Source: Amphiura filiformis (Eukaryota > Echinodermata > Ophiuroidea > Amphilepidida > Amphiuridae). Taken from it: DNA of 64,000 nucleotides. The DNA lies in NCBI RefSeq assembly GCF_039555335.1, contig NC_092637.1:41432990-41496989 (forward strand). The letters are read 5' to 3'. Shown piece by piece: positions 1-64,000 of this stretch. How positions within the stretch are numbered: the stretch's first letter is position 1; the number at the start of each line of letters is the position of its first letter. The translations under genes and the position numbers were made by a program. The notes under the pieces were generated by a model. The model was not told the DNA's origin and ran no database searches. It worked only from the letters and a program-made list of their open reading frames with translations.

Positions 1-2520
1 TCATGACAGTATTGTGAAACACCGCCATTCATGCCAATGCCCATATTGGTACATAACGAAGGCCTGTATGTTTGCTATCAAATCATATGTCAATGAAAGT
101 TGCGAATTCACATACATGCCCACCATGCAAAACTGAATACGGCTTAATTGTTGAAAAATATGTACTGAAATAGACGATGGTCTGCTCATTTGAAAGAAAA
201 ATCAGATTCAAAGAAGATTAGAAGGGATAAATACTTGGATTTGTCAACTGTCATGTGTGCTTCATTTTAAATGTTTACCGACCTTCTGGTTTCTTAGTAA
301 TTTGTGTCCAAATTGATTTATTCGAAGGTAACTTTTGACGTTTTCGCTAAGGTTACCTACGAATACCATGGAAAAAACTACTGTTCTCATTGTCTCATGA
401 TCTAGACAACACATTGATGGACCCTGGTATAAAGCTAATTGTAGTTGCCCTCAAACGAAAGGCCACAAGACGTAACTGACTCCAAGATGGACTTCACAAG
501 TCTGCAATAACGGTTTTAAGCGATTTGTGTGCAATTAAGCAAATTAAAGTCACTTTAGTGCCTTTGTTTCTTACTTCAATCCTCTTTCAACCGTTGTGAA
601 CCGACATTATTAATACATGATGGGGTCTAAAGTATCAATAAACGCACATAAAGAAAATAATACATTCAAAGTGCTTTATAAAATGAAGTTTTGATTGCGA
701 TATCCACCAAAAGTCTAATTCTTACCTACAAATACTGAAATGTTACTTACGAATACAGCATAATACATGACATGTGTAATGAAGTGTCCCTACCAATGGA
801 AATTAATTGTCAAAAACTTTAAGCGGTACCCCAGGACACTATTATTACCCATATACGGATTCATTCAACAATTATTTATTATGTAAAATTGCTGATTAAC
901 TACTTGTATATCAAAATGAAGTGGTCAAAATCTTGCTAAAAGCATCAAAAATTTTTGATCTAAGGTAATAGCATTTATTCATTTGGACGTACCATCTGAA
1001 AGGGATCTAAAACTACCATTTTATTAATTCATTACCATAATAGCAAAATTTAAACCTATAAACTCAATATAGATATTGTTAAATCGCTCATGTTACCTAC
1101 GAATACCCGGGTTTCTTCACCTTTTCATTGTATAAAGCGTTAGGTGTATGCGTATAATTCCTAATATTCTTGAAAACATATATCATACTCGTTCTTATAC
1201 AATGTGTAAATTGATTCATACTCATTTGATAAATAAAATACAGAAACTGACCTAAACTTCATTTTCAAAAATAAACTAGCATAAATTGACTAAGATCATA
1301 ATTGATCGCGTTATAAAAATAAAAATAAATATTTTCTGGTTGAGTTAGCATTTTCCTGACACCCTGTGGTCTACATTACACGAAAAAAGCGTTAATGGGA
1401 ATATTCCATTTGTTTTAGGTTGATTAGTATTGCGATAGTGAAAGCATCCTAGTGGTATTCGTAGGTAACATTGGGTTTTGATATCACATTTACTATCACA
1501 CGTCCTGGATTTATTTTTTCAAGATTAGTAATGGCACTTTTGGTTCCTATAAGGCCAATATGTCATCAATCAATGGGCAAAAGGAAAAAATTGCGGAGAC
1601 ATTTTTATTTCGGACTTTTATTTTCGGCCCGTGGACACTTTTGGTTGGATTCGACCATATATTTATCCCACCGATAATACCCGGTTCAAAATGATGCAAC
1701 TGGGAAATGTGTATTTTGTATTGTCATCCACAATCTGACAATATATACTCAATTCACCACGGATGACCTTGATCTGGCCTTCAACATTTTTTTTACTAAC
1801 ACCCACCATGTCCATAACAATCTAACTCTTTAAAATTCCTCTCATCTCTCTCATTCATAACTCCAAACTTCAGTCTTTTTACCTTTTCTGTGTTTTACCA
1901 TTTACCAATATTTAGTACCGTACATTACTGTTACAATCCATTAAGAGCATGGTATTTTATTTAAGATATATTTATTCGCAATGTATAGCTTACTGGCAGT
2001 TACAAGCACGTTATAAACAAAACGACTGATTACTCAATCCCCGGGATTCCCGAGCTCAATCCAATTTTTACTTTCTGAATGTGTTGATTATATTGTTAGG
2101 ACTACTAAGTACTAACTGTCAAAAGCTACTTTATAAACCAATTACTGGTACCCCCTTCTCTCTCTGACTAGTGTCACTGCCAAGCCATACATCTATGGTA
2201 GTATGCCTATGACCCTGCCGTTATTTGCTCATTGTCTCAAGGAAAGATGATTATTAGTGGTCACACTTCCAATCACACTTGTTGACAGCTTATCAGTAAG
2301 GATCATTAGGTGTGGTACAATTTTATATCCTGTTTTCATAGAGCAATTGTGCAAAATGTTTAATATTAAAAAATATAGGTCCTAAAACTTTATTTGTGAA
2401 CGGATTTTCATCGTTGACAGCACAAAATGTATGTTCAGTATATTAATTATTTCATTGATAGCATTTTCCTAAGTTTCCATCCATAAATAATCACAGAATA
2501 TTATCTGTTTACAAAATAAG
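1..2520. other. No gene recognised; AT-rich with a recurring 14-15-mer
   Basis: No convincing ORF or exon. The word GTTACCTACGAATAC occurs at about 352 and 1090, with near copies at about 722 and 745 and an inverted copy GGTATTCGTAGGTAAC at about 1455, suggesting a decayed inverted-repeat element over roughly 350-1470. Confidence 0.5.
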
Positions 2521-2529
2521 TGTTTATGT

Positions 2530-2870
2530 ACTTAAAACTACACCACTGTGCTGGAAGGCTTAATTGGTTATCTAAATTAGGATTGTTCTCTGCTGTATTT
2601 TTTTATTGAAAGAGAAGATAAGCCACCTCTCTTACAGCCAGATTTAGTCGCAACATTGATTTGTCCATAGCAACTGTAGCTATACACAGTTTAGAAAGTA
2701 ATATTTGGCTCCGAGTATTTTTACGACTTTTAAGACAAAAATCAACAGTCAAGTCTGCAACAAAAAAATGGGCTATTCCATCTGAAATCCATACACACTC
2801 TATGGAAGACATGACCTTAATCTCCCACACAGGAGTGTGTGTTTCAAATGGGGTTACTTGAATAGGTGGC
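2530..2870. repeat. Dispersed repeat, copy 1 of 3
   Basis: Sequence with TTTTTATTGAAAGAGAAG, GCAACATTGATTTGTCCATAG and ATGGGCTATTCCATCTGAAA recurs at 4385-4500 and 5050-5290. Short ORFs across it are incidental. A snap-back ACACACTC...GAGTGTGTG follows at 2790-2840. Family unknown. Confidence 0.65.
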
Positions 2871-2879
2871 TAAATTTGA

Positions 2880-4240
2880 AGTATACACCCCGTGCGGAAG
2901 ATTAAGGTCATATCTTCTATGTCTTCAGAACAGAATTCTGCATAACATAATTATCTGAAAATGACTCTATATTGTTATGAACTAGGCAAAGTGACGAATC
3001 GAGCATTTTGGGCAAATTGAGTTTTTGTTTGCTTATGATTATATTCCAGGTGATCTTTTATTTCCACCAAAAATTAATTTTAAATCTTACTTCCCGACGT
3101 AGATATTGAAATTTTGATTTGGACGAATCGCGCCGAGGTGCGATAAATGAATTTGGCAAAGAGACGAATTGTATACTTAGCTGTACAAATCAGATTGATC
3201 TTGTATTACATGTCCTATAATAATATATTTGATACCACCGTATAGCTGTATGCACTTTATTATCTTCTATCCAGTGATACCAAAATAAATACAAACATTC
3301 CCCCACAATATGTCGATATGACTTAATAATGTTAGTGCGCCCCCGTGGAATTGAAAACTCCCTGAAAATTATACGCAAAATATAGGCCAATATTGTTATT
3401 TTTATATTAAAATCCTTGAGGTTTTGCTAAATATTACAGGAATGACTATTTATAACTTATATACACAAAACCAAAAATAAAGGATGAGTGCTATGGTTTA
3501 CGCGTAGTTGAATGCGTATTCGACCCCGAATGCGCAATGGAAGAGACATTTTGGATACATCATAAAACCGAATAGCTGTTAAAACGGGTTTTGATGGATA
3601 TATCGACTGTTTTAGAACATGCAAGTATTGCAAATAATTCGTGTACACTCAGTTCTACAATAAACATTTCAAATGAGTGCTCACGAATGATCTAATTTTT
3701 AGATTGTCACCACTCTGCCGTGTTCATAACAATTATTTTCCGTCTGCTTTTTGAGAAAAATAGCGCTGTATAAAAATGTCAAATTTTCCCGTGTTTACAT
3801 CCGACTGCTAGAATTACGTGTGACTTACAGCCAGTAGCCAGTAGAGTGCCTCCTCCCCCGACAAAAAAAAAAAAAAATAAATAAAAAAGAGAAAAAGTGC
3901 CCCTCTGACAAAAAAAAAAATTAAAGAGAAAATTGGAAGGCAAAGAAAAGAAAAGGAGCAAAAGACTAGTGTAAAATACAATTTTCCCTTTCCACCTGAT
4001 CATGGCCAAAATAGTGTAAAATACGAAATTTGAGAGCGCTACGCGTGCACATTCTCACAATGTTTGGCTTTTTTTTATACAGTCTTGAGCTTAAAAAAAT
4101 GGTATATTTATCCCATGATGCAACCGGGATAATGTTTCAACCGGGACCTTTTTTTTCGTCTTTTAAAATATGTTTTGTTTTGTCCCCTGACCAAAAAAGC
4201 TAGCTGCGCCTCTGCTAGTAGCTCCGATTTTTTTGGTCAA
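2880..4240. other. No gene recognised; purine-rich A tracts
   Basis: AT-rich sequence without exon-like structure. A/G-rich tracts at 3862-3960 produce a spurious low-complexity ORF on the - strand. Confidence 0.5.
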
Positions 4241-4249
4241 ACAGAAAGT

Positions 4250-5460
4250 TAAAAAACATGATAATAGTTTGCTGCCTGTCGTGGAAAAACTCAACTAAAT
4301 AATATAATCGTCATCATAGCAACTTCACGGTATAAGAAAATTTACAAACTACACCTTTGCGCTGTATTGGTTTTGAATAAGGCTAAATTTGGAATGTTCT
4401 GTGCTGCCTTTTTTTATTGAAAAAGAAGGTAAACCACCTCTCCTGCAGCCAGCTTTAATCGCAACATTGATTTTTCCATAGCAACTGTATCTATGGTTTC
4501 CTGTTGTATTCTGGGATATCAAACTGACGGCTACGGGTCATCAATGATTGTTTCCTGTTGTATTCTCGGATATCAAATTGACGGGTAATCGTCATCGATG
4601 ATGGTTTCCTGTTGTATTCCGGGATTTTTTACGGGTTTTTTCCAACCAGTCACAGAATGTCCACGGTAAAATGTACTGCTCGTAGTTGTACTGCATATTA
4701 TTGCATCGCTTTTGAACTTTCTTAAAACCATAACTTGTGGAAATTGGTGCATGTAAAAATTACATAACCCGTTATAACACATTCTTCATGTTCTTACGAC
4801 TAATTAGGGTAAAGTGAAAAACCACACCGGAAATATTTTTTAAACTTTGGCCCTTTTTACGTTTTGAAATGTCTTTCGGTAGATTGACGGGAAAGCGTTA
4901 TCAAAGATGTTTTCCTAATTTATTCTGGGTAAAACAGAAAGTAACAATTGAACATGATAAAAGTTTGCTGCATATCGTGGAAAAACTCTAATAATAATTA
5001 TAATCATCATCTTAGCCATCTAATGGTATAAGAAAACTTACACACTACACCGCCGTGCTGGAAGGCTAATTGGTTTTGAACGTAGCTAACTTTGGAATAT
5101 TCTGTGCTGTCTGTTTTAATTGAAAGAGAAGTTAAGCCATCTCTCATGCAGCCAGATTTAGTGGCAACATTGATTTTTCCATAGCAACTGTAGCTATACA
5201 CAGCTTTGTAACCAATTTTGTTCCGAGTATTTTTACGACTTTTAAGTCTTTGGTCAACAAAAAAAATGGGCTATTCCATTTGAAATCTCCAAAGGGGGTA
5301 TCAAATTGACAGGTGAGAGGGGAATACTCTACTACTCTTTATGAACACGCATATTATGATGTCATGGTGTATTCCGGGATATCAAATTGACGGGTAAGCG
5401 TCATCGATGATGGTTTCCTGTTGTATTCTGGGATATCAGATTGACGCGTAACCGTGTGTG
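4250..5460. repeat. Dispersed repeat complex, copies 2 and 3, with minisatellite pieces
   Basis: Two successive copies (about 4260-4500 and 4960-5290) of a unit containing GTTTGCTGCCTGTCGTGGAAA, ATAATCATCATCTTAGCC and the 2530-2870 repeat. Between and after them are pieces of the GGTTTCCTGTTGTATTCTGG minisatellite (4495-4640, 5355-5455). Confidence 0.65.
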
Positions 5461-5724
5461 AATGGGAGTGTTGAAGGGGCGGTTGATAACATTTTGATAA
5501 TCAATTCTTATAGGGGTCTCAATAAGGAGTTATTAAAGTTTCCAAAATTGTCGAATTACAGTTACAGTATTTCCTGTCAAAATAATTGTCTAATCGTAAT
5601 AATTTAAAACATATAACTGTACTATTTTGTTCAAATTTACATAAGTATCATTCCTGAGGGATGAGTGATGTTCCGAGGAATTTGAATTCCTTTCGAGGGG
5701 TAGTGGTAGCATTATGTATTGTTT

Positions 5725-5970
5725 ACCCAGGTTTACTTAGTCCAAATATATAAGTGGATCAGAAGCATGAAACAGGTCACCGATGTCATCCAGACTGTGA
5801 AACAAAAGAAGTGGTCTTTGACTGGTCACCTAGCTAGAACATCAGATGGACAATGGACCAAACTGGTTACAGAATGGATACCTAGAAATGGTACCAGACA
5901 CCCAGGATGACAGAAAGTTAGATGTAGGGATGAAGTTACAAGGTTTCTTGACGTCACCTTAAAGAGAAAC
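5725..5970 (+). pseudogene. RTE-type LINE 3' coding fragment
   Basis: The frame encodes KKWSLTGHLARTSDGQWT..VTEW.PR.GTR, the C-terminal motif of RTE-like reverse transcriptases (W-x-GH-x-AR...W...VTEW-x-PR). A stop after the GTRHPG word and a following frame KVRCRDEVTRFLDVT mark decay. Truncated at 5' and broken at 3' by the foldback element. Confidence 0.65.
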
Positions 5971-5988
5971 ACGAACATGTACATGAAC

Positions 5989-6270
5989 AAAATTACACAC
6001 ATGATATCTTAAATACTCTACTCTAAACACATGTCAGTAACCAAGCAGTTGTCCAACTGACACAACAGTAAAATGCACTGACACGGAACAGCTTCCGGGA
6101 CCACATTCACAGGCGAATAATTGGAACCCAACAACAGAAATCTGTTGGGCTGTGAATTTTGGTCCAGGAAGGTGTTTCATGTCAGTGCATTTTGCTGCTA
6201 TGTCAGTTGGACAACTGCTTGGTTACTGACATGTGTTTAAGTAGAATATCGAAGTAATCATGTGTGCAAT
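5989..6270. mobile_element. Foldback MITE (near-perfect hairpin, about 280 bp)
   Basis: The two halves are reverse complements: ACACATGTCAGTAACCAAGC with TTGTCCAACTGAC on the left against GTCAGTTGGACAACTGCTTG with TTACTGACATGTGT on the right, outer ends ATTACACACATGAT and ATCATGTGTGCAAT. It sits at the end of the RTE fragment. Confidence 0.8.
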
Positions 6271-6344
6271 TTTTTTTCATTTTTATGGAGAGGATTTTAA
6301 GATATGACCTTGTGAAAAATTATAAGTTTCTTTTTGAGGCCAGT

Positions 6345-6475
6345 TTAGTTTACTATGCACCTTACCCCTAAATTGTGGTCAAATTTTAACCACAAAAGGA
6401 TCCACAATTTAGGGGTAAGGTGCATAGTTAAACTACTACGTGGTCATTTTGACCACGTTGTTTCAAGCGTGTAAT
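6345..6475. mobile_element. Partial copy of the ACGTGGTCAAAA MITE
   Basis: Contains a hairpin CACCTTACCCCTAAATTGTG / CACAATTTAGGGGTAAGGTG and the right end GACCACGTTGTTTCAAGCGTG; the left terminal repeat is missing. Intact copy at 13656-13815. Confidence 0.7.
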
Positions 6476-6544
6476 CTCCCGAAAAAAAATAATAAACGTG
6501 TTTTAGACACACCCTAATGTACACCACACTTATAAATGCAGTTG

Positions 6545-6965
6545 AATAATGATGGTCGATGGTGGTTTCCTGTTGTATAATGATATATCAAATTGCCTGG
6601 TGATGGTTTCCTGTTGAAGTATGTGATAACAAATTGACGTGTAGGCGTCATCGATGATGGTTTCCTGTTGTATTCTGGGATATCAATTGACGGCTAAGTG
6701 TTATCAATGATGGTTGCCCGTTATATACTGGGATATAAAATTGACAGGTAAGCGTCATCGATTATGGTTTCATGTTGTATTCTGGGATATTAATTGACGG
6801 TTAAGCGTCATCGATTATAGATTCCCGTTATAATATGTGCTGAAAATGACGGGTAAGTGTCATCAATGATGGTTTCCCGTTATAATATGTGCTGAAATTG
6901 ACGGGTAAGCGTAGTCGATGATGGTTTCCTGTTGTATTCTGGGATATCAAATTGACGAATAAGCG
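6545..6965. repeat. Minisatellite, unit about 60 bp (GGTTTCCTGTTGTATTCTGG...GTAAGCGTCATCGATGAT)
   Basis: About seven diverged tandem units of TGGTTTCCTGTTGTATTCTGG + GATATCAAATTGACGGG + TAAGCGTCATCGATGA. Smaller clusters of the same unit at 4495-4640, 5355-5455 and 11140-11190 show that it travels with the surrounding dispersed repeat. Confidence 0.75.
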
Positions 6966-7033
6966 GGTAATACTCTACTACTCTTTATGAACACGAACTA
7001 TAATCAAACATATACCTACAAATGTTTTTGATA

Positions 7034-8682
7034 AAGGCCCGGTCACACTATGACGGACGATAAGCAACGAAATGTGACGAACGTGAAAATCACAAAATGT
7101 TGACGGCAAAGCGACGGCAAAAGAGGAAAAACAAGATTCGATGACGAGTGGGAACGACCTTCAGCGACAACACGACGGCAAGGGACGAAAGGCTGCGGCA
7201 GGAAACGGAGACTTGCGCCCAAAACCGGACATTGTCTGATCGGCGAGTGACGATGTCTCGACGGAGCCCGACAACAAGGTCGGACGGCTGGCAGCGGATT
7301 TGCTTGCGGCAAGGGACGGCAGCTGACGGTGGATTGCGGCGATGATGACGTGACTCAGCGGCTGACATCAAAGCCTGTGTGTGCGGGTTGTATAGTCCAC
7401 TTTGGCGTTTCCACGCTTCACAACGTTCTGATCATCCACTCAACAATATCAAAATCAACAATAATTAAAAATATTAAAATCAATATCAATAATAATCCAA
7501 ATTATTAATATCTGTATCAATGATAATCAAATATATTAACATCAATATCAATAATAATCAAAAATATTTCACATATCAATAATAAAAAAGATAATATAAA
7601 TATCAATAATAATCAAAAATAGAAAAATCAATGTCAATAATAATCTAAACTATTAATATCTATATCAATAATAATCAAAAATATTAACATCAATATATGA
7701 ATAATGATCAAAAATATTATCATCAATATTAATAATAATCAAAAATGTTATAATCAATTATTATAATCAAAGATATTAATAAGAATATCAATAATGATAA
7801 AAAATTAAATATCAATAATAATTTTAAAAAATAATATAAATATCAATAAAAATCAAAAATATTAACATCAATATATGAATAATGATCAAAAATATTATCA
7901 TCAATATTAATAACAATCAAAAATGTTAATATCAGTATCAATAATAATCAAAAATATTAACATCAATACCAATAATAATAAAATATCAATATGAATAATA
8001 TTCAAAATATTAACATCATTATTATTGATATTTCTTTTTATATGAACTTAAAAATTGCATCGGGACGGACAGTCTATTGAAATCAATAACGTCAAAAATG
8101 TCAAAAATCGCACAAAATGTTAAAATCGTGGACCATCGTTTAAAAATCGTAACCCATCGCATACCACCGTTTCAATGCCGCAGGTACTCGCAATCGATCC
8201 GCCATCAAAAGTCAATATCCGTCACCCTCCGGCCAAAATTCGTAAGTCACTGTGGCACCAAGATCGTTGCAATTTCGTTACTTGCCACAATGTGTCGTCA
8301 GTGTTCGAGATGTGACGTTACTTGCCGTTGTTTTTTCGTCAATTGTCGTTGACAACGACTACCAACGAAATTGTGACGACCTCAAAACGACTAAAGACGG
8401 CTTCGTATGGCATGGAAACGTCAAAGAAATTAGGGCTGCGGTCTCCAACGAAATCTAAACGGAACCACAACTACTACTTTTGCCGTCACAAAATTTTCTA
8501 CATGTTGAAAATTTGCCGACGAACGCGACGAATAATTTCGGCTGTCTGTGGTCGCTAACGGATTCGTCAGCGACAACTAATGACAATTAACACACGATGA
8601 GTGACGGTAAATTCAAAATTGCAGTTCGCAGCTTAACGTCGCTTGCCGTTCACCCCTATTCGTCATAGTGTGACCAGGCCTT
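7034..8682. mobile_element. Non-autonomous DNA transposon with AAGGCCYGGTCACACTATGACG ends
   Basis: Ends AAGGCCCGGTCACACTATGACG and the inverse CGTCATAGTGTGACCAGGCCTT. Outer 400-600 bp are CpG-rich and full of GACGGCAA/CGACGAA words; the middle (7440-8030) is nearly pure AT, made of diverged units AATAATCAAAAATATTAACATC. Several ORFs of 60-90 codons in the GC-rich arms are overlapping frames of this repeat, not genes. Target duplication not clear. Confidence 0.75.
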
Positions 8683-8829
8683 AATACATACACTAAGAGA
8701 CAAAAATCTGTGAATGGTTGAAACATTGGTGAAAAATATGTGATCCAACTCGGATTTTCAACGATTCACAGAGTTTTTACGGAAAATGTAATACCTGTAC
8801 TGCATATTATTACGCCGCTTTTGAACATT

Positions 8830-10780
8830 CAAAAAACTACCCATAGCAAAAAGAAAAGTTTCCCGGTGATCACCCGATGACCATTCGGTGGTCATCAGAA
8901 ACATTTCGGGTACCTTTTCCAGAGTTATCCGAAAGTGCCCGCTAGCGGATACCTTGCGAATACATAATTAAGTTATCATAAAGTTTTCGGGTAGACTCAA
9001 ATATTTCAAATGAATAACCCAGAAAGTTCCCAGAAACATAAATTCTTTGCAGGAGTTACCCGGTGGTTATTCGCTTTTAATTTGACCTTGAAATAGCATA
9101 AAGTATCTTAATAATGCATGTATATGGTCAAAGGACACTGTAAAAATTCAAAATGGAGTAGCTAGCTGTTGCGAGTTGGAATATTTTTGTGCTGAATATT
9201 CAAGTTATTTGTGGTCCAAAATGTATGGATTTACATGTAGGGCATTACAAGATGTTTACTAATTAATCTGGAACATGCTGTAGGAATTATAAAAGCATTG
9301 AATGCTTGATTTCATATGACAATGCAGGTAGGAAAATTTGTATGCAATGATTTGTATATTGATGTCTTCATACATGTACCTAATATATGACACATTTGAA
9401 TGTTTTAGTCTATATCTTTTCTAGTAAATCATACAAGATTTTGACAGCAACTTAATGTTAATTAAATAAATAATCATCAGCTAATTTATCAATTAACTGA
9501 TATAAGCTTTATGTTAATGATATCATAACAGTTTGGTTGTACATTAATTGAAAGGTGTGAAACAAATTAAATCAGAAGAATAATTTTGTACAGTAACTAC
9601 AATTACGTTGTTCACTTTCAGGTTTCTTATAGCAAGATAGCACTAGCTCAACTGCCATGACTGCAGAGTTGTATTTCACTAAAAACTACAATTCAAATTA
9701 TAAGCTAAATTGCCAAATAAATTTGTGCATACTCATGAATTTGTATTTCTGCATTCACCAACAGGTCAACAGGAAGTCTCCAAGAGGTCACCAGGTATAT
9801 CCTCACCAAAGGTTGTCCGCTAGGTCCCCGAAAAGTTATCGGGTAGTTCCCAAAAAAGTCCGCTAGTTCCCCAAAAAGTCACCGGGTAGTTACCCACTAG
9901 TTTCCCAAAATAGTCACCGGATAGTCATCCGGTACCTATTACCTGAAAGGTACCTGAATTTTTTTTCAATTACAAGACCAGACAGGCCCTGGACCTTTAC
10001 ATCGCGACAACAAACACCCAGCTAGCTAAAAATACAATCAAAACCCAGGGACCTACCACTTGGAATTCACTGAAAGACAAAATTAAAAACTCTTGTTCCC
10101 TTTCCTCCTTCAAAAACAATTTGACGACTTACATTCTGGATCAATACCATTCTGAGAAAATCAATAATGAGTACGCATCAGTCACATAAATCTCCCTAAT
10201 CCCCATGGATGTTTGCCCTGCACCCTCATTTTTTTCTGGATGTTTTACAAAACAATATTTTTCTTCATAATATTCATGGGGTACACGCATGTACATGTAC
10301 CTAAGTAATATCACATCCTATTAATGTTATTATTATTTCATAGATACATTAGTTCATTTATTCAAGTTAATTATTTATAAATCTTTGTGTTTTTTTTTCT
10401 AATGTATAATTTATGTTGTAACTCTGGGTGCCATCAGCCTCACGCCTAGCGTTTTTGATGGCATCCACATCACATGTATTTAAAATGTAATTGCTATTAT
10501 GAAAAAACCTTTGATATTTATGATATCTTGTTCTTTACTAAACTTTAATTATATTTAATATGTAATATCTTGTTTTATGATATATATTGTTATATGTGAT
10601 GGAAAAAAATAAAATTGAATTGAATTGAATTGAATTGAATTGAATTGAAAAAAAGGTATCCACTATGGTTTCCCAAAAATGCATCGGGTAGTCACCATTT
10701 TCATGTGAAATTTCCCGGTGTCTACCCGGTGACTATTGAGAAGTTATCCGAAAAGGTCTCATATTTTGATGTGGGTATAA
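8830..10780. repeat. Inverted-repeat region of CACCGGGTAGT/ATCCGAAA words, split by a LINE
   Basis: Variants of GTTTCCCGGTG, CACCCGGTGACTA and GTTATCCGAAA occur in both orientations at 8850-9080, 9760-9950 and 10655-10760, as in a foldback element. The LINE tail 9965-10650 is inserted in the right part. Nothing else recognised between 9080 and 9760. Confidence 0.5.
9965..10650 (+). mobile_element. LINE 3' end (CR1/jockey group) with (TTGAA)n tail
   Basis: The + frame from about 9970 reads QALDLYIATTNTQLAKNTIK...GPTTWNSLKDKIKNS...FKNNLTTYIL, the C-terminal motif of jockey/CR1-group reverse transcriptases (PT-x-WNSL...FK), ending in TAA near 10187. A 3'UTR of about 420 bp follows and finishes in an AATTG pentamer array (10614-10650), a typical LINE tail. 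5'-truncated. Confidence 0.7.
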
Positions 10781-10789
10781 TTGATGTGG

Positions 10790-10975
10790 GTGCAAGTGAA
10801 AATCGCCCTCTTTGGCAATTAGAAAATACCGTTGTGGCATAATGCTTACATCTACGTCACGGGCGCAGTCTTAGCTCTCAAATGCCGTTTGTTCTGTTCA
10901 ATTTGCTTGTTCCAATTTCGAGATATGTTTAATTAACAACGAAAGGGTAAAATCACAATTGTGCCACTTTTGGAA
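10790..10975. mobile_element. Solo left arm of the CAGCCTGTCTC MITE
   Basis: Matches the first about 190 bp of the element at 12772-13653 (CAAGTGAAAATCGCCCTCTT, AAATACCGTTGTGGCATAAT, AAATCACAATTGTGCCACTT) but lacks the terminal CAGCCTGTC and the rest. Confidence 0.7.
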
Positions 10976-11129
10976 ATTGGTGCATATACAAATAACATTT
11001 CTGATCCGTTCTTCCGATTTTACTAAATAGGACCAAGTTTAAATAAAGTTAAAAGCCACACGGGAAATATTTAATAATTTTAATATTTAACTTAACTTTG
11101 GCCCCTTTTTATGTTTTGAAACGTTTTTT

Positions 11130-12360
11130 TCTGTAGATCAAATTGACGGGTAAGCGTCATCAATAATGGTTTCCGGATGAATTCTGGGTAAAACAGAAAG
11201 TAACAACATGACAATAGTTTGCTGCCTGTCGTGGACAAACTTTATAAGGGATGCGAGCGAAAATCGGCTGCACTCTAGCGCAGCCGGCTGCGCTTTGGCC
11301 CCACTATTCTTTTTCATTCTGGCTGCACTGTCTGGCTGCAACAGTTACAAGGTTGGCTGCAACATAGGTGGTCAATGTATTTTGAAAGTTGCAGCCAGAG
11401 TGCGGCCATAGGGTGTTAGGTCGCATGAGGATTATCTGCTTGGATAAATAATGTGGTTTGCTGTACAATAAACCATTATTCCTATTGTCACATCTTCATA
11501 TTACCATTTACCACAACACACTGGTATGCTATTTTTACATGCTTTGTATTCTTACTGCATATCTTTATGTCAAATGCATAGTACATGTAATAATTATTAT
11601 GTGAAATGCATAAAATTATAAAAACACAGACACCTAAAATCATTCATTCATCAGTTATATTCAACGTTATCAGAAAACATAGGCAATACAGAATATTATC
11701 ATACAGCATAGTTAAAAATGCAAACCTACAAAATATAACAATATTTACAAATACAATCTAAGATTATTAATACAATTAATATTATATAAATATTGTAAAT
11801 ATGATTATAACCAAGGTCAACACCATCAGAACTTGACAATATAGATTAATAAAATCAAGTAGGCCCAATGTAAATAGGTCCAATAAGTAACAGTTGATAA
11901 TATTATAATGAATAAGCGAGATATAATTTTCACGAAGTCCTACTACTAACTTTTTTAAGTGACATTAAATTAATCTAACCTACATGGGTTGTGACCTTTT
12001 AATGTGTCCTTTTTTAAACAGTCATCTTAATGTTTATAGTGTCTTGATTTCCTTTTGTCCACTTTGTAGCAATAAGGATTTGTGGTTTCTCTGAGCTATT
12101 TACTATTACACAATAAGTCTTTTATGCCTTAGATCCAATTCACTGGGTCTTGGATATGGGTCGCAAGAAAACTATTACTAGCGCAGCCGGCCGCATGTAG
12201 CGGGGCCAACCTTGAGTTGGCCTCGCCTGGCCCCGCAAAGATTAGAGTGCAGCCAGAGTGCAGCCGGCTGCGCTATAGTGCAGCCAGTTTGTGCTCTTGT
12301 GCCTAAAATAATATAATCATCATCTTAGCCATCTAATGATATAGGAAAACCTACAGACTA
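11130..12360. repeat. Dispersed repeat complex, copy interrupted by a GCAGCCGGCTGCGC element
   Basis: Left part 11130-11245 (AAATTGACGGGTAAGCGTCA, GTTTGCTGCCTGTCGTGG) and right part 12300-12360 (ATAATATAATCATCATCTTAGCC) join into the continuous unit seen at 4265-4330 and 4965-5020. Confidence 0.65.
11265..12287. mobile_element. Non-autonomous element with CGGCTGCACTCTAGCGCAGC-type inverted ends
   Basis: The left end has GGCTGCACTCTAGCGCAGCC and the right end the inverse GGCTGCGCTATAGTGCAGCC. Additional GGCTGCA words lie in both arms; the interior 11420-12150 is AT-rich and non-coding. Insertion is inferred from the uninterrupted paralogous repeat at 4265-4330. Confidence 0.7.
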
Positions 12361-12374
12361 CAATTTGAGTTCTT

Positions 12375-12769
12375 TTCGAGGGGTAGTGGTAGCATTATGG
12401 ATCATTTACACGGGATTACTCGGTCCAAACAAATGAGTGGATCAGAAGCATGACACAGGTCACCGATGTCATCCAGGCTGTAAAACAAAAGAAGTGGTAT
12501 TTGGCTGGTCACCTAGCTAGAACATCAGATGGACCAAACTGGTTACAGGATTGAAAGGGTGTGTGTAATATTATAGTCCTAACCCTCCCAAACCACATGT
12601 TACTGGTTTTAAGAGAAATGGTACTAGAGACCTAGGATGACATAAAGTTAGATGTAGGGATGACGTTAAAAGATTTCTTGACGTAACCTTGAAGAGAAAA
12701 CGTGGGATAAATCAGAGTGGCGTCACATTGGAGAGACCTTCCCCCAGCAGGGGCCAAAAGGTCACACTA
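12375..12769 (+). pseudogene. RTE-type LINE 3' coding fragment, second copy
   Basis: Frames encode QVTDVIQAVKQKKWYLAGHL.. and, after a shift and a ~45-base disruption near 12545-12600, KSEWRHIGETFPQQGP, the extreme C-terminus of RTE-like reverse transcriptases. Same family as 5725-5970. The MITE 12772-13653 interrupts it just after the last codons. Confidence 0.65.
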
Positions 12770-12771
12770 TA

Positions 12772-13653
12772 CAGCCTGTCTAAAAAAAAATTGTGCAAGT
12801 GAAAAGCGCCCTCTCTGGCGATTAGAAAATACCGTTGTGACATAATGCTTACATCAACGTCAATGGCGTAGTCGTAGCTCTCAAGTGCCATTTGTTCTGT
12901 TCAATTGGCTTGTTTTAATCTCGAGATATGTTTAGTTAAAGACAAAAGGGTAAAATCACAATTGTGCCACTTTTACTAGGGAAGAGGGCTTTACATGTAA
13001 CAGTGATAGCATCAAGTTTGTCAAGAGTTCCTTCGGGAAATCCAAAGAATACATTAATTACACAAGACAAAATGTTTTTGACTGTTTCTACTGTTTTATC
13101 ATGATGCAGGAATGATGATTCTCTTTTTCCACTTAAAAGAGATTAAAAGATTAATAAATATTTCACATTCAGCTGTAAAAATTAAATACATGTGCATGTC
13201 AATGATTTTATCATGGTAAATACTGTTCTCTTAGTCACTTAAGACATGTTAAAAGACAAACAAATATTGCGCACTTATGCATGTTGTAGGTTAATGAACG
13301 CGTATTACTTGTTGGGAGATATATATTAGACAAAATAATACACGCGTGCTGATGTTGATGAGTCTAATGCATGCGCCCCGACAGGGGGCGTGCATTAGAC
13401 GCATCAACGTCAGCTATCATTGATTTATGCATGTACAGCTCTCTTCCCTAGTAAAAGTGGCACAATTGTGATTTTACCCTTTCGTTGTTAAATAAACATA
13501 TCTCGAAATTGAAACAAGCAAATTGAACAGAACAAACGGCATTTGAGAGCTAAGACTGCGCCCGTGACGTAGATGTAAGCATTATGCCACAACGGTATTT
13601 TCTAATTGCCAAAGAGGGCGCTTTTCACTTGCACAATTGTTTGAGACAGGCTG
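12772..13653. mobile_element. TA-flanked MITE, 882 bp, long inverted arms (CAGCCTGTC ends)
   Basis: Terminal repeats of roughly 220 bp begin CAGCCTGTCT and end AGACAGGCTG, flanked by TA at 12770-12771 and 13654-13655. The arms share GAAAAGCGCCCTCT, AAATACCGTTGTGACATAAT and ATCACAATTGTGCCACTTTT. The middle holds no ORF. Related pieces at 10790-10975 and 32364-35040. TA duplication suggests Tc1/mariner-type mobilisation. Confidence 0.85.
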
Positions 13654-13655
13654 TA

Positions 13656-13815
13656 CACTCTTAAAACAACGTGGTCAAAAATGAGCACATAGTAGTTAAC
13701 TATGCACCTTACCCCTAAATTGTGGTCAAAGGGTCCAAATTTGACCATCATTTGTTGATAAGGTATATAGTTAACTACTCACGTGGTCCTTTTTGACCAC
13801 GTTGTTTCAAGCGTG
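13656..13815. mobile_element. TA-flanked MITE, 160 bp, ends CACTCTTAAAACAACGTGGTC
   Basis: Left CACTCTTAAAACAACGTGGT and right inverse ACCACGTTGTTTCAAGCGTG, flanked by TA at 13654-13655 and 13816-13817. It abuts the preceding MITE so closely that the two share one TA. Confidence 0.8.
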
Positions 13816-13819
13816 TAGT

Positions 13820-14960
13820 CACCCCGAAAAACTTGTTTTTGAAGTTGGGCCTTACCTCTGCTCCGATTGCAAAATGAATATTTCTTTTTCTACTTTGATC
13901 AGATCTTTAAGAAAAATAAATAGTAAACTGATAGTGATTTGTTAAAATGTACATTACATATACTGGTAGCTAGTTACTTACACGGCTATTATTATGACAA
14001 GCAGAGTGGCCATATCAATGGCATAGTCTCTTAATGATCCATTTGTAGCGCTTAAAGTTTCGCGTCCTTACAACGTGAAAATGGTAAATAAACATGTCAT
14101 TTAACATGAAATATTAAAGGAAATAAATGTAGAATAAGTAAAGTGTTCTATTATTGACTGTCCAATTAACTTAGAAACCCAGTTTTGTTACTTTTTGTTA
14201 CAGTTTATATATCCACTTTCAAAGGAAGTCATGAAAGAAAAGTGTTAACATTCGCTGAGACCTAACGGGATTTTTGTGCTTCCAAAGCATTGAGTGAGAG
14301 TTTACCAGAAAATCTATTGAAATTGGAAGGCTTTTCTCAAAACTTTAAAAATAATCCGGTAGAAGTTGGGTACCACTATTTTGGAAGGTCTCATTATACA
14401 GATTGGTAGGTATTGTGATTTTGGATAGTGAATGGATGAATAGTAAATTAATTATACTCCTTACCAAAAACATTTTATACAAATGAAAAATATAATTCAG
14501 TTGTTCATAAACTGCAGACAGTGTTTCTAATTGGCATATTTATTCTTAGTGTATTAACTCAGTGATCACAGCTGTCCCTCAACCAATTACAACAATTCGG
14601 AGCGGTATTTGAATCTTGTTCGCTTTTGATCACCTATTATCGGCGAATTTGCTTGAAAACATGTGAGTTCATGTTGTGTAAACATAATTAGCATAGACAC
14701 AAATGAAATTACGATGCAATACAATGCAATTTGAATGCGCAGCAGATCTATAGAAATAACGTTGCCCGGTTTTATGCAGAATTAGACCCTGTCTGGGTCC
14801 GATTCTCGTTCGTCTCTCTATGCGTTGTGGCCGCTAATAATCCTGCAGGCGTCTTATATCCGATCGTTCAACGTCCGATAAATGACCGGCGAATCCGTCC
14901 CATGTGGCACCAGCAGGGACGTCGACCCTATCAGAAAAGTGGGGGAAGAGAGGGTGTTTG
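13820..14960. other. No gene or repeat recognised
   Basis: AT-rich sequence; a 76-codon ORF at 14731-14961 has no recognisable motif, splice context or coding bias and is left out. Confidence 0.45.
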
Positions 14961-15139
14961 AGAGGGTTTGAGGCCCCTCAGAGGCAGTCGCGTAGCAAGC
15001 ACGTTTTCAGAGGGTGGACAGAGTAGGAAAAGACAACTTTTAAGGGGAAAAACTTTGACGAAAATGGTCAAGAATGGGCTAAAAAAGTACAAAAATGGCT
15101 ACAAATCTTACATATCAGGGCAGCGTCCGGGGGGCAATA

Positions 15140-15480
15140 GATGTGAGAAACCTTTGGAAAATGGAAAATGAAGGCCCAATTGAAGCCATTTGTGGATCAA
15201 TTTTAGCACTATTATTTTAGTTTGAAAAAGCCGCAAATTGGTAAAACGAAAGCCTAATTGAAGAAACTGAAAATTTTTCACCATTATTGTATAATGTAAA
15301 CAATGGTTTTAAACATAACACGTGGATGTCCAAAGCAGAAGCAAAAAGACAGACATGTCCATTTTTCAAAATGAATGTCCAATTGAAGCCATTTGTATGG
15401 GGAATATATTTACATTATTAGGCCTATTGTGTAAAAATTTAGTTTTATATATGAAAAATTGTTTTTTGGTGCATCATTTT
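15140..15480. repeat. GAAGGCCCAATTGAAGCCATTTG repeat, about two units
   Basis: Diverged tandem units containing AATGAAGGCCCAATTGAAGCC, TTTAGCACTATTATT and TGTCCAAAGCAGAAGC. The same unit forms a longer array at 37785-38320. Confidence 0.7.
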
Positions 15481-15489
15481 TACACTATT

Positions 15490-15995
15490 ATTGCCTTAAA
15501 CAATAAACAAAGAACGCCCGAATCTTATATACTGACTTTGGTGACAAAATGTCACGGGCCCTGCATATGGACTGACCGGTAGTAATTTTCACAGGCTGTT
15601 GGGCCAAGGAACCACATTTAAGCACTGCCTATAATAATCACAGGCCTATACTTAGGCTTACCACTATCCTGGGTCTACTCAATAACGTACAATTTAACCT
15701 TTTCCATGTTTTCTCTTCTTTTTCTTTCTTGTCATCACTAAAAAAATTAGAAATTTGATATCGCGTCCTCTACCCTTCAAAAGTGCCCGTCCCAATACTA
15801 CTTACATGCATGGGCCTACTAAATTACGTGCAATTTAACTTTTTCTCTCCTCCTTTTCTCTTTTTCTCCCTTTTTTTTTTTTTTTTTTTTTCTCCTTTCC
15901 CCTTTTTCTACTTGTCAGTCACTAAAGTACTGGGGGAATATTGCATACCCTTCAGATCGATCGATGCACATGTTCGCCATAGGCCTACATCCGGC
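15490..15995. other. No gene recognised; pyrimidine-rich tracts
   Basis: T/C-rich stretches (15710-15735, 15840-15910) account for the low-complexity 121-codon ORF on the + strand. Confidence 0.45.
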
Positions 15996-15998
15996 ACA

Positions 15999-16707
15999 AG
16001 CGCCTGCGAAACCTCCCAAACACCTGCGGTATATAAACGAAAGAATAACGAACAAACCCAGGGTATATATACAGGACAGTACGAACACACGTCGGACAAC
16101 TTCCTAACATGTGTATTCGGCACACAAACGGAGTGTCGACGGACTTAACAAACATCACCTAACACGAAGCGCATTTGGCGGATAATAGCAGGACATATGA
16201 AGTACATAAAACGAACATTGACGAACACTAACGGATCATGCTAAAATACCATCCGTTTCTTGTACGGAAGACCGATCCGGTGTAGTGTGACACTATGACG
16301 GTCTGGGTCAACGTACATCACCGAATACAAAAATATGCTATCCGGTAGCGAAATCACCAGTTCGGAGGGTGAAGGCCTCACAGGAACGTAATTGCAACAA
16401 ACACGGGCCGAGTGCAACGAACAATGAACGAACATGAACGAAAGGAGAGCAAACAAACTCCGGCAATACGCAGCACCATACGAACACACATCGGATAAAT
16501 ACCGAACATGTGTATTCGGTATACTCCGTTTCAAGTTTTTTGCATGCACAAAACTTGCCGACGGACTTAACGAACATCACCTAACACGAAACGCATTTGG
16601 CGGATGATAGCAGGACATAAAACGATCATTGACGAACAACAACGGATTTACTAGAATACCACCCGTTTCTTGTACGGAAGACCTATTCGGTGTAGTGTGA
16701 CAGGCGC
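15999..16707. repeat. Decayed element with two direct copies of a ~230-bp segment
   Basis: 16085-16300 and 16480-16705 align closely (CGAACACACGTCGGA, GGACTTAACAAACATCACCTAACACGAA, GCATTTGGCGGAT, CCGTTTCTTGTACGGAAGAC, GGTGTAGTGTGACA). Short matching GCGCCTG / CAGGCGC at the borders may be terminal repeats. CG-rich word style resembles the arms of the 7034-8682 element. Confidence 0.6.
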
Positions 16708-16709
16708 AT

Positions 16710-17280
16710 TAGTAAAAGGATCAAAGAAAAAAGGGTAGCATCACTGATCAATATGCATGATTACAATGTTCAAACACCCCTTACTGTAAAAAGATTATCC
16801 CATCAAAAGTTTCAAGTCGGCTGGACCCAGATATCTTGCTGTAAATCGGTCAAAATTGAATAAAAGTAGACAAGGAAGAATATTTTTCATCGCTTTACTA
16901 ATAATTTCTGTTAGGTCTGACCGTGTTTAGCAACTTTTCTTTCATGACTTTTTCCAAAGTAAAAACGAAATATATCCTAACAACCGGGTGTCTAAGTTAT
17001 TTGGGCAGACAATAGTCGTGTCTCTTATTCAATGGTTTCCCCGTGTCAATGATCTCTCAACCTTTGGCTTTGTTTCACTAGTGGTATAGAATCCCCTTTA
17101 AATATCCTGAAATGAGGTTGTTGGTTGCACGTAACATGCACATTAGCATCTAATTTTCTCCTAGTCTTCTTGTACTCAGCCACTCATCGTACTGAATTGA
17201 AGGGACCCCTGCACTTTGTTACAATATAAATGTTACTTGGTGTAAATATGTTACCCTTGGATTTACCAAAATTGCCACTT
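16710..17280. other. No gene recognised
   Basis: AT-rich non-coding sequence preceding the minisatellite; no repeat partner seen in the window. Confidence 0.4.
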
Positions 17281-17283
17281 GTA

Positions 17284-17868
17284 ATTTACCATATGGGGAT
17301 TCTGGTATAATTCATCCCCATTCGTAATTCACTGGTATAAAAATAGATATCAGTACTTTTCTACTAATTTACATATGGGGATTCTGGTATAATTCATCCC
17401 CATCCGTAATTCACTGGTATAAAAATAGATACCAGTACTTTTCTACTAATTTACATATGAGGATTCTGGTATAATTCATCCCCATCCGTAATTCACTGGT
17501 ATAAAAATATATACCAGTATTTTTCTACTAATTTACCATATGGGGATTCTGGTATAATTCATCCCCATTCGTAATTCACTGGTATAAAAATATATACCAG
17601 TACTTTTCTACTAATTTACCATATGGGGATTCTGGTATAATTCATCCCTATTCGTAATTCACTGGTATAAAAATATATACCAGTACTTTTCTACTAATTT
17701 ACCATATGGGGATTCTGGTATAATTCATCCCCATTCGTAATTCACTGGTATAAAAATAGATACCTGTACTTTTCTACTAATTTACATATGGGGATTCTGG
17801 TATAATTCATCCCCATTCGTAATTCCCTGTATAAAAATAGATACCAGTACTTTCTCATTTACATACGA
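17284..17868. repeat. Minisatellite, 82-83 bp unit, seven copies
   Basis: The word ATATGGGG(A) recurs at 17291, 17373, 17455, 17538, 17621, 17704 and 17786. Units are about 95% alike. Each contains two inverted pairs, ATGGGGAT/ATCCCCAT and GGTAT/ATACC, so each can fold. The last unit is degraded. Confidence 0.9.
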
Positions 17869-18212
17869 GCGCATTATACAATGACCAAATGTCACATTTT
17901 GGGCTCCATATAGGCCAACAATTGAATTTTTTGAAGATGGTCTCAAGTTGTTCCCCTTGCAAAAAGAAAACAACAACAACAACAAAAAAACACAACACAA
18001 CAACAACATTTAAACAAAGATCAGTTGCCATAGTCCACGTATTTTGTTATACAGGTAACATCATCGTCATCAGTCGGCTGCGGAGCGGTTAGCGAAACAA
18101 TTTTGTTTGGCGCCCTTCAGTATCTCCCAGGAGGTGCTGAACATACCACAAGTACAGTGTGCGCTTCAGTCCTGATTTCCTCACCACATACAGGTAAAGG
18201 CAACAATGATAT

Positions 18213-19808
18213 GCGACCTTACACGACGAATGAGCCGTACATTTTTATTTCGTGTTTAGAAAATATATTACATAAGCTTCAAATGGTATATCATTTGACT
18301 TCAAGCGATATACAGAAGAGGGGTTATGGTTTGTTGAACTTTGCTCCTTCAACAAAATGGCGCCTTTTTCGGTTCTACATGTGTCCCCTTTTTTCACATT
18401 GCTGGTAATAAATATCAAACAGTCATAATTGGCGGTAATTTCAAATCACCCCCAAGTCAACGAGGTTCAGGAATGTCCTCTCAATGTTAATTGTTGGTTA
18501 TACATTAGGGTGGGCCAAAAAACACTTTTTTTCTCGGATCGACTTGGACCTCTCGGAGAATTTTACTGGGGTACATAATAGTATTGTGCTGAAATATCAA
18601 TAATATCGCAGCATGTTTCGCCCAGGCAGTAGATTTTTACAAAATCCCTACTTTTTTGCTATTTCTTACTGTATAACTCTATATAGAGAAATCAGTAGAA
18701 ACAATCTGGGAAAAGTAGGCATTCAGATGCCATCCTTACCAATATTAAACACTTTGGGTAGTTTGTTTGGATCCTCTAGAACATCACCAAATAGCAAGCC
18801 GTCTCCAATTGGTTACCATTATTTTTGCTAAAGACACGCATGTAAGTCAAATATTAATGATATTTGAGTTGCTATATTAAGGGGTAGGGGTAGCATTAAG
18901 GAGAATTTCCACAGTTCTACTCGGTCAAATTTCCCAAATGCGGTATTGTTGCACAGATATGAACTGCAGTATTGCCAAAAATAAATGCTATATGATTTTC
19001 GGTTATCCATGTTTTGACCAGAGGTCTAAAGGTCACACAGCCTTGAAAATTACTACAAATCAGGTGTCACATGACCCTTTAACCCCTGGTCATGTCAGAG
19101 CTGCCCTAAATTCATATCTCATGTATTGTTTGTACTTTTGCAGTTCATATCTACCCAACAAGACCAAGATTGTGAAATTTGACTGGGTAGAACTGGGGAA
19201 ATGCTCCATAATGATACCCCTACCCCTTAATTTAGCAACTCAAATATCATCAATATTTAACTAAATACAAGTCTCTAGCAAAAAATATTGGTAACCAATT
19301 GGAGACTACTTGCTATTTGGTGATGTTCTGGAGGGTCTAAACAAACTACCCAAATTGTTTAATATTGGCTATGATGTCATCTCAATGCCTACTTTTCCAG
19401 GTTGTTTCTACTGATTTCTCCATAATAGAGTTATACAGTAAGAAATGGCAAATAAGAAGGGATTTTGTGAAAATCTACTGCCTGGGCGAAACATGCTCCG
19501 ATCTTACTGATATTTTAGCACAATAGTAGTGTGTACCCTAGTAAAATTCTCCGAGAGTTCCAAGTCGATCCGAGAAAAAAGGTGTTTTTCGGCCCACCCT
19601 ATTATACATACCTAGACAAAATACAATGTTTTGTAACCCACCACTTGAACAGGATTTAGCCAAAGCTAGACCAGAGCTATTTAAAAATTCTATAGAATTG
19701 TCGCCCCAACTTGAGGTACTTATGAATAAGACCTTCATGCACATTTTGCACTCTAACTCAGAATACAATTTAGGACATTTACGGCTCATTCGTCGTGTAC
19801 GGTCACAT
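18213..19808. mobile_element. Inverted-repeat element hosting a nested hAT-type MITE
   Basis: Ends GCGACCTTACACGACGAATGAGCCGTAC on the left and the inverse ACGGCTCATTCGTCGTGTACGGTCAC on the right. Interior between them is split by the 18506-19601 element. Terminal base and target duplication could not be fixed. Confidence 0.6.
18506..19601. mobile_element. hAT-type non-autonomous transposon, 1096 bp, 8-bp target duplication
   Basis: Ends TAGGGTGGGCCAAAAAACAC and the inverse GTGTTTTTCGGCCCACCCTA, inverted arms of about 400 bp, flanked by exact TTATACAT at 18498-18505 and 19602-19609. An 8-bp duplication and TAGGG-type ends are the hAT signature. The short ORFs in the arms are mirror copies without transposase motifs. 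Confidence 0.88.
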
Positions 19809-19859
19809 ATTACTTACACATTCCTTATAGGCAGTGCATACAGTCCATATACTGTATGA

Positions 19860-20760
19860 CAGGTATGATAATTGGGGTCAAATGCCGTATAAAAGGGCAT
19901 TTCCAGTATAGGGCCAAATACGTTTTAAAATGATTTCTGCCACAAATGCCATAGCAAAATGAGATCTCTTTCTCGTATACATTGTAAAAAATGTGCATGA
20001 TGTTGGTATTGATGCATGGAACCTTGCAAAGTAAATTGCAACACCAAATCTTTGGATACCGGGGTAGAAAATGATGAGTATCTCTCGTAAATGATTTTGT
20101 ATAAAGAAGCCAGATATGGTTCCTTACACTTGAATATACATCTTGAACAGATATGATAGTCGTTAGCTAGCGTCTTGAGGAAGAAGCTTGCGTCTTGAGC
20201 TCAAAAACTGACAATAATTCTGATTTTATAATGTGCCAAATTATATAGCACAGTGTATAGGTCAATCGTTTGAGGTAGAGCAGAGACACTAAAATGAATA
20301 CCCGGACCGATACACGTGATTGTGCTATGCACGATTTGACATTCAGACGATACATCTTTGGATACTGGTGTAGATAATGATGAATATCTCACGTATTTTT
20401 TTTTATTCTAAAGAAGCCATATTTCGATGCTTGCACTCGAATATATGTGTTGAAATTGTGTTATTCAACCTACCATGGCGATTTATGCCATGACGATATC
20501 GTGGCGATAACACTGTGCGTTGTGTCGGAATGGGTAACAGATGGTTTGCCTATTGTGTTGGATGCAGATTTTCAAGTTAAAAGTCATGTTCATGCTCATT
20601 ATCAAGTCAACAATCGCTGATAACCTGGGTTGACCTTTCAATGCACTAGCATTGTTCTTCCAAGGTGCCAGGTCATTACGTTTCAATTCTCGCATTTCAC
20701 AAGCCAACGGTTGCTCTTGCTAGTCCACTTTTTGACCTCCATCGTCGACATTGCATTGCA
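19860..20760. other. No gene recognised; internal duplicated words
   Basis: GATACCGGGGTAGAAAATGATGA (20055) and GATACTGGTGTAGATAATGATG (20361) with their AAGAAGCCAGATAT follow-ups indicate a ~300-bp diverged tandem duplication. No coding evidence. Confidence 0.45.
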
Positions 20761-20764
20761 CACC

Positions 20765-20890
20765 ACTCTTCGTCAAAATCTCTGCCGAAATTTAGTTCGG
20801 CAGAGGTGGGGCTCGAACTCACGCCGCACCTTTATCGTGAATTCTGAACGAGCCTAGCGCCTTAGACCGCTCGGCCCCCTGACTTGTTGG
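20765..20890 (-). mobile_element. tRNA-Leu-derived SINE, copy 1
   Basis: On the - strand: GGCCGAGCGGTCTAAGGCGC (A box, Leu-like) then GAGTTCGAGCCCC (B box), then CTCTGCCGAACTAAATTTCGGC and GAAGAGTGGTGTG. Copy 2 at 55283-55565 shares the non-tRNA body and 5' flank (CTTGTTGGT), so this is a SINE, not a tRNA gene. The acceptor stem does not pair. Confidence 0.7.
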
Positions 20891-20919
20891 TATCCATCTT
20901 GAAACTTTTTTGAACATAT

Positions 20920-21553
20920 CGTCGGTCGCAACACATAGTGGCGTACGTGCAGGAAAAACGCAAAATACATTTCCGAGAAAAACGAGTTTGAAGGATAGAC
21001 TACTAATAACATAGTCAGTACTTCTCCAATATTATCTCTCAGTGGGCTGATTACATTTGAAATTGAAGTTAAAGGATTAAACTATTAAACTGTAACTTAA
21101 ATAGTTAAAAAAGAATAACTTTTACATGATATATCTAGCTCTAAACTTATACGCCACTATGTGAAAAGGAAGATTTGGGGGTTTCGGCGGATTTTTGAAG
21201 CGTAAGTCGCACGTACGCCACTATGTGAAACGGAAGATTTGGGGCTTTCGACTGGTTTCTGAAGCGTATGCCACATTATTGACGGATGATGTACCTAAAT
21301 GTCATCAAATCCGATTTTCGCCGTTTCACATAATGGCGTATGTTGAGCGTACGTAAGTTTGTGAAACGGAAGATATTGCATTCTTACGGGATTGGTAACG
21401 TAAGTCAATTAATGAATTAACGTTATTTATTAATTGAGTATAGTTGAGCTTTCTTACTTGGTATACTTGAAGAACTTGATATATAAAACCCTTGGGCCAA
21501 ATTTCATAAAATTGACCAAAATCACCGTACGCCACTATGTGTTGCGACCGACG
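20920..21553. mobile_element. TIR element, 634 bp, ATAT target duplication
   Basis: Ends CGTCGGTCGCAACACATAGT and inverse ACTATGTGTTGCGACCGACG, flanked by ATAT (20916-20919, 21554-21557). Paralogous SINE flank at about 55588-55602 reads AACATATAATCGCAAC without the insert, confirming the boundaries. Interior repeats ACGCCACTATGTGAAA in both orientations. Confidence 0.8.
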
Positions 21554-21699
21554 ATATAATCGCAACTTCAACACTAGAAGGCTATATATTTGTACACAAA
21601 TACGGCTATACCCGCATGTTATCGATTTACACAAACTTACAGTCCTTATTTGCTGAGGACTTAGGTTGCTGTTGTCAGTCTCTAATTCACAGTGAAGCT

Positions 21700-22085
21700 A
21701 TGCAATTTGATAGATTGAAATTCACAATATGCAATTTGATTAGGGGAAAGCTATTCCAGAGGGAGTATGTAAATTAAATGGAACAGCTATTTTGGAATCA
21801 TTTCAGAGGGAGTATGTAAATTAAATGGAACAGCCAAAGGTATGTTATTTGAATGGAACAGCCTTAACGCTTCACACGTGGTATTTCCAATTATCATCAT
21901 CTATAATAATGCAATTTGATTAAGGGAAAGCTATTCCAGAAGTAGTATGTAAATTAAATGGAACAGCCATTTCAGAGGGAGTATGTAAATTAAATGGAAC
22001 AGCCTATTTTGTGGCCAGTTCAGAGGGAGTATGTAAATTAAATAGAACAGCCAATGGGTATGTAATTTAACTGGAACAGCCTTAA
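21700..22085. repeat. Tandem repeat of CAGAGGGAGTATGTAAATTA + AATGGAACAGCC
   Basis: About seven units of 30-60 bp built from GGGAGTATGTAAATTAAATG, GAACAGCC and GCAATTTGATTAGGGGAAAG. Non-coding. Confidence 0.8.
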
Positions 22086-22129
22086 CGTTTCTGTCATCTA
22101 TATTATTATAATTACGCTATTGTTTCTGT

Positions 22130-23560
22130 GAATGGGGTGGGGTGGGTGTTATTAACAATATAATTCTCAGGTGTAATCTGTGTACAAACTCTGAGCCCTG
22201 AAGCTGCTTTATTTGATGATAAACGGACGACCCTTTTTAACATTTGGGGCCCTGGGCCCATAATATTTGACTTATGAGGCTCATGTACACATGTTGAAGT
22301 ATAATTCTCAAGTGCTATCAGTAGACTTAAGCTGGGCACTGTAGCTGCTTTATTTACTGAGTAACGGCCGGCCCTATGTGTTAGCGTTTGGGGCCCTGGG
22401 GCCCATATTTTGTGACATATGGGTCTCGTATGTACATATAACAATATTTCTCAGGTGCAATCTGTGTACAAACTCTGAGCTTTAGAGCTGCTTTATTTGA
22501 TGAAAAACGGCCGGCCCTTTGCTTTAACATTTGGGGCCCTGGGGCCCATAATATTTGACTTATGGGGCTCATGTGCATATGTTGAAATATAATTCTCAAG
22601 TGCTATCAGCAGACTCAAGCTGGACATTGTAGCTGCTTTATTTACTGAGTAACGGCCGGCCCTATGTTTTAGCGTTTGAGGCCCTGGGGCCCATATTATG
22701 TGACACGTGGGGTTCATGTATATACATATAATAATATAATGCTGAAGACCTATTAGTGTACCAAATATAAACCCTGTAGCTACTTTATTTGCTGAGAAAC
22801 GACGGGCCCTTTGTTTTAACATTTGGGCCTCTGGGGCCCTAGCCTAAACCATCTGGGGCCAAAATGGGCAAAAGGCACATTTACAACTTAGGGCCCATAC
22901 ATGTGCCACATATGAGCCCTAGTGCCCTTGTAGTGTTTTAGCTAGCCTTGTCAATCTGTTGCCCCTTATTTTAACATTTGGGGCCCTGGGGCCCATAATA
23001 ATATATGACATGTGGGGCTCATGTATACTTGTATATATAGAGTACCCCTGGATCTATCAGTATACCAACTCAGGACCCTGATGTTGCTTCATTTAATGAG
23101 AAACAGCATGCTTTGTATTTTTACATTTGGGCCCCTGGGGCCCGTGACCTTTGACCTCTGGGGCCAAGATGTGCAAAGGATAAATCTATGGGGTAGGGCC
23201 CATAAGTGTACCACATATGGGCCCTGGGGCCCTTGTAGTTTTAGCGCTAGCCCTGTCAATCTGTTGCCCCTTATTTTAACATTTGGGGCCCTGGGGCCCA
23301 TAATATATGACATATGGGGCTCATGTATACTTGTATTTATAGAGTACCCTGGGGCTATCAGTGTACCAACTCAGGGCCCTGAGGCTGCTTCATTTGATGA
23401 GAAACGGCATACTTTGTATTTTTACATTTGGGCCCCTGGGGCCCGTGACCTTTGACCTCTGGGGCCAAGATGGGCAAAGGATAAATCTAAGGGTAGGGCC
23501 CATAAGTGTACCACATATGGGCCCTGTGGACTTTGTAGTTTTAGCGCTAGCCTTGACAGA
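22130..23560. repeat. Satellite array, ~145-bp monomer, dimeric higher order
   Basis: The core TTTGGGGCCCTGGGGCCCAT recurs at about 22245, 22390, 22532, 22680, 22823, 22980, 23128, 23284 and 23429, spacing 142-157. Alternate monomers resemble each other more (spacing 287-304), giving a two-monomer unit. Long ORFs on both strands here arise from the repeat lacking stops and are not genes. Confidence 0.85.
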
Positions 23561-23624
23561 ATGTTGTGTTTGATGGAGAAGGAAGAGGAGGAGAAGGAGA
23601 AGAAACCATAGAATGGCAATATAC

Positions 23625-24260
23625 CCGTTCATGCTTCGCATGCGGGTATAATAAGCTTACCACGTGACAAGCAAAGACAGAAAACGTACCATATTTTGGA
23701 ATTTTATTTGCTTAAAAACATTAATGTGTATTAATAGCGCTCAATTGTTTTTTGTTTTTGTTTTTTAATTCTCATAATGTGCTTGGAACTGGTGGAGGGA
23801 GAAAAAACATACACAAAGAACCACCAGTTCCCAACTATCATGAACAAATACATTTATATTTACAGTAATCACAGTAATATTTATATTTTTAATATCAAAT
23901 CAATACTTTTTAAAGCAACAGGTACAGAGATGGACAAAAGAGACAAAGACAGTGGACAAAGACAACATTCATGATGAGAATCTTGAATACACGTATAGTT
24001 GTATACATGTACTAACTGTCTGAATAATTGGGCAAACATGAAACATGGTGAAGAATAGATAACTGCGCCTCTATACATGCACAATACATTATATCGATTT
24101 TGGGGCTGCATGTGCGCTACTCGTATATGGAGCCTACCATTTGTCTTGAATACACGTTGATGTTTATATTTTATATAAAACACCCACATTAGACCTCAAA
24201 TTTTATTCCAGGAAATAAAAGACTACATTACCATAAAAACGAAACAGTAGTCTTTGGCGG
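23625..24260. repeat. Dispersed repeat, copy related to 55610-56010
   Basis: Shares GACAAGCAAAGACAGAAAACG, TACCATATTTTGGAATTTTATTTG, TTAATAGCGCTCAATTGTT and, further right, GCACAATACATTATATCGAT and ACGAAACAGTAGTCTTTGGCGGG with 55625-56000. The left-hand inverted ATACCCG...CGGGTAT may be a terminal motif. Confidence 0.65.
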
Positions 24261-24269
24261 GATCTAATG

Positions 24270-25465
24270 TAATTTTTACATAGAATCTTTAACAAAATAT
24301 TTCGTTTTATATTTGTGTAAAAAGGGATTTCAATTAAAAGACAAATGTACACTCTCGGCAATAAAGGTTCTAGAAAGCATTCAAGAATCATGCTTTGCCC
24401 TCTATATGGAACCGTCGAAAAAAGTTTTGTAAACTGAATTCTGCAGATACGACAAGAATTAAATTGAAACTGAATTTGGCAACACCAGGCAAAAGGCGCA
24501 TGCGCTTACTTTATTATAATGGCATTGTTGCCAACACCCCCAATTTACCGTTTGTGAGACCGCCAAAACGCCCATTACTGTTATGAGCTCTACCATTGGT
24601 ATTTGAGAAACATTGCCAAGACCTAAGAGGAATCATTAAAGCAGCCCTATTTGGGCCCGCAAACCATTGCTGGAATTACCAACGCTCGTGAATTATTTAA
24701 ATGACTATCAAGCACCCAGCTAGCTGAACAATAAGTAGCTGCTATTCCAGTTTTCTCCGTTTCTATTTCAACACCTGTCCTTACGACGTAGGCGTAACGT
24801 GTGTCATAGCTAGGTGAGTAAAGTATTCTAAATATAAGTAAAGTGACTTAACACGTGTATGTACTTCTAGGGTGTGCTCTTAAAGTTCAAAACTAAGGGG
24901 TGGCTGCCACCCAGAGATTCAAAACATTGCTTTTCTGATAATATTGATAGTATGTGTTTTATTTCTATATATCAGAAATGTATATTATGCTTGACGCAAA
25001 CACTTTTCAAAACTATTTTTGTCCGCGTCAGTATCTCCAATGGCTAGGCCAGTCATTTTTCAATGACTAGGCCAGTTTGTTTTGTAAGAAGGACCGGATA
25101 AGGACCTGAAGGTTTTACTATAATCCTAGACGTACGAGCAAGGGAAGAAGTAAATGTCAAGATTAGACAAAATGATACTAGACTCAAATTAGGCGCTCAA
25201 CTATGGAACATGAATGCGAGAAATTTCCGAGGAAGGAGACCATAGGGAAATTATTGGGCAATCAACCTTGGAACACAATGGTGAGGAGGTTTGAGGATGG
25301 AAAGCGTCACAACATTTACTATTAACATCTTAGAGAATTTAAATATCAATAAAACAGTCGTGTTTTAATATATTGCATATTTTCGGAATAAAACATATCT
25401 TTTAGAATATTAGATAAAGAGATGTGATAATTAAACTAACACGTGTCGTAGCATCAGGTAAACAT
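24270..25465. other. No gene recognised
   Basis: No exon-like structure. A short direct duplication (GGCTAGGCCAGTCATTTTTC / GACTAGGCCAGTTTGTT) at 25040-25080 is all that stands out. Confidence 0.4.
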
Positions 25466-25467
25466 AT

Positions 25468-26005
25468 GTAAAATGTGTTGGAAGCAGAATTTATTCTTGC
25501 GCATTTTGACACCTCATTTGAGGTCCAGATTTGAATGTTGCACTTGAAGACCTGCGCCAGAAGACCGTAAGTCCACTTGGCCCCTCAACACATATACACT
25601 AAAGTTACGTATAGTTTCTTAGGGTTTTATAATGCTTAATACATGTTCCAGGGTGAAAACATCATGAAAGGTTGTGAAAGATTTGTTTTGGCCCCTGAAC
25701 ATGTATAAAACATTACCAAACTGTACGAAACTATACGCAACTTTAGTGTATACATGTTGAGGGGCTAAGTGGACTTACGGTCTTCTTGTGCTCAGGTCTT
25801 CATTTACAACAATACAAAAACACTCATATATCATTACACAGATTTCCTTCCATTATACTGAATACAAATCAATAGATTTGCTGCAACTTTCAAAGCGTGG
25901 GTAACATTCATTTAAATGTACGTTGTGACATCAATATTTAGTCAATTGCTACAAACGAGGTGTCAAAATGTGCAGAAATAAATTCTGCTTCCAACGCATT
26001 TTACA
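25468..26005. mobile_element. TIR element with GTAAAATGTGTTGGAAGCAG ends, containing a second MITE
   Basis: Left arm 25468-25517 and right arm 25957-26005 are inverted copies (GTAAAATG.GTTGGAAGCAGAATT.ATT). The MITE 25549-25798 lies within. Confidence 0.75.
25549..25798. mobile_element. MITE of the GACCTGAGCGCAAGAAG family, copy A
   Basis: Left GACCTGCGCCAGAAGACCGT and right inverse ACGGTCTTCTTGTGCTCAGGTC; arms continue as AAGTCCACTTGGCCCCTCAAC and its inverse, making nearly the whole 250 bp a hairpin. Copies B 39388-39882 and C 46182-46811. Confidence 0.85.
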
Positions 26006-26368
26006 GATTTGTAATAATTTTTGAATAATGGTTATTAATTAAGGGGGTAATTACTTTTTTGAGCTGTTAACATCCACTGACACACAGTCTAAAACCTAAA
26101 TACATGTAGTTCTCTACATGTACTATAGAGCCTTAAACCCTTCTACAAAGAACCATGGTACAGCAAAGCCGGAAAATAAGCCATGGTACAGTAAAGCCGG
26201 ATATAGGCTTGAAAAGACCCGAATAGGCTACAACAAAAGAATCGCATCGCAACATCGAATGATCAAGTTAACAGCACACTTTGAAAAAGCTAAATGCTGA
26301 ACTTTGAACCTGAAAGGTTCAGTATTTAAAACCATAAATGACAAAAAGTGTAAAGGGTTGTGGAACGC

Positions 26369-26830
26369 TATAAGATTTCACACCACTATATAAAATTATA
26401 TGGTTGTGCGCTCTTAATTTCACTTCTCAGAAAAACCCATGCATTCCCAATTTAAGCATTAAAATGAGCAGAAATTTGCATTATTTTAGACAAATTTAGA
26501 TTGGTCATGATTAGTAATATATTAATTCCTGCAAGTGTACCACAGATGGGAGAGATCGAATAACTTTGAATGATTTTAAGCAGCCTTTTCTTTACAGAAA
26601 CACTAGCATGGTTTTGCCTGTAAAATAGGCAATTCCCCGGACATCGTAGACTTCTAGGGCCGGTCGTAAAAAATAATGACGTTAACCTATATTTTTCCAA
26701 GCCAGAGGGATCAGGCAAGGGCTGATTTCAATCATCATAGCTGTCGCTTAAAACTGAGTCGCTCCTGTGAAGAACAAATGACGTTTTCTTAAGGCAAATT
26801 TAGCACATATCTCTATGGGACCCTAGTTTT
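26369..26830. mobile_element. Copy of the ATTTCACACCACYA MITE, right end lost
   Basis: About 460 bp aligned with 35504-35955 (AGTGTACCACAGATGGGAGA, GGTTTTGCCTGTAAAATAGG, CGCTTAAAACTGAGTCGCTC). The terminal inverse present at 35940 is absent here. Confidence 0.75.
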
Positions 26831-26839
26831 TGCTTGTTC

Positions 26840-27995
26840 CGACTAAGTGTTTAAAAAGTGTAAGTTCCAAATTAGTATTAATTCTTCGAAGCTATAATAT
26901 TAAGGAGGAGCCTTGGTGAAACTTTTGAAAATACTAATGAAAAAACATGGATGTGGGGGTTTCAAAATATATCGCTGAAGAACAAAAAATGCAAAAGTTA
27001 CGTAATCAAAGGTAGGTTTACATGAACATGGAATACTGCAGTGAAACGTGATCTACGGTGGACGTTTTTTTTCAAGGTAAGACGAATATAATTATATGCG
27101 TATGGCCAACTTTGGGGTAACATTTTATATACGTCGTTGGTGACCGTTTTAACTCTGCTTGCCAAAAATAACCAATGAAAAATTACTTGGGTTGCAGATT
27201 ATATTTTACAACACTCTTTACATTTACCGGCATAATGTATTTACACATACATTATGCCGGTTTCGGAGGCCGTTAAAGAACATTAAACGAACGTAAGCCA
27301 TTTTCGGTCGTTTTTTGGAGGCAAAATTTCCACCAGATTGTCAGCATCAGTTTTTTAAGTAAAGTTTGTGACGCAATTGCTCCTTTTGCGTAGGTCTAAT
27401 AAACCTTACCCTAAATTCTTTACAGGATTGTTGAAATGCGTGCTGATATCGTGTGAATTTTTTTAACTTTTGGACGTCTTATCAATCCACCAAAAACATT
27501 AATATTCAAGAACAAATTATTTTGTACTTTTTAACCCTCGCCCTTACTCAGCCATTTTGTAACACAAACTAGGGGAAGTTGCAACCATCATAATACTGTA
27601 ATAATGTTGTATGTAAAGTTGTAAACACAGCCAATTCAAAAGTCGCCACTATTTTTACAATTTTAATACCTAAAATTTCCAAACAACGGCCCCTATGCTC
27701 AAGATGATTAAAATTTTGATATCAAATTTGGTATCAACCTTCGAAGGAACGTGTATAGAAAATTATTATATACATTGTTTTGCCATAAACTCACCAGACT
27801 CTGATTAAATGGGAATGGAACTAGTGGCGACATTTTTTTTATTTTGGCTGTGTTTAGTACCAATGTGTAGCGCCCATCTGCACATCCGAGATGGGCTACT
27901 TTGTCAAACGAACGCTCTGAAATGTTCCAATATAACTATTCGCCAGCGAAGTGTTTACGTAACTCCCTGGTAACTGGATCACGCACCTTTTGGAG
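26840..27995. other. No gene recognised; one perfect 14-bp-arm palindrome
   Basis: Non-coding AT-rich sequence. CCGGCATAATGTAT and its exact inverse flank a 6-base loop at 27227-27260; GCCCATCTGCACATCCGAGATGGGC at about 27869 is another small hairpin. Confidence 0.45.
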
Positions 27996-29005
27996 TTGAT
28001 AGTAGGGTTGGGCAAATCACCATACTTTTTTTGAAACGAGTGTTTTCTATGGCCAAATTTAGTGTAGAGTCCAAATCTGCTAACCGTTTTTACGTATGAT
28101 GACGTTTGATACCACTAAAGTTCAAAAATTCAAAATGGCCGCCAAAATCACATTTTTAAGCACTAAATCGCTTATTTTTATACTTTACCAACCTGTGACA
28201 TGTCTTTTCATAGGTTATCAGGGTCAAGAAACACATTTTTTATCACTTTTAACATCAATTTCTGTACATGAAGGGTGTTATGTGGTAAATATTTTTTTTA
28301 AACACCCCCAAAACACCAAAAATGTTGTTTTTCCAACATTTTTACACCATTAATATACCTTGTATGATTTTGTATTGTCTAATATTTAGCTGATTACATT
28401 ACAAGTCAGCCCCAGATATTTATCTGGTATTATTGTCCAAACAGCCAATATTATTTTTGGTCAAGATTGGGAAGAAATAAGTGAAAAGGAGGAGTGGGAT
28501 AGTGAAGATGATAAAACATCAGAAGACGATACAGCAAAGCGTCAGAAATCTGCTAAGGACTTAAACTTATGTCTTTCCAAGTCGCAGAACTGTGATTCGA
28601 TATCTAGAGGATGCTTCCTGCTGAACACTTTAAGAGTGATGAGGATGTAATTACTGTAGGTCTTGACGACATAACCAAAGCAGCAGGGCGTCAAAATAAT
28701 GTATGATGTGAAAGCTGATCACATTATCAGGTCCTAACATGTCTCGAAAGACCATGACAACAGTCTACAGAAAATATCAGTCACTCAGGAGCTGATGGTG
28801 CTGTTGCATAATGATCTAAAACTGAAATGCCTTGCAACGATAGACTTTTGGATGCCAGATCGTGCAGGCGATTGTTCCAAGCTCTTGCAATGTCTCGAGT
28901 GACTAAAGAGAAAATCCTCAAATGCAGTGCACACACTATACTAGGCGCGACTCACGTAGCTGACAAAGTCTTTAAGAACATCAAACAGAAAATCTTCGTT
29001 CAAGT

Positions 29006-29245
29006 GAGAAGGTCTTCACATCACCAGGATCAAGTGTCTACACGCTGGCCCTCATTGCAATATCAAAGCTATTTTCTCCTAGCCATGCTGCACACTCCAT
29101 ATCACTGTGTAACGAATATACATCATGGATGGAGATGGAAGACATCGAACATGCCTGTTTCAAGGGCTTCACTGGTAATAGATTTGGTAGAATTGCAGAG
29201 ATCACAAATCAATATTTCCTGCAAAATAGAGCTAAGCGTGTCATA
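29006..29245 (+). pseudogene. Transposon protein fragment 1 (unrecognised)
   Basis: A continuous frame reads EKVFTSPGSSVYTLALIAIS then, after further open codons, WMEMEDIEHACFKGFTGNRF..IAEI.NQYFLQNRA. An acidic stretch (DWEEISEKEEWDSEDDKTSE) at 28472-28540 is probably part of the same protein. I do not recognise a catalytic triad. The frame is cut at about 29245-29655 by a LINE fragment and resumes beyond it. Confidence 0.5.
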
Positions 29246-29249
29246 TTGG

Positions 29250-29650
29250 TGTGCCAACGAATGCATATGAAGATCATCGTATTCAACCATTGAGCCACCG
29301 CAGGGCAGTTGGAGCAGCCAAGCTGATGCCAGACATCCACGTCCATGACCCCAGGTTGCGACTGTCTGTGAGATCCCATGACCTAGCAGTGGCAGATAAA
29401 ACCTTGTCAGCCATGAAAGATCATTTCTACCATCTACAGCCCACTTATGGAATTCTCTAACTGCCCAAAATTCCAGCCATTAGATTGAGGGCCAGCTTCA
29501 GCCGGGAGGTTAATCGCTTTCTTGGTGCTTCCTCATCAGTAGCTTCTTAATGATTTTTTTTTTGTCTCTGCTGTTAATGCCCGGTTAATGTTAATGCCAT
29601 GTCGTAAAGAAACAAAAAAAAAAGCTAGCTAAAAAGCTAGTTTTGGCTAG
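29250..29650 (+). mobile_element. Jockey/CR1-group LINE 3' fragment nested in the DNA transposon
   Basis: The frame encodes PLSHRRAVGAAKLMPDIHV...LRLSVRSHDLAVADKTLS, and with a one-base shift PTLWNSL, then FSREVNRFLG: the familiar C-terminus of jockey/CR1 reverse transcriptases. An A-rich stretch at 29610-29625 could be its tail. Confidence 0.6.
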
Positions 29651-29656
29651 TCGACG

Positions 29657-30603
29657 TATATTCAGAATAACTGGTTATTGTGTTGTGCTAAAATCTACTC
29701 CAAATTGGGAGATGCTTTCATTTTCCCTCTCATGGATCTCTTAGGAATAGATGACAGAGGCAGCAATGTTGATAGAAGTGAGTGTACCTGGTTAGGAGTG
29801 CGCAAGTTCTTTGAACGAAAGCTACCTGAGCTTAAGCAAGTCAGAGATGAGTCTATGGATAGTCATGATGGCAAGAGTAGACTGCATGGTGCGGTGCTTG
29901 AAGTGATTGATACGTTAGAGAGACAGTTATCTGAAATGGCATTCTTCCGCAGTGGTGAGGGTATGGATGTAGAGATTGATGAAGACAAGATGGAATTTTC
30001 ACCTCTTACAAATCTAGGGTGTGAATCAGAATTCGCCAAACTGGGTGTACGCATTGTTGCAAGTGGCGGATCTACATCAGTCCAAACCTATTCACGTAAA
30101 AACATCGTAACAACAAATTGGTTACTTTCTGATCCGTCTTTTACGACACTTAGCAATGTTGAAAAACGCAACAAATGGAAATGGGCAAGGACCTCTGACA
30201 ATGTATCTGATGTAAAGGAGATAGAGTCAAACTACCTTCATACAGTCAAAATTACAAAAAGACTGGCTCTCATGAAAAACAAGCAGAACTAAAGAAGAAG
30301 GAACTGACCAGAACAATGAAACTCCATGATGAATGCAAGGCCCAGTAGGGCCCAGTGACACCAACCAAAGTAGGAATACTTGAGGACCGAACAGAAAAGG
30401 AACTACTCAGTGAAGTAGGTTATCTTAGGGTAACAGTTGCCCCTGATATTCGTCAGAGGCGAAAGGAAAAACACGATGGAAAATTCAGAATGGTGAAGTT
30501 TTCATGCAATGAACTGAGGCAGTCTATACAAAATGCTGTGAAACCAGAATCTAACTTGGATATTAATATTGATGTTTTATTAAGGAATGTGCTAAAACCC
30601 TGA
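29657..30603 (+). pseudogene. Transposon protein fragment 2 (unrecognised, broken)
   Basis: Open from YIQNNWLLCCAKIYSKLGD to 30292 (204-212 codons), containing FIFPLMDLLGIDDRGS, FAKLGVRIVASGGSTSV, SRKNIVTTNWLL and NKWKWARTS. After a one-base shift near 30285 and one TAG near 30347 the frame continues (TEKELLSEVGYLRVTVAPDI...) to TGA at 30601-30603. Roughly one frameshift and one nonsense break, so recently dead. I vaguely associate this protein type with multicopy proteins in cnidarians and molluscs, but cannot name it. Confidence 0.6.
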
Positions 30604-31054
30604 GTTTGACATGGATTAACAGCCAAATAAGGTGTCCAAAGTAAACTACCATAGTGACACTAGAAAGAACACTGTTACATCACCTTGCTCTGCTCAAAAA
30701 GACGATTTTGGAAAAATTTGTGCTGAAAATTGGATTAAATTTAATACAAACTCCACATAACTTGTTACAGGTACATCTATTCAATTTTTAAGCTTAATAT
30801 TTGGGATTCTTGACACCAAAAACCTATAATAAGACATATTGGATGCCATATAAGTGTAAAATTTACAATTTATTAGCAAAATTGCGTAATTTTGGCGGCC
30901 ATTTTGAATTTTTGAACTTTAGTGGTATCAAACATCATTGGAGGTCAAAAATTTTACCAGATTTGTGTTCTACGCAAAATTTCGCCATAGAAACAATATG
31001 TTTTATATTAATATTGATAAAAAAGTTGATGTATGCCCAACCCTATTGATAGTA

Positions 31055-31700
31055 CATGCCATAGACTTTCCGTCGTTTTATCTTTTCAGTTTCTGTTTCC
31101 GTAACCGTAATAGTTTTTGTAATTCATTGTTATTCTGAAGTGGTAGTCTCCCAGGTGTGACCAATCTTTTATTCTAGCCTTTTGTTAGTTACTAAAAATT
31201 TGAAGCTCATGAATTTCAGTTTTCGTTTTGGTAAGTTATATTGATTTTTTACATAAAATCGTGAGATGTGCGGTTGGGTGCAAATCTAGACAAAAAAGAG
31301 TCTAAATGTTACGGTCCTAAATTCACGGTAAATTGTACGGCTTCAATTGACTTGTGTTTGGTGTATATGCACTTACGCCTAGACGTAAGTGGCTCCTAAA
31401 AATAGTCTTGCATTGAAATATATACTAACCATATTGCCAAGTTATAAGCAAAAGTCTTTCATATTGGCGATGAAACGAGCGTCTAAAATAGTCAAATATC
31501 TCCCAATGAGGCGCGTACAAGTGGTGATTTGGTAATCATGTTTTACATTGAAATGCAATACAAAAGAATTGCACTGGAGCAAAGATAATGTATTCTATTC
31601 ATTCGTACCAATGGTAAGCTAATCTGATAATTGGCTGGGTCTATATGTAAGGCTCGGGTTTATTTTAAATGTTATTTTTGCAGAGCTTATTTTCAGTCAT
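31055..31700. other. No gene recognised
   Basis: AT-rich non-coding sequence between the DNA transposon and the purine tract. Confidence 0.4.
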
Positions 31701-31721
31701 GGATCATACTGATAAATTTCG

Positions 31722-31925
31722 CAACGGATGGAGAGGGAGGGAGAGAGGGAGGGGAGGAGGGAGGGAAATACTTGAAACTGAACAAGTGAGAGTGGGAGGG
31801 GTGAGGAAGAAAGTGAGGAGAGGGAGAGACTGAAAGACTAGAAAGAGAAGAACTCGAGAGGAGAGAGTAGGGACTGGGGAGGGAGTGGGGAGACTGATCA
31901 TGGGGGGGGGGGCAGGAGGAAGCAA
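31722..31925. repeat. Polypurine tract (GGGAGA-rich), about 200 bp
   Basis: Almost uninterrupted G/A on the + strand, including a G9 run near 31903. The proline/serine-rich ORFs read from the - strand are artefacts of this composition. Confidence 0.85.
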
Positions 31926-32708
31926 AATAGGGAGATAGACATTGATGGAAGGGCGACACTGTGGCCACGCACAAGTGCTTTGGGGTTCGACAGGCTCATA
32001 AGCGGACCTTTTGTGATTTTAGGGCTTATTTGCAACGTTTTTACAGAAAAAAGTGGACTTTGTCATTCGGATTGGCATGCATTTTGTCAAATCAATGTAG
32101 ATCAATTTACCAAGAGGGCGCTAGGCCATTAAAAACACTGGTGTTAACATAACCTTGCTTTCCCGGTTTTATTGACATAAGCAATCACCTCTATTGAAAT
32201 AAGCTGATTGGTACTTCAGATAATCAGTAATTACAGTGACTTACTGAATCCCTTGCGTTTTCGTATCTGAACAAAAGACTTACGGAAACTGAAAAGATAA
32301 AAAGACCCTTTGTGTTGTGATCATTTCGATCGTGGTGTAGAACTCAAAAGCCTGATCCATATACAGCCTGTCTCAGAAAAAAAGTGAAAAGCGCCCTCTT
32401 TGGCAATTAGAAAATACCGTTGTGACATGATGCTTACATCAACGTCAAGGGCGTAGTCTTAGCTCTTAAATGCCGTTTGTTTTGTTCAATTTGCTTGTTT
32501 TAATCTCGAGTCGTGTTTAGTTAACCACGAAAGGGTAAAATCACAATTGTGCCACTTTTACTATAGGGAAGAGGGCTGTACATGTAAATCAATAGATGCG
32601 TCTAATGCACTCCCCCTTCCGGGCTCATGCATTAGACGCCTCAACATTAGCGCGCGTGCATATTATTTTGTCTAATTTCTCTCCCAACAAGTAATACACG
32701 TTCATTAA

Positions 32709-34730
32709 CTATAATAATAATAATAATAATAATAAAAAGACATTTATAGAGCGCAAGTAACAAGGTCTCAGTGCGCTTTACAGAACACTCTTACTCTACA
32801 ACAGCAAAAATATATATATAAAATACACAGAGAGGATTTTACAAAATCTTAAATTACAGCTTAACTACAAACATTTATCCTAGACAAAAGTGATAAAATA
32901 CGCAATACCAATATACATAAGTTAAGAACATAAGTAAAAAACTGATAATAAGTCAGAGTCAAGATGGCCAGCATCGACACAATTGCACTCAAAAAACACA
33001 TGAATTAAACTTGCAGGTATTTCACAGAAAATAAATGAGTTTTTAGCCGCGTCTTGAAGACTGTCACAGTTGGTGAAGCGCGAACAGTAAAAGGCAGATT
33101 GTTCCAAAGGGTGGGAGCAGCAGTAGCGAAAGCTCTATCACCATAGTATTTAGTGGATGACTTGCGAGTGTAATCAAGAAGCAGTTTGGATGACGACCGG
33201 GTATTGTAACTAGGCTTGTATAGCAAGATGTTTTCAGCGATGTAAACAGGCGACATGCCGTGAACAGCCTTATAAGTGAGGAGAAGCAGTTTGTATATTG
33301 TTCTTTCATGTATAGGGAGCAAATGGAGTGTTTTGAGAACAGGAGTGATGTGTTCATGACGCGATATCCTGGCAACAAGTCTAGCGACAGTGTTTTGCAC
33401 TCTCTGGAGCCTGTTGATCTCCTGCAGTGGTAAGCCAAACAGGATGGAGTTGCAAGAATCAAGGCGAGACGTTACGAGGGCGTGCACAAGCCTAGCACAA
33501 GTTGCAGAGTTCAAGAATGGACGAATTTGTCCAATTCGGCGGAGAGCAGCAAGAGCACTCTGGCATACGCTGGAGATGTGGTCACTCATGGACAGATGGT
33601 GATCAACTTTGACACCGAGATTCCTAGCGGATGAAGAAGCGACAATCTCTGAGTCACCAATGGTGATACGTGGAGGTGGAAGGGAGGACGTAGAGAATAG
33701 CGAGGTAAAGTGGACAAGCTCTGTTTTAGCGTCGTTAAGAACAAGTTTCCACTGCCCAGCGTTTAACATCCTCGATGCATTTCTCAATACGATGTAAGGC
33801 TTCATCCCTATCTTTAGGATCAAAAGTAAGGAACAGCTGGGTGTCGTCAGCATACACAATTGTGTCAACTCCATGGCTAGTGATGACATCCTGAAGTGGG
33901 GCACTGTAGAGTGAGAACAACAAGGGTCCGGCTACAGAGCCCTGGGGGACTCCCCACTTGAGCATAGCTTTATTCGAGGGAGAATCGCCGATGACGACAG
34001 ATTGCGTGCGTTCCTGTAAGTACGACTTGAACCACTCTAAGGGTTTGCCCGTAATTCCATATCTAGACGACAAACGATGATGTAAAATAGCGTGGTCAAT
34101 AGTGTCGAATGCACTAGAAAAATCCAGCAACACCAGAAGAGCTTCCTTGCGTTCGTCAAACGCACATAACACTTCGTTTATGACAGAAAGCAACGCGGTT
34201 TCCGTACTGTGGTGGGGACGATACGCACTCTGTGCTCTGGTATGAAGTCCGTTGGTGGTCAGATAAGATTGCACTTGGTTTATGACCACACGCTCAATGA
34301 GTTTACCGAGATAAGGTAAGTTGGAAATCGGGCGATAATTTGCAAGAGTTTCAGAGTCAAGTTTCGGTTTCTACAGAAGAGGGATCACATTAGCATGCTT
34401 GAGAGCGGACGGAAAGTCACCAGATGTTATGGACTTATTCACAATCTGTGTCAGCACAGGTAATAAAGTATCAACACAATCTTTGAAAATTCACGCGGGG
34501 AGTGGATTTATATTGCAATATGTAACAGTTGACGAACGGATGACTTTTAACAAGTCATCTTCAGATACTTCACTGAACGACGTAAAAGAAGTTGAGCAAG
34601 GAACAGCAAGATCATCCACGAAGTATGCTGCAGGAGAACTATCAAGGCGCTGGCGAAGACTTTCAATTTTCTGATGGAAGTAGTCCGAGAAACGATTTGC
34701 AAGTTCACCAGGAGACTTATGCTGTGCATT
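32709..34730 (-). mobile_element. L2/CR1-type LINE, 5'-truncated
   Basis: Minus-strand reverse transcriptase region with 3'UTR at 32820-32720 (AAAGCGCACTGAGACC..., GCGCTCTATAAATGTC) and an (ATT)n tail at 32709-32734, the standard end of L2/CR1-like elements. Inserted in the MITE between CGTTCATTAACT and TTTTGTCTTTTAA, with loss of about 25 bp of target. Confidence 0.85.
33005..34728 (-). pseudogene. L2/CR1-type reverse transcriptase, broken
   Basis: From the right: ELANRFSDYF..KIESLRQRL, NYRPISNLPYLGKLIERVVI, SAYRPHHSTETALLSVINEV, LLVLLDFSSAFDTIDH, GVPQGSVAGPLLF and the catalytic box YADDTQLF, then the thumb/C-terminal motif PTLWNNLPFTVRASPTV..FK. Two stops (near 34498 and 34373) and a frameshift near 33740-33900 separate the 184- and 299-codon open pieces. 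The catalytic YADD is intact but the gene is dead and lacks the endonuclease. Confidence 0.85.
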
Positions 34731-35044
34731 TTTTTTTGTCTTTTAATATGTCTTGAGTGACAAAGAGAACAGTATTTACCATGATAAAATCATTGACATG
34801 CACATTATATTTAATTTTACAGCAGAAATATTTCTTTATCTTTTAATGCTTTAAGTTTGATTTCACGGGGAACTCTCGATAAGCTTGATGTTACCATTGA
34901 TTTACATGTACACTCTTCCTAGTAAAAGTGGCGCAATATTGTGATTTTACCCTTTCGTGGTTAACTAAACATAACTTGAGATCAAAACAAGCAAATTGAA
35001 CAGATCAAACGACTTTTGAGAGCTAATACAGTGCCACTACTGGT

Positions 35045-35500
35045 AACCCATGTAATGTTTACAATCATGATGGTATGCAATGACTCAGTGCCAGATGGAG
35101 AATACATCAGTATATGGTAGCACGTGGGCTAGGGCACTGGTTGAAGCTCATAAAATGTGCCCTTGGATCAGGTAAGCTTATGGGGGGGACTTAAGATTTC
35201 ACTAATAGGCCATATAATTCAACACTTATAATTCAGACATTGTGGTCATGTTCTTCTTTGTTTCCGTGTGTCTGCCTGGCTACTTGTCCCTCGTGACTTG
35301 TAAATTGCTGAAAGCCTAAGTCTTGATGAACAATTAACATGGTAATCACAATGCTATCTTCAGTAGATAGCAGATGTCAGAGACACACTGATTCTGCTTG
35401 AATTTTTTAACCAGCTTCTTGCTCAAATTATGCTAAGAATAAGTTAATTAGATTAAAATAGTCTGAAATTAAGGACAATCAGAAACATGTTGGATCATTC
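35045..35500. other. No gene recognised
   Basis: Non-coding sequence between two MITEs. Confidence 0.4.
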
Positions 35501-35503
35501 AGA

Positions 35504-35955
35504 TTTCACACCACCAAATATAATTATATAGTTGTGCGCCTTTAATTTCACTTCTCTCTGAATTTAAGCATAAAAATGAGCAGAAATTTGCATAATGTTA
35601 GCCAAATTTGGATTGGTCATGATCAGTAATATTATTTCCTGCGAGTGTACCACAGATGGGAGAGATCGAATAACTTTTAATGATTTTAAGCAGCCTTTTC
35701 TTTACAGAAACACTGGCATGGTTTTGCCTGTTAAGTAGGCAATTCCCGGGCATCGTAGACTTCGAGGGCCAGTCGTAAAAAATAATGACGGTCAACCTAT
35801 ATCTTTTCCCATCCAGAGGGATCAGGGCATGTTCTGATTTCAACCATCATAGCTGTCGCTTAAAACTGAGTCGCTCCTGTGAAGACAAAATGACGTTTTC
35901 TTAAGGCAAATTTAGCATATATCTCTATGGGATTCTGATTTGGTGGTGTGAGATC
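35504..35955. mobile_element. MITE with GATTTCACACCACCAAAT ends
   Basis: Left ATTTCACACCACCAAATA and right inverse ATTTGGTGGTGTGAGAT. Body matches 26369-26830 almost throughout. No ORF. Confidence 0.8.
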
Positions 35956-35959
35956 AAAA

Positions 35960-36740
35960 GGGGAGTATTTCCATGAGATTGGGAAAAATAATTTTTGATA
36001 CAAAAAGGTTCGAAAAGTAGTCAAATTAAGCATTTTTTTAACAATTTGAAAAAAAAATAATGTAATTTTGTAGATATTAGAGAATAAATCGGCTCTTCTG
36101 GTGGCCCCAATTGGATGAGAGTGAGTTAAACAATAGGGTCAATGTCGCCACATATCCATATTCACAGTGATTGCCACCCCATGATAGCAGTGGCATTGGG
36201 AGAGGGGAGGTTGAAGTGGAGCACAATTTCTCATTCACACTCGGAATAACTTTCTTTAAAAAAATTGAAACACAATTGTCATAATTATTCAAGCTAAAAT
36301 GGTCAAATATGATATTAAAAGAAGCAAATGTGCGCAAAGCGCGCAAAACTGTGCATTGTTTTGGCCAAAATGGTGAAATATGAGCGTAATTTGGTCAGAA
36401 ACATATAGCACAATTTGCAGTAATGGAAGGTGTGATTGAATGTGCACTTCCCCTGCTCGATTATTTGATGGATTCGTAAAACAAATGTGTGTTGTTCGCC
36501 CCACCCCGCTGAAGATGGCGGGTGGGAGTAGAACCAGTATGTGGTATTTTGTTCTGAGTTTTATTATTGTATTTAATCAGTAATACTGATTACCTACAAC
36601 TATTTTTCCTATCATTGTTATCGTCATTTCTTTTATTAATTTATTTTGTTTTTGATTTTGTTATTGTTTAATTCCTTTTGTGTGTTTTTTTCACTTCAAT
36701 CAGATTAACAAAATCAGTAACTTGCTTTCTTTGTTTATCA
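35960..36740. other. Upstream region of the EGF-LU gene
   Basis: No core promoter can be named. The last 60 bases (36680-36741) look like an intron end (T/C-rich, TTTATCAG), so the transcription start is probably further upstream. Confidence 0.4.
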
Positions 36741-36746
36741 GGTCCA

Positions 36747-36822
36747 ATGGCTACGTCAGTGATACTTATATTGACTCTAGTCTTAGCTGGCTACGTTCAA
36801 GGACAGCTCGGCAATTACGATA
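36747..36822 (+). CDS. Exon 1: signal peptide
   Basis: ATG at 36747 opens MATSVILILTLVLAGYVQG, a textbook signal peptide with probable cleavage before QLGNYD. The exon ends at the donor A|GTAAGT, leaving phase 1. A polypyrimidine-AG (TTTGTTTATCAG) ends at 36741, five bases before the ATG, so this exon probably begins at 36742 and is preceded by an unseen 5'UTR exon and promoter upstream. The start is chosen because it is the only Met that gives a signal peptide in the frame joining exon 2. Confidence 0.8.
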
Positions 36823-39800
36823 GTAAGTATGATTGTTGATAAGAATCTGTTTGTCTGTCTGTTGAACAGATCCGCATTAATACGCATGCGTGTGGTTCCT
36901 TTGTTTCCTGCATTATTTTTTATGTTATTTATATCAATTTGTCCAAGAGACCAGGTGAAAGCCTATTAGGGCGAATTTCTCGATATGAGTCTTATTAAGC
37001 CTTAGGCTTAAGGTGGCCTTGAGGCTACTAAGCCTAGCCCGCTCTTGAAGCCCGAGTCTTAACTGTAGCCGGATTTCTTGAACGCAAATTCAACCTGGTC
37101 TTAGTGGCCTTGCAGGCTTAACGCTTCCATTTCTACCAGCGACTTAATTGTATAGGCAGTTGGAGGTAGATGTGCATAAGCTGTTGTCCTTCCCGTTTTA
37201 CCGTACTAACAAGCTAACAAGGTTACCAGCGCAAAGACTAGCCTAGACCGTCGGTCTTGTGCTTGGGCTTACAAAGTACACAACTTGACAGTATTTTTCT
37301 GTTTTTGTGTCTTTTATGTATTATTTTATTTCCACTTTACTTTATTATGAGTCTTGCTTGCATTAATGATACTTCTATACTTTTTACTCGACACATTAAT
37401 TTTTCTTTACATTTCAAAAGGGTCAAACTGCAAGCCTACAGAAAAGGAAACTTTGATTCCCCTAAAAGTAGGCCTAAAGCAAAAATTGTTTCACACTTCA
37501 AACAAATCATACGCATGTTTGTCAAAAGTAAAACATTATTAATAAGGATAATTGTGGTGCAAAAACAAAAACATAACTATTTCACAACCATCGTGCGTGC
37601 TATCTACTGCTGATATTTTCATGTTCTATTTGCGAATTTAGCATGAGTGATGATGATGATGATGATGATCAGGGGCGGCGGAACGATTTTGAAAGTGGGG
37701 GGGGCAGTCAGGGTGATGTAAAAATTGAAATAATGGCCGCGAAGCAGGGGGGTGTCTGATGTGCCCCCCCCCTCAGAAGTGAGAAACTTTTGCAAAATGA
37801 AGGCCCAATTGAAACCATTTGATGGACTATGTTAGTACTATTATGGTGTACAATTTATTTGAGTTTGAAAAAGCCGAAAATTGGTGAAATGAAGCTATTA
37901 AAGTTCTCACTATTAATTATTACTGTAAACATTAAGTGTTGGGTGTCCAAAGCAGAAAAAAGGGCGAAAGCAGGGGAGCCTGAAGTGAGAAACTTTTGCA
38001 AACTGAAGGCCCAATTAAAGTCATTTGTTGGACCATTCTGGCACTATTATTGTGTACAATTTTAGTTTGAAAAATCTGAAAATGGGCTAAATGAAGGCCC
38101 AAATTGATGCCATTCATGGGCAAGTTTTCACTATTATTGTATAAATTATTGCTTTTAGTGTTGGGTGTCCAAAGCAGAAGCGAAAAGGGGAATTTGTTTA
38201 TCCATAGACCTACACACCGTGTATTAAGTTTAACACAGGGGAGTTGGAAAATTTTGCAAAATGAAGGACCAATTGATGCCATTTCTTGCATAATTTTTAC
38301 ACTTTTTTAAAGCATGTTAAGGGTCTAGAATAGAGATTTATGGATTAAAGGGGGGGGGGGGGCAGACCCCCGGTCAAAAAAGTGGAGGGCCACTGCCCCC
38401 CCGGCCCTGCAGGGCCAAGAAAAGCTGCTGTAAGCCTGGCCTAACAGGCTTGCGTAGACTACGGCTACAGAAGACTAATTTCGAGAAATGAAAATTTTAC
38501 CGAAGCCTGGGGCTAATCCTACAAGCCTGGCCCACAGGCTTATGAAGCCTCGAGGCTATGGTAGCTGTGCTTCGGGGGACGTGTTTTTAGTTAAGCCTGG
38601 TCTTACGACCTCTTAAGCCTTGAGGCTAGACTAGCCAACTGCTAAGCCACCCGTCGAGAAATTCGCCCTTAGTGCCTAAGCATTCAAGCTAGTCCGAAAC
38701 TGACAACCACTGCGCTCGTCTGAGATTGAAAACAACTGCGCTAGTCCGAATCAAGAAAACATATTCGGACCAGCGCAGTGTTTCCCAGATTCAGACCGAA
38801 GCATATTTAATGAATTGTAATTCAGCTTGTTCCTTCTCACACTCACTTTGCCTCCCAATTCCAAAATGTGGCTTGCACGAAAGAATGTGGATGCACATAC
38901 CCCAAATACCCCCGTCTTGGTTTCTTTCCCTCCAGTTTCTATGTTAAAATTGACAATTGAAAATCATATCAATCATGAGGGCTATACACTCCTCCCTGAA
39001 GTGCTTCAGCAATTATATTGTTGGTCTTCATGGCTGATATTGCTTGACTACTTCTTCACAATTTGGCGGCTCAGTGATAAAAGGAAGACCCTCATTTTAA
39101 GGAGTGAGCTGAAATATTAGTTCAATTCCTCAAGCAGTTCATTATCACTGGCAGGGGCTGATCCACCCCTCTCTTTCACCTTCACATCTTGCCTTGAATT
39201 CCTCCCAGAAAGCGAGTGAATGATTTACCATCACATCAGCCCGATTTAGGTATTCCATCTGTTTGTTGAATTGAGTGTACAGCAAGCTCATCATCAGATT
39301 TGTACGTTTCTGTATTTGTGCGTTTTTGTAAGTTTTACCATCTTTCTCTAGATTGACGAGCCATAGATACGGAGTCACCTATGATATTTGAAGACCTGAG
39401 CGCAAGAAGACCGTATGTCCATTTGGCCTTTTGAGATATGATCGTTTAAACTTAAAAATAAGATAATTTGGAAACCAAAAAAAGCCATCATATTGATACT
39501 TCTCAGGTACATGTGTATAGGCAAGAAGAATCATTTTGTATATCAATTAAATAAATATTTGTTCAATTTTAAAACAACCTTTAAAAAGGTTGTTTTAAGA
39601 TTTGACCTCAGATGACCTTTAACCGGAAGTGACCCTCTAACTCATTAACCGAGCTCAAAATGTATGATAAAATATACATTTTCGTAATCATTGTGATGAG
39701 ACGAGTAATTTGACATGTCTCTTGACGACATTCGGCAATTTTTAATTTTTGTCGTCTCTTGAGGGGGCCAAAATGTCAACCAAAAAAATGTCGAAATGTT

Positions 39801-42800
39801 TGTCTTCATCAAATAACTTCAAAACCACCTGTAACTCAATTTCTTCAAAAGTGGACTTACAGTCTTCTTGCTCTCAGGTCTTGTAAGTATTGAAAAAAAA
39901 AAGCCAAACAAAAACAAAACACTCACACAAAATGTATTTCTTATATTCCTATATACGAGTATTTGATATATTTTTCTACAGGTGGTGATGAATGTGTTGT
40001 TAACTGTGTCGCGGCAAATGCTGGTTGCTTTGGGGGCTTTGGCGTATTTAGATGTGGCTGTTCTAGCGGTTACAGTGTAGATGGATCAATTTGCACAGGT
40101 TAGTCTATTTTCCTGTGTAATCTTGGGAAACTAGCATCCTATATAATTTATGTGAATCCTATGTTTATTTGAATTGCTATGTCAGGAAGAACATTTTGAG
40201 ACCATTTTGATAGAAATCAGACCATGTTTTTTTTTTTTTTTCGCTGTGGAGGTAAAAAAAAAGTTAATCACACATAGGTCAAACTAAACTTTTCCTGAAT
40301 CCTCATTACGCGAAGAATGCATTGGTATAGTTGTTATTACAATCTGAGCATTTCCCCCATGTGAACGATGACCCTATTTTAAATGGGTTCCATATTTTTG
40401 GACCTGTTCTAATCTGAATCATAGTAACCCACAGAATCTACATGGCTAGTCTTGTGCTTTTGTCCACTCTGTCCCCTTAATTTTGTTACCCTGTCCGACT
40501 ACTTTGGGTGGTGATAACTGTAATTCAAATGGTGTTTCTATTATTTCCTTTGGGTCATTCACGCGTATATGCAATGCCGGCTATAGTGGACAAACTTCCT
40601 TTAAAGGAAAAACGTTCATGCCTGTATTAACAGGCCGTAGTGACACTCTCTTTTCAAAACGATTTGGGGCCATACTCCTTCGTGAATAATGTTGTTGTGG
40701 GGGGGGGTTAGCCAACGAGTCAGTTTTCCTTCCCAGGTACCATATTAAATACACCTGGGTGGAGAGAGACACTAGAAGTTAAGAGCCTTGCCTAAGGGCA
40801 CAACACGATAGCACCACCGCCGGGATACGAGCGCCCAACCCTCCGATTATGAGTGAGTCGTCATCTCCCGTACCGCTAGGCCACAACGCCCCCCCCCCCA
40901 TGGTATTTCCAAACTTTAGGTGGTTGTTTTATGGCGCATGCGGTGCAAACAATAATAGAGATTCCCATACGCCGTGATCGTACGCCCGTCTATTGAAAAC
41001 CACTCTCCTGTGACGGTGCCAGTTCGCTTATTTAGCCAGTATTAAATATTCTGCACATGCGAAAGTAACGTTAGGATTAGGGTTTGAATTAGGGTAGGAT
41101 AGGGTTAGTGATACATGTGTTAGGGTTTAGGGCTTAGGGTAGGGGTGGACTGGAGTCTAGGGTTAGATAATAACCGCTGACATTTGGTGTTTTTGTTTCA
41201 AAATCAAAACAAATGCAAAGTTGGATAATAATGTTTTTCATTAACCATGTCATTTGTATCTAGGAATGTGTATGACAGTTAAGGTCTTAAATGTGTACCC
41301 AACATTGGACAAAAAAGCTATAAAATATTTGATAAGCGAACATTTACCCATTGCTTTCATTTAACTTTATTTATATAAAATATTATGATATAATTTATCA
41401 TAATCGCATGATGATGATGACTATAATGATCATGATGATGATGATGATGATGATTATCATCATCATCATTATCACCATCTTCGTTGTCATTATCGATATC
41501 AACAATATTCTTTTTTGTAATGTCTTATTTCACACATTTTGTACAGACATAGATGAATGCTCATCGGATACTCATAATTGTATCGCAAATGCTAATTGCA
41601 CCAATACCGATGGTTCATTCATATGCACATGCGATGACGGTGACAGTGGAGATGGAGTAACATGCATAGGTTAGTCTATTTTGTATCATATTGCCGTTCT
41701 ATTTATTTCAAATAATTGTCCCGAATACGTGAGTTATATTACTTTTTTTTTGGAAATGGTCCATGGTCATATATACTGACAGCCCGAGGGATACACTAAC
41801 CACCGATCACAACAACAACAGATCCAGCGGTAGATCCAGTACCGCAAACGTATTTTCACTATGATAACTATTTTTCGTTTATCACCATTTTTTGTGATGG
41901 ATCAATAGCAACTGATAAATTAGCAAAGGCTATTTATTCAAGTGTTACTGAGCTTTCATGTTTCAGAGTACAAGAAACATAATAATTTTAACTTCTCTTT
42001 TGATCATATTTCAAAATGTGTTTTTCACCAAAATGTATCACTTGAGATTAGTGTGAATGTAATGCAATGCCGACTAGAGTGGAAAGATAGAGAGAGAGAG
42101 AGATGGTGTATCCTAGCTTATATTGCTATCATCATGTTCACGAATTATGACATAAAGATGATACGCTGTTAAAGGATAGGACACACCTTTCTTTACTACT
42201 TTTAAAAGTAATTAATTAATAATATTGTTTTTGCTCTACACTTGTAGGCTAAGTATTATGGTCAGTGTTACAGGTGTTAGGGTTTAGAGCAAAGGCAGGG
42301 TTGGACTGGAGTCTCCAATAACCTCTGACATTTTTCGTTTCATAATCAAAACAAATGTAAAGCTGGATAATAATGTTTTTGATTGACATGTGTATTTAGG
42401 AAAGTGTATCCAAGTTAAGATCTTAATGTACCCAACATCAACATCATCATTATCACCATATTAGTCGTTGTCATCATCGATATCCACAATATCATTATTT
42501 TATGTTAAAATGTCTTATTTCATACATTTTGTACAGAAATAAATGAATGTACATTTGGTACTCATAATTGTAACGCAAATGCTTATTGCACCAATACCGA
42601 TGGTTCATTCATGTGTACATGTAATGCCGGTTATAGTGGAGATGGAGTAGCATGCGCAGGTTAGTATATTTTGTATCATATTGCCATTCTATTTATTTCA
42701 AATAATTGTTCCGTGAGTTAAATTACCTTTTTTTGGAAATGGTCCATGGTTTATATACTGACAGCCCGAGGGATACACTAACCACCGATCACAATGTTTT

Positions 42801-45800
42801 TCAACAACAGATCCAGCGGTAGATCCAGTAACGCAAGAAGTTTGATGAATTAAATGGCTTTTAAAAATTGAGTTTATCGCCAATTTTTGTGATGGGATCA
42901 ATAGCAACTGATAAATTAGCAAAGACTATATATTCAAGCGTTACCCAGTAAACACAAAACGTTTTCGACATCATTCGCAAAAGGTTATAAAATGTTGTGA
43001 GAAAACGTTTAAATGTCGGGTTATATAAAGGGTATATTAAGGGTATAAAACGTTTTCATAACATTGAAAAACATTTTTTGATAATCTACTGCCCAGCAAA
43101 CACAAAATGTTTTACAGAAAACGTTTAAATGTCGGGTTATATAAAGGGTATAAAAACGTTTTAATAACATTCCAAAAACATTTTGAAAACCTGATACAAA
43201 ACATTCTAAACAGAATGTTATTTTTGGGTTGAAAAAATATTTTGTGAAAAATGTTTGCCCAAAATATTTGCAATAACGTTTTAAATACGTTTTTATGACC
43301 TTTATATAACCCGACATTTATTAAAACGTTTTGAAGAAAACATTTTAAGAACATTTCTGTGTTTGCTGGGGGCAAATATTTTAACATAATGTTATTTAAG
43401 TGTTGACAAAATATTTGGCAAAAAATGTTTGCAAAAATAGTTTACAATAACATTTTTGAAAACATTTTGTTTGTCGTGTGTTTTCATACAAAACGTTTAA
43501 AAACGTTTTCATGACCTTTATATAACCCGACATTTTAATGTTATTAAAACGTTTTTACCTAAACCAAAAGCCAAAATATAACTTATTTAAAACGTTTTAA
43601 AAACGTTTTTGTGTTTGCTGGGTACTGAGCTTAGAAAACCAAACTAATTTCTAATTTGTTTCATTGCAAATTATTGTCAATGCTTGAAGTTATGTGTAGA
43701 AATTTGACCTGTTCCGTCACCGTTTTCGTTATATTTTTAAAGATATAGATGAGTGTACTATCGGTGATATAAACTGTCATTTTGGCCAAGATGCATGTAA
43801 CAATAGCTATGGTTCCTATGTATGTACTTGCCCGGATGGTTGGATCGGAGATGGCTTTATATGTGATGGTATGTATAATAGTTAAAGCACACTCATAGTG
43901 TATACATGAAATCTAAGCACTTTACTCGACCCAAATATACTTGCAATACGAGGGCCATTTCTTCACGTTATTATTTGGACGAAATCCCACATTGTCTGTC
44001 ATGTGTAAAATGTTGTATGTGCAATAGCTGAATTTTGTTATTTTGTAGCTCTGCTAGGGGGCAATATTTGTTGTAGAATATATATATATATATACTTGTT
44101 TTCACTCAAGCGTTATTGAGTTTTAATTGTATCGTGTCTAAAGAAACAATCAACTCTTTTGACCATACATAAAACTCTGTGTTTTTTACCTAAATATTTT
44201 CAACTTAGATTTGGGTGAATTGTTTTTTTGATCACTTTCATTTTTGGACAAAATTAAGGCCACTTTTCCAAACAAACTCAAAGAAAATGCAAAGTGTGTT
44301 GCAACGATGATTTTTAATTAACAAATCATTATCCATACAGGTTAAGCTGTATGGTTATGGTTAAGATTTGGGTAAGGTAGGGTAGTAATCGAATTAGGGT
44401 TATGGGTATGTCAGGGTTAGGTTAGGGTAGGTTAGGGTAGGGTAGGTATGAGGGGCAGAAGCTGGATTTTCCGTAATGGATTTATCTGTGGGGGTGCTCC
44501 CAACCTACTCATCTATACCTTTCACCTTTCACACTTTCTATACTCTTTTCTTGCTATAATTTTTTTTTATTTCGCAATCCAGTTAGCAAGGATAGGTGAG
44601 TTAAACTAGTTGGCTTGGTAGGATGGTTAACATCGGGTTTTGTCTAGGACAATGGGTTTGTCTTTAGTATAGGGTATACCGCCTAATCCCAGGGGTGATT
44701 ACCGACTGTAACATCATTCAGGGGTACAGGATATAGATCCCCAGTTTGTTGGGCACCTTCTTGTGTGTCACCCCCTGTAAACCGTGTTCAGTTATACTGT
44801 TTATAGATGCAGGAAGTGTGGACGCTAACTGGTATTGTGTCTATCCCTTTCATCTTTCCCTCTTTCTCCCCATCATGGAGTAAAGTAAAGTAAGTAACGT
44901 CTTGCAATCATGGTGAGGTAACCCCATTGACCCCTAGTGACAACACGCATCCTACCAGAGTGTCAGTATAAGGCAGTATTATGGAGTTCATATCCCATAG
45001 ACATCCAAGAGCGAATGAGAAGATATACCTTGCAACGGTCAATAGGGTGGTGCTGAGCAGGTCATCAACCTTCCATCACTGGCTAACTTTTTCCACAACC
45101 AGAGGCAAGCTACACTATATTGGTAGTTATTGGCTGCTGGATATCCGGAAACAAGCTGAATGAGGGCTGATCACCCGAAAACTACAAAAAAGAAGGCAAA
45201 TGAACGGCAGTTTATGACTGACTCTATGACGGACCAGGGGGGAACTCGGCACACCAACACGAACTGTTGGCCCAGATTCTTGTCGCTTGTATGCCTTCAA
45301 ACCTCTCACAATATCTACATATAATGTACGCACTCTATTTCAACAAGGAACAGCCCATCAACTTTTTATGGGATGTACATATGTCGGCGTCGACGTCATT
45401 GGGATACAAGAACATAGGCTTATTACCCTTAATCCAACAGAAGAACTTTGGTCAGATGATAGAAACTGGGTAATGGTGTATGTAAACTCATCTACAAATG
45501 CCTACAGAGAGTAGAAGTCATCACTGAGAGAATTCTATATGCAACATTTCATGGAAGTATATGCTCCTACTAAATGTTCATCATCTGCAGCACATGGCTG
45601 TTTGATGTGCATATAATTGACTTCATTATTAACTAAATGCAACCTATAGATGGCGCTATTTATCCTAAATCATATCTCTTTATTTGCAAGGGTTAGGTGA
45701 TTAATACCGCCATTAAAACAGCTGGAATAGATGAAACAAGCAACATATTTTATCAAACAATAAAAGGAATTTTTTGTATTAAACGCTTGAAAGAGTAATT

Positions 45801-48800
45801 TCCAGTAACTAAATAGCGCCACCAATTTTGTCATTAATAGATACATTTTATATCCGAAAAAGCTTTAAAAAATACCATATAAGTGAATAATTGTGTAAAA
45901 GAGGGGAAATTAAAGTTGAAAACGACTCAAAAAGCATCTGTATACATTAGCACGATATCACTTTTAGCTGTTTAAGCCTAAAAGTTGGTTGTACATGATG
46001 TTTTGTTTGAAAAACTAATAAATGATCCCATCAAAGCAAAGGAAGGTTTCTATACCTCTCTCTTAGACCATGTGGACCAAGTAAAGAAACATAACATCCA
46101 TCTAGTTCTTGGGAACTTGGGGATAGTCATGCTACTAACCCCCTTATTGTTGGTAGGCACTGTTTCCATGATTCACTAAATGAAAACCTGAGTGCAAGAA
46201 GACTGTAAGTCCACTTTTGACTTATTATTTGATGAAGACCAAAAAATTGATTTTTTTGACATTTGGCCCCCTCCCCATAGGGGTCACGTGATGGGTCAGG
46301 AGGGGTCAAAAATGAAAAAAAAATGTCCAATGTCGTCAATGTCGTCAAATTACCCGTCTCATTTTCTCACAACGATTTCGAAAATATAGGCCTATAATTT
46401 ATCATACATTTTGAGCTCGGTTAATGAGTTAGAGGGTCACTTCCGGTTAAAGGTCAACTGAGGTCAAATTGTAAAACGAAATTCAACAAACAAGGTGTCA
46501 AATTGCTCGTCTTTGCACATAGATTACCAATATGGTTAAATATTTCCAACATCTTTATTCAGCTTTGAGTTATAAGCTTTTGTTTCAATCCGAGCGCAAG
46601 AAGACCGTAAGTCCAAAAATGATAAATCGATCAATATTACAGATATTTACTTGGTTGATATACAAAATGATTCTTCGTGCCTATACCCATGTACCTAAGA
46701 AGTATCAATATTATGGCTTTTTTTTCTAAATTATCTTATTTTAGAAAGTTTAAACGATCATATCTCAAAATGCCAAATATGGACTTACGGTCTTCTTGCG
46801 CTCAGGTCTTCAAATGACAATGGTGAACGGCTAGTGAACTTGTGTCAGGAATACAACCTTCGACTTGCACAACCAATATTCCCTCATCCACGTTGCCGCC
46901 AGTGGACTTGGATGCACCCAGGTGAAACAAAACATTAATTGATCAACAGCAAGTGGATCAATTCTCTTCGGAACTGCCGTACCTACAATTCAGTAGAGCT
47001 GGACTCTGACCATCGCATTGTCAGCATTCTTTTAGTCACTAGCTTAAGAACAAGCAATGGAAAGCCGTTCAAGTGACCCAAGTTCAATTGGAGCAAGCTG
47101 CAGGATCCTGGCACAAGAGCATGATGGATGATGATTCCATAAACATCACAGAAAGATATGAGTCCTTTGAATCAACGGTAAGAGAAGTTGCAGATGAAGT
47201 GGTTGGTAAGAAAGAGCCCTGTAGCCTTCCAAGCTGGGATAAGGCTAGGAAGATATTTACTCTAAGCAAATCTCCACCATCGAGAGAAAAATGGAGAAAT
47301 TGAATATCAGCCTCAATGATTCTTACAATGTTGATGAGGCTGCTGCACTCAATAAACAGCTGGATGAGCTGAGAGCAGCTGATAAAACTGGGAACTATAC
47401 AGCTACTAGTAAAATTATCCAAACACTCTCCAGAAATGTGAAAGTCAAAAAGAGAGATGGCACAGCTCCTTCAAGTAAGTAATAAATAAGTTCTCGAGGA
47501 GTGGAAAGGTTTCATCAGTTTATTGCTCAACAATGACAGTGGTGTGGGTCTCACGGCTGTTTGATGTGATCATTTATTAGTTTTATTAGTTTGATCTATT
47601 TATGACAAAATTGGTGGCGCTATTTAGTTACTGAAAATTACATTTTTAAGCTTTTAATACGAACAATTTCTTTTATTTTTTGATGAAATATGATTATAAA
47701 ATTTCTTTGCTGCTTGTTTCACCTATTCCATCTGTTTTAAACGCAGTATTGATAACCTACCCCTTGCAAATTAAGAAATATGATTTAGGATAAATAGCGC
47801 CATCTATAGTTTGCATTTAGTTAATAATGAACCCAATTCTATATACATCAAACAACTACATGTACCCCTAGCAGCGCAAGAAGATCGCGCCATCTGTGAT
47901 GGCCCCCTACTCGTAAAGAGACCGTTATGGCAATTGCCACCATGAAAGCCAACGAAGCAGCAGCTTTAGATTGTGCCAATACAGCCGATGCCCTTCAGGG
48001 AGGTGACGATCAAATACTTGATGTCATTCATGCTTACACTACACTATCTCCACCACGCCAATGGATCACCAATGTTATTATCCCATTGCCAAAGCTAAGA
48101 AAGGTGACCTTTCTTTGATGACTAACTATAGAGGCATATCACTCGATGTCTACAACAAGATCCCTTTAAACCGCGTCCGGTCTCATGTAGATCCCTTGCA
48201 GAGAATCAACCAGGCTGGTTTCAGTCCAGGACGCCGCTGCGCACAGCAGATCCATATACCGAGAAGAATTATGGAAGGCTTTAAGGAATACCAGCTCCCC
48301 TTGATAGTTACCTTCGTTGACTTCAAGAAGGCCTTCGATTCCATCAACAAAACTGTAATGTTCTCAATATTGCGTCACTACGGCAGTGCAGTTATGGTTG
48401 ACGGAGGCATCTCTGAACCCTTCGATGTAACAACAGGAGTCGTGCAAGACGAAGTATTGGCTCCCTTTCTCTTTATTATCCTTGTTGACTACCTTTTGGC
48501 GTCTGGACCAGAATCCGGAGTTGTGACCTGTCCTCGTCGATCAAGATGATATCCTGCCAAATTGCTAAATGACCTGGACTTTGCTGCTGATATCGCTCTC
48601 CGAGTCTTCCACCCCGCGGGCCCAGTCTCAGCTCTCCAGGACCACGAATGCCGCAGCAGACCTAAAACAGATGACCATCAACTGTCAACCCCAGCCTCCT
48701 CTCCAAGCTAGACCCCATTAAGCATGTAACCGACTTAAGATGCCTAGGCTCCATGATGGGGTCCAGTACTAGCGATCTGAAGAGACGGAAAGCTCTTGCT

Positions 48801-51800
48801 TGGACAGCCTTCTGAAATTAGAGCAATGGTGGAAAAAGACCTACTATCTAAATTTCCACCAAGGTTAAACTGTTTCACACAACCTGTGTCACAGTTTTAC
48901 TATACGGCTGTGAGTCGTTGGTTATCTCTAAGGATATGGAAAATAAAATCAACTCATTTGGCACATCCTACTACCGTATTATGCTGAACATCAAGAGAGT
49001 AGACATAGTACCAAATTCTACCATCTACAATCTGACAGAGCCAGCGCCACTTATTGAGAAAGCCAGGGCATATACTCCGCTTGCCTGACGATGAACCAGT
49101 AAAAGAGTATGCATTGTATGTCCCAACTAATGGCAAGAAGAAACCGGACGGCAACGAACCTTTTCAGATTCAGATTCAGATTCAGATTCAGATTAAATTT
49201 ATTTCAAATTCGTGGCCCGTAGGCCAAATTACATGAAATATTACATTTGCAATGTTTGCATTAAAAGACATAAAAAAAACATATAAAATATACATGAAAA
49301 CACTATAAAATTACTCACGAGAAATTAATTGCACTTGTTGAGGCAAAATCGCAGTCACACAGCGCACACACCCCTACATCTTCTCCACACACACCTTACA
49401 CACACACCCCCACCCATTACATACACTCACACCTGAACTATCAGCCCTCCATATACACACCCCCACACACACCACAGATGCACTAAAGAATGTAATTTAA
49501 TGAAACAGTAATTAATAAATAACATAACAAAATATTGCACATAAATATTTGGACCAGCCAAATTATAAGGGACAAATTCAATACATCAAGATAAAAATGC
49601 TGTCATAAAATCACAATTAAACACACCAGCTGAATATGAATATGATGAGATGCACTAATTAAGTAGATGAGTGAGATAGGGTATTGAGCTGTTCCCATAT
49701 CTTTTTGTTTTGGTTCTGGGGACATGATACTTATTGCACTGTCTAAGGGTCATATTGTGGGTCCTCATATTGTGTGGAAACCATTCTGAGTACCTATCAG
49801 ATTCAACACATTTCTGAGCAAACTGTGTACAGAGATGTAGTCTTCTATCATTCAAAGTTTGGAGTTCCAACTGGTCAAGGCAATCTGTGTAGGATGAGTA
49901 ATTAGCACCAAGGATAATGCGGCAAGCCCTCTTTTGGATGCGCTCTAATTGATGTGCCTGGTCGTTGGTAATACTACCATGCCAGACAGGGGCTGCATAT
50001 TGACATGTTGGGCGAACATAACCAATATAAACAGAGACTAGGTCACCAGTTGGAACACCAAAGCGTTTGAGACGTGAGAGCATGTACAACCTTCGACTGC
50101 TTTTTGATACCATATTGTTAACCTGAGACTGTCAGCCAAGATTGGACTGGACTGTCAGGCCCAGGAGCTTAGTCTCAGACACCACCTCAAGCTCAATTCC
50201 AGCAATGCGAAGACTAGGAGGGGTGGGAGGTTCCCTCATGAAACAAACCTGCATCACCTTGCACTTACTCGGATTGAGCTTGAGATGATTGTCTTTTGCC
50301 CAAGCATCCAAGTCCTGAACATCAGGTCCAATCTGGCTGTCTTGTTTAGCAGGACGAACCTCTCCAAGGGTGAGATCATCGACATACTTAAAGCTTTTAG
50401 TCAGAGACTCCTCAGAAGCATTGTTGAGTACACCAAGAAATGTGATGGGGCCCAGCTTAGTGCCTTGTGGGACACCACATGAGAGAGTTTCCCATTCTGA
50501 ACAGGGCAGAGTGGTACTGCACCCGTTGACGACGAGGTGTGAGGAAGTTTATAATCCATGGCAGTAACTCGCTTCTGACACCAAGCTCGTAGAGTCTCTG
50601 TATAGCTAAAGTATGGTCGATGCAATCAAATGCCTTGGAGAAGTCCGTCACCACTAGGGTTCCTACAGTTCCTCCTTTGTCTGTACCTTTGAAAAAAAAC
50701 ATCAAGAATTTCAATTAGACAATGAGAAGTAGACGACCCTTTGATACTACCATATTGGTCAATTGCACTAGAAAAATCATCAAGCACCCAATTTGCAACA
50801 AACCCCTCACATACTTTTGCCAAAAGGGAAGTTAATGAGATTGGCCTTAGTTTTGAGATTGTAGCAGGGGTTTCCTTTGGAATTGGGGCAATTGTTGCAT
50901 CTTTCCAAACTTGGGGGACCATTCCATCTTTTAAAGATGAATTGAATATATCTGTTACTGGGATGCTAAACTCACAGGCAAACTCTCTAATCAACCTCCC
51001 AGGAAGACCGTTAGGTCCTGCTGCTTTTTTAACATTCAGTTTTTTCAGAGCATTGTACATATCCCATACCTGGATCTGAGGTGGCAATCTTGCAGGTAGG
51101 AAGGCAGGCAGCTCCTGTGGGTTGATTGGAGGTCTACTTTGTGAGACTGAGGCAAAATGATCATTTATAGCCCTTGCAATAATGCTTTTTCGTCATTTTG
51201 CTGGACACCAGGGACTGATATAATTGGCCTTTTCTGGCATTTGTTGGTTATTAGTTGGATTCCCTTATGCCAGCCTGATGGATCACTTGACTTGAGGTTC
51301 TGAATGCGATCTTTGTAATAAAATTTCTTCGCTTGATCGATGGCACGACTAACCTTTTTGCGGAGAAAGCGCCAGAGAAACATTTTCTTCTCAGCAAAAG
51401 CTACCTGACGTTTCCTGATTAGGTTCTTAATCTCAGGAGTGATCCAAGGTTTATCCTCGGAATGTAGTTTGATAACCTTAGAGGGGAAGTGAAGATCAAT
51501 TGCTTCCTGGACAGTAGCATAAAATGTATTCGATTTATCAGCAGGAGATGTCGCGTTCAGAACCTCAGTCCAAGAATGTTTGGTTATCCATCTTCCAAAC
51601 TCATGCACACTTTGTTTACGTAACGGCCTAACAGTTCTTTTGTGAGATTTACCGTTCTTACTATACCCTACTGGTGACCAGTAGACAGTGTTGTGGTCAC
51701 TTTTACCGATTGGAGAGCTCACAATAGGAGTACCATAGTACGTCTGAAGGTTTGTAATGATCAAATACAAGATAGCATCGTTACGTGTTGGTTTATCAAC

Positions 51801-54800
51801 AACTTGTTTTAATGAATGGGCTATGCACAGTGGGTTAAAATTGAGTCTATTAAAATCACCTAAAATGACTATACCCAATTCATGGTGCTGGGACTTTAGA
51901 GTATCTAGAGTTGTCAAACTATGTTCAATCAGCAAGTCTTGGTACGGTGACTCGGGTGGTATATAGACAGCACAGATAACTATTGCAGACACAGCTCGTG
52001 GTAGGCGGTGGGGGCGGGCGCGAAGCCAAATGCATTCCAGTTCGTCGGGCACTTTGATGTCGGGTAAGGTTTCCACCGGAATTGGAGTAAACTGCAACAC
52101 CACATTTTTCAATTTTGGTCGTAGTAAACAGATTGAAACCATCCACTGCAAGAAAGTCATTGTCAACTCTATCTGGTTGCCAGGTTTCAGTGACAACTGC
52201 TATATCAATGGGGTTGATATCTGGTTTTTTTTGAGCAAAATCTCCAGCTCATCAAACTTATTCATTAATGAACGGGCATTTGTAAGAAACAGTCCTGGTA
52301 GGAGGAAGCTGGTTGTGTTTGATTCAGTTTTTGTGGATGGCACATTTGATGCTGATGGAACTTGCGCAAGCACTGCTGGTGGGCGTGTGGGGCGGGGTGA
52401 AACTTCTGATGGTCTATTTCCAACCACAACTTGTATAGGGCGTTGGATTTTTCTACCTGCTCGTTTACCCCTTTTATATGCAGTTTTAAGAATGCCAAGT
52501 CCATTTAGCTTGTGTTTGATAGTGGGTGAAAGTTTCACATTACTTGATGATGCAATTGATTTCAGTGTTTCAGAGTTATATACATATTGCACTGGTGTGT
52601 ACAGCTGCGTCATTGCGAATATTTAATATTGTAGGCTTGAACAATGGATTCGCACAGGGCTGACATTAAACGCCTCAAGACCCGTAGGTTATGCGTGTTG
52701 GTACGGAGACAGCAAGAAAATATCAACCTTAAGTAAATCTATATCAACACATAGGTAAGCTTACGACAGTGGTGGTGACACTCGATGCAGCAATAAGTCT
52801 TTATATTTTAAGAGTTCTGAAATTCTTTCTTCAGCGGAGATACAAGTTCACAAATAATATTCATAACACACACACTCACGATAAACAGCACTGCAAAAAA
52901 GGTGAAAATCCGGCACAAAATTTCAGACGATACGGAGTGGGTGTGACTGCTACAGAGCGCCACCATTAAAAAAAGCCTTGTTCTGGAAATACATCCAGTG
53001 TCTTTTTGGGGATATGGACAGCATGCTGAGTCAAGGTCAACTGTCAGCAATGGCACTAGATTGATGTAGCTGGAGGAAACTTGTAGTCGCCTGCTCCGCA
53101 ACCGAAAGATGATGAGGTATTAGGGTCAGTGTTACAGGTGTTAGGGTTTGGGGTTTAGGGCTAGGGCAGGGGTGGACTGAAGTCTGTAATAACCTCTGAC
53201 ATTTTTTCAAAATCAAAACAAATGCAAAGCATGTCATGTGTATTTACACACTGACTCTCTACATAGGGACGTGTATGCCATAAGGTCTTAAATGTGTACC
53301 CAACGGTCAAAATTTAATTCCGATAAAGCAACATAAATAATAGATGAGAAGAAAACTATAAAACATTTGATAAGCGAACATTTACCATTGATTCCATTCC
53401 ATAATTCCAGGGTTAAGACCGACCTTAAAGAAGACATAATACCCGGGCAGAAGCCCTAGACCGTTAAATATCGACATCTTGTGACCAGAACAGTATGAAC
53501 GTGCGTAACGCACGGACCACGCAAGACGTCGCATTCTCTCCAATACCATAGTTTTAACGCAGATTAAGCCATATTGTAAAATTTAGAAATATAATTGCAT
53601 TACTGTCATTATATCCTCTTTTCATTATTATCCACACTAATCAGGCAAAACAATGAAAATCGCTATTTAATTCCAACGTCTATGTCGCCACTCCGTCGAA
53701 TGTGCTGAAGTCTGTCCTTTTGATGTGTTATGTATGACCATCATCCTGTAACGTGCCGTACGTCATGTGCGTACATGTTATGTACATCGTGCAGCCGTTC
53801 GACTAATATTTAGATCGTGTGAATAAAACGAAGGACACGTCATTTTATAAAGAAAAAAACACAGATTTTGTCACAAATTCAGCACCTAAAGCTTTGGAAT
53901 TTGGAGGGCATGTTAGTTTGTCAATTCACATTACTTTCGTGTAAAAATATAAACTTTGAAAAGCTTCGGGGCGTCCACCTCATCAAATGTTACAATATGG
54001 TTTTAACCTCATAATATGTAAACACACATTACTTGCATTGTTTCCAAAACCTTATCCTAACAATATTATATCGGGTAAAATCTTATTTCATTCATACATT
54101 TTGTACAGATATTGATGAGTGTGCTGACCCTACTGCTCATGATTGTGACGCAAATGCTACTTGCTACAATAACGGGGGCAGCTACCAATGTGTATGCAAT
54201 GGTGGTTACAGTGGTGGATATGGACAAAATAGCTGTACAGGTTAGTCTTAGTTAGGTAAAAAACCTCAATTTGGTGACCACTCTCTGGCTAGTAAGGTTT
54301 CACGATTGATTCGACTTCTATGGACCATTTAGAAAAAAAAAGCCCCATGTCCCTCGCGAAAATCCCGGCATTTTTCGCTAGAGGCCAAAATCCAAAATGG
54401 CCGCCGCCACCATTTTGAAAATATTTAAGTTTTGAACCAGAGCACCTATAATCATGCACAAAGAATTTTTTTCTGATATGTCAAGTACAAGGATTCCGAT
54501 TCTGACATTAGTTTGACATTACCGCATCATTTTCACCCAGAAATCCAAGATGGTGGCCGGCACCATCTTGAACAATTTAGTTTTGAACCAGAGGACCTAA
54601 AATCGTGTACAAAGACACTTTTTTGGATAAGCCGACCACAAGGATTTCAAATTTAACATTACTTTGACATTACGACCTCATTTTTACCCAGCAATCCAAG
54701 ATGGTGGCCGCCGGCGCCATCTTGAAAAAATAGGTTTTGAACCAGAGTACCTAAAATCGTGTACAAAGACACTTTTCCGGTAAGTCGACCCCAAGAAAAC

Positions 54801-57800
54801 CGAATCTGACATTAATTTGACGTTATAACATAATTTTTGCCCAGAAATATACTTATACTTGCATGTATACGCAGCGATTACCATTATAGAATACTATAAA
54901 AGTTTGACCTGGCAGCTAATACATTCTGATGTGTAGTCGATCAGCAGGGGCATTTAATTTATTTAAATGAAGCGCCTAAAGTCAGGTGGGTGATAAAAAA
55001 AATTATATCGACAACTAAAGCCTCCTTTATAGACTTCATACCCGCACAAGCGCGCATTTGGGATACGTTAGAACATTGGTACCACCTCACAGATGACTGC
55101 CCTTACACATGACTGTATTATGGTCACTTATTTATACTCGCCTGTTGGGTTAAGCGTTAATATGATACCGGATCAGCGACCAATTTAATGGCCGAACCCT
55201 TTGTTCAAAAAAATTGTACCACTTTTATGAATAGCCTGTCGCAATCTCTAATCGGCATCAAAGGAACAAAGCATTACGTACTCTATTTCTTCTCCTTTCT
55301 ATCTATCCTCCTTGATGAGAATCTATTCACATCTTCTCTGGTGTGATGCACCCAAGGTGAATCAAAGGGTGCCACACCACTCTTCGCCATACATACATTC
55401 TCCCAGCCACATTTCCGTAACATAATATGAAATTTGAACAAAAAAGAAAATTTAGTTCGGCAGAGGCGCCGGCGGGGCTCGAATCCACGCTGCACATGTA
55501 GACCTATACGTATCGACATAATTATCACCAGCGCCTTAGACCGCTCGGCCACAAGGACTTGTTGGTGTCATCGTAAAAATTTAAACATATAATCGCAACT
55601 TTATTACTTCAACCTACCACCTGACAAGCAAATACAGAAAACGTACCATATTTTGGAATTTTATTTGTTTAAAACATTAATGTGTATTAATAGCGCTCAA
55701 TTGTTGATAACTGCGTGTCTACATACAGAAATCCGACAATAAATGGGCAGCTATACACGCACAAAACATTATCGATTTGAACTCGCTGGGCCGCTCCGGC
55801 TACACGTGTTATACTCCTATATTATACCGTGGTTCATAATGGAACATGCCATTTTTCGTGTATACACGGTCTGGATTTTTGCAGTTTATAGGATAGTTCA
55901 ACGTAGGTCCCCAAAAGTTTCTTCCAGATATTGGAGATTAGATTCCCATAAAGACGAAACCGTAATCTTTAGTCGGGACCTACGTAAAATTTACATAATT
56001 TTTTTACCATCAATTGAGTGTTAGTTTTGACTAAATACAGAAAATATTTTGGCGTATATAAAATTGAAATAAAATTCTCTGCCTCCTAAACCGCATACAT
56101 TTTAGCACGATTGGGTATCACGAATCGTTACATATGATGTGCAGTTAATATTCATATATTCTTTTATACATAGGATGCTTCAGTTTTAACACAAAAATAT
56201 TTCATTGCAAACGCTCCCACTCGGCGATTTCAAAAAGGTAACCACGCTTCCCTAGAATGTGCAATAAATTAGCATTAAATGTTTTCTTATTTTAGCAGCA
56301 TTCTAGAAACTCTGGCGTACGGCGAGTACTGCTGTAAATGGGTGCTTCCTATATGTTTAGATATATTTGTCTCAGCATAGCGCCACCATGAGCGTATTGC
56401 AATTGCGTTTAGATGTAGTCTCGGGCCAGACTGTATGCGGCTATCACGAACATACTAGGAACGACGAGCGTTAGGACCGACACAAACTTGCTGTGTATGA
56501 GACTAGTTTGGATGTGGGCGACACTGTGACGTTCCACCGCACAATGTCGTAATAATAGTAATAATACGTAACCCGTATGGCATTAGCAGTGAACGCCTCT
56601 TCGCAATCTCTCGAGTGTTACTGAGCTTTCATGTATTATGTTTCAGAGTACAAGAAACATTTTTACTTCTCTTTTGATCAAATTTGTTTTTCACCTAAAA
56701 ATTGTATAACCTTAGCATATCGCAGTCTAAACCCAGATAAGGCATCTAAACTCCAGATAATGCGCCGTAACCCCAGATAAGAGACGTAGACCCCCGATAA
56801 AGCAGTACAAACGCCAAATAAGGCGCCTTAACCCTAAAAAGGAAAATAAACCCCAGATAAGGCATCTAAACCCCACACAAGGTGCCTTAACTCTAGATAA
56901 GAGTCGTTAACCCCAGATAAGGGTCTTAAACCTCAGATAAGGCATCTAAACCCAAGATAAGGCGCCTCAACCCCAGAAAAGAGACGTAAACTCAGATATG
57001 GCAGTCTAAACCCCAGATAAAGCGCCGTCTGGGGTTTACTTCTCTTAGGTTTATGTTCCTTATTTAGGGTTAAGGCGCCTTATTTGGGGTTGGGACTGCT
57101 TTATCTGAGGTGTACGTCTCTTATCTGGGGTTACGGCGCCTTATCTGGGGTTAAGGCGCCTTATCTTGGGTTTAGATGCCTTATCTGAGGTTTACGACCC
57201 GTATCGGGGGTTTACGACCCTTATCTAGAGTTAAGGCATGTCGTTGTCATCATCGATATCAACAATATCATTATTTTATGTTAAATGTCTTGTGTCATAC
57301 CCTTTTTACAGACATAGATGAATGCTCACTGGGACCTGCTCATTGCGACGCAAATGCTAATTGCACCAATATCGTTGGTTCATTCATATGTACATGTAAT
57401 GACGGTTACATTGGAGATGGAGTAACATGCACAGGTTAGTATATTTTGTACTATATTGCCATTCTATTTATTTCAAATAATTGTCCCGAATACGTGAGTC
57501 AAATTACTTTTTTTTGGAAATGGTCCATGGTCATATATACTGAAAACCCGAGGGATACACTAACCACCGATCACAATGTTTTTTTCAACAACATATCCAA
57601 CAGTTACGGAAGATCCGGTAACGCAAAAGACTGCAGTAACAGCAAATGTAAGTCCTTTATTTATTTGGAGTAAATATTTTAAAAATGTAGGACTAATTTC
57701 ATACTTATTTAATGAATATTCACAGACCAAGAAACTAATTGCTTAAAGAAGGATGGACCGATTTCATTACAACACACCTCCCGCGTCCTAAGAGGCGTCA

Positions 57801-60784
57801 GAATTTCAGTTGTTCTTAATATGCATGATTTAGGAGCCGCCGATGTTTTGCGAGCCGCCAAATGCACATCTTTGACTCTCTGAATAATAAGCCACATTTG
57901 GTTTACAAAATCGAAAAAAAAGAAGAAAAAAAAAAGAAGATCTTGCACCCTAATATTTTATAGAGTCAATGAAAAAACAAAAAACGAAGATATTTACACT
58001 GATACCAATGTTTCCTTTTTAAGGAGCTTTCTCGGCATTAGACTTTGATTTGTATTGCCCAAAATAAGCGAACGGGTAAAACAATGTGTTATTGCGAGTT
58101 TATTTTTTTTTCTGCTGATTCGCTTTGATTCTGAATGTAGTATTATAATAATTATGACTTCGATGGAAAATTCTGATGGTGCAGCCGAATTTTAAATAGC
58201 GCACACTAAACAAATGTTACGAAAATTACTTTTTATTTCCGTTTGTCTCGTGAAATATGAATTGACATTAAACAAAATACTTATTAATATGGGCCACTAC
58301 TCTGAGAAAAGGACCCCATGCCCAGTCAAATTATAGAGTTTCTCTCCAAAAGGCATTAAGTCCAATAGTTGCCTTGTGTCACATTTTCTGGTATATTTTT
58401 ACATTTTTTAAAGTATAAATTACAATAAACGATCGGAATGGATATATTTGTAACTCTAGATTATTCTCTAACTGTTTTCAATATAAGTTTTTCCCCTTAA
58501 AAATGGTTGCCATTGGAATTCATTGGACTTAATGCCTTTTGGAACCAAACACAAATATTTTCTTTAACATTTATTGTTTTCTTTTTCGCACGTGTGGTTA
58601 TACAGATTTGCAATTATTTTTATTAAATATAACAAAAAACATTTTATTACTATTCTACTGCTCCAATGTTATTAGATTGGCAATGTTACTGTCACTTACT
58701 TTTAGGAATATCTTCAAATAAAATATTCCACAAAGCAGCCTTTGGATTTAATGCCTTTTGGAAACAAACTCTTATAAATACACAGTAATTTACGTTGCAG
58801 CATGCTGCAGTTACTGTCCGTTTTCCTATACACAATACACAGTGCTCTCACCATTGACGCGTGACCTCTACAAACAGTGTATGTTATAGGTATATGGGCA
58901 TTGCCTAGTTAACATCACTGTGTGAAAAATAACCGGCCAATATTTTAACTATTCTTCAAACTTCTAGCAAATATATTTCTCTAACATGACCTAAAATTAC
59001 AGCTAGGTTAGATGTTCAGAAGGGGTCGCACTTTCGTAGAATATGAGTGAGGGCAAAGCATAGCTAGCTCATAGCTAGCCAACTCCCCGTGTTAATTGAA
59101 TGGAGATTTGACCGAAAATATTGAGCTATATTGGTAACGGACCGCTCCGTTCTGAAGGTTGCCACAAAAAACGGTACAAGCTACATTTAAACTATTCTAA
59201 ATAGGTTCTCGAAAATATAGTTTTGTAACATGTCCTAAATTTTTAGCTAATTTAGATGTTTGGAGAGGGTCGCACTTCTGTGTTTTAGGAAGGATATGTA
59301 AACGACAGATAACACCAAAAATATGAAGAAATTATTTCCAAACCGTGTTAAGTCAACAATCATTATGTTGCTCATTTTGAAGAATGCTGGTTAACAAAAA
59401 GCAGGTCATTGTCTCATTTCGTGAACAAAGGTACACATACCATTGTTTCCTTTCGTTTCCTTTATAATCGGTTACCCAACTGAAGCTATAGTACCAGCTT
59501 TATTGCGATGTCGCACATGTAAAACAGACACTTGTGCACAACCAGAGAAGATCTGATTTAATCAGTTGAGCTGCTTCAATGAGTGTTATCTTGGTTTAAT
59601 AGCTTTTAATGGGGTTTAAGTCCTGCAAAGGTCGAGATGAATTCTACTGTAGACATGACTGCATCATGGTTGGGAATTATTGTTACCATGTTATAACGCA
59701 TTGCGAAATAATACATTATAATAGAGTGAACAGATCCGGTACCAGCTGTAAATGTGCGCGTGCTTTACATTGGATTATGATTCTCGCATTTATATTCATG
59801 AGAACGACCATATCGCATGGCGTTACGTGCCTTTGTGTTTACGCTGTAGCAGATGCAGAGTTAGAGTATCATTACATACTTCATGGAATTCGTCCTAACC
59901 CAGTGATCCGATAACCTAATATCAGGATATAATTATGATTTTTGTTCTTTCTCTCTAGCCTTTAAGTTGTTACAGTTGCAGCGCGTCAAACAAGTGCAAC
60001 CCATGTACAGAAGCGCAAGATGCTAAAACACATGAAGTTGAAGAGTGCAGTGAAGATCAGGTCAGATGTGGGGTAAGTTGCTAAAAGGGCCCAGTGGCGT
60101 AGCTATAGTATAAGTGGTATGGATGGGGTGACCAAGGAGGAGCTTCTACCTGTATGACATCATGTCCTCTCCTTGCTTCCCTATAATCGTTTTAGACTTT
60201 AAACCCCCTTTTTTGACCATTTTCGTCCAATGTCAAAAGTGAACTTATTCATTACACGGGTTCGCATTTATAACACTTTTAGGACTTCAGACTTGGACAT
60301 AATATATACGGTAATATATAGCTGAACAAAAAAGGTAACGATATGGATTGGTGATAGCATTGAGTCAATCTGGCTGACATTGGTGATATGTCCTCTGGGC
60401 CCACAGGGCAGTGTTTTCATGAGCTATTGGACCGAGGGACCAATTTATTTCGTGCAAATCGGATAATTGTATAGGCCTTACCGCTTACAATTTAATTTTT
60501 CTTTATCATCTTTCTTAACTACGCAGGCCGTTGTTTACGAGCAACATGGCAAGTTCCACAACATGTCACGTGGCTGCTTTCCGCGCCAAGAGTGTCAAAG
60601 TGATGATATGCCGTACCTGTGCCAGACAATAGCTGAAGGCAATATCACCAAGTGCGTTAGTTGTTGCCAGGATTCGGGTTGTAACCACAAGGAAAGAGAA
60701 CAGCTGAAAAATTCGGGCGTGCACATGATGCGAGGTTTTACTGTCCTTATTGCGTGCCTTGTCATGTCGAAGGTGTCATATTAA
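36747..60784 (+). CDS. EGF-repeat plus Ly6/uPAR (three-finger) putative GPI-anchored surface protein, 10 coding exons
   Basis: Joining 36747-36822, 39982-40098, 41547-41669, 42537-42659, 43743-43868, 54109-54240, 57312-57434, 57604-57647, 59959-60072 and 60527-60784 gives 1236 nt, an uninterrupted 411-residue frame. Every junction has AG/GT signals and matching phase. Order: signal peptide (about 1-19), EGF1 (26-64, no calcium signature), EGF2-6 (65-273, each beginning D/E-I-D/N-E-C and carrying the CxNxxGS(F/Y)xCxC core of calcium-binding, hydroxylatable EGFs), a Thr/Val-rich linker (274-288), an LU three-finger domain (from Cys292, ending CCQDSGCN) and a hydrophobic tail (about 394-406). 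By family knowledge this is a secreted or membrane-anchored extracellular protein for adhesion or ligand binding; its actual partner is unknown. The five residues after the hydrophobic stretch make a short TM tail an alternative to a GPI signal. Additional exons, including an upstream 5'UTR exon, may be missed. Confidence 0.8.
36968..38669. mobile_element. Inverted-repeat element in intron 1 (AGGGCGAATTTCTCGA ends)
   Basis: Left AGGGCGAATTTCTCGA and right inverse TCGAGAAATTCGCCCT. The arms are filled with AAGCCT/AGGCTT words (36990-37130, 38420-38650). The centre includes the GAAGGCCCAATTGA array 37785-38320. Confidence 0.7.
37785..38320. repeat. Tandem array of the GAAGGCCCAATTGA unit
   Basis: Three diverged units, each with AACTTTTGCAAAATGAAGGC, TACTATTATGGTGTACAATTT and GTTGGGTGTCCAAAGCAGAA; period about 190-220 bp. 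Related to 15140-15480. Confidence 0.75.
38680..39380. other. Intron 1 remainder, nothing recognised
   Basis: A short snap-back of AGTCCGAA/TTCGGACCAGCGCAGT words at 38690-38785; otherwise no structure seen. Confidence 0.4.
39388..39882. mobile_element. MITE of the GACCTGAGCGCAAGAAG family, copy B (intron 1)
   Basis: Left TTGAAGACCTGAGCGCAAGA and right inverse CTTGCTCTCAGGTCTT. About 490 bp, non-coding; ends 99 bases before exon 2. Confidence 0.85.
39982..40098 (+). CDS. Exon 2: EGF-like domain 1 (non-calcium type)
   Basis: Acceptor TTTTTCTACAG, donor CACAG|GTTAGT, 117 nt, phase 1 to 1. Encodes one six-cysteine EGF module (spacing C-3-C-6-C-8-C-1-C-10-C counted between cysteines). It lacks the D-x-D-E-C start and the Asn/Asp hydroxylation core found in the other five modules, so it should not bind calcium in the usual way and is the most diverged EGF of the gene. 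Confidence 0.8.
40487..40597 (+). pseudogene. Decayed EGF exon in intron 2
   Basis: From about 40513 the frame reads DNCNSNGVS...GSFTRICNAGYSG, matching position by position the HNCNANAYC...GSFMCTCNAGYSGDG of exon 4, and the bases align closely as well. Two framework cysteines are lost (to Ser and Arg), the DIDEC start is gone and no donor site follows the turn, so it cannot be a working module. I read it as a relic of a former EGF exon between modules 1 and 2. Confidence 0.6.
40720..40897 (-). mobile_element. tRNA-derived SINE in intron 2
   Basis: On the - strand: TGGCCTAGCGGTACGGGA (A box TRGCNNAGYGG exact), GGGCGCTCGTATCCCGG (B box-like), then the body GTGCCCTTAGGCAAGGCTCT and CCACCCAGGTGTATTTAATA, ending GGTACCTGGGAAGG. 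The body is the widespread metazoan SINE type with a LINE-like tail. Lies between the decayed EGF exon and exon 3. Confidence 0.8.
41405..41475. repeat. ATG/CAT trinucleotide microsatellite
   Basis: (GAT)n running into its inverse (ATC)n, forming a hairpin about 75 bases before exon 3. Shorter traces precede exons 4 and 7 at the equivalent position. Confidence 0.85.
41547..41669 (+). CDS. Exon 3: calcium-binding-type EGF domain 2
   Basis: Acceptor TTTTGTACAG, donor GCATAG|GTTAGT, 123 nt, phase 1-1. Begins DIDEC and contains the core CTNTDGSFICTC. The usual aromatic residue of the GYSGDG turn after the core is replaced (GDSGDG). It is nearly identical in plan and in flanking intron to exons 4 and 7, showing recent duplication. 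Confidence 0.85.
41822..41852 (+). pseudogene. Linker-exon copy after EGF exon 3 (decayed or alternative)
   Basis: Following CAACAACAACAG, the phase-1 frame reads DPAVDPVPQ, parallel to the exon 8 linker. No GT donor appears where exon 8 has one; the frame stays open to a TAA near 41982. It is either a dead copy of the linker exon or could act as an alternative terminal exon giving a soluble truncated protein. Confidence 0.5.
42537..42659 (+). CDS. Exon 4: calcium-binding-type EGF domain 3
   Basis: Acceptor TTTTGTACAG, donor GCGCAG|GTTAGT, 123 nt, phase 1-1. Begins EINEC, a weaker calcium signature than DIDEC, with core CTNTDGSFMCTC and the normal GYSGDG turn. Closest paralogue is exon 3; the two share intron sequence on both sides. 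Confidence 0.85.
42811..42843 (+). pseudogene. Linker-exon copy after EGF exon 4 (decayed)
   Basis: After TTTTTCAACAACAG the phase-1 frame reads DPAVDPVTQEV and then stops at TGA. The same intron sequence that precedes exon 8 precedes this copy. Using it would truncate the protein after EGF3. Confidence 0.5.
42944..43621. mobile_element. MITE with CCCAGCAAACAC-type inverted ends, TA target
   Basis: Ends CCCAGTAAACACAAAACG and its inverse CGTTTTTGTGTTTGCTGGG, flanked by TA at 42942-42943 and 43622-43623. Interior consists of inverted copies of GTCGGGTTATATAAAGG and AAACGTTTT words. The paralogous block at 41935-41955 has the uninterrupted site TTCAAGTGTTACTGAGC, proving insertion at a TA. No coding capacity. 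Confidence 0.85.
43743..43868 (+). CDS. Exon 5: calcium-binding-type EGF domain 4
   Basis: Acceptor TATTTTTAAAG, donor GTGATG|GTATGT, 126 nt, phase 1-1. Begins DIDEC with core CNNSYGSYVCTC. More diverged from exons 3, 4 and 7 than those are from each other. It is followed by the 10.2-kb transposon-filled intron 5. Confidence 0.82.
44380..44452. repeat. Degenerate TTAGGG-like stretch in intron 5
   Basis: Irregular GGGTTA/GGGTAG words; similar stretches at 41060-41170, 42270-42300 and 53115-53170. They form part of the duplicated intron block. Confidence 0.7.
45597..45980. mobile_element. MITE with GGCTGTTTGATGTG end, copy 1, inside the RTE
   Basis: Reverse complement of 47555-47856 over most of its length (AACTATAGATGGCGCTATTT, GAAACAAGCA, AAATAGCGCCACCAATTTTG). 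The right end is diverged, so its boundary is approximate. Confidence 0.65.
46182..46811. mobile_element. MITE of the GACCTGAGCGCAAGAAG family, copy C, inside the RTE endonuclease
   Basis: Left GAAAACCTGAGTGCAAGAAG and right inverse CTTCTTGCGCTCAGGTCTTC; an extra internal GAGCGCAAGAAGACCGTAAG lies at 46592. AAAT(GA) occurs at both borders, as a target duplication, and removing the insert restores the RTE frame ..HDSLN|DNGERLVNLCQ. Confidence 0.8.
47555..47856. mobile_element. MITE with GGCTGTTTGATGTG / ACATCAAACAAC ends, copy 2, inside the RTE
   Basis: Both termini present: GGCTGTTTGATGTGATCA and ACATCAAACAAC. About 300 bp; inverted relative to copy 1. Confidence 0.75.
48061..48700 (+). pseudogene. 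RTE-like reverse transcriptase core, dead
   Basis: Motifs NYRGISL, NQAGFSPGRRCAQQIHI, VTFVDFKKAFDSIN and VLAPFLFIILVDYLL are clear. The usual QGD before VLAPF reads QDE, and the catalytic FADD box reads LDFAADIAL (about 48573-48600) after a stop and shift, so a catalytic aspartate is lost as well. Confidence 0.85.
49655..51160 (-). pseudogene. Reverse transcriptase half of the CR1/jockey-type LINE
   Basis: Motifs from right to left: KKAAGPNGLPGRLIREFA, WKDATIAPIPK, LRPISLTSLLAKVCEGFV, VVTDFSKAFDCIDHTL, catalytic YVDD in KSFKYVDDLTL (about 50360-50395, third frame), then PTCQYAAPVWHGSITNDQ..LERIQKRACRIILG and the C-terminus to 49655. Broken into 153-, 85- and 152-codon pieces by frameshifts near 50700 and 50470 and a stop near 50115, though the active site is preserved. 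Confidence 0.85.
51165..52613 (-). pseudogene. Endonuclease (EEP) half of the CR1/jockey-type LINE
   Basis: From 52613: a basic N-terminus, then FLTNARSLMNKFDELEILL (the start motif of APE-type endonucleases), VVTETWQPDRV after a one-base shift near 52205, VILGDFN and SDHNTV, the metal-binding and catalytic motifs. The 343-codon ORF (52196-51165) carries the second half of the endonuclease and the linker to the reverse transcriptase. Catalytic residues are intact; one or more frameshifts break the gene. Confidence 0.8.
53240..54100. other. Intron 5 remainder before exon 6
   Basis: Part (53115-53400) matches the duplicated intron block upstream of exons 3 and 4; 53400-54050 shows nothing recognisable. 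Confidence 0.45.
54109..54240 (+). CDS. Exon 6: calcium-binding-type EGF domain 5
   Basis: Acceptor TTTTGTACAG, donor TGTACAG|GTTAGT, 132 nt, phase 1-1. Begins DIDEC with core CYNNGGSYQCVC. The sequence just upstream of the acceptor resembles that before exons 3 and 4, so it belongs to the same duplicated set although separated by the LINE nest. Confidence 0.83.
54380..54860. repeat. Tandem repeat, about 150-bp unit, three copies (intron 6)
   Basis: CCAAGATGGTGGCCG, TTTTGAACCAGAG and TCGTGTACAAAGACAC recur at about 54390-54440, 54545-54600 and 54695-54750. Contains the inverted pair CAAGATGGTG / CACCATCTTG. Confidence 0.8.
55283..55565 (-). mobile_element. tRNA-Leu-derived SINE, copy 2 (intron 6)
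   Basis: On the - strand: GTGGCCGAGCGGTCTAAGGC (A box), GGATTCGAGCCCC (B box), then CTCTGCCGAACTAAATTTTC, CGAAGAGTGGTGTGGCACCC and a tail rich in AAGGAG words. An 89-codon ORF across it is a SINE by-product. Confidence 0.7.
55610..56010. repeat. Dispersed repeat, second copy of the 23625-24260 family
   Basis: Shares several 20-base words in the same order with 23625-24260, with about 200 bp less between them. It directly follows the SINE 5' flank. Confidence 0.65.
56030..56610. other. Intron 6, nothing recognised
   Basis: Non-coding; no repeat partner noticed in the window. Confidence 0.4.
56725..57235. repeat. Minisatellite of AACCCCAGATAAGGCGCCTT units arranged as a palindrome
   Basis: About 13 units of 21-23 bp in one orientation (56725-57024) then about 9 in the other (57028-57235). 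Unit variants follow the same order in both arms (..GAGACGTA.., ..AAAGCAGT.., ..AAATAAGGCGCC.., ..AAGGAA..), so it is a true inverted duplication. Ends 77 bases before exon 7. Confidence 0.85.
57312..57434 (+). CDS. Exon 7: calcium-binding-type EGF domain 6
   Basis: Acceptor CCTTTTTACAG, donor TGCACAG|GTTAGT, 123 nt, phase 1-1. Begins DIDEC, core CTNIVGSFICTC, turn GYIGDG. Its downstream intron matches the introns after exons 3 and 4 for roughly 150 bases and leads to the functional linker exon. Confidence 0.85.
57604..57647 (+). CDS. Exon 8: 44-nt linker exon, splice phase adaptor 1 to 0
   Basis: Acceptor CATATCCAACAG, donor AAAT|GTAAGT. Read in phase 1 it encodes VTEDPVTQKTAVTAN, a short Thr/Val-rich spacer. 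Its 44 nt convert the phase-1 chain of EGF exons to the phase-0 start of the LU exon: without it exon 7 could not join exon 9 in frame, which is the main argument that it is real. In the parallel copies after exons 3 and 4 an upstream AG (CAACAACAG) is kept; here that AG has become AT and the next AG, nine bases downstream, is used. The pyrimidine tract is weak. Confidence 0.65.
57660..58320. other. Intron 8, first part, nothing recognised
   Basis: AT-rich; a purine tract at 57914-57940 yields a low-complexity ORF. Confidence 0.4.
58346..58545. mobile_element. Small inverted-repeat element (CCAAAAGGCATTAAGTCCAA)
   Basis: CCAAAAGGCATTAAGTCCAAT at 58346 and its exact inverse ending at 58542; a third partial copy (TTAATGCCTTTTGGAAAC) at 58748. 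Possibly a MITE or a duplicated half. Confidence 0.6.
58970..59285. repeat. Diverged direct duplication in intron 8
   Basis: AACATGACCTAAAATTACAGCTAGGTTAGATG...GGGTCGCACTT at 58982 recurs at about 59227 with changes. The 101-codon ORF at 59609-59914 nearby has no motif or splice support and was not called. Confidence 0.6.
59959..60072 (+). CDS. Exon 9: first half of Ly6/uPAR (LU) domain
   Basis: Acceptor TTCTTTCTCTCTAG (strong), donor TGTGGG|GTAAGT, 114 nt, phase 0-0. Starts PLSCYSCSASNKCNPC, the characteristic LU opening (L-x-C-Y-x-C), with two further cysteines before the donor. Splitting an LU domain over two exons is usual for this family. Confidence 0.8.
60527..60784 (+). CDS. Exon 10: second half of LU domain, C-terminal anchor and stop
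   Basis: Acceptor CTTAACTACGCAG; open in phase 0 to TAA at 60782-60784. Carries GC...EC...LC...KC..CC....CN, the LU closing signature, two N-glycosylation sequons (NMS, NIT), then a hydrophilic stem with an N-S-G triplet (possible omega site near residue 388-390) and the hydrophobic stretch FTVLIACLVM, followed by SKVSY. This reads as a GPI-attachment signal, though a hydrophobic extreme terminus would be more usual. The two halves together give 13 cysteines outside the tail, an odd number. Confidence 0.78.
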   Translation, partial: AVVYEQHGKFHNMSRGCFPRQECQSDDMPYLCQTIAEGNITKCVSCCQDSGCNHKEREQLKNSGVHMMRGFTVLIACLVMSKVSY

Positions 60785-60807
60785 GCATCGCAACATTCAA
60801 AGAGCCA

Positions 60808-60813
60808 ATTAAA
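60808..60813 (+). promoter_or_regulatory. Candidate polyadenylation signal of the EGF-LU gene
   Basis: ATTAAA, the commonest variant hexamer, lies 24 bases after the stop codon, with a G/T-rich stretch following. It would give a very short 3'UTR; an AATAAA at about 61487 beyond the CATG-rich MITE is the alternative. Confidence 0.3.
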
Positions 60814-60889
60814 AGTATTGGGCAGTGAGAGAATTAATGTTGTCATAAAAAGAATACCCTGGAAACAAGTAGATTCACTAAAAAATAAT

Positions 60890-61324
60890 CCCAGGCAAAA
60901 ATTTAGGCATGCGTCATACCCATGAACATGCCAAGAACATGCCCTATTTTCGCTAACAACGGGCATGAATTTTCGTGGATTTGGGAAATGTTGATGGGTT
61001 GTTCATGCTCACGCATGAATATTCATGCCCTTGCATGTTTTGTTTTGTTTGTTTGTTTTTGTCATGCGTTTAGTCAGAGCCTTGACATGTTCAGGGCATG
61101 TTCTTTGGTAACTCATGGGCATGAATCGCGGTCAATGTCAAATTTTCTCTACTTCCATGCCCATACATTTCTTAATTCCTAATTAACCACCCATGAATTC
61201 TTGAGAGAGAATTTTCATGCCATATACAAAACAAAAGAATCAGAATTTCTTGCCTTGTTCATGCCATGAACATGCCATATTCATGGCCTGATTTGCATAG
61301 CAACCAGTAGCGAATTTGCCTGGG
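60890..61324. mobile_element. CATG-rich MITE just downstream of the gene (CCCAGGCAAA ends)
   Basis: CCCAGGCAAAAATT at 60890 and inverse GAATTTGCCTGGG ending at 61324, with TAAT on both outer sides. Interior is dominated by CATGAACATGCC words in both orientations. It starts about 105 bases after the stop codon. Confidence 0.7.
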
Positions 61325-61329
61325 TAATC

Positions 61330-62050
61330 TACTTTTAACAATAGACATTAATCTCTGTTGGTGAATCATAAATGACCCCTAGAACTTCTTGCAATATTCC
61401 TTAATTTTAATGAATACATTTTTCGATTGTTGGAAACTGGCCTTTGTATAGCATTTTTAGGCCATAATTTGCTCTAACAAAATAACAATAAAATTGCATA
61501 ATTTCCCCAAACCAACTATTTCCTTCTGCAATTCTACGTAGGAACAGATTGGTTTATTTAAAACAAGATTAAAATGCAAAATTGATGCACTTATAAATTA
61601 TGCATGAGCAAATTTGCATAATATTAACATAATAAATTATAAAACTTCCTTTTCTGGAAGCTTAGACTAAAGTCTAATTTTTTAAATGGTACGCATTTAC
61701 TGGTTTTTACCCATCTGATAATAGTCAATATTATTCTCCACATCACTCAAATATACCGTTTGCAGGTCATGAAGTAGGATTAAACAGCTATGTTGAGTTA
61801 CACATACCGGTCAGTATGTATACTTTTATTATATAGGCCTACACAATTTTACATTTACTTTTAATTATTACAAAGTAGGTAATGGTGCCTCCAACGGACA
61901 CGGTATAAAACACACCAAGGATCAAAGGATGATACAAGAGGATTCCTAGAATATATAAAAACAAAAAAGATTCGAGCCAGGTATACCAACTTGGTGTGGG
62001 GAACAAAGACAAGATAAAAAATTAATGCAGTATGTAAACCAGAATGGTGT
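61330..62050. other. No gene recognised
   Basis: AT-rich intergenic sequence. Confidence 0.4.
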
Positions 62051-62059
62051 ACATACACT

Positions 62060-62345
62060 GTTACGTCTGCACTAGAAAAAATCCAAAACCACGGGGATGG
62101 TAGACAAAGTTAACAAAAATACAAGCGACGTTTCGAGCAGATGAACTGCTCTTCTTCAGGGACAGACACTAAAATATAAAAGCAAATAACGAAAACCACA
62201 TACTGTAGTTTAAAAAAATTCAAGTAAAAAACTGAAGGCAAGTTCAAATAGAACTCCGTAGCAAACAAAGCTCAGAGCAAAATAAACACGACTTACCTCT
62301 TTGAAAGACGGTTCACTACTTATTTAGCTATTAGTTATCCCCTGC
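62060..62345 (-). mobile_element. Penelope-like element tail fragment (tentative)
   Basis: The - strand at 62160-62121 reads CTGAAGAAGAGCAGTTCATC then TGCTCGAAACGTCGC, the kind of motif found at the ends of Penelope-like elements. It folds as GAGCAG-loop-CTGCTC between CTGAAGA and GAAAC, like a hammerhead core. No reverse transcriptase is seen nearby. Confidence 0.4.
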
Positions 62346-62349
62346 TTGC

Positions 62350-62930
62350 TATGCAATACGAAAAATATCACTGGTTTGAGTATGCATGGTTTAAGGTCCT
62401 ATCTCATGAGATCGCAGAGTTGTCAATGCTAGTGCAATAAATTTAATTGTAATTGATGACTCCAGTGGAAGAAATAACTAAGTGTTCAGAAGAAGTTTTA
62501 TGAATATAAAAGGTCTGATCTATTCATTTTCATTTTCATATAGGTCAAGAACATTCACATTTCATAAAAATTATTGAAAATGACCTATGAACTGTTGTCA
62601 CTTAGACGTTCACCCACAAAGAGTGAAGATTATGATTCGCGGCTTTTATTTAAGAAATAAAGGGTAATGTCTTATCCGTTACACCCCAAAAACGAAGATA
62701 GGGTCTACTATGTTTCTTACACCTGAATGTTGGTACCAATTATACACCTTTTCCACGGAAGTCTTCAGCTAACAAATTGCTTTGCTTGTTGTCATGCTGT
62801 AATTATGAAGTGTATTTTGTGCCGAGTACACTAAGCAGAATATTATATTTTGTCGAGAAAATCAAAAGTATCTTAGAAGAAGGAAGACCACTAGTGTTAT
62901 ACGGGCAAGTTGTTACGGTGCTCACTTCTC
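62350..62930. other. No gene recognised
   Basis: Intergenic AT-rich sequence up to the GA array. Confidence 0.4.
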
Positions 62931-62932
62931 CA

Positions 62933-63046
<114 letters not shown>

Positions 63047-63829
63047 ACGACAAGTGAATTTCGCGATCTAGCCCATATCTGTCATTTTGCTATCTCGTTT
63101 TGTCATTTTGCGATCCCTACTAGCGAGATCGCAAAATACATTTACAAAGTAGTTGTATTTCGCGATCTGTGACTATAATCGGGAACCAATAGAACACCGC
63201 GAACCGTCAAATCAGCGAAATCAGCCTCGTACTACGTGAATGTTTTACCGATGTCAACTTGATTCACGGAGTGAATTTTGTATTTTGTGTGATGTTTCAC
63301 CCAGAAATGTCATTTTTTGGTTACCGAATAAAACAAAATATGGCAAAATATTATGTCGCTGGTTCACTGGCAACGTTAGTAGTCCACAGAAAGCCGAGTT
63401 GGACCAAGACATGGACGCCGGTCGACGAAGGGGTGTGTGAGTGTGTGGCTCGGCTGTGGAATTCGGCAGTCATACCCAGCAAATTGTGGTCGCATCATTT
63501 CGATCAAATTGATTTGCTATCTAAATCACGTCGTTGTTCTGCGAATTGTCATTGACAAGGAGACCAGTATCTAGTATGCTTTATACGACCCAAGGTATGA
63601 TATTGAATCAGATGTGTTTTCATATGCTTGCCAAATCAAATTTTATAAAATTAAAAGGCCCATATAAAATAAATAGCTGTACATGTACATGTATGTCATG
63701 GTATGACATACTTTTAATACTGCCATTATAATTACTGCCGTGTGTACTGACTAATAATCATGATTGAATATATTAAAAACCATGTGTATAGAACTGTACT
63801 CGTGGTAGACCTAAATACGTACATAACAT

Positions 63830-64000
63830 AGGTTTTCAACCTAGATAGTAGAGGTTAGTTGAAATCAGGTTGAAATTTCAACGATGATACAACATACGTA
63901 GGCCTATTAAGTCCATCAGGTTGAAGTCCTTTTACAAATACAGCATGATTTCAACCTGATTTCGACATCGAAATTGATTTCGATGTCGAAATTTCAATGT
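63830..64000. repeat. Start of a GGTTGAAAT/ATTTCAACC inverted-repeat element, cut by the window end
   Basis: TTTCAACCT, CAGGTTGAAATTTCAACG, TCAGGTTGAAGTCC, TTTCAACCTGATTTCG and a palindrome TTTCGACATCGAAATTGATTTCGATGTCGAAA succeed each other; the other end lies beyond the window. Confidence 0.55.

What the first reader, a model, noticed from the sequence alone, without database searches (positions are those of the whole stretch)
36747..60784. Unusual mosaic: six EGF modules joined to a C-terminal Ly6/uPAR domain with a membrane anchor
Seen: ten exons join into one 411-residue open frame with consistent splice phases. Known: EGF repeats and LU three-finger domains are each common, usually in separate proteins. 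Inference: an EGF stalk presenting a membrane-proximal three-finger head is an architecture I cannot match to a named family, so it may be a lineage-specific receptor or adhesion molecule.
Basis: partly seen in the sequence, partly recalled or inferred. Interest (0 to 1): 0.75.

Follow-up and report, generated by a model that had tools for sequence, protein, structure and literature searches.

The report
Brittle-star EGF–three-finger surface protein gene
A brittle-star gene appears to encode a cell-surface protein that joins a row of EGF modules to a membrane-proximal three-finger (Ly6/uPAR-like) domain, a domain mix for which no named family turned up here, though what it does is only inferred.

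Summary
Ten exons (36747-60784, +) join into one 411-residue frame: signal peptide, six EGF modules, short linker, cysteine-rich Ly6/uPAR-like (LU) domain, hydrophobic tail suggesting a GPI signal. The EGF-LU join is backed by a predicted Amphiura filiformis protein, P0001 (252 aa): similar signal peptide, two EGFs, linker, LU and tail (LU plus tail 111 of 123 identical). The window is therefore probably A. filiformis, and at least two such genes are predicted. EGF exons 3, 4 and 7 were duplicated with their downstream intron and linker exon; decayed linkers remain in introns 3 and 4. LU identity rests on a sub-threshold Quiver (QVR) match of the isolated domain (22.3 bits, cut-off 27.3; 0 of 10 shuffles), the cysteine pattern and weak structural matches; the full-length scan listed no LU family. 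Against: another automatic model (P0002) joins exon 6 to exon 9, skipping 7-8, so transcripts are needed. A new combination of ordinary modules; function inferred.

The parts
36747..36822 (+). Exon 1: start codon, signal peptide; phase-1 donor
   Evidence: best 9-residue hydropathy 3.54; 17 of 25 residues identical to P0001
39982..40098 (+). Exon 2: EGF module 1 (6 Cys), diverged from P0001's first EGF (17 of 39 identical)
40500..40590 (+). Decayed EGF-exon relic in intron 2 (72.5% identical to exon 4 over 91 bases; two of the four cysteines in the aligned piece lost)
41547..41669 (+). Exon 3: EGF module 2, strict calcium-binding motif
41822..41849 (+). Decayed linker-exon relic downstream of exon 3 (acceptor AG kept, poor donor); edges judged by eye
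42537..42659 (+). Exon 4: EGF module 3, closest to P0001's second EGF (31 of 41 identical)
42811..42836 (+). Decayed linker-exon relic downstream of exon 4 (acceptor AG kept, no donor seen); edges judged by eye
43743..43868 (+). Exon 5: EGF module 4, strict calcium-binding motif
54109..54240 (+). Exon 6: EGF module 5, strict calcium-binding motif
57312..57434 (+). Exon 7: EGF module 6, strict calcium-binding motif
57604..57647 (+). Exon 8: Thr/Val-rich linker, adapter from phase 1 to phase 0
   Evidence: 9 of 14 aligned residues identical to P0001's linker
59959..60072 (+). Exon 9: first part of the LU-like domain
60527..60784 (+). Exon 10: second part of the LU-like domain (ends CCQDSGCN), hydrophobic C-terminal tail, stop
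60808..60813 (+). ATTAAA, possible polyadenylation signal (seen by eye)
   Evidence: sequence; not tested

Best explanation
A single brittle-star gene for a secreted, then probably GPI-anchored, cell-surface protein. Shown by sequence: a spliceable open frame, signal peptide, six EGF modules (four with a strict calcium-binding motif), linker, Ly6/uPAR-like cysteine-rich domain, hydrophobic tail, and a second predicted gene in the same species with the same order but two EGFs. Inferred: the LU domain sits at the membrane and contacts neighbouring receptors sideways, as the starfish LU protein Lystar5 is reported to do with an integrin alpha-8-like protein; the calcium-stiffened EGF rod reaches outward to bind a matrix or cell-surface partner, so the protein works as an adhesion or recognition co-receptor. 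An odd number of LU cysteines (13 in both copies) leaves one free for a possible disulfide-linked dimer. EGF number changes by duplication of an EGF exon together with its downstream linker exon, the inner linkers then decaying.
Against: P0002, an automatic model whose exon 6 and LU pieces match this locus, joins exon 6 (in another frame) straight to exon 9, skips exons 7-8 and lacks signal and tail. No transcript data. QVR is below Pfam's cut-off for the isolated domain, and absent from the full-length table; in full-length P0001 it reaches only E 0.014. Structure models have low confidence (mean pLDDT 43 and 44); Foldseek best E 0.77, 0 of 101 matches at E up to 0.001; no PDB sequence match to the LU. 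GPI signal judged by hydropathy only. P0001 is itself a prediction. No function tested.
Confidence: 0.65

Rival explanations
1. Two separate genes: a secreted EGF protein ending near exon 7 and a short GPI-anchored LU protein starting downstream, joined only on paper.
For: LU genes typically have their own signal exon followed by two LU exons (PMC6600238 section 2). P0002 models the locus without an EGF frame. Reading past exon 7 meets a stop at once (sequence).
Against: P0001 carries a similar signal peptide, linker and LU in one protein. No signal-like first exon in intron 8 in phase 0 or 1 by my criteria (simple rules, so weak). Exon 8 fits both phases.
Confidence: 0.1
2. A decaying or rarely used copy of a P0001-like gene: the frame is still open but exons 7-8 are often skipped and the EGF modules drift.
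For: P0002 skips exons 7-8. dN/dS among EGF exons 3, 4 and 7 is 0.75, 1.03 and 0.86. Decayed EGF and linker exons are present. Intron 5 holds retroelement pieces.
Against: All ten exons are open with GT/AG borders and all six EGFs keep six cysteines. LU plus tail is 90% identical to P0001 with all 13 LU cysteines kept. The dN/dS figures rest on about 25 synonymous sites each.
Confidence: 0.15
3. The C-terminal cysteine-rich domain is not an LU domain but an unrelated small disulfide-rich domain.
For: No family passes Pfam's cut-off and the full-length scan lists none; no PDB sequence match; models of low confidence; 13 rather than 10 cysteines.
Against: Full-length QVR profile match of the isolated domain in both proteins, no such match in 10 shuffles. 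Asn follows the last cysteine, as the LU consensus requires. The weak structural matches are headed by three-finger folds. Two-exon split with the anchor tail in the second exon, as in LU genes.
Confidence: 0.1

Closest known systems
P0001, uncharacterized protein of Amphiura filiformis (252 aa)
   Same: Signal peptide, EGF modules, linker, LU (13 Cys), hydrophobic tail in the same order; LU + tail 111 of 123 residues identical
   Different: Two EGF modules instead of six; first EGF only 17 of 39 identical
Starfish Ly6/uPAR proteins (Lystars, Asterias rubens)
   Same: Echinoderm LU proteins, most small with a signal peptide and a GPI site (PMC11595613, passages and section 2.1)
   Different: The 48 LU proteins reported there are described as one-LU, two-LU, GPCR-like or activin-receptor-like; the term EGF does not occur in the main text. 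Its Table S1 was not seen.
Quiver/sleepless (QVR, PF17064) LU family
   Same: Best profile match of the isolated LU domain, over the full profile
   Different: Below the curated cut-off; Drosophila quiver/sleepless is described as a GPI-anchored single-LU protein (PMC6600238 section 3.2)
Tandem calcium-binding EGF proteins (fibrillin-, uromodulin-, NELL-like)
   Same: EGF_CA and cEGF modules; NELL2, NELL1, uromodulin, fibrillin, Notch and adhesion GPCR E5 are among the 24 PDB sequences matched by P0001, all in its EGF part
   Different: 20 of 20 EGF-rich animal hits scanned had no LU family at E up to 1; they join EGFs to other domains such as ZP, TLDc, fibrinogen, C-type lectin or F5/8C

Membership tests
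Ly6/uPAR (LU) domain proteins | Ten consensus cysteines with Asn after the tenth (PMC6600238 section 2) | tested here: met
   LU has 13 Cys and ends CCQDSGCN; a ten-cysteine spacing pattern (spacings recalled from CD59) matches. Pairing not tested; three cysteines are extra.
Ly6/uPAR (LU) domain proteins | Profile match above a curated LU cut-off | tested here: not met
   QVR 22.3 bits for the isolated domain, cut-off 27.3; none listed for the full protein; P0001's LU alone 19.8 bits, full P0001 16.8. So I file it as LU-like, not as a curated family member.
Ly6/uPAR (LU) domain proteins | Three-finger fold | tested here: inconclusive
Ly6/uPAR (LU) domain proteins | LU encoded by two exons split at the tip of loop 2, generally flanked by phase-1 introns (PMC6600238 section 2) | tested here: inconclusive
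   Two exons, yes; the upstream intron is phase 0, not 1; the split falls after residue 38 of 94, loop position not verified.
Ly6/uPAR (LU) domain proteins | GPI anchor (in the GPI-anchored subgroup) | tested here: inconclusive
   Hydrophobic tail GFTVLIACLVM, mean hydropathy 2.58; best 19-residue mean in the tail 1.48; no GPI predictor at hand.
Calcium-binding EGF (EGF_CA) | Pfam match above cut-off; calcium-binding motif | tested here: met
   135.4 bits against 27, six stretches. Strict motif in 4 of 6 modules (exons 3, 5, 6, 7); exon 4 begins EINEC, with E where the pattern asks for D or N, and exon 2 lacks the motif.
Quiver/sleepless (QVR) | Acts on the Shaker channel and nAChRs | not testable with these tools
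   Only the profile match was tested; function needs experiment.

The most novel reading that the evidence does not exclude
In brittle stars the LU domain has been drawn into modular shuffling with EGF domains, giving a small family of surface receptors whose outward EGF rod varies in length and diverges quickly while the membrane-proximal LU base stays constant: a diversifying recognition system (immune or self-recognition).
Probability: 0.15. Interest if true: 0.65.

Novelty: new variant of a known kind. Interest (0 to 1): 0.42.

Why it matters
[quoted passage not shown] An EGF-LU protein would be a clear further exception, with a visible adapter exon between phase-1 EGF exons and a phase-0 LU set. 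It would also give echinoderm biologists a surface protein to test in coelomocytes and regenerating arms.

Tried and rejected

Positive selection on EGF exons: exons 3/4/7 differ by 15-18% while 134-147 aligned bases of the following intron differ by 4.5-8.2% (Fisher p 0.005, 0.013, 0.026, uncorrected). But dN/dS is only 0.75, 1.03 and 0.86 on about 25 synonymous sites, synonymous sites also differ more than the intron, and 49-50 upstream intron bases differ by 10-31%, so a conserved or gene-converted intron piece explains it as well. I do not claim selection.

Paper searches for an EGF-LU combination. No listed title or abstract start describes one. Most terms were strict phrases, lists were capped (one search showed 10 of 14,005; one search showed 15 of 18), PMC6337849 (LU and EGF terms, plasminogen activation) was listed but not read, and most subscription journals are missing, so this is weak evidence of absence.

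Full report
What was claimed.

The gene model. I found all ten exons on the + strand. The nine introns begin GT and end AG; the join is 1236 bases, 411 codons plus stop, without a frameshift. The sites were picked by eye with the frame in view; no splice predictor was run. Introns 1 to 7 are phase 1; introns 8 and 9 are phase 0. The 44-base exon 8 is therefore the adapter between the EGF exons and the LU exons. Each of the six EGF pieces holds six cysteines. Pfam reports six EGF_CA stretches, E 7e-40. My strict calcium-binding motif matched four of six modules; exon 4 begins EINEC, one residue off the pattern. An ATTAAA lies at 60808-60813 (seen by eye, not tested).

Species and relative. A search limited to residues 285-411 gave 2 proteins at E up to 10 among 4 candidates, both named Amphiura filiformis, a brittle star. 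P0001, 252 aa, on a 68.9-Mb contig, has signal peptide, two EGFs, linker, LU and tail. Compared with the window: signal 17 of 25 identical, first EGF 17 of 39, second EGF best against exon 4 (31 of 41), linker 9 of 14 aligned, LU plus tail 111 of 123. That divergence exceeds the 3.22% heterozygosity given for the species (PMC11310086, passages), and the EGF number differs, so P0001 is more likely a paralogue than an allele; a diverged haplotype is not excluded. P0001 is a prediction; whether transcripts back it is unknown to me. No whole genome is held for this window, so the species is inferred from these proteins.

Result against. P0002, 533 aa, on a 146-kb contig, matches the window's LU at 81 of 81 residues and exon 6 at 23 of 24. 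But it reads exon 6 in a different frame, joins it directly to exon 9, and leaves exon 10 where the window has an internal GTTAGT, to run into unrelated sequence. Its tail resembles a retroelement from recall only; my Pfam scan found no confident family in it (best E 0.021). It is a chimeric automatic model, but it could reflect a real 6-to-9 junction, which would break the EGF-LU frame. In intron 8 my scan finds no signal-peptide-like first exon with a usable donor in phase 0 or 1. The same scan recovers the real exon 1, and over both strands of the window gives about 0.16 (phase 0) and 0.09 (phase 1) candidates per stretch of that length. Its rules are simple, so a missed first exon is possible. 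The two-gene reading is unlikely but not excluded.

Topology. The hydrophobic tail GFTVLIACLVM (396-406) follows the LU. Whatever the anchor, the LU is then next to the membrane and the EGF modules point outward: the reverse of a stalk presenting an LU head.

How the EGF number grew. Exons 3, 4 and 7 with their flanks are alike (83.9% over 516, 84.0% over 388 and 85.6% over 388 aligned bases). The shared unit runs through the downstream intron into the linker exon; relics of that linker lie in introns 3 and 4, with an acceptor kept and the donor poor or absent by eye. A decayed EGF exon lies at 40500-40590. A P0001-like ancestor with fewer EGFs, expanded by EGF-plus-linker duplication, explains this (inference).

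Comparison with what is known. In Asterias rubens 48 LU proteins were listed: one-LU, two-LU, GPCR-like and activin-receptor-like (PMC11595613 section 2.1); EGF does not occur in that main text, and its supplementary table was not seen. The LU review calls LU at most a 'proto-module' (PMC6600238, passage). The full-length profile search gave 1383 proteins at E up to 0.001, scoring only the 7975 candidates sharing most words, and listed 120 rows. With an LU profile from the two sequences, 2 of the 120 proteins held (P0001, P0002) matched at E up to 10. Of 20 EGF-rich animal hits (20 of the 21 animal-named rows besides P0001 and P0002), 0 had an LU family at E up to 1. A more diverged LU elsewhere could be missed, since even P0001 has none in its precomputed Pfam list.

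Function. Not tested. Starfish Lystar5 bound coelomocyte membranes and pulled down an integrin alpha-8-like protein as the only membrane protein (PMC11595613 passages), and is reported to stimulate migration of human cells (PMC12843386 abstract). By analogy, an LU base acting on a neighbouring receptor with an EGF rod reaching outward is my preferred picture. I put about 0.3 on the adhesion/recognition role itself and about 0.8 on the EGF-LU surface protein being real.

Verdict. A real and unusual domain combination in a brittle star, with ordinary modules and a clear route of origin; worth a transcript check and a search in other ophiuroids.

Noticed in passing
window 41670-41811, 42660-42806, 57435-57588: Introns just after EGF exons 3, 4 and 7 are more alike (4.5-8.2% difference) than the exons themselves (15-18%); cause open.
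   Followed up: partly
window 33735-34370 (-), 48022-48549 (+), 51165-52199 (-): Retroelement pieces: reverse transcriptase matches (RVT_1) in the first two, a sub-threshold endonuclease match in the third; the last two lie inside the 10-kb intron 5.
   Followed up: partly
window 56710-57235: A cluster of short repeats built on 'ccccagataagg' followed by its reverse complement 'ccttatctgggg', upstream of exon 7; seen by eye.
   Followed up: no
window about 62935-63040: Long GA dinucleotide repeat, seen by eye.
   Followed up: no
P0063 and P0029: Other Amphiura filiformis predictions join similar EGF modules to F5/8 type C domains, and in P0029 also an SRCR domain; P0063's longest contig has the same length as P0001's.
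   Followed up: partly
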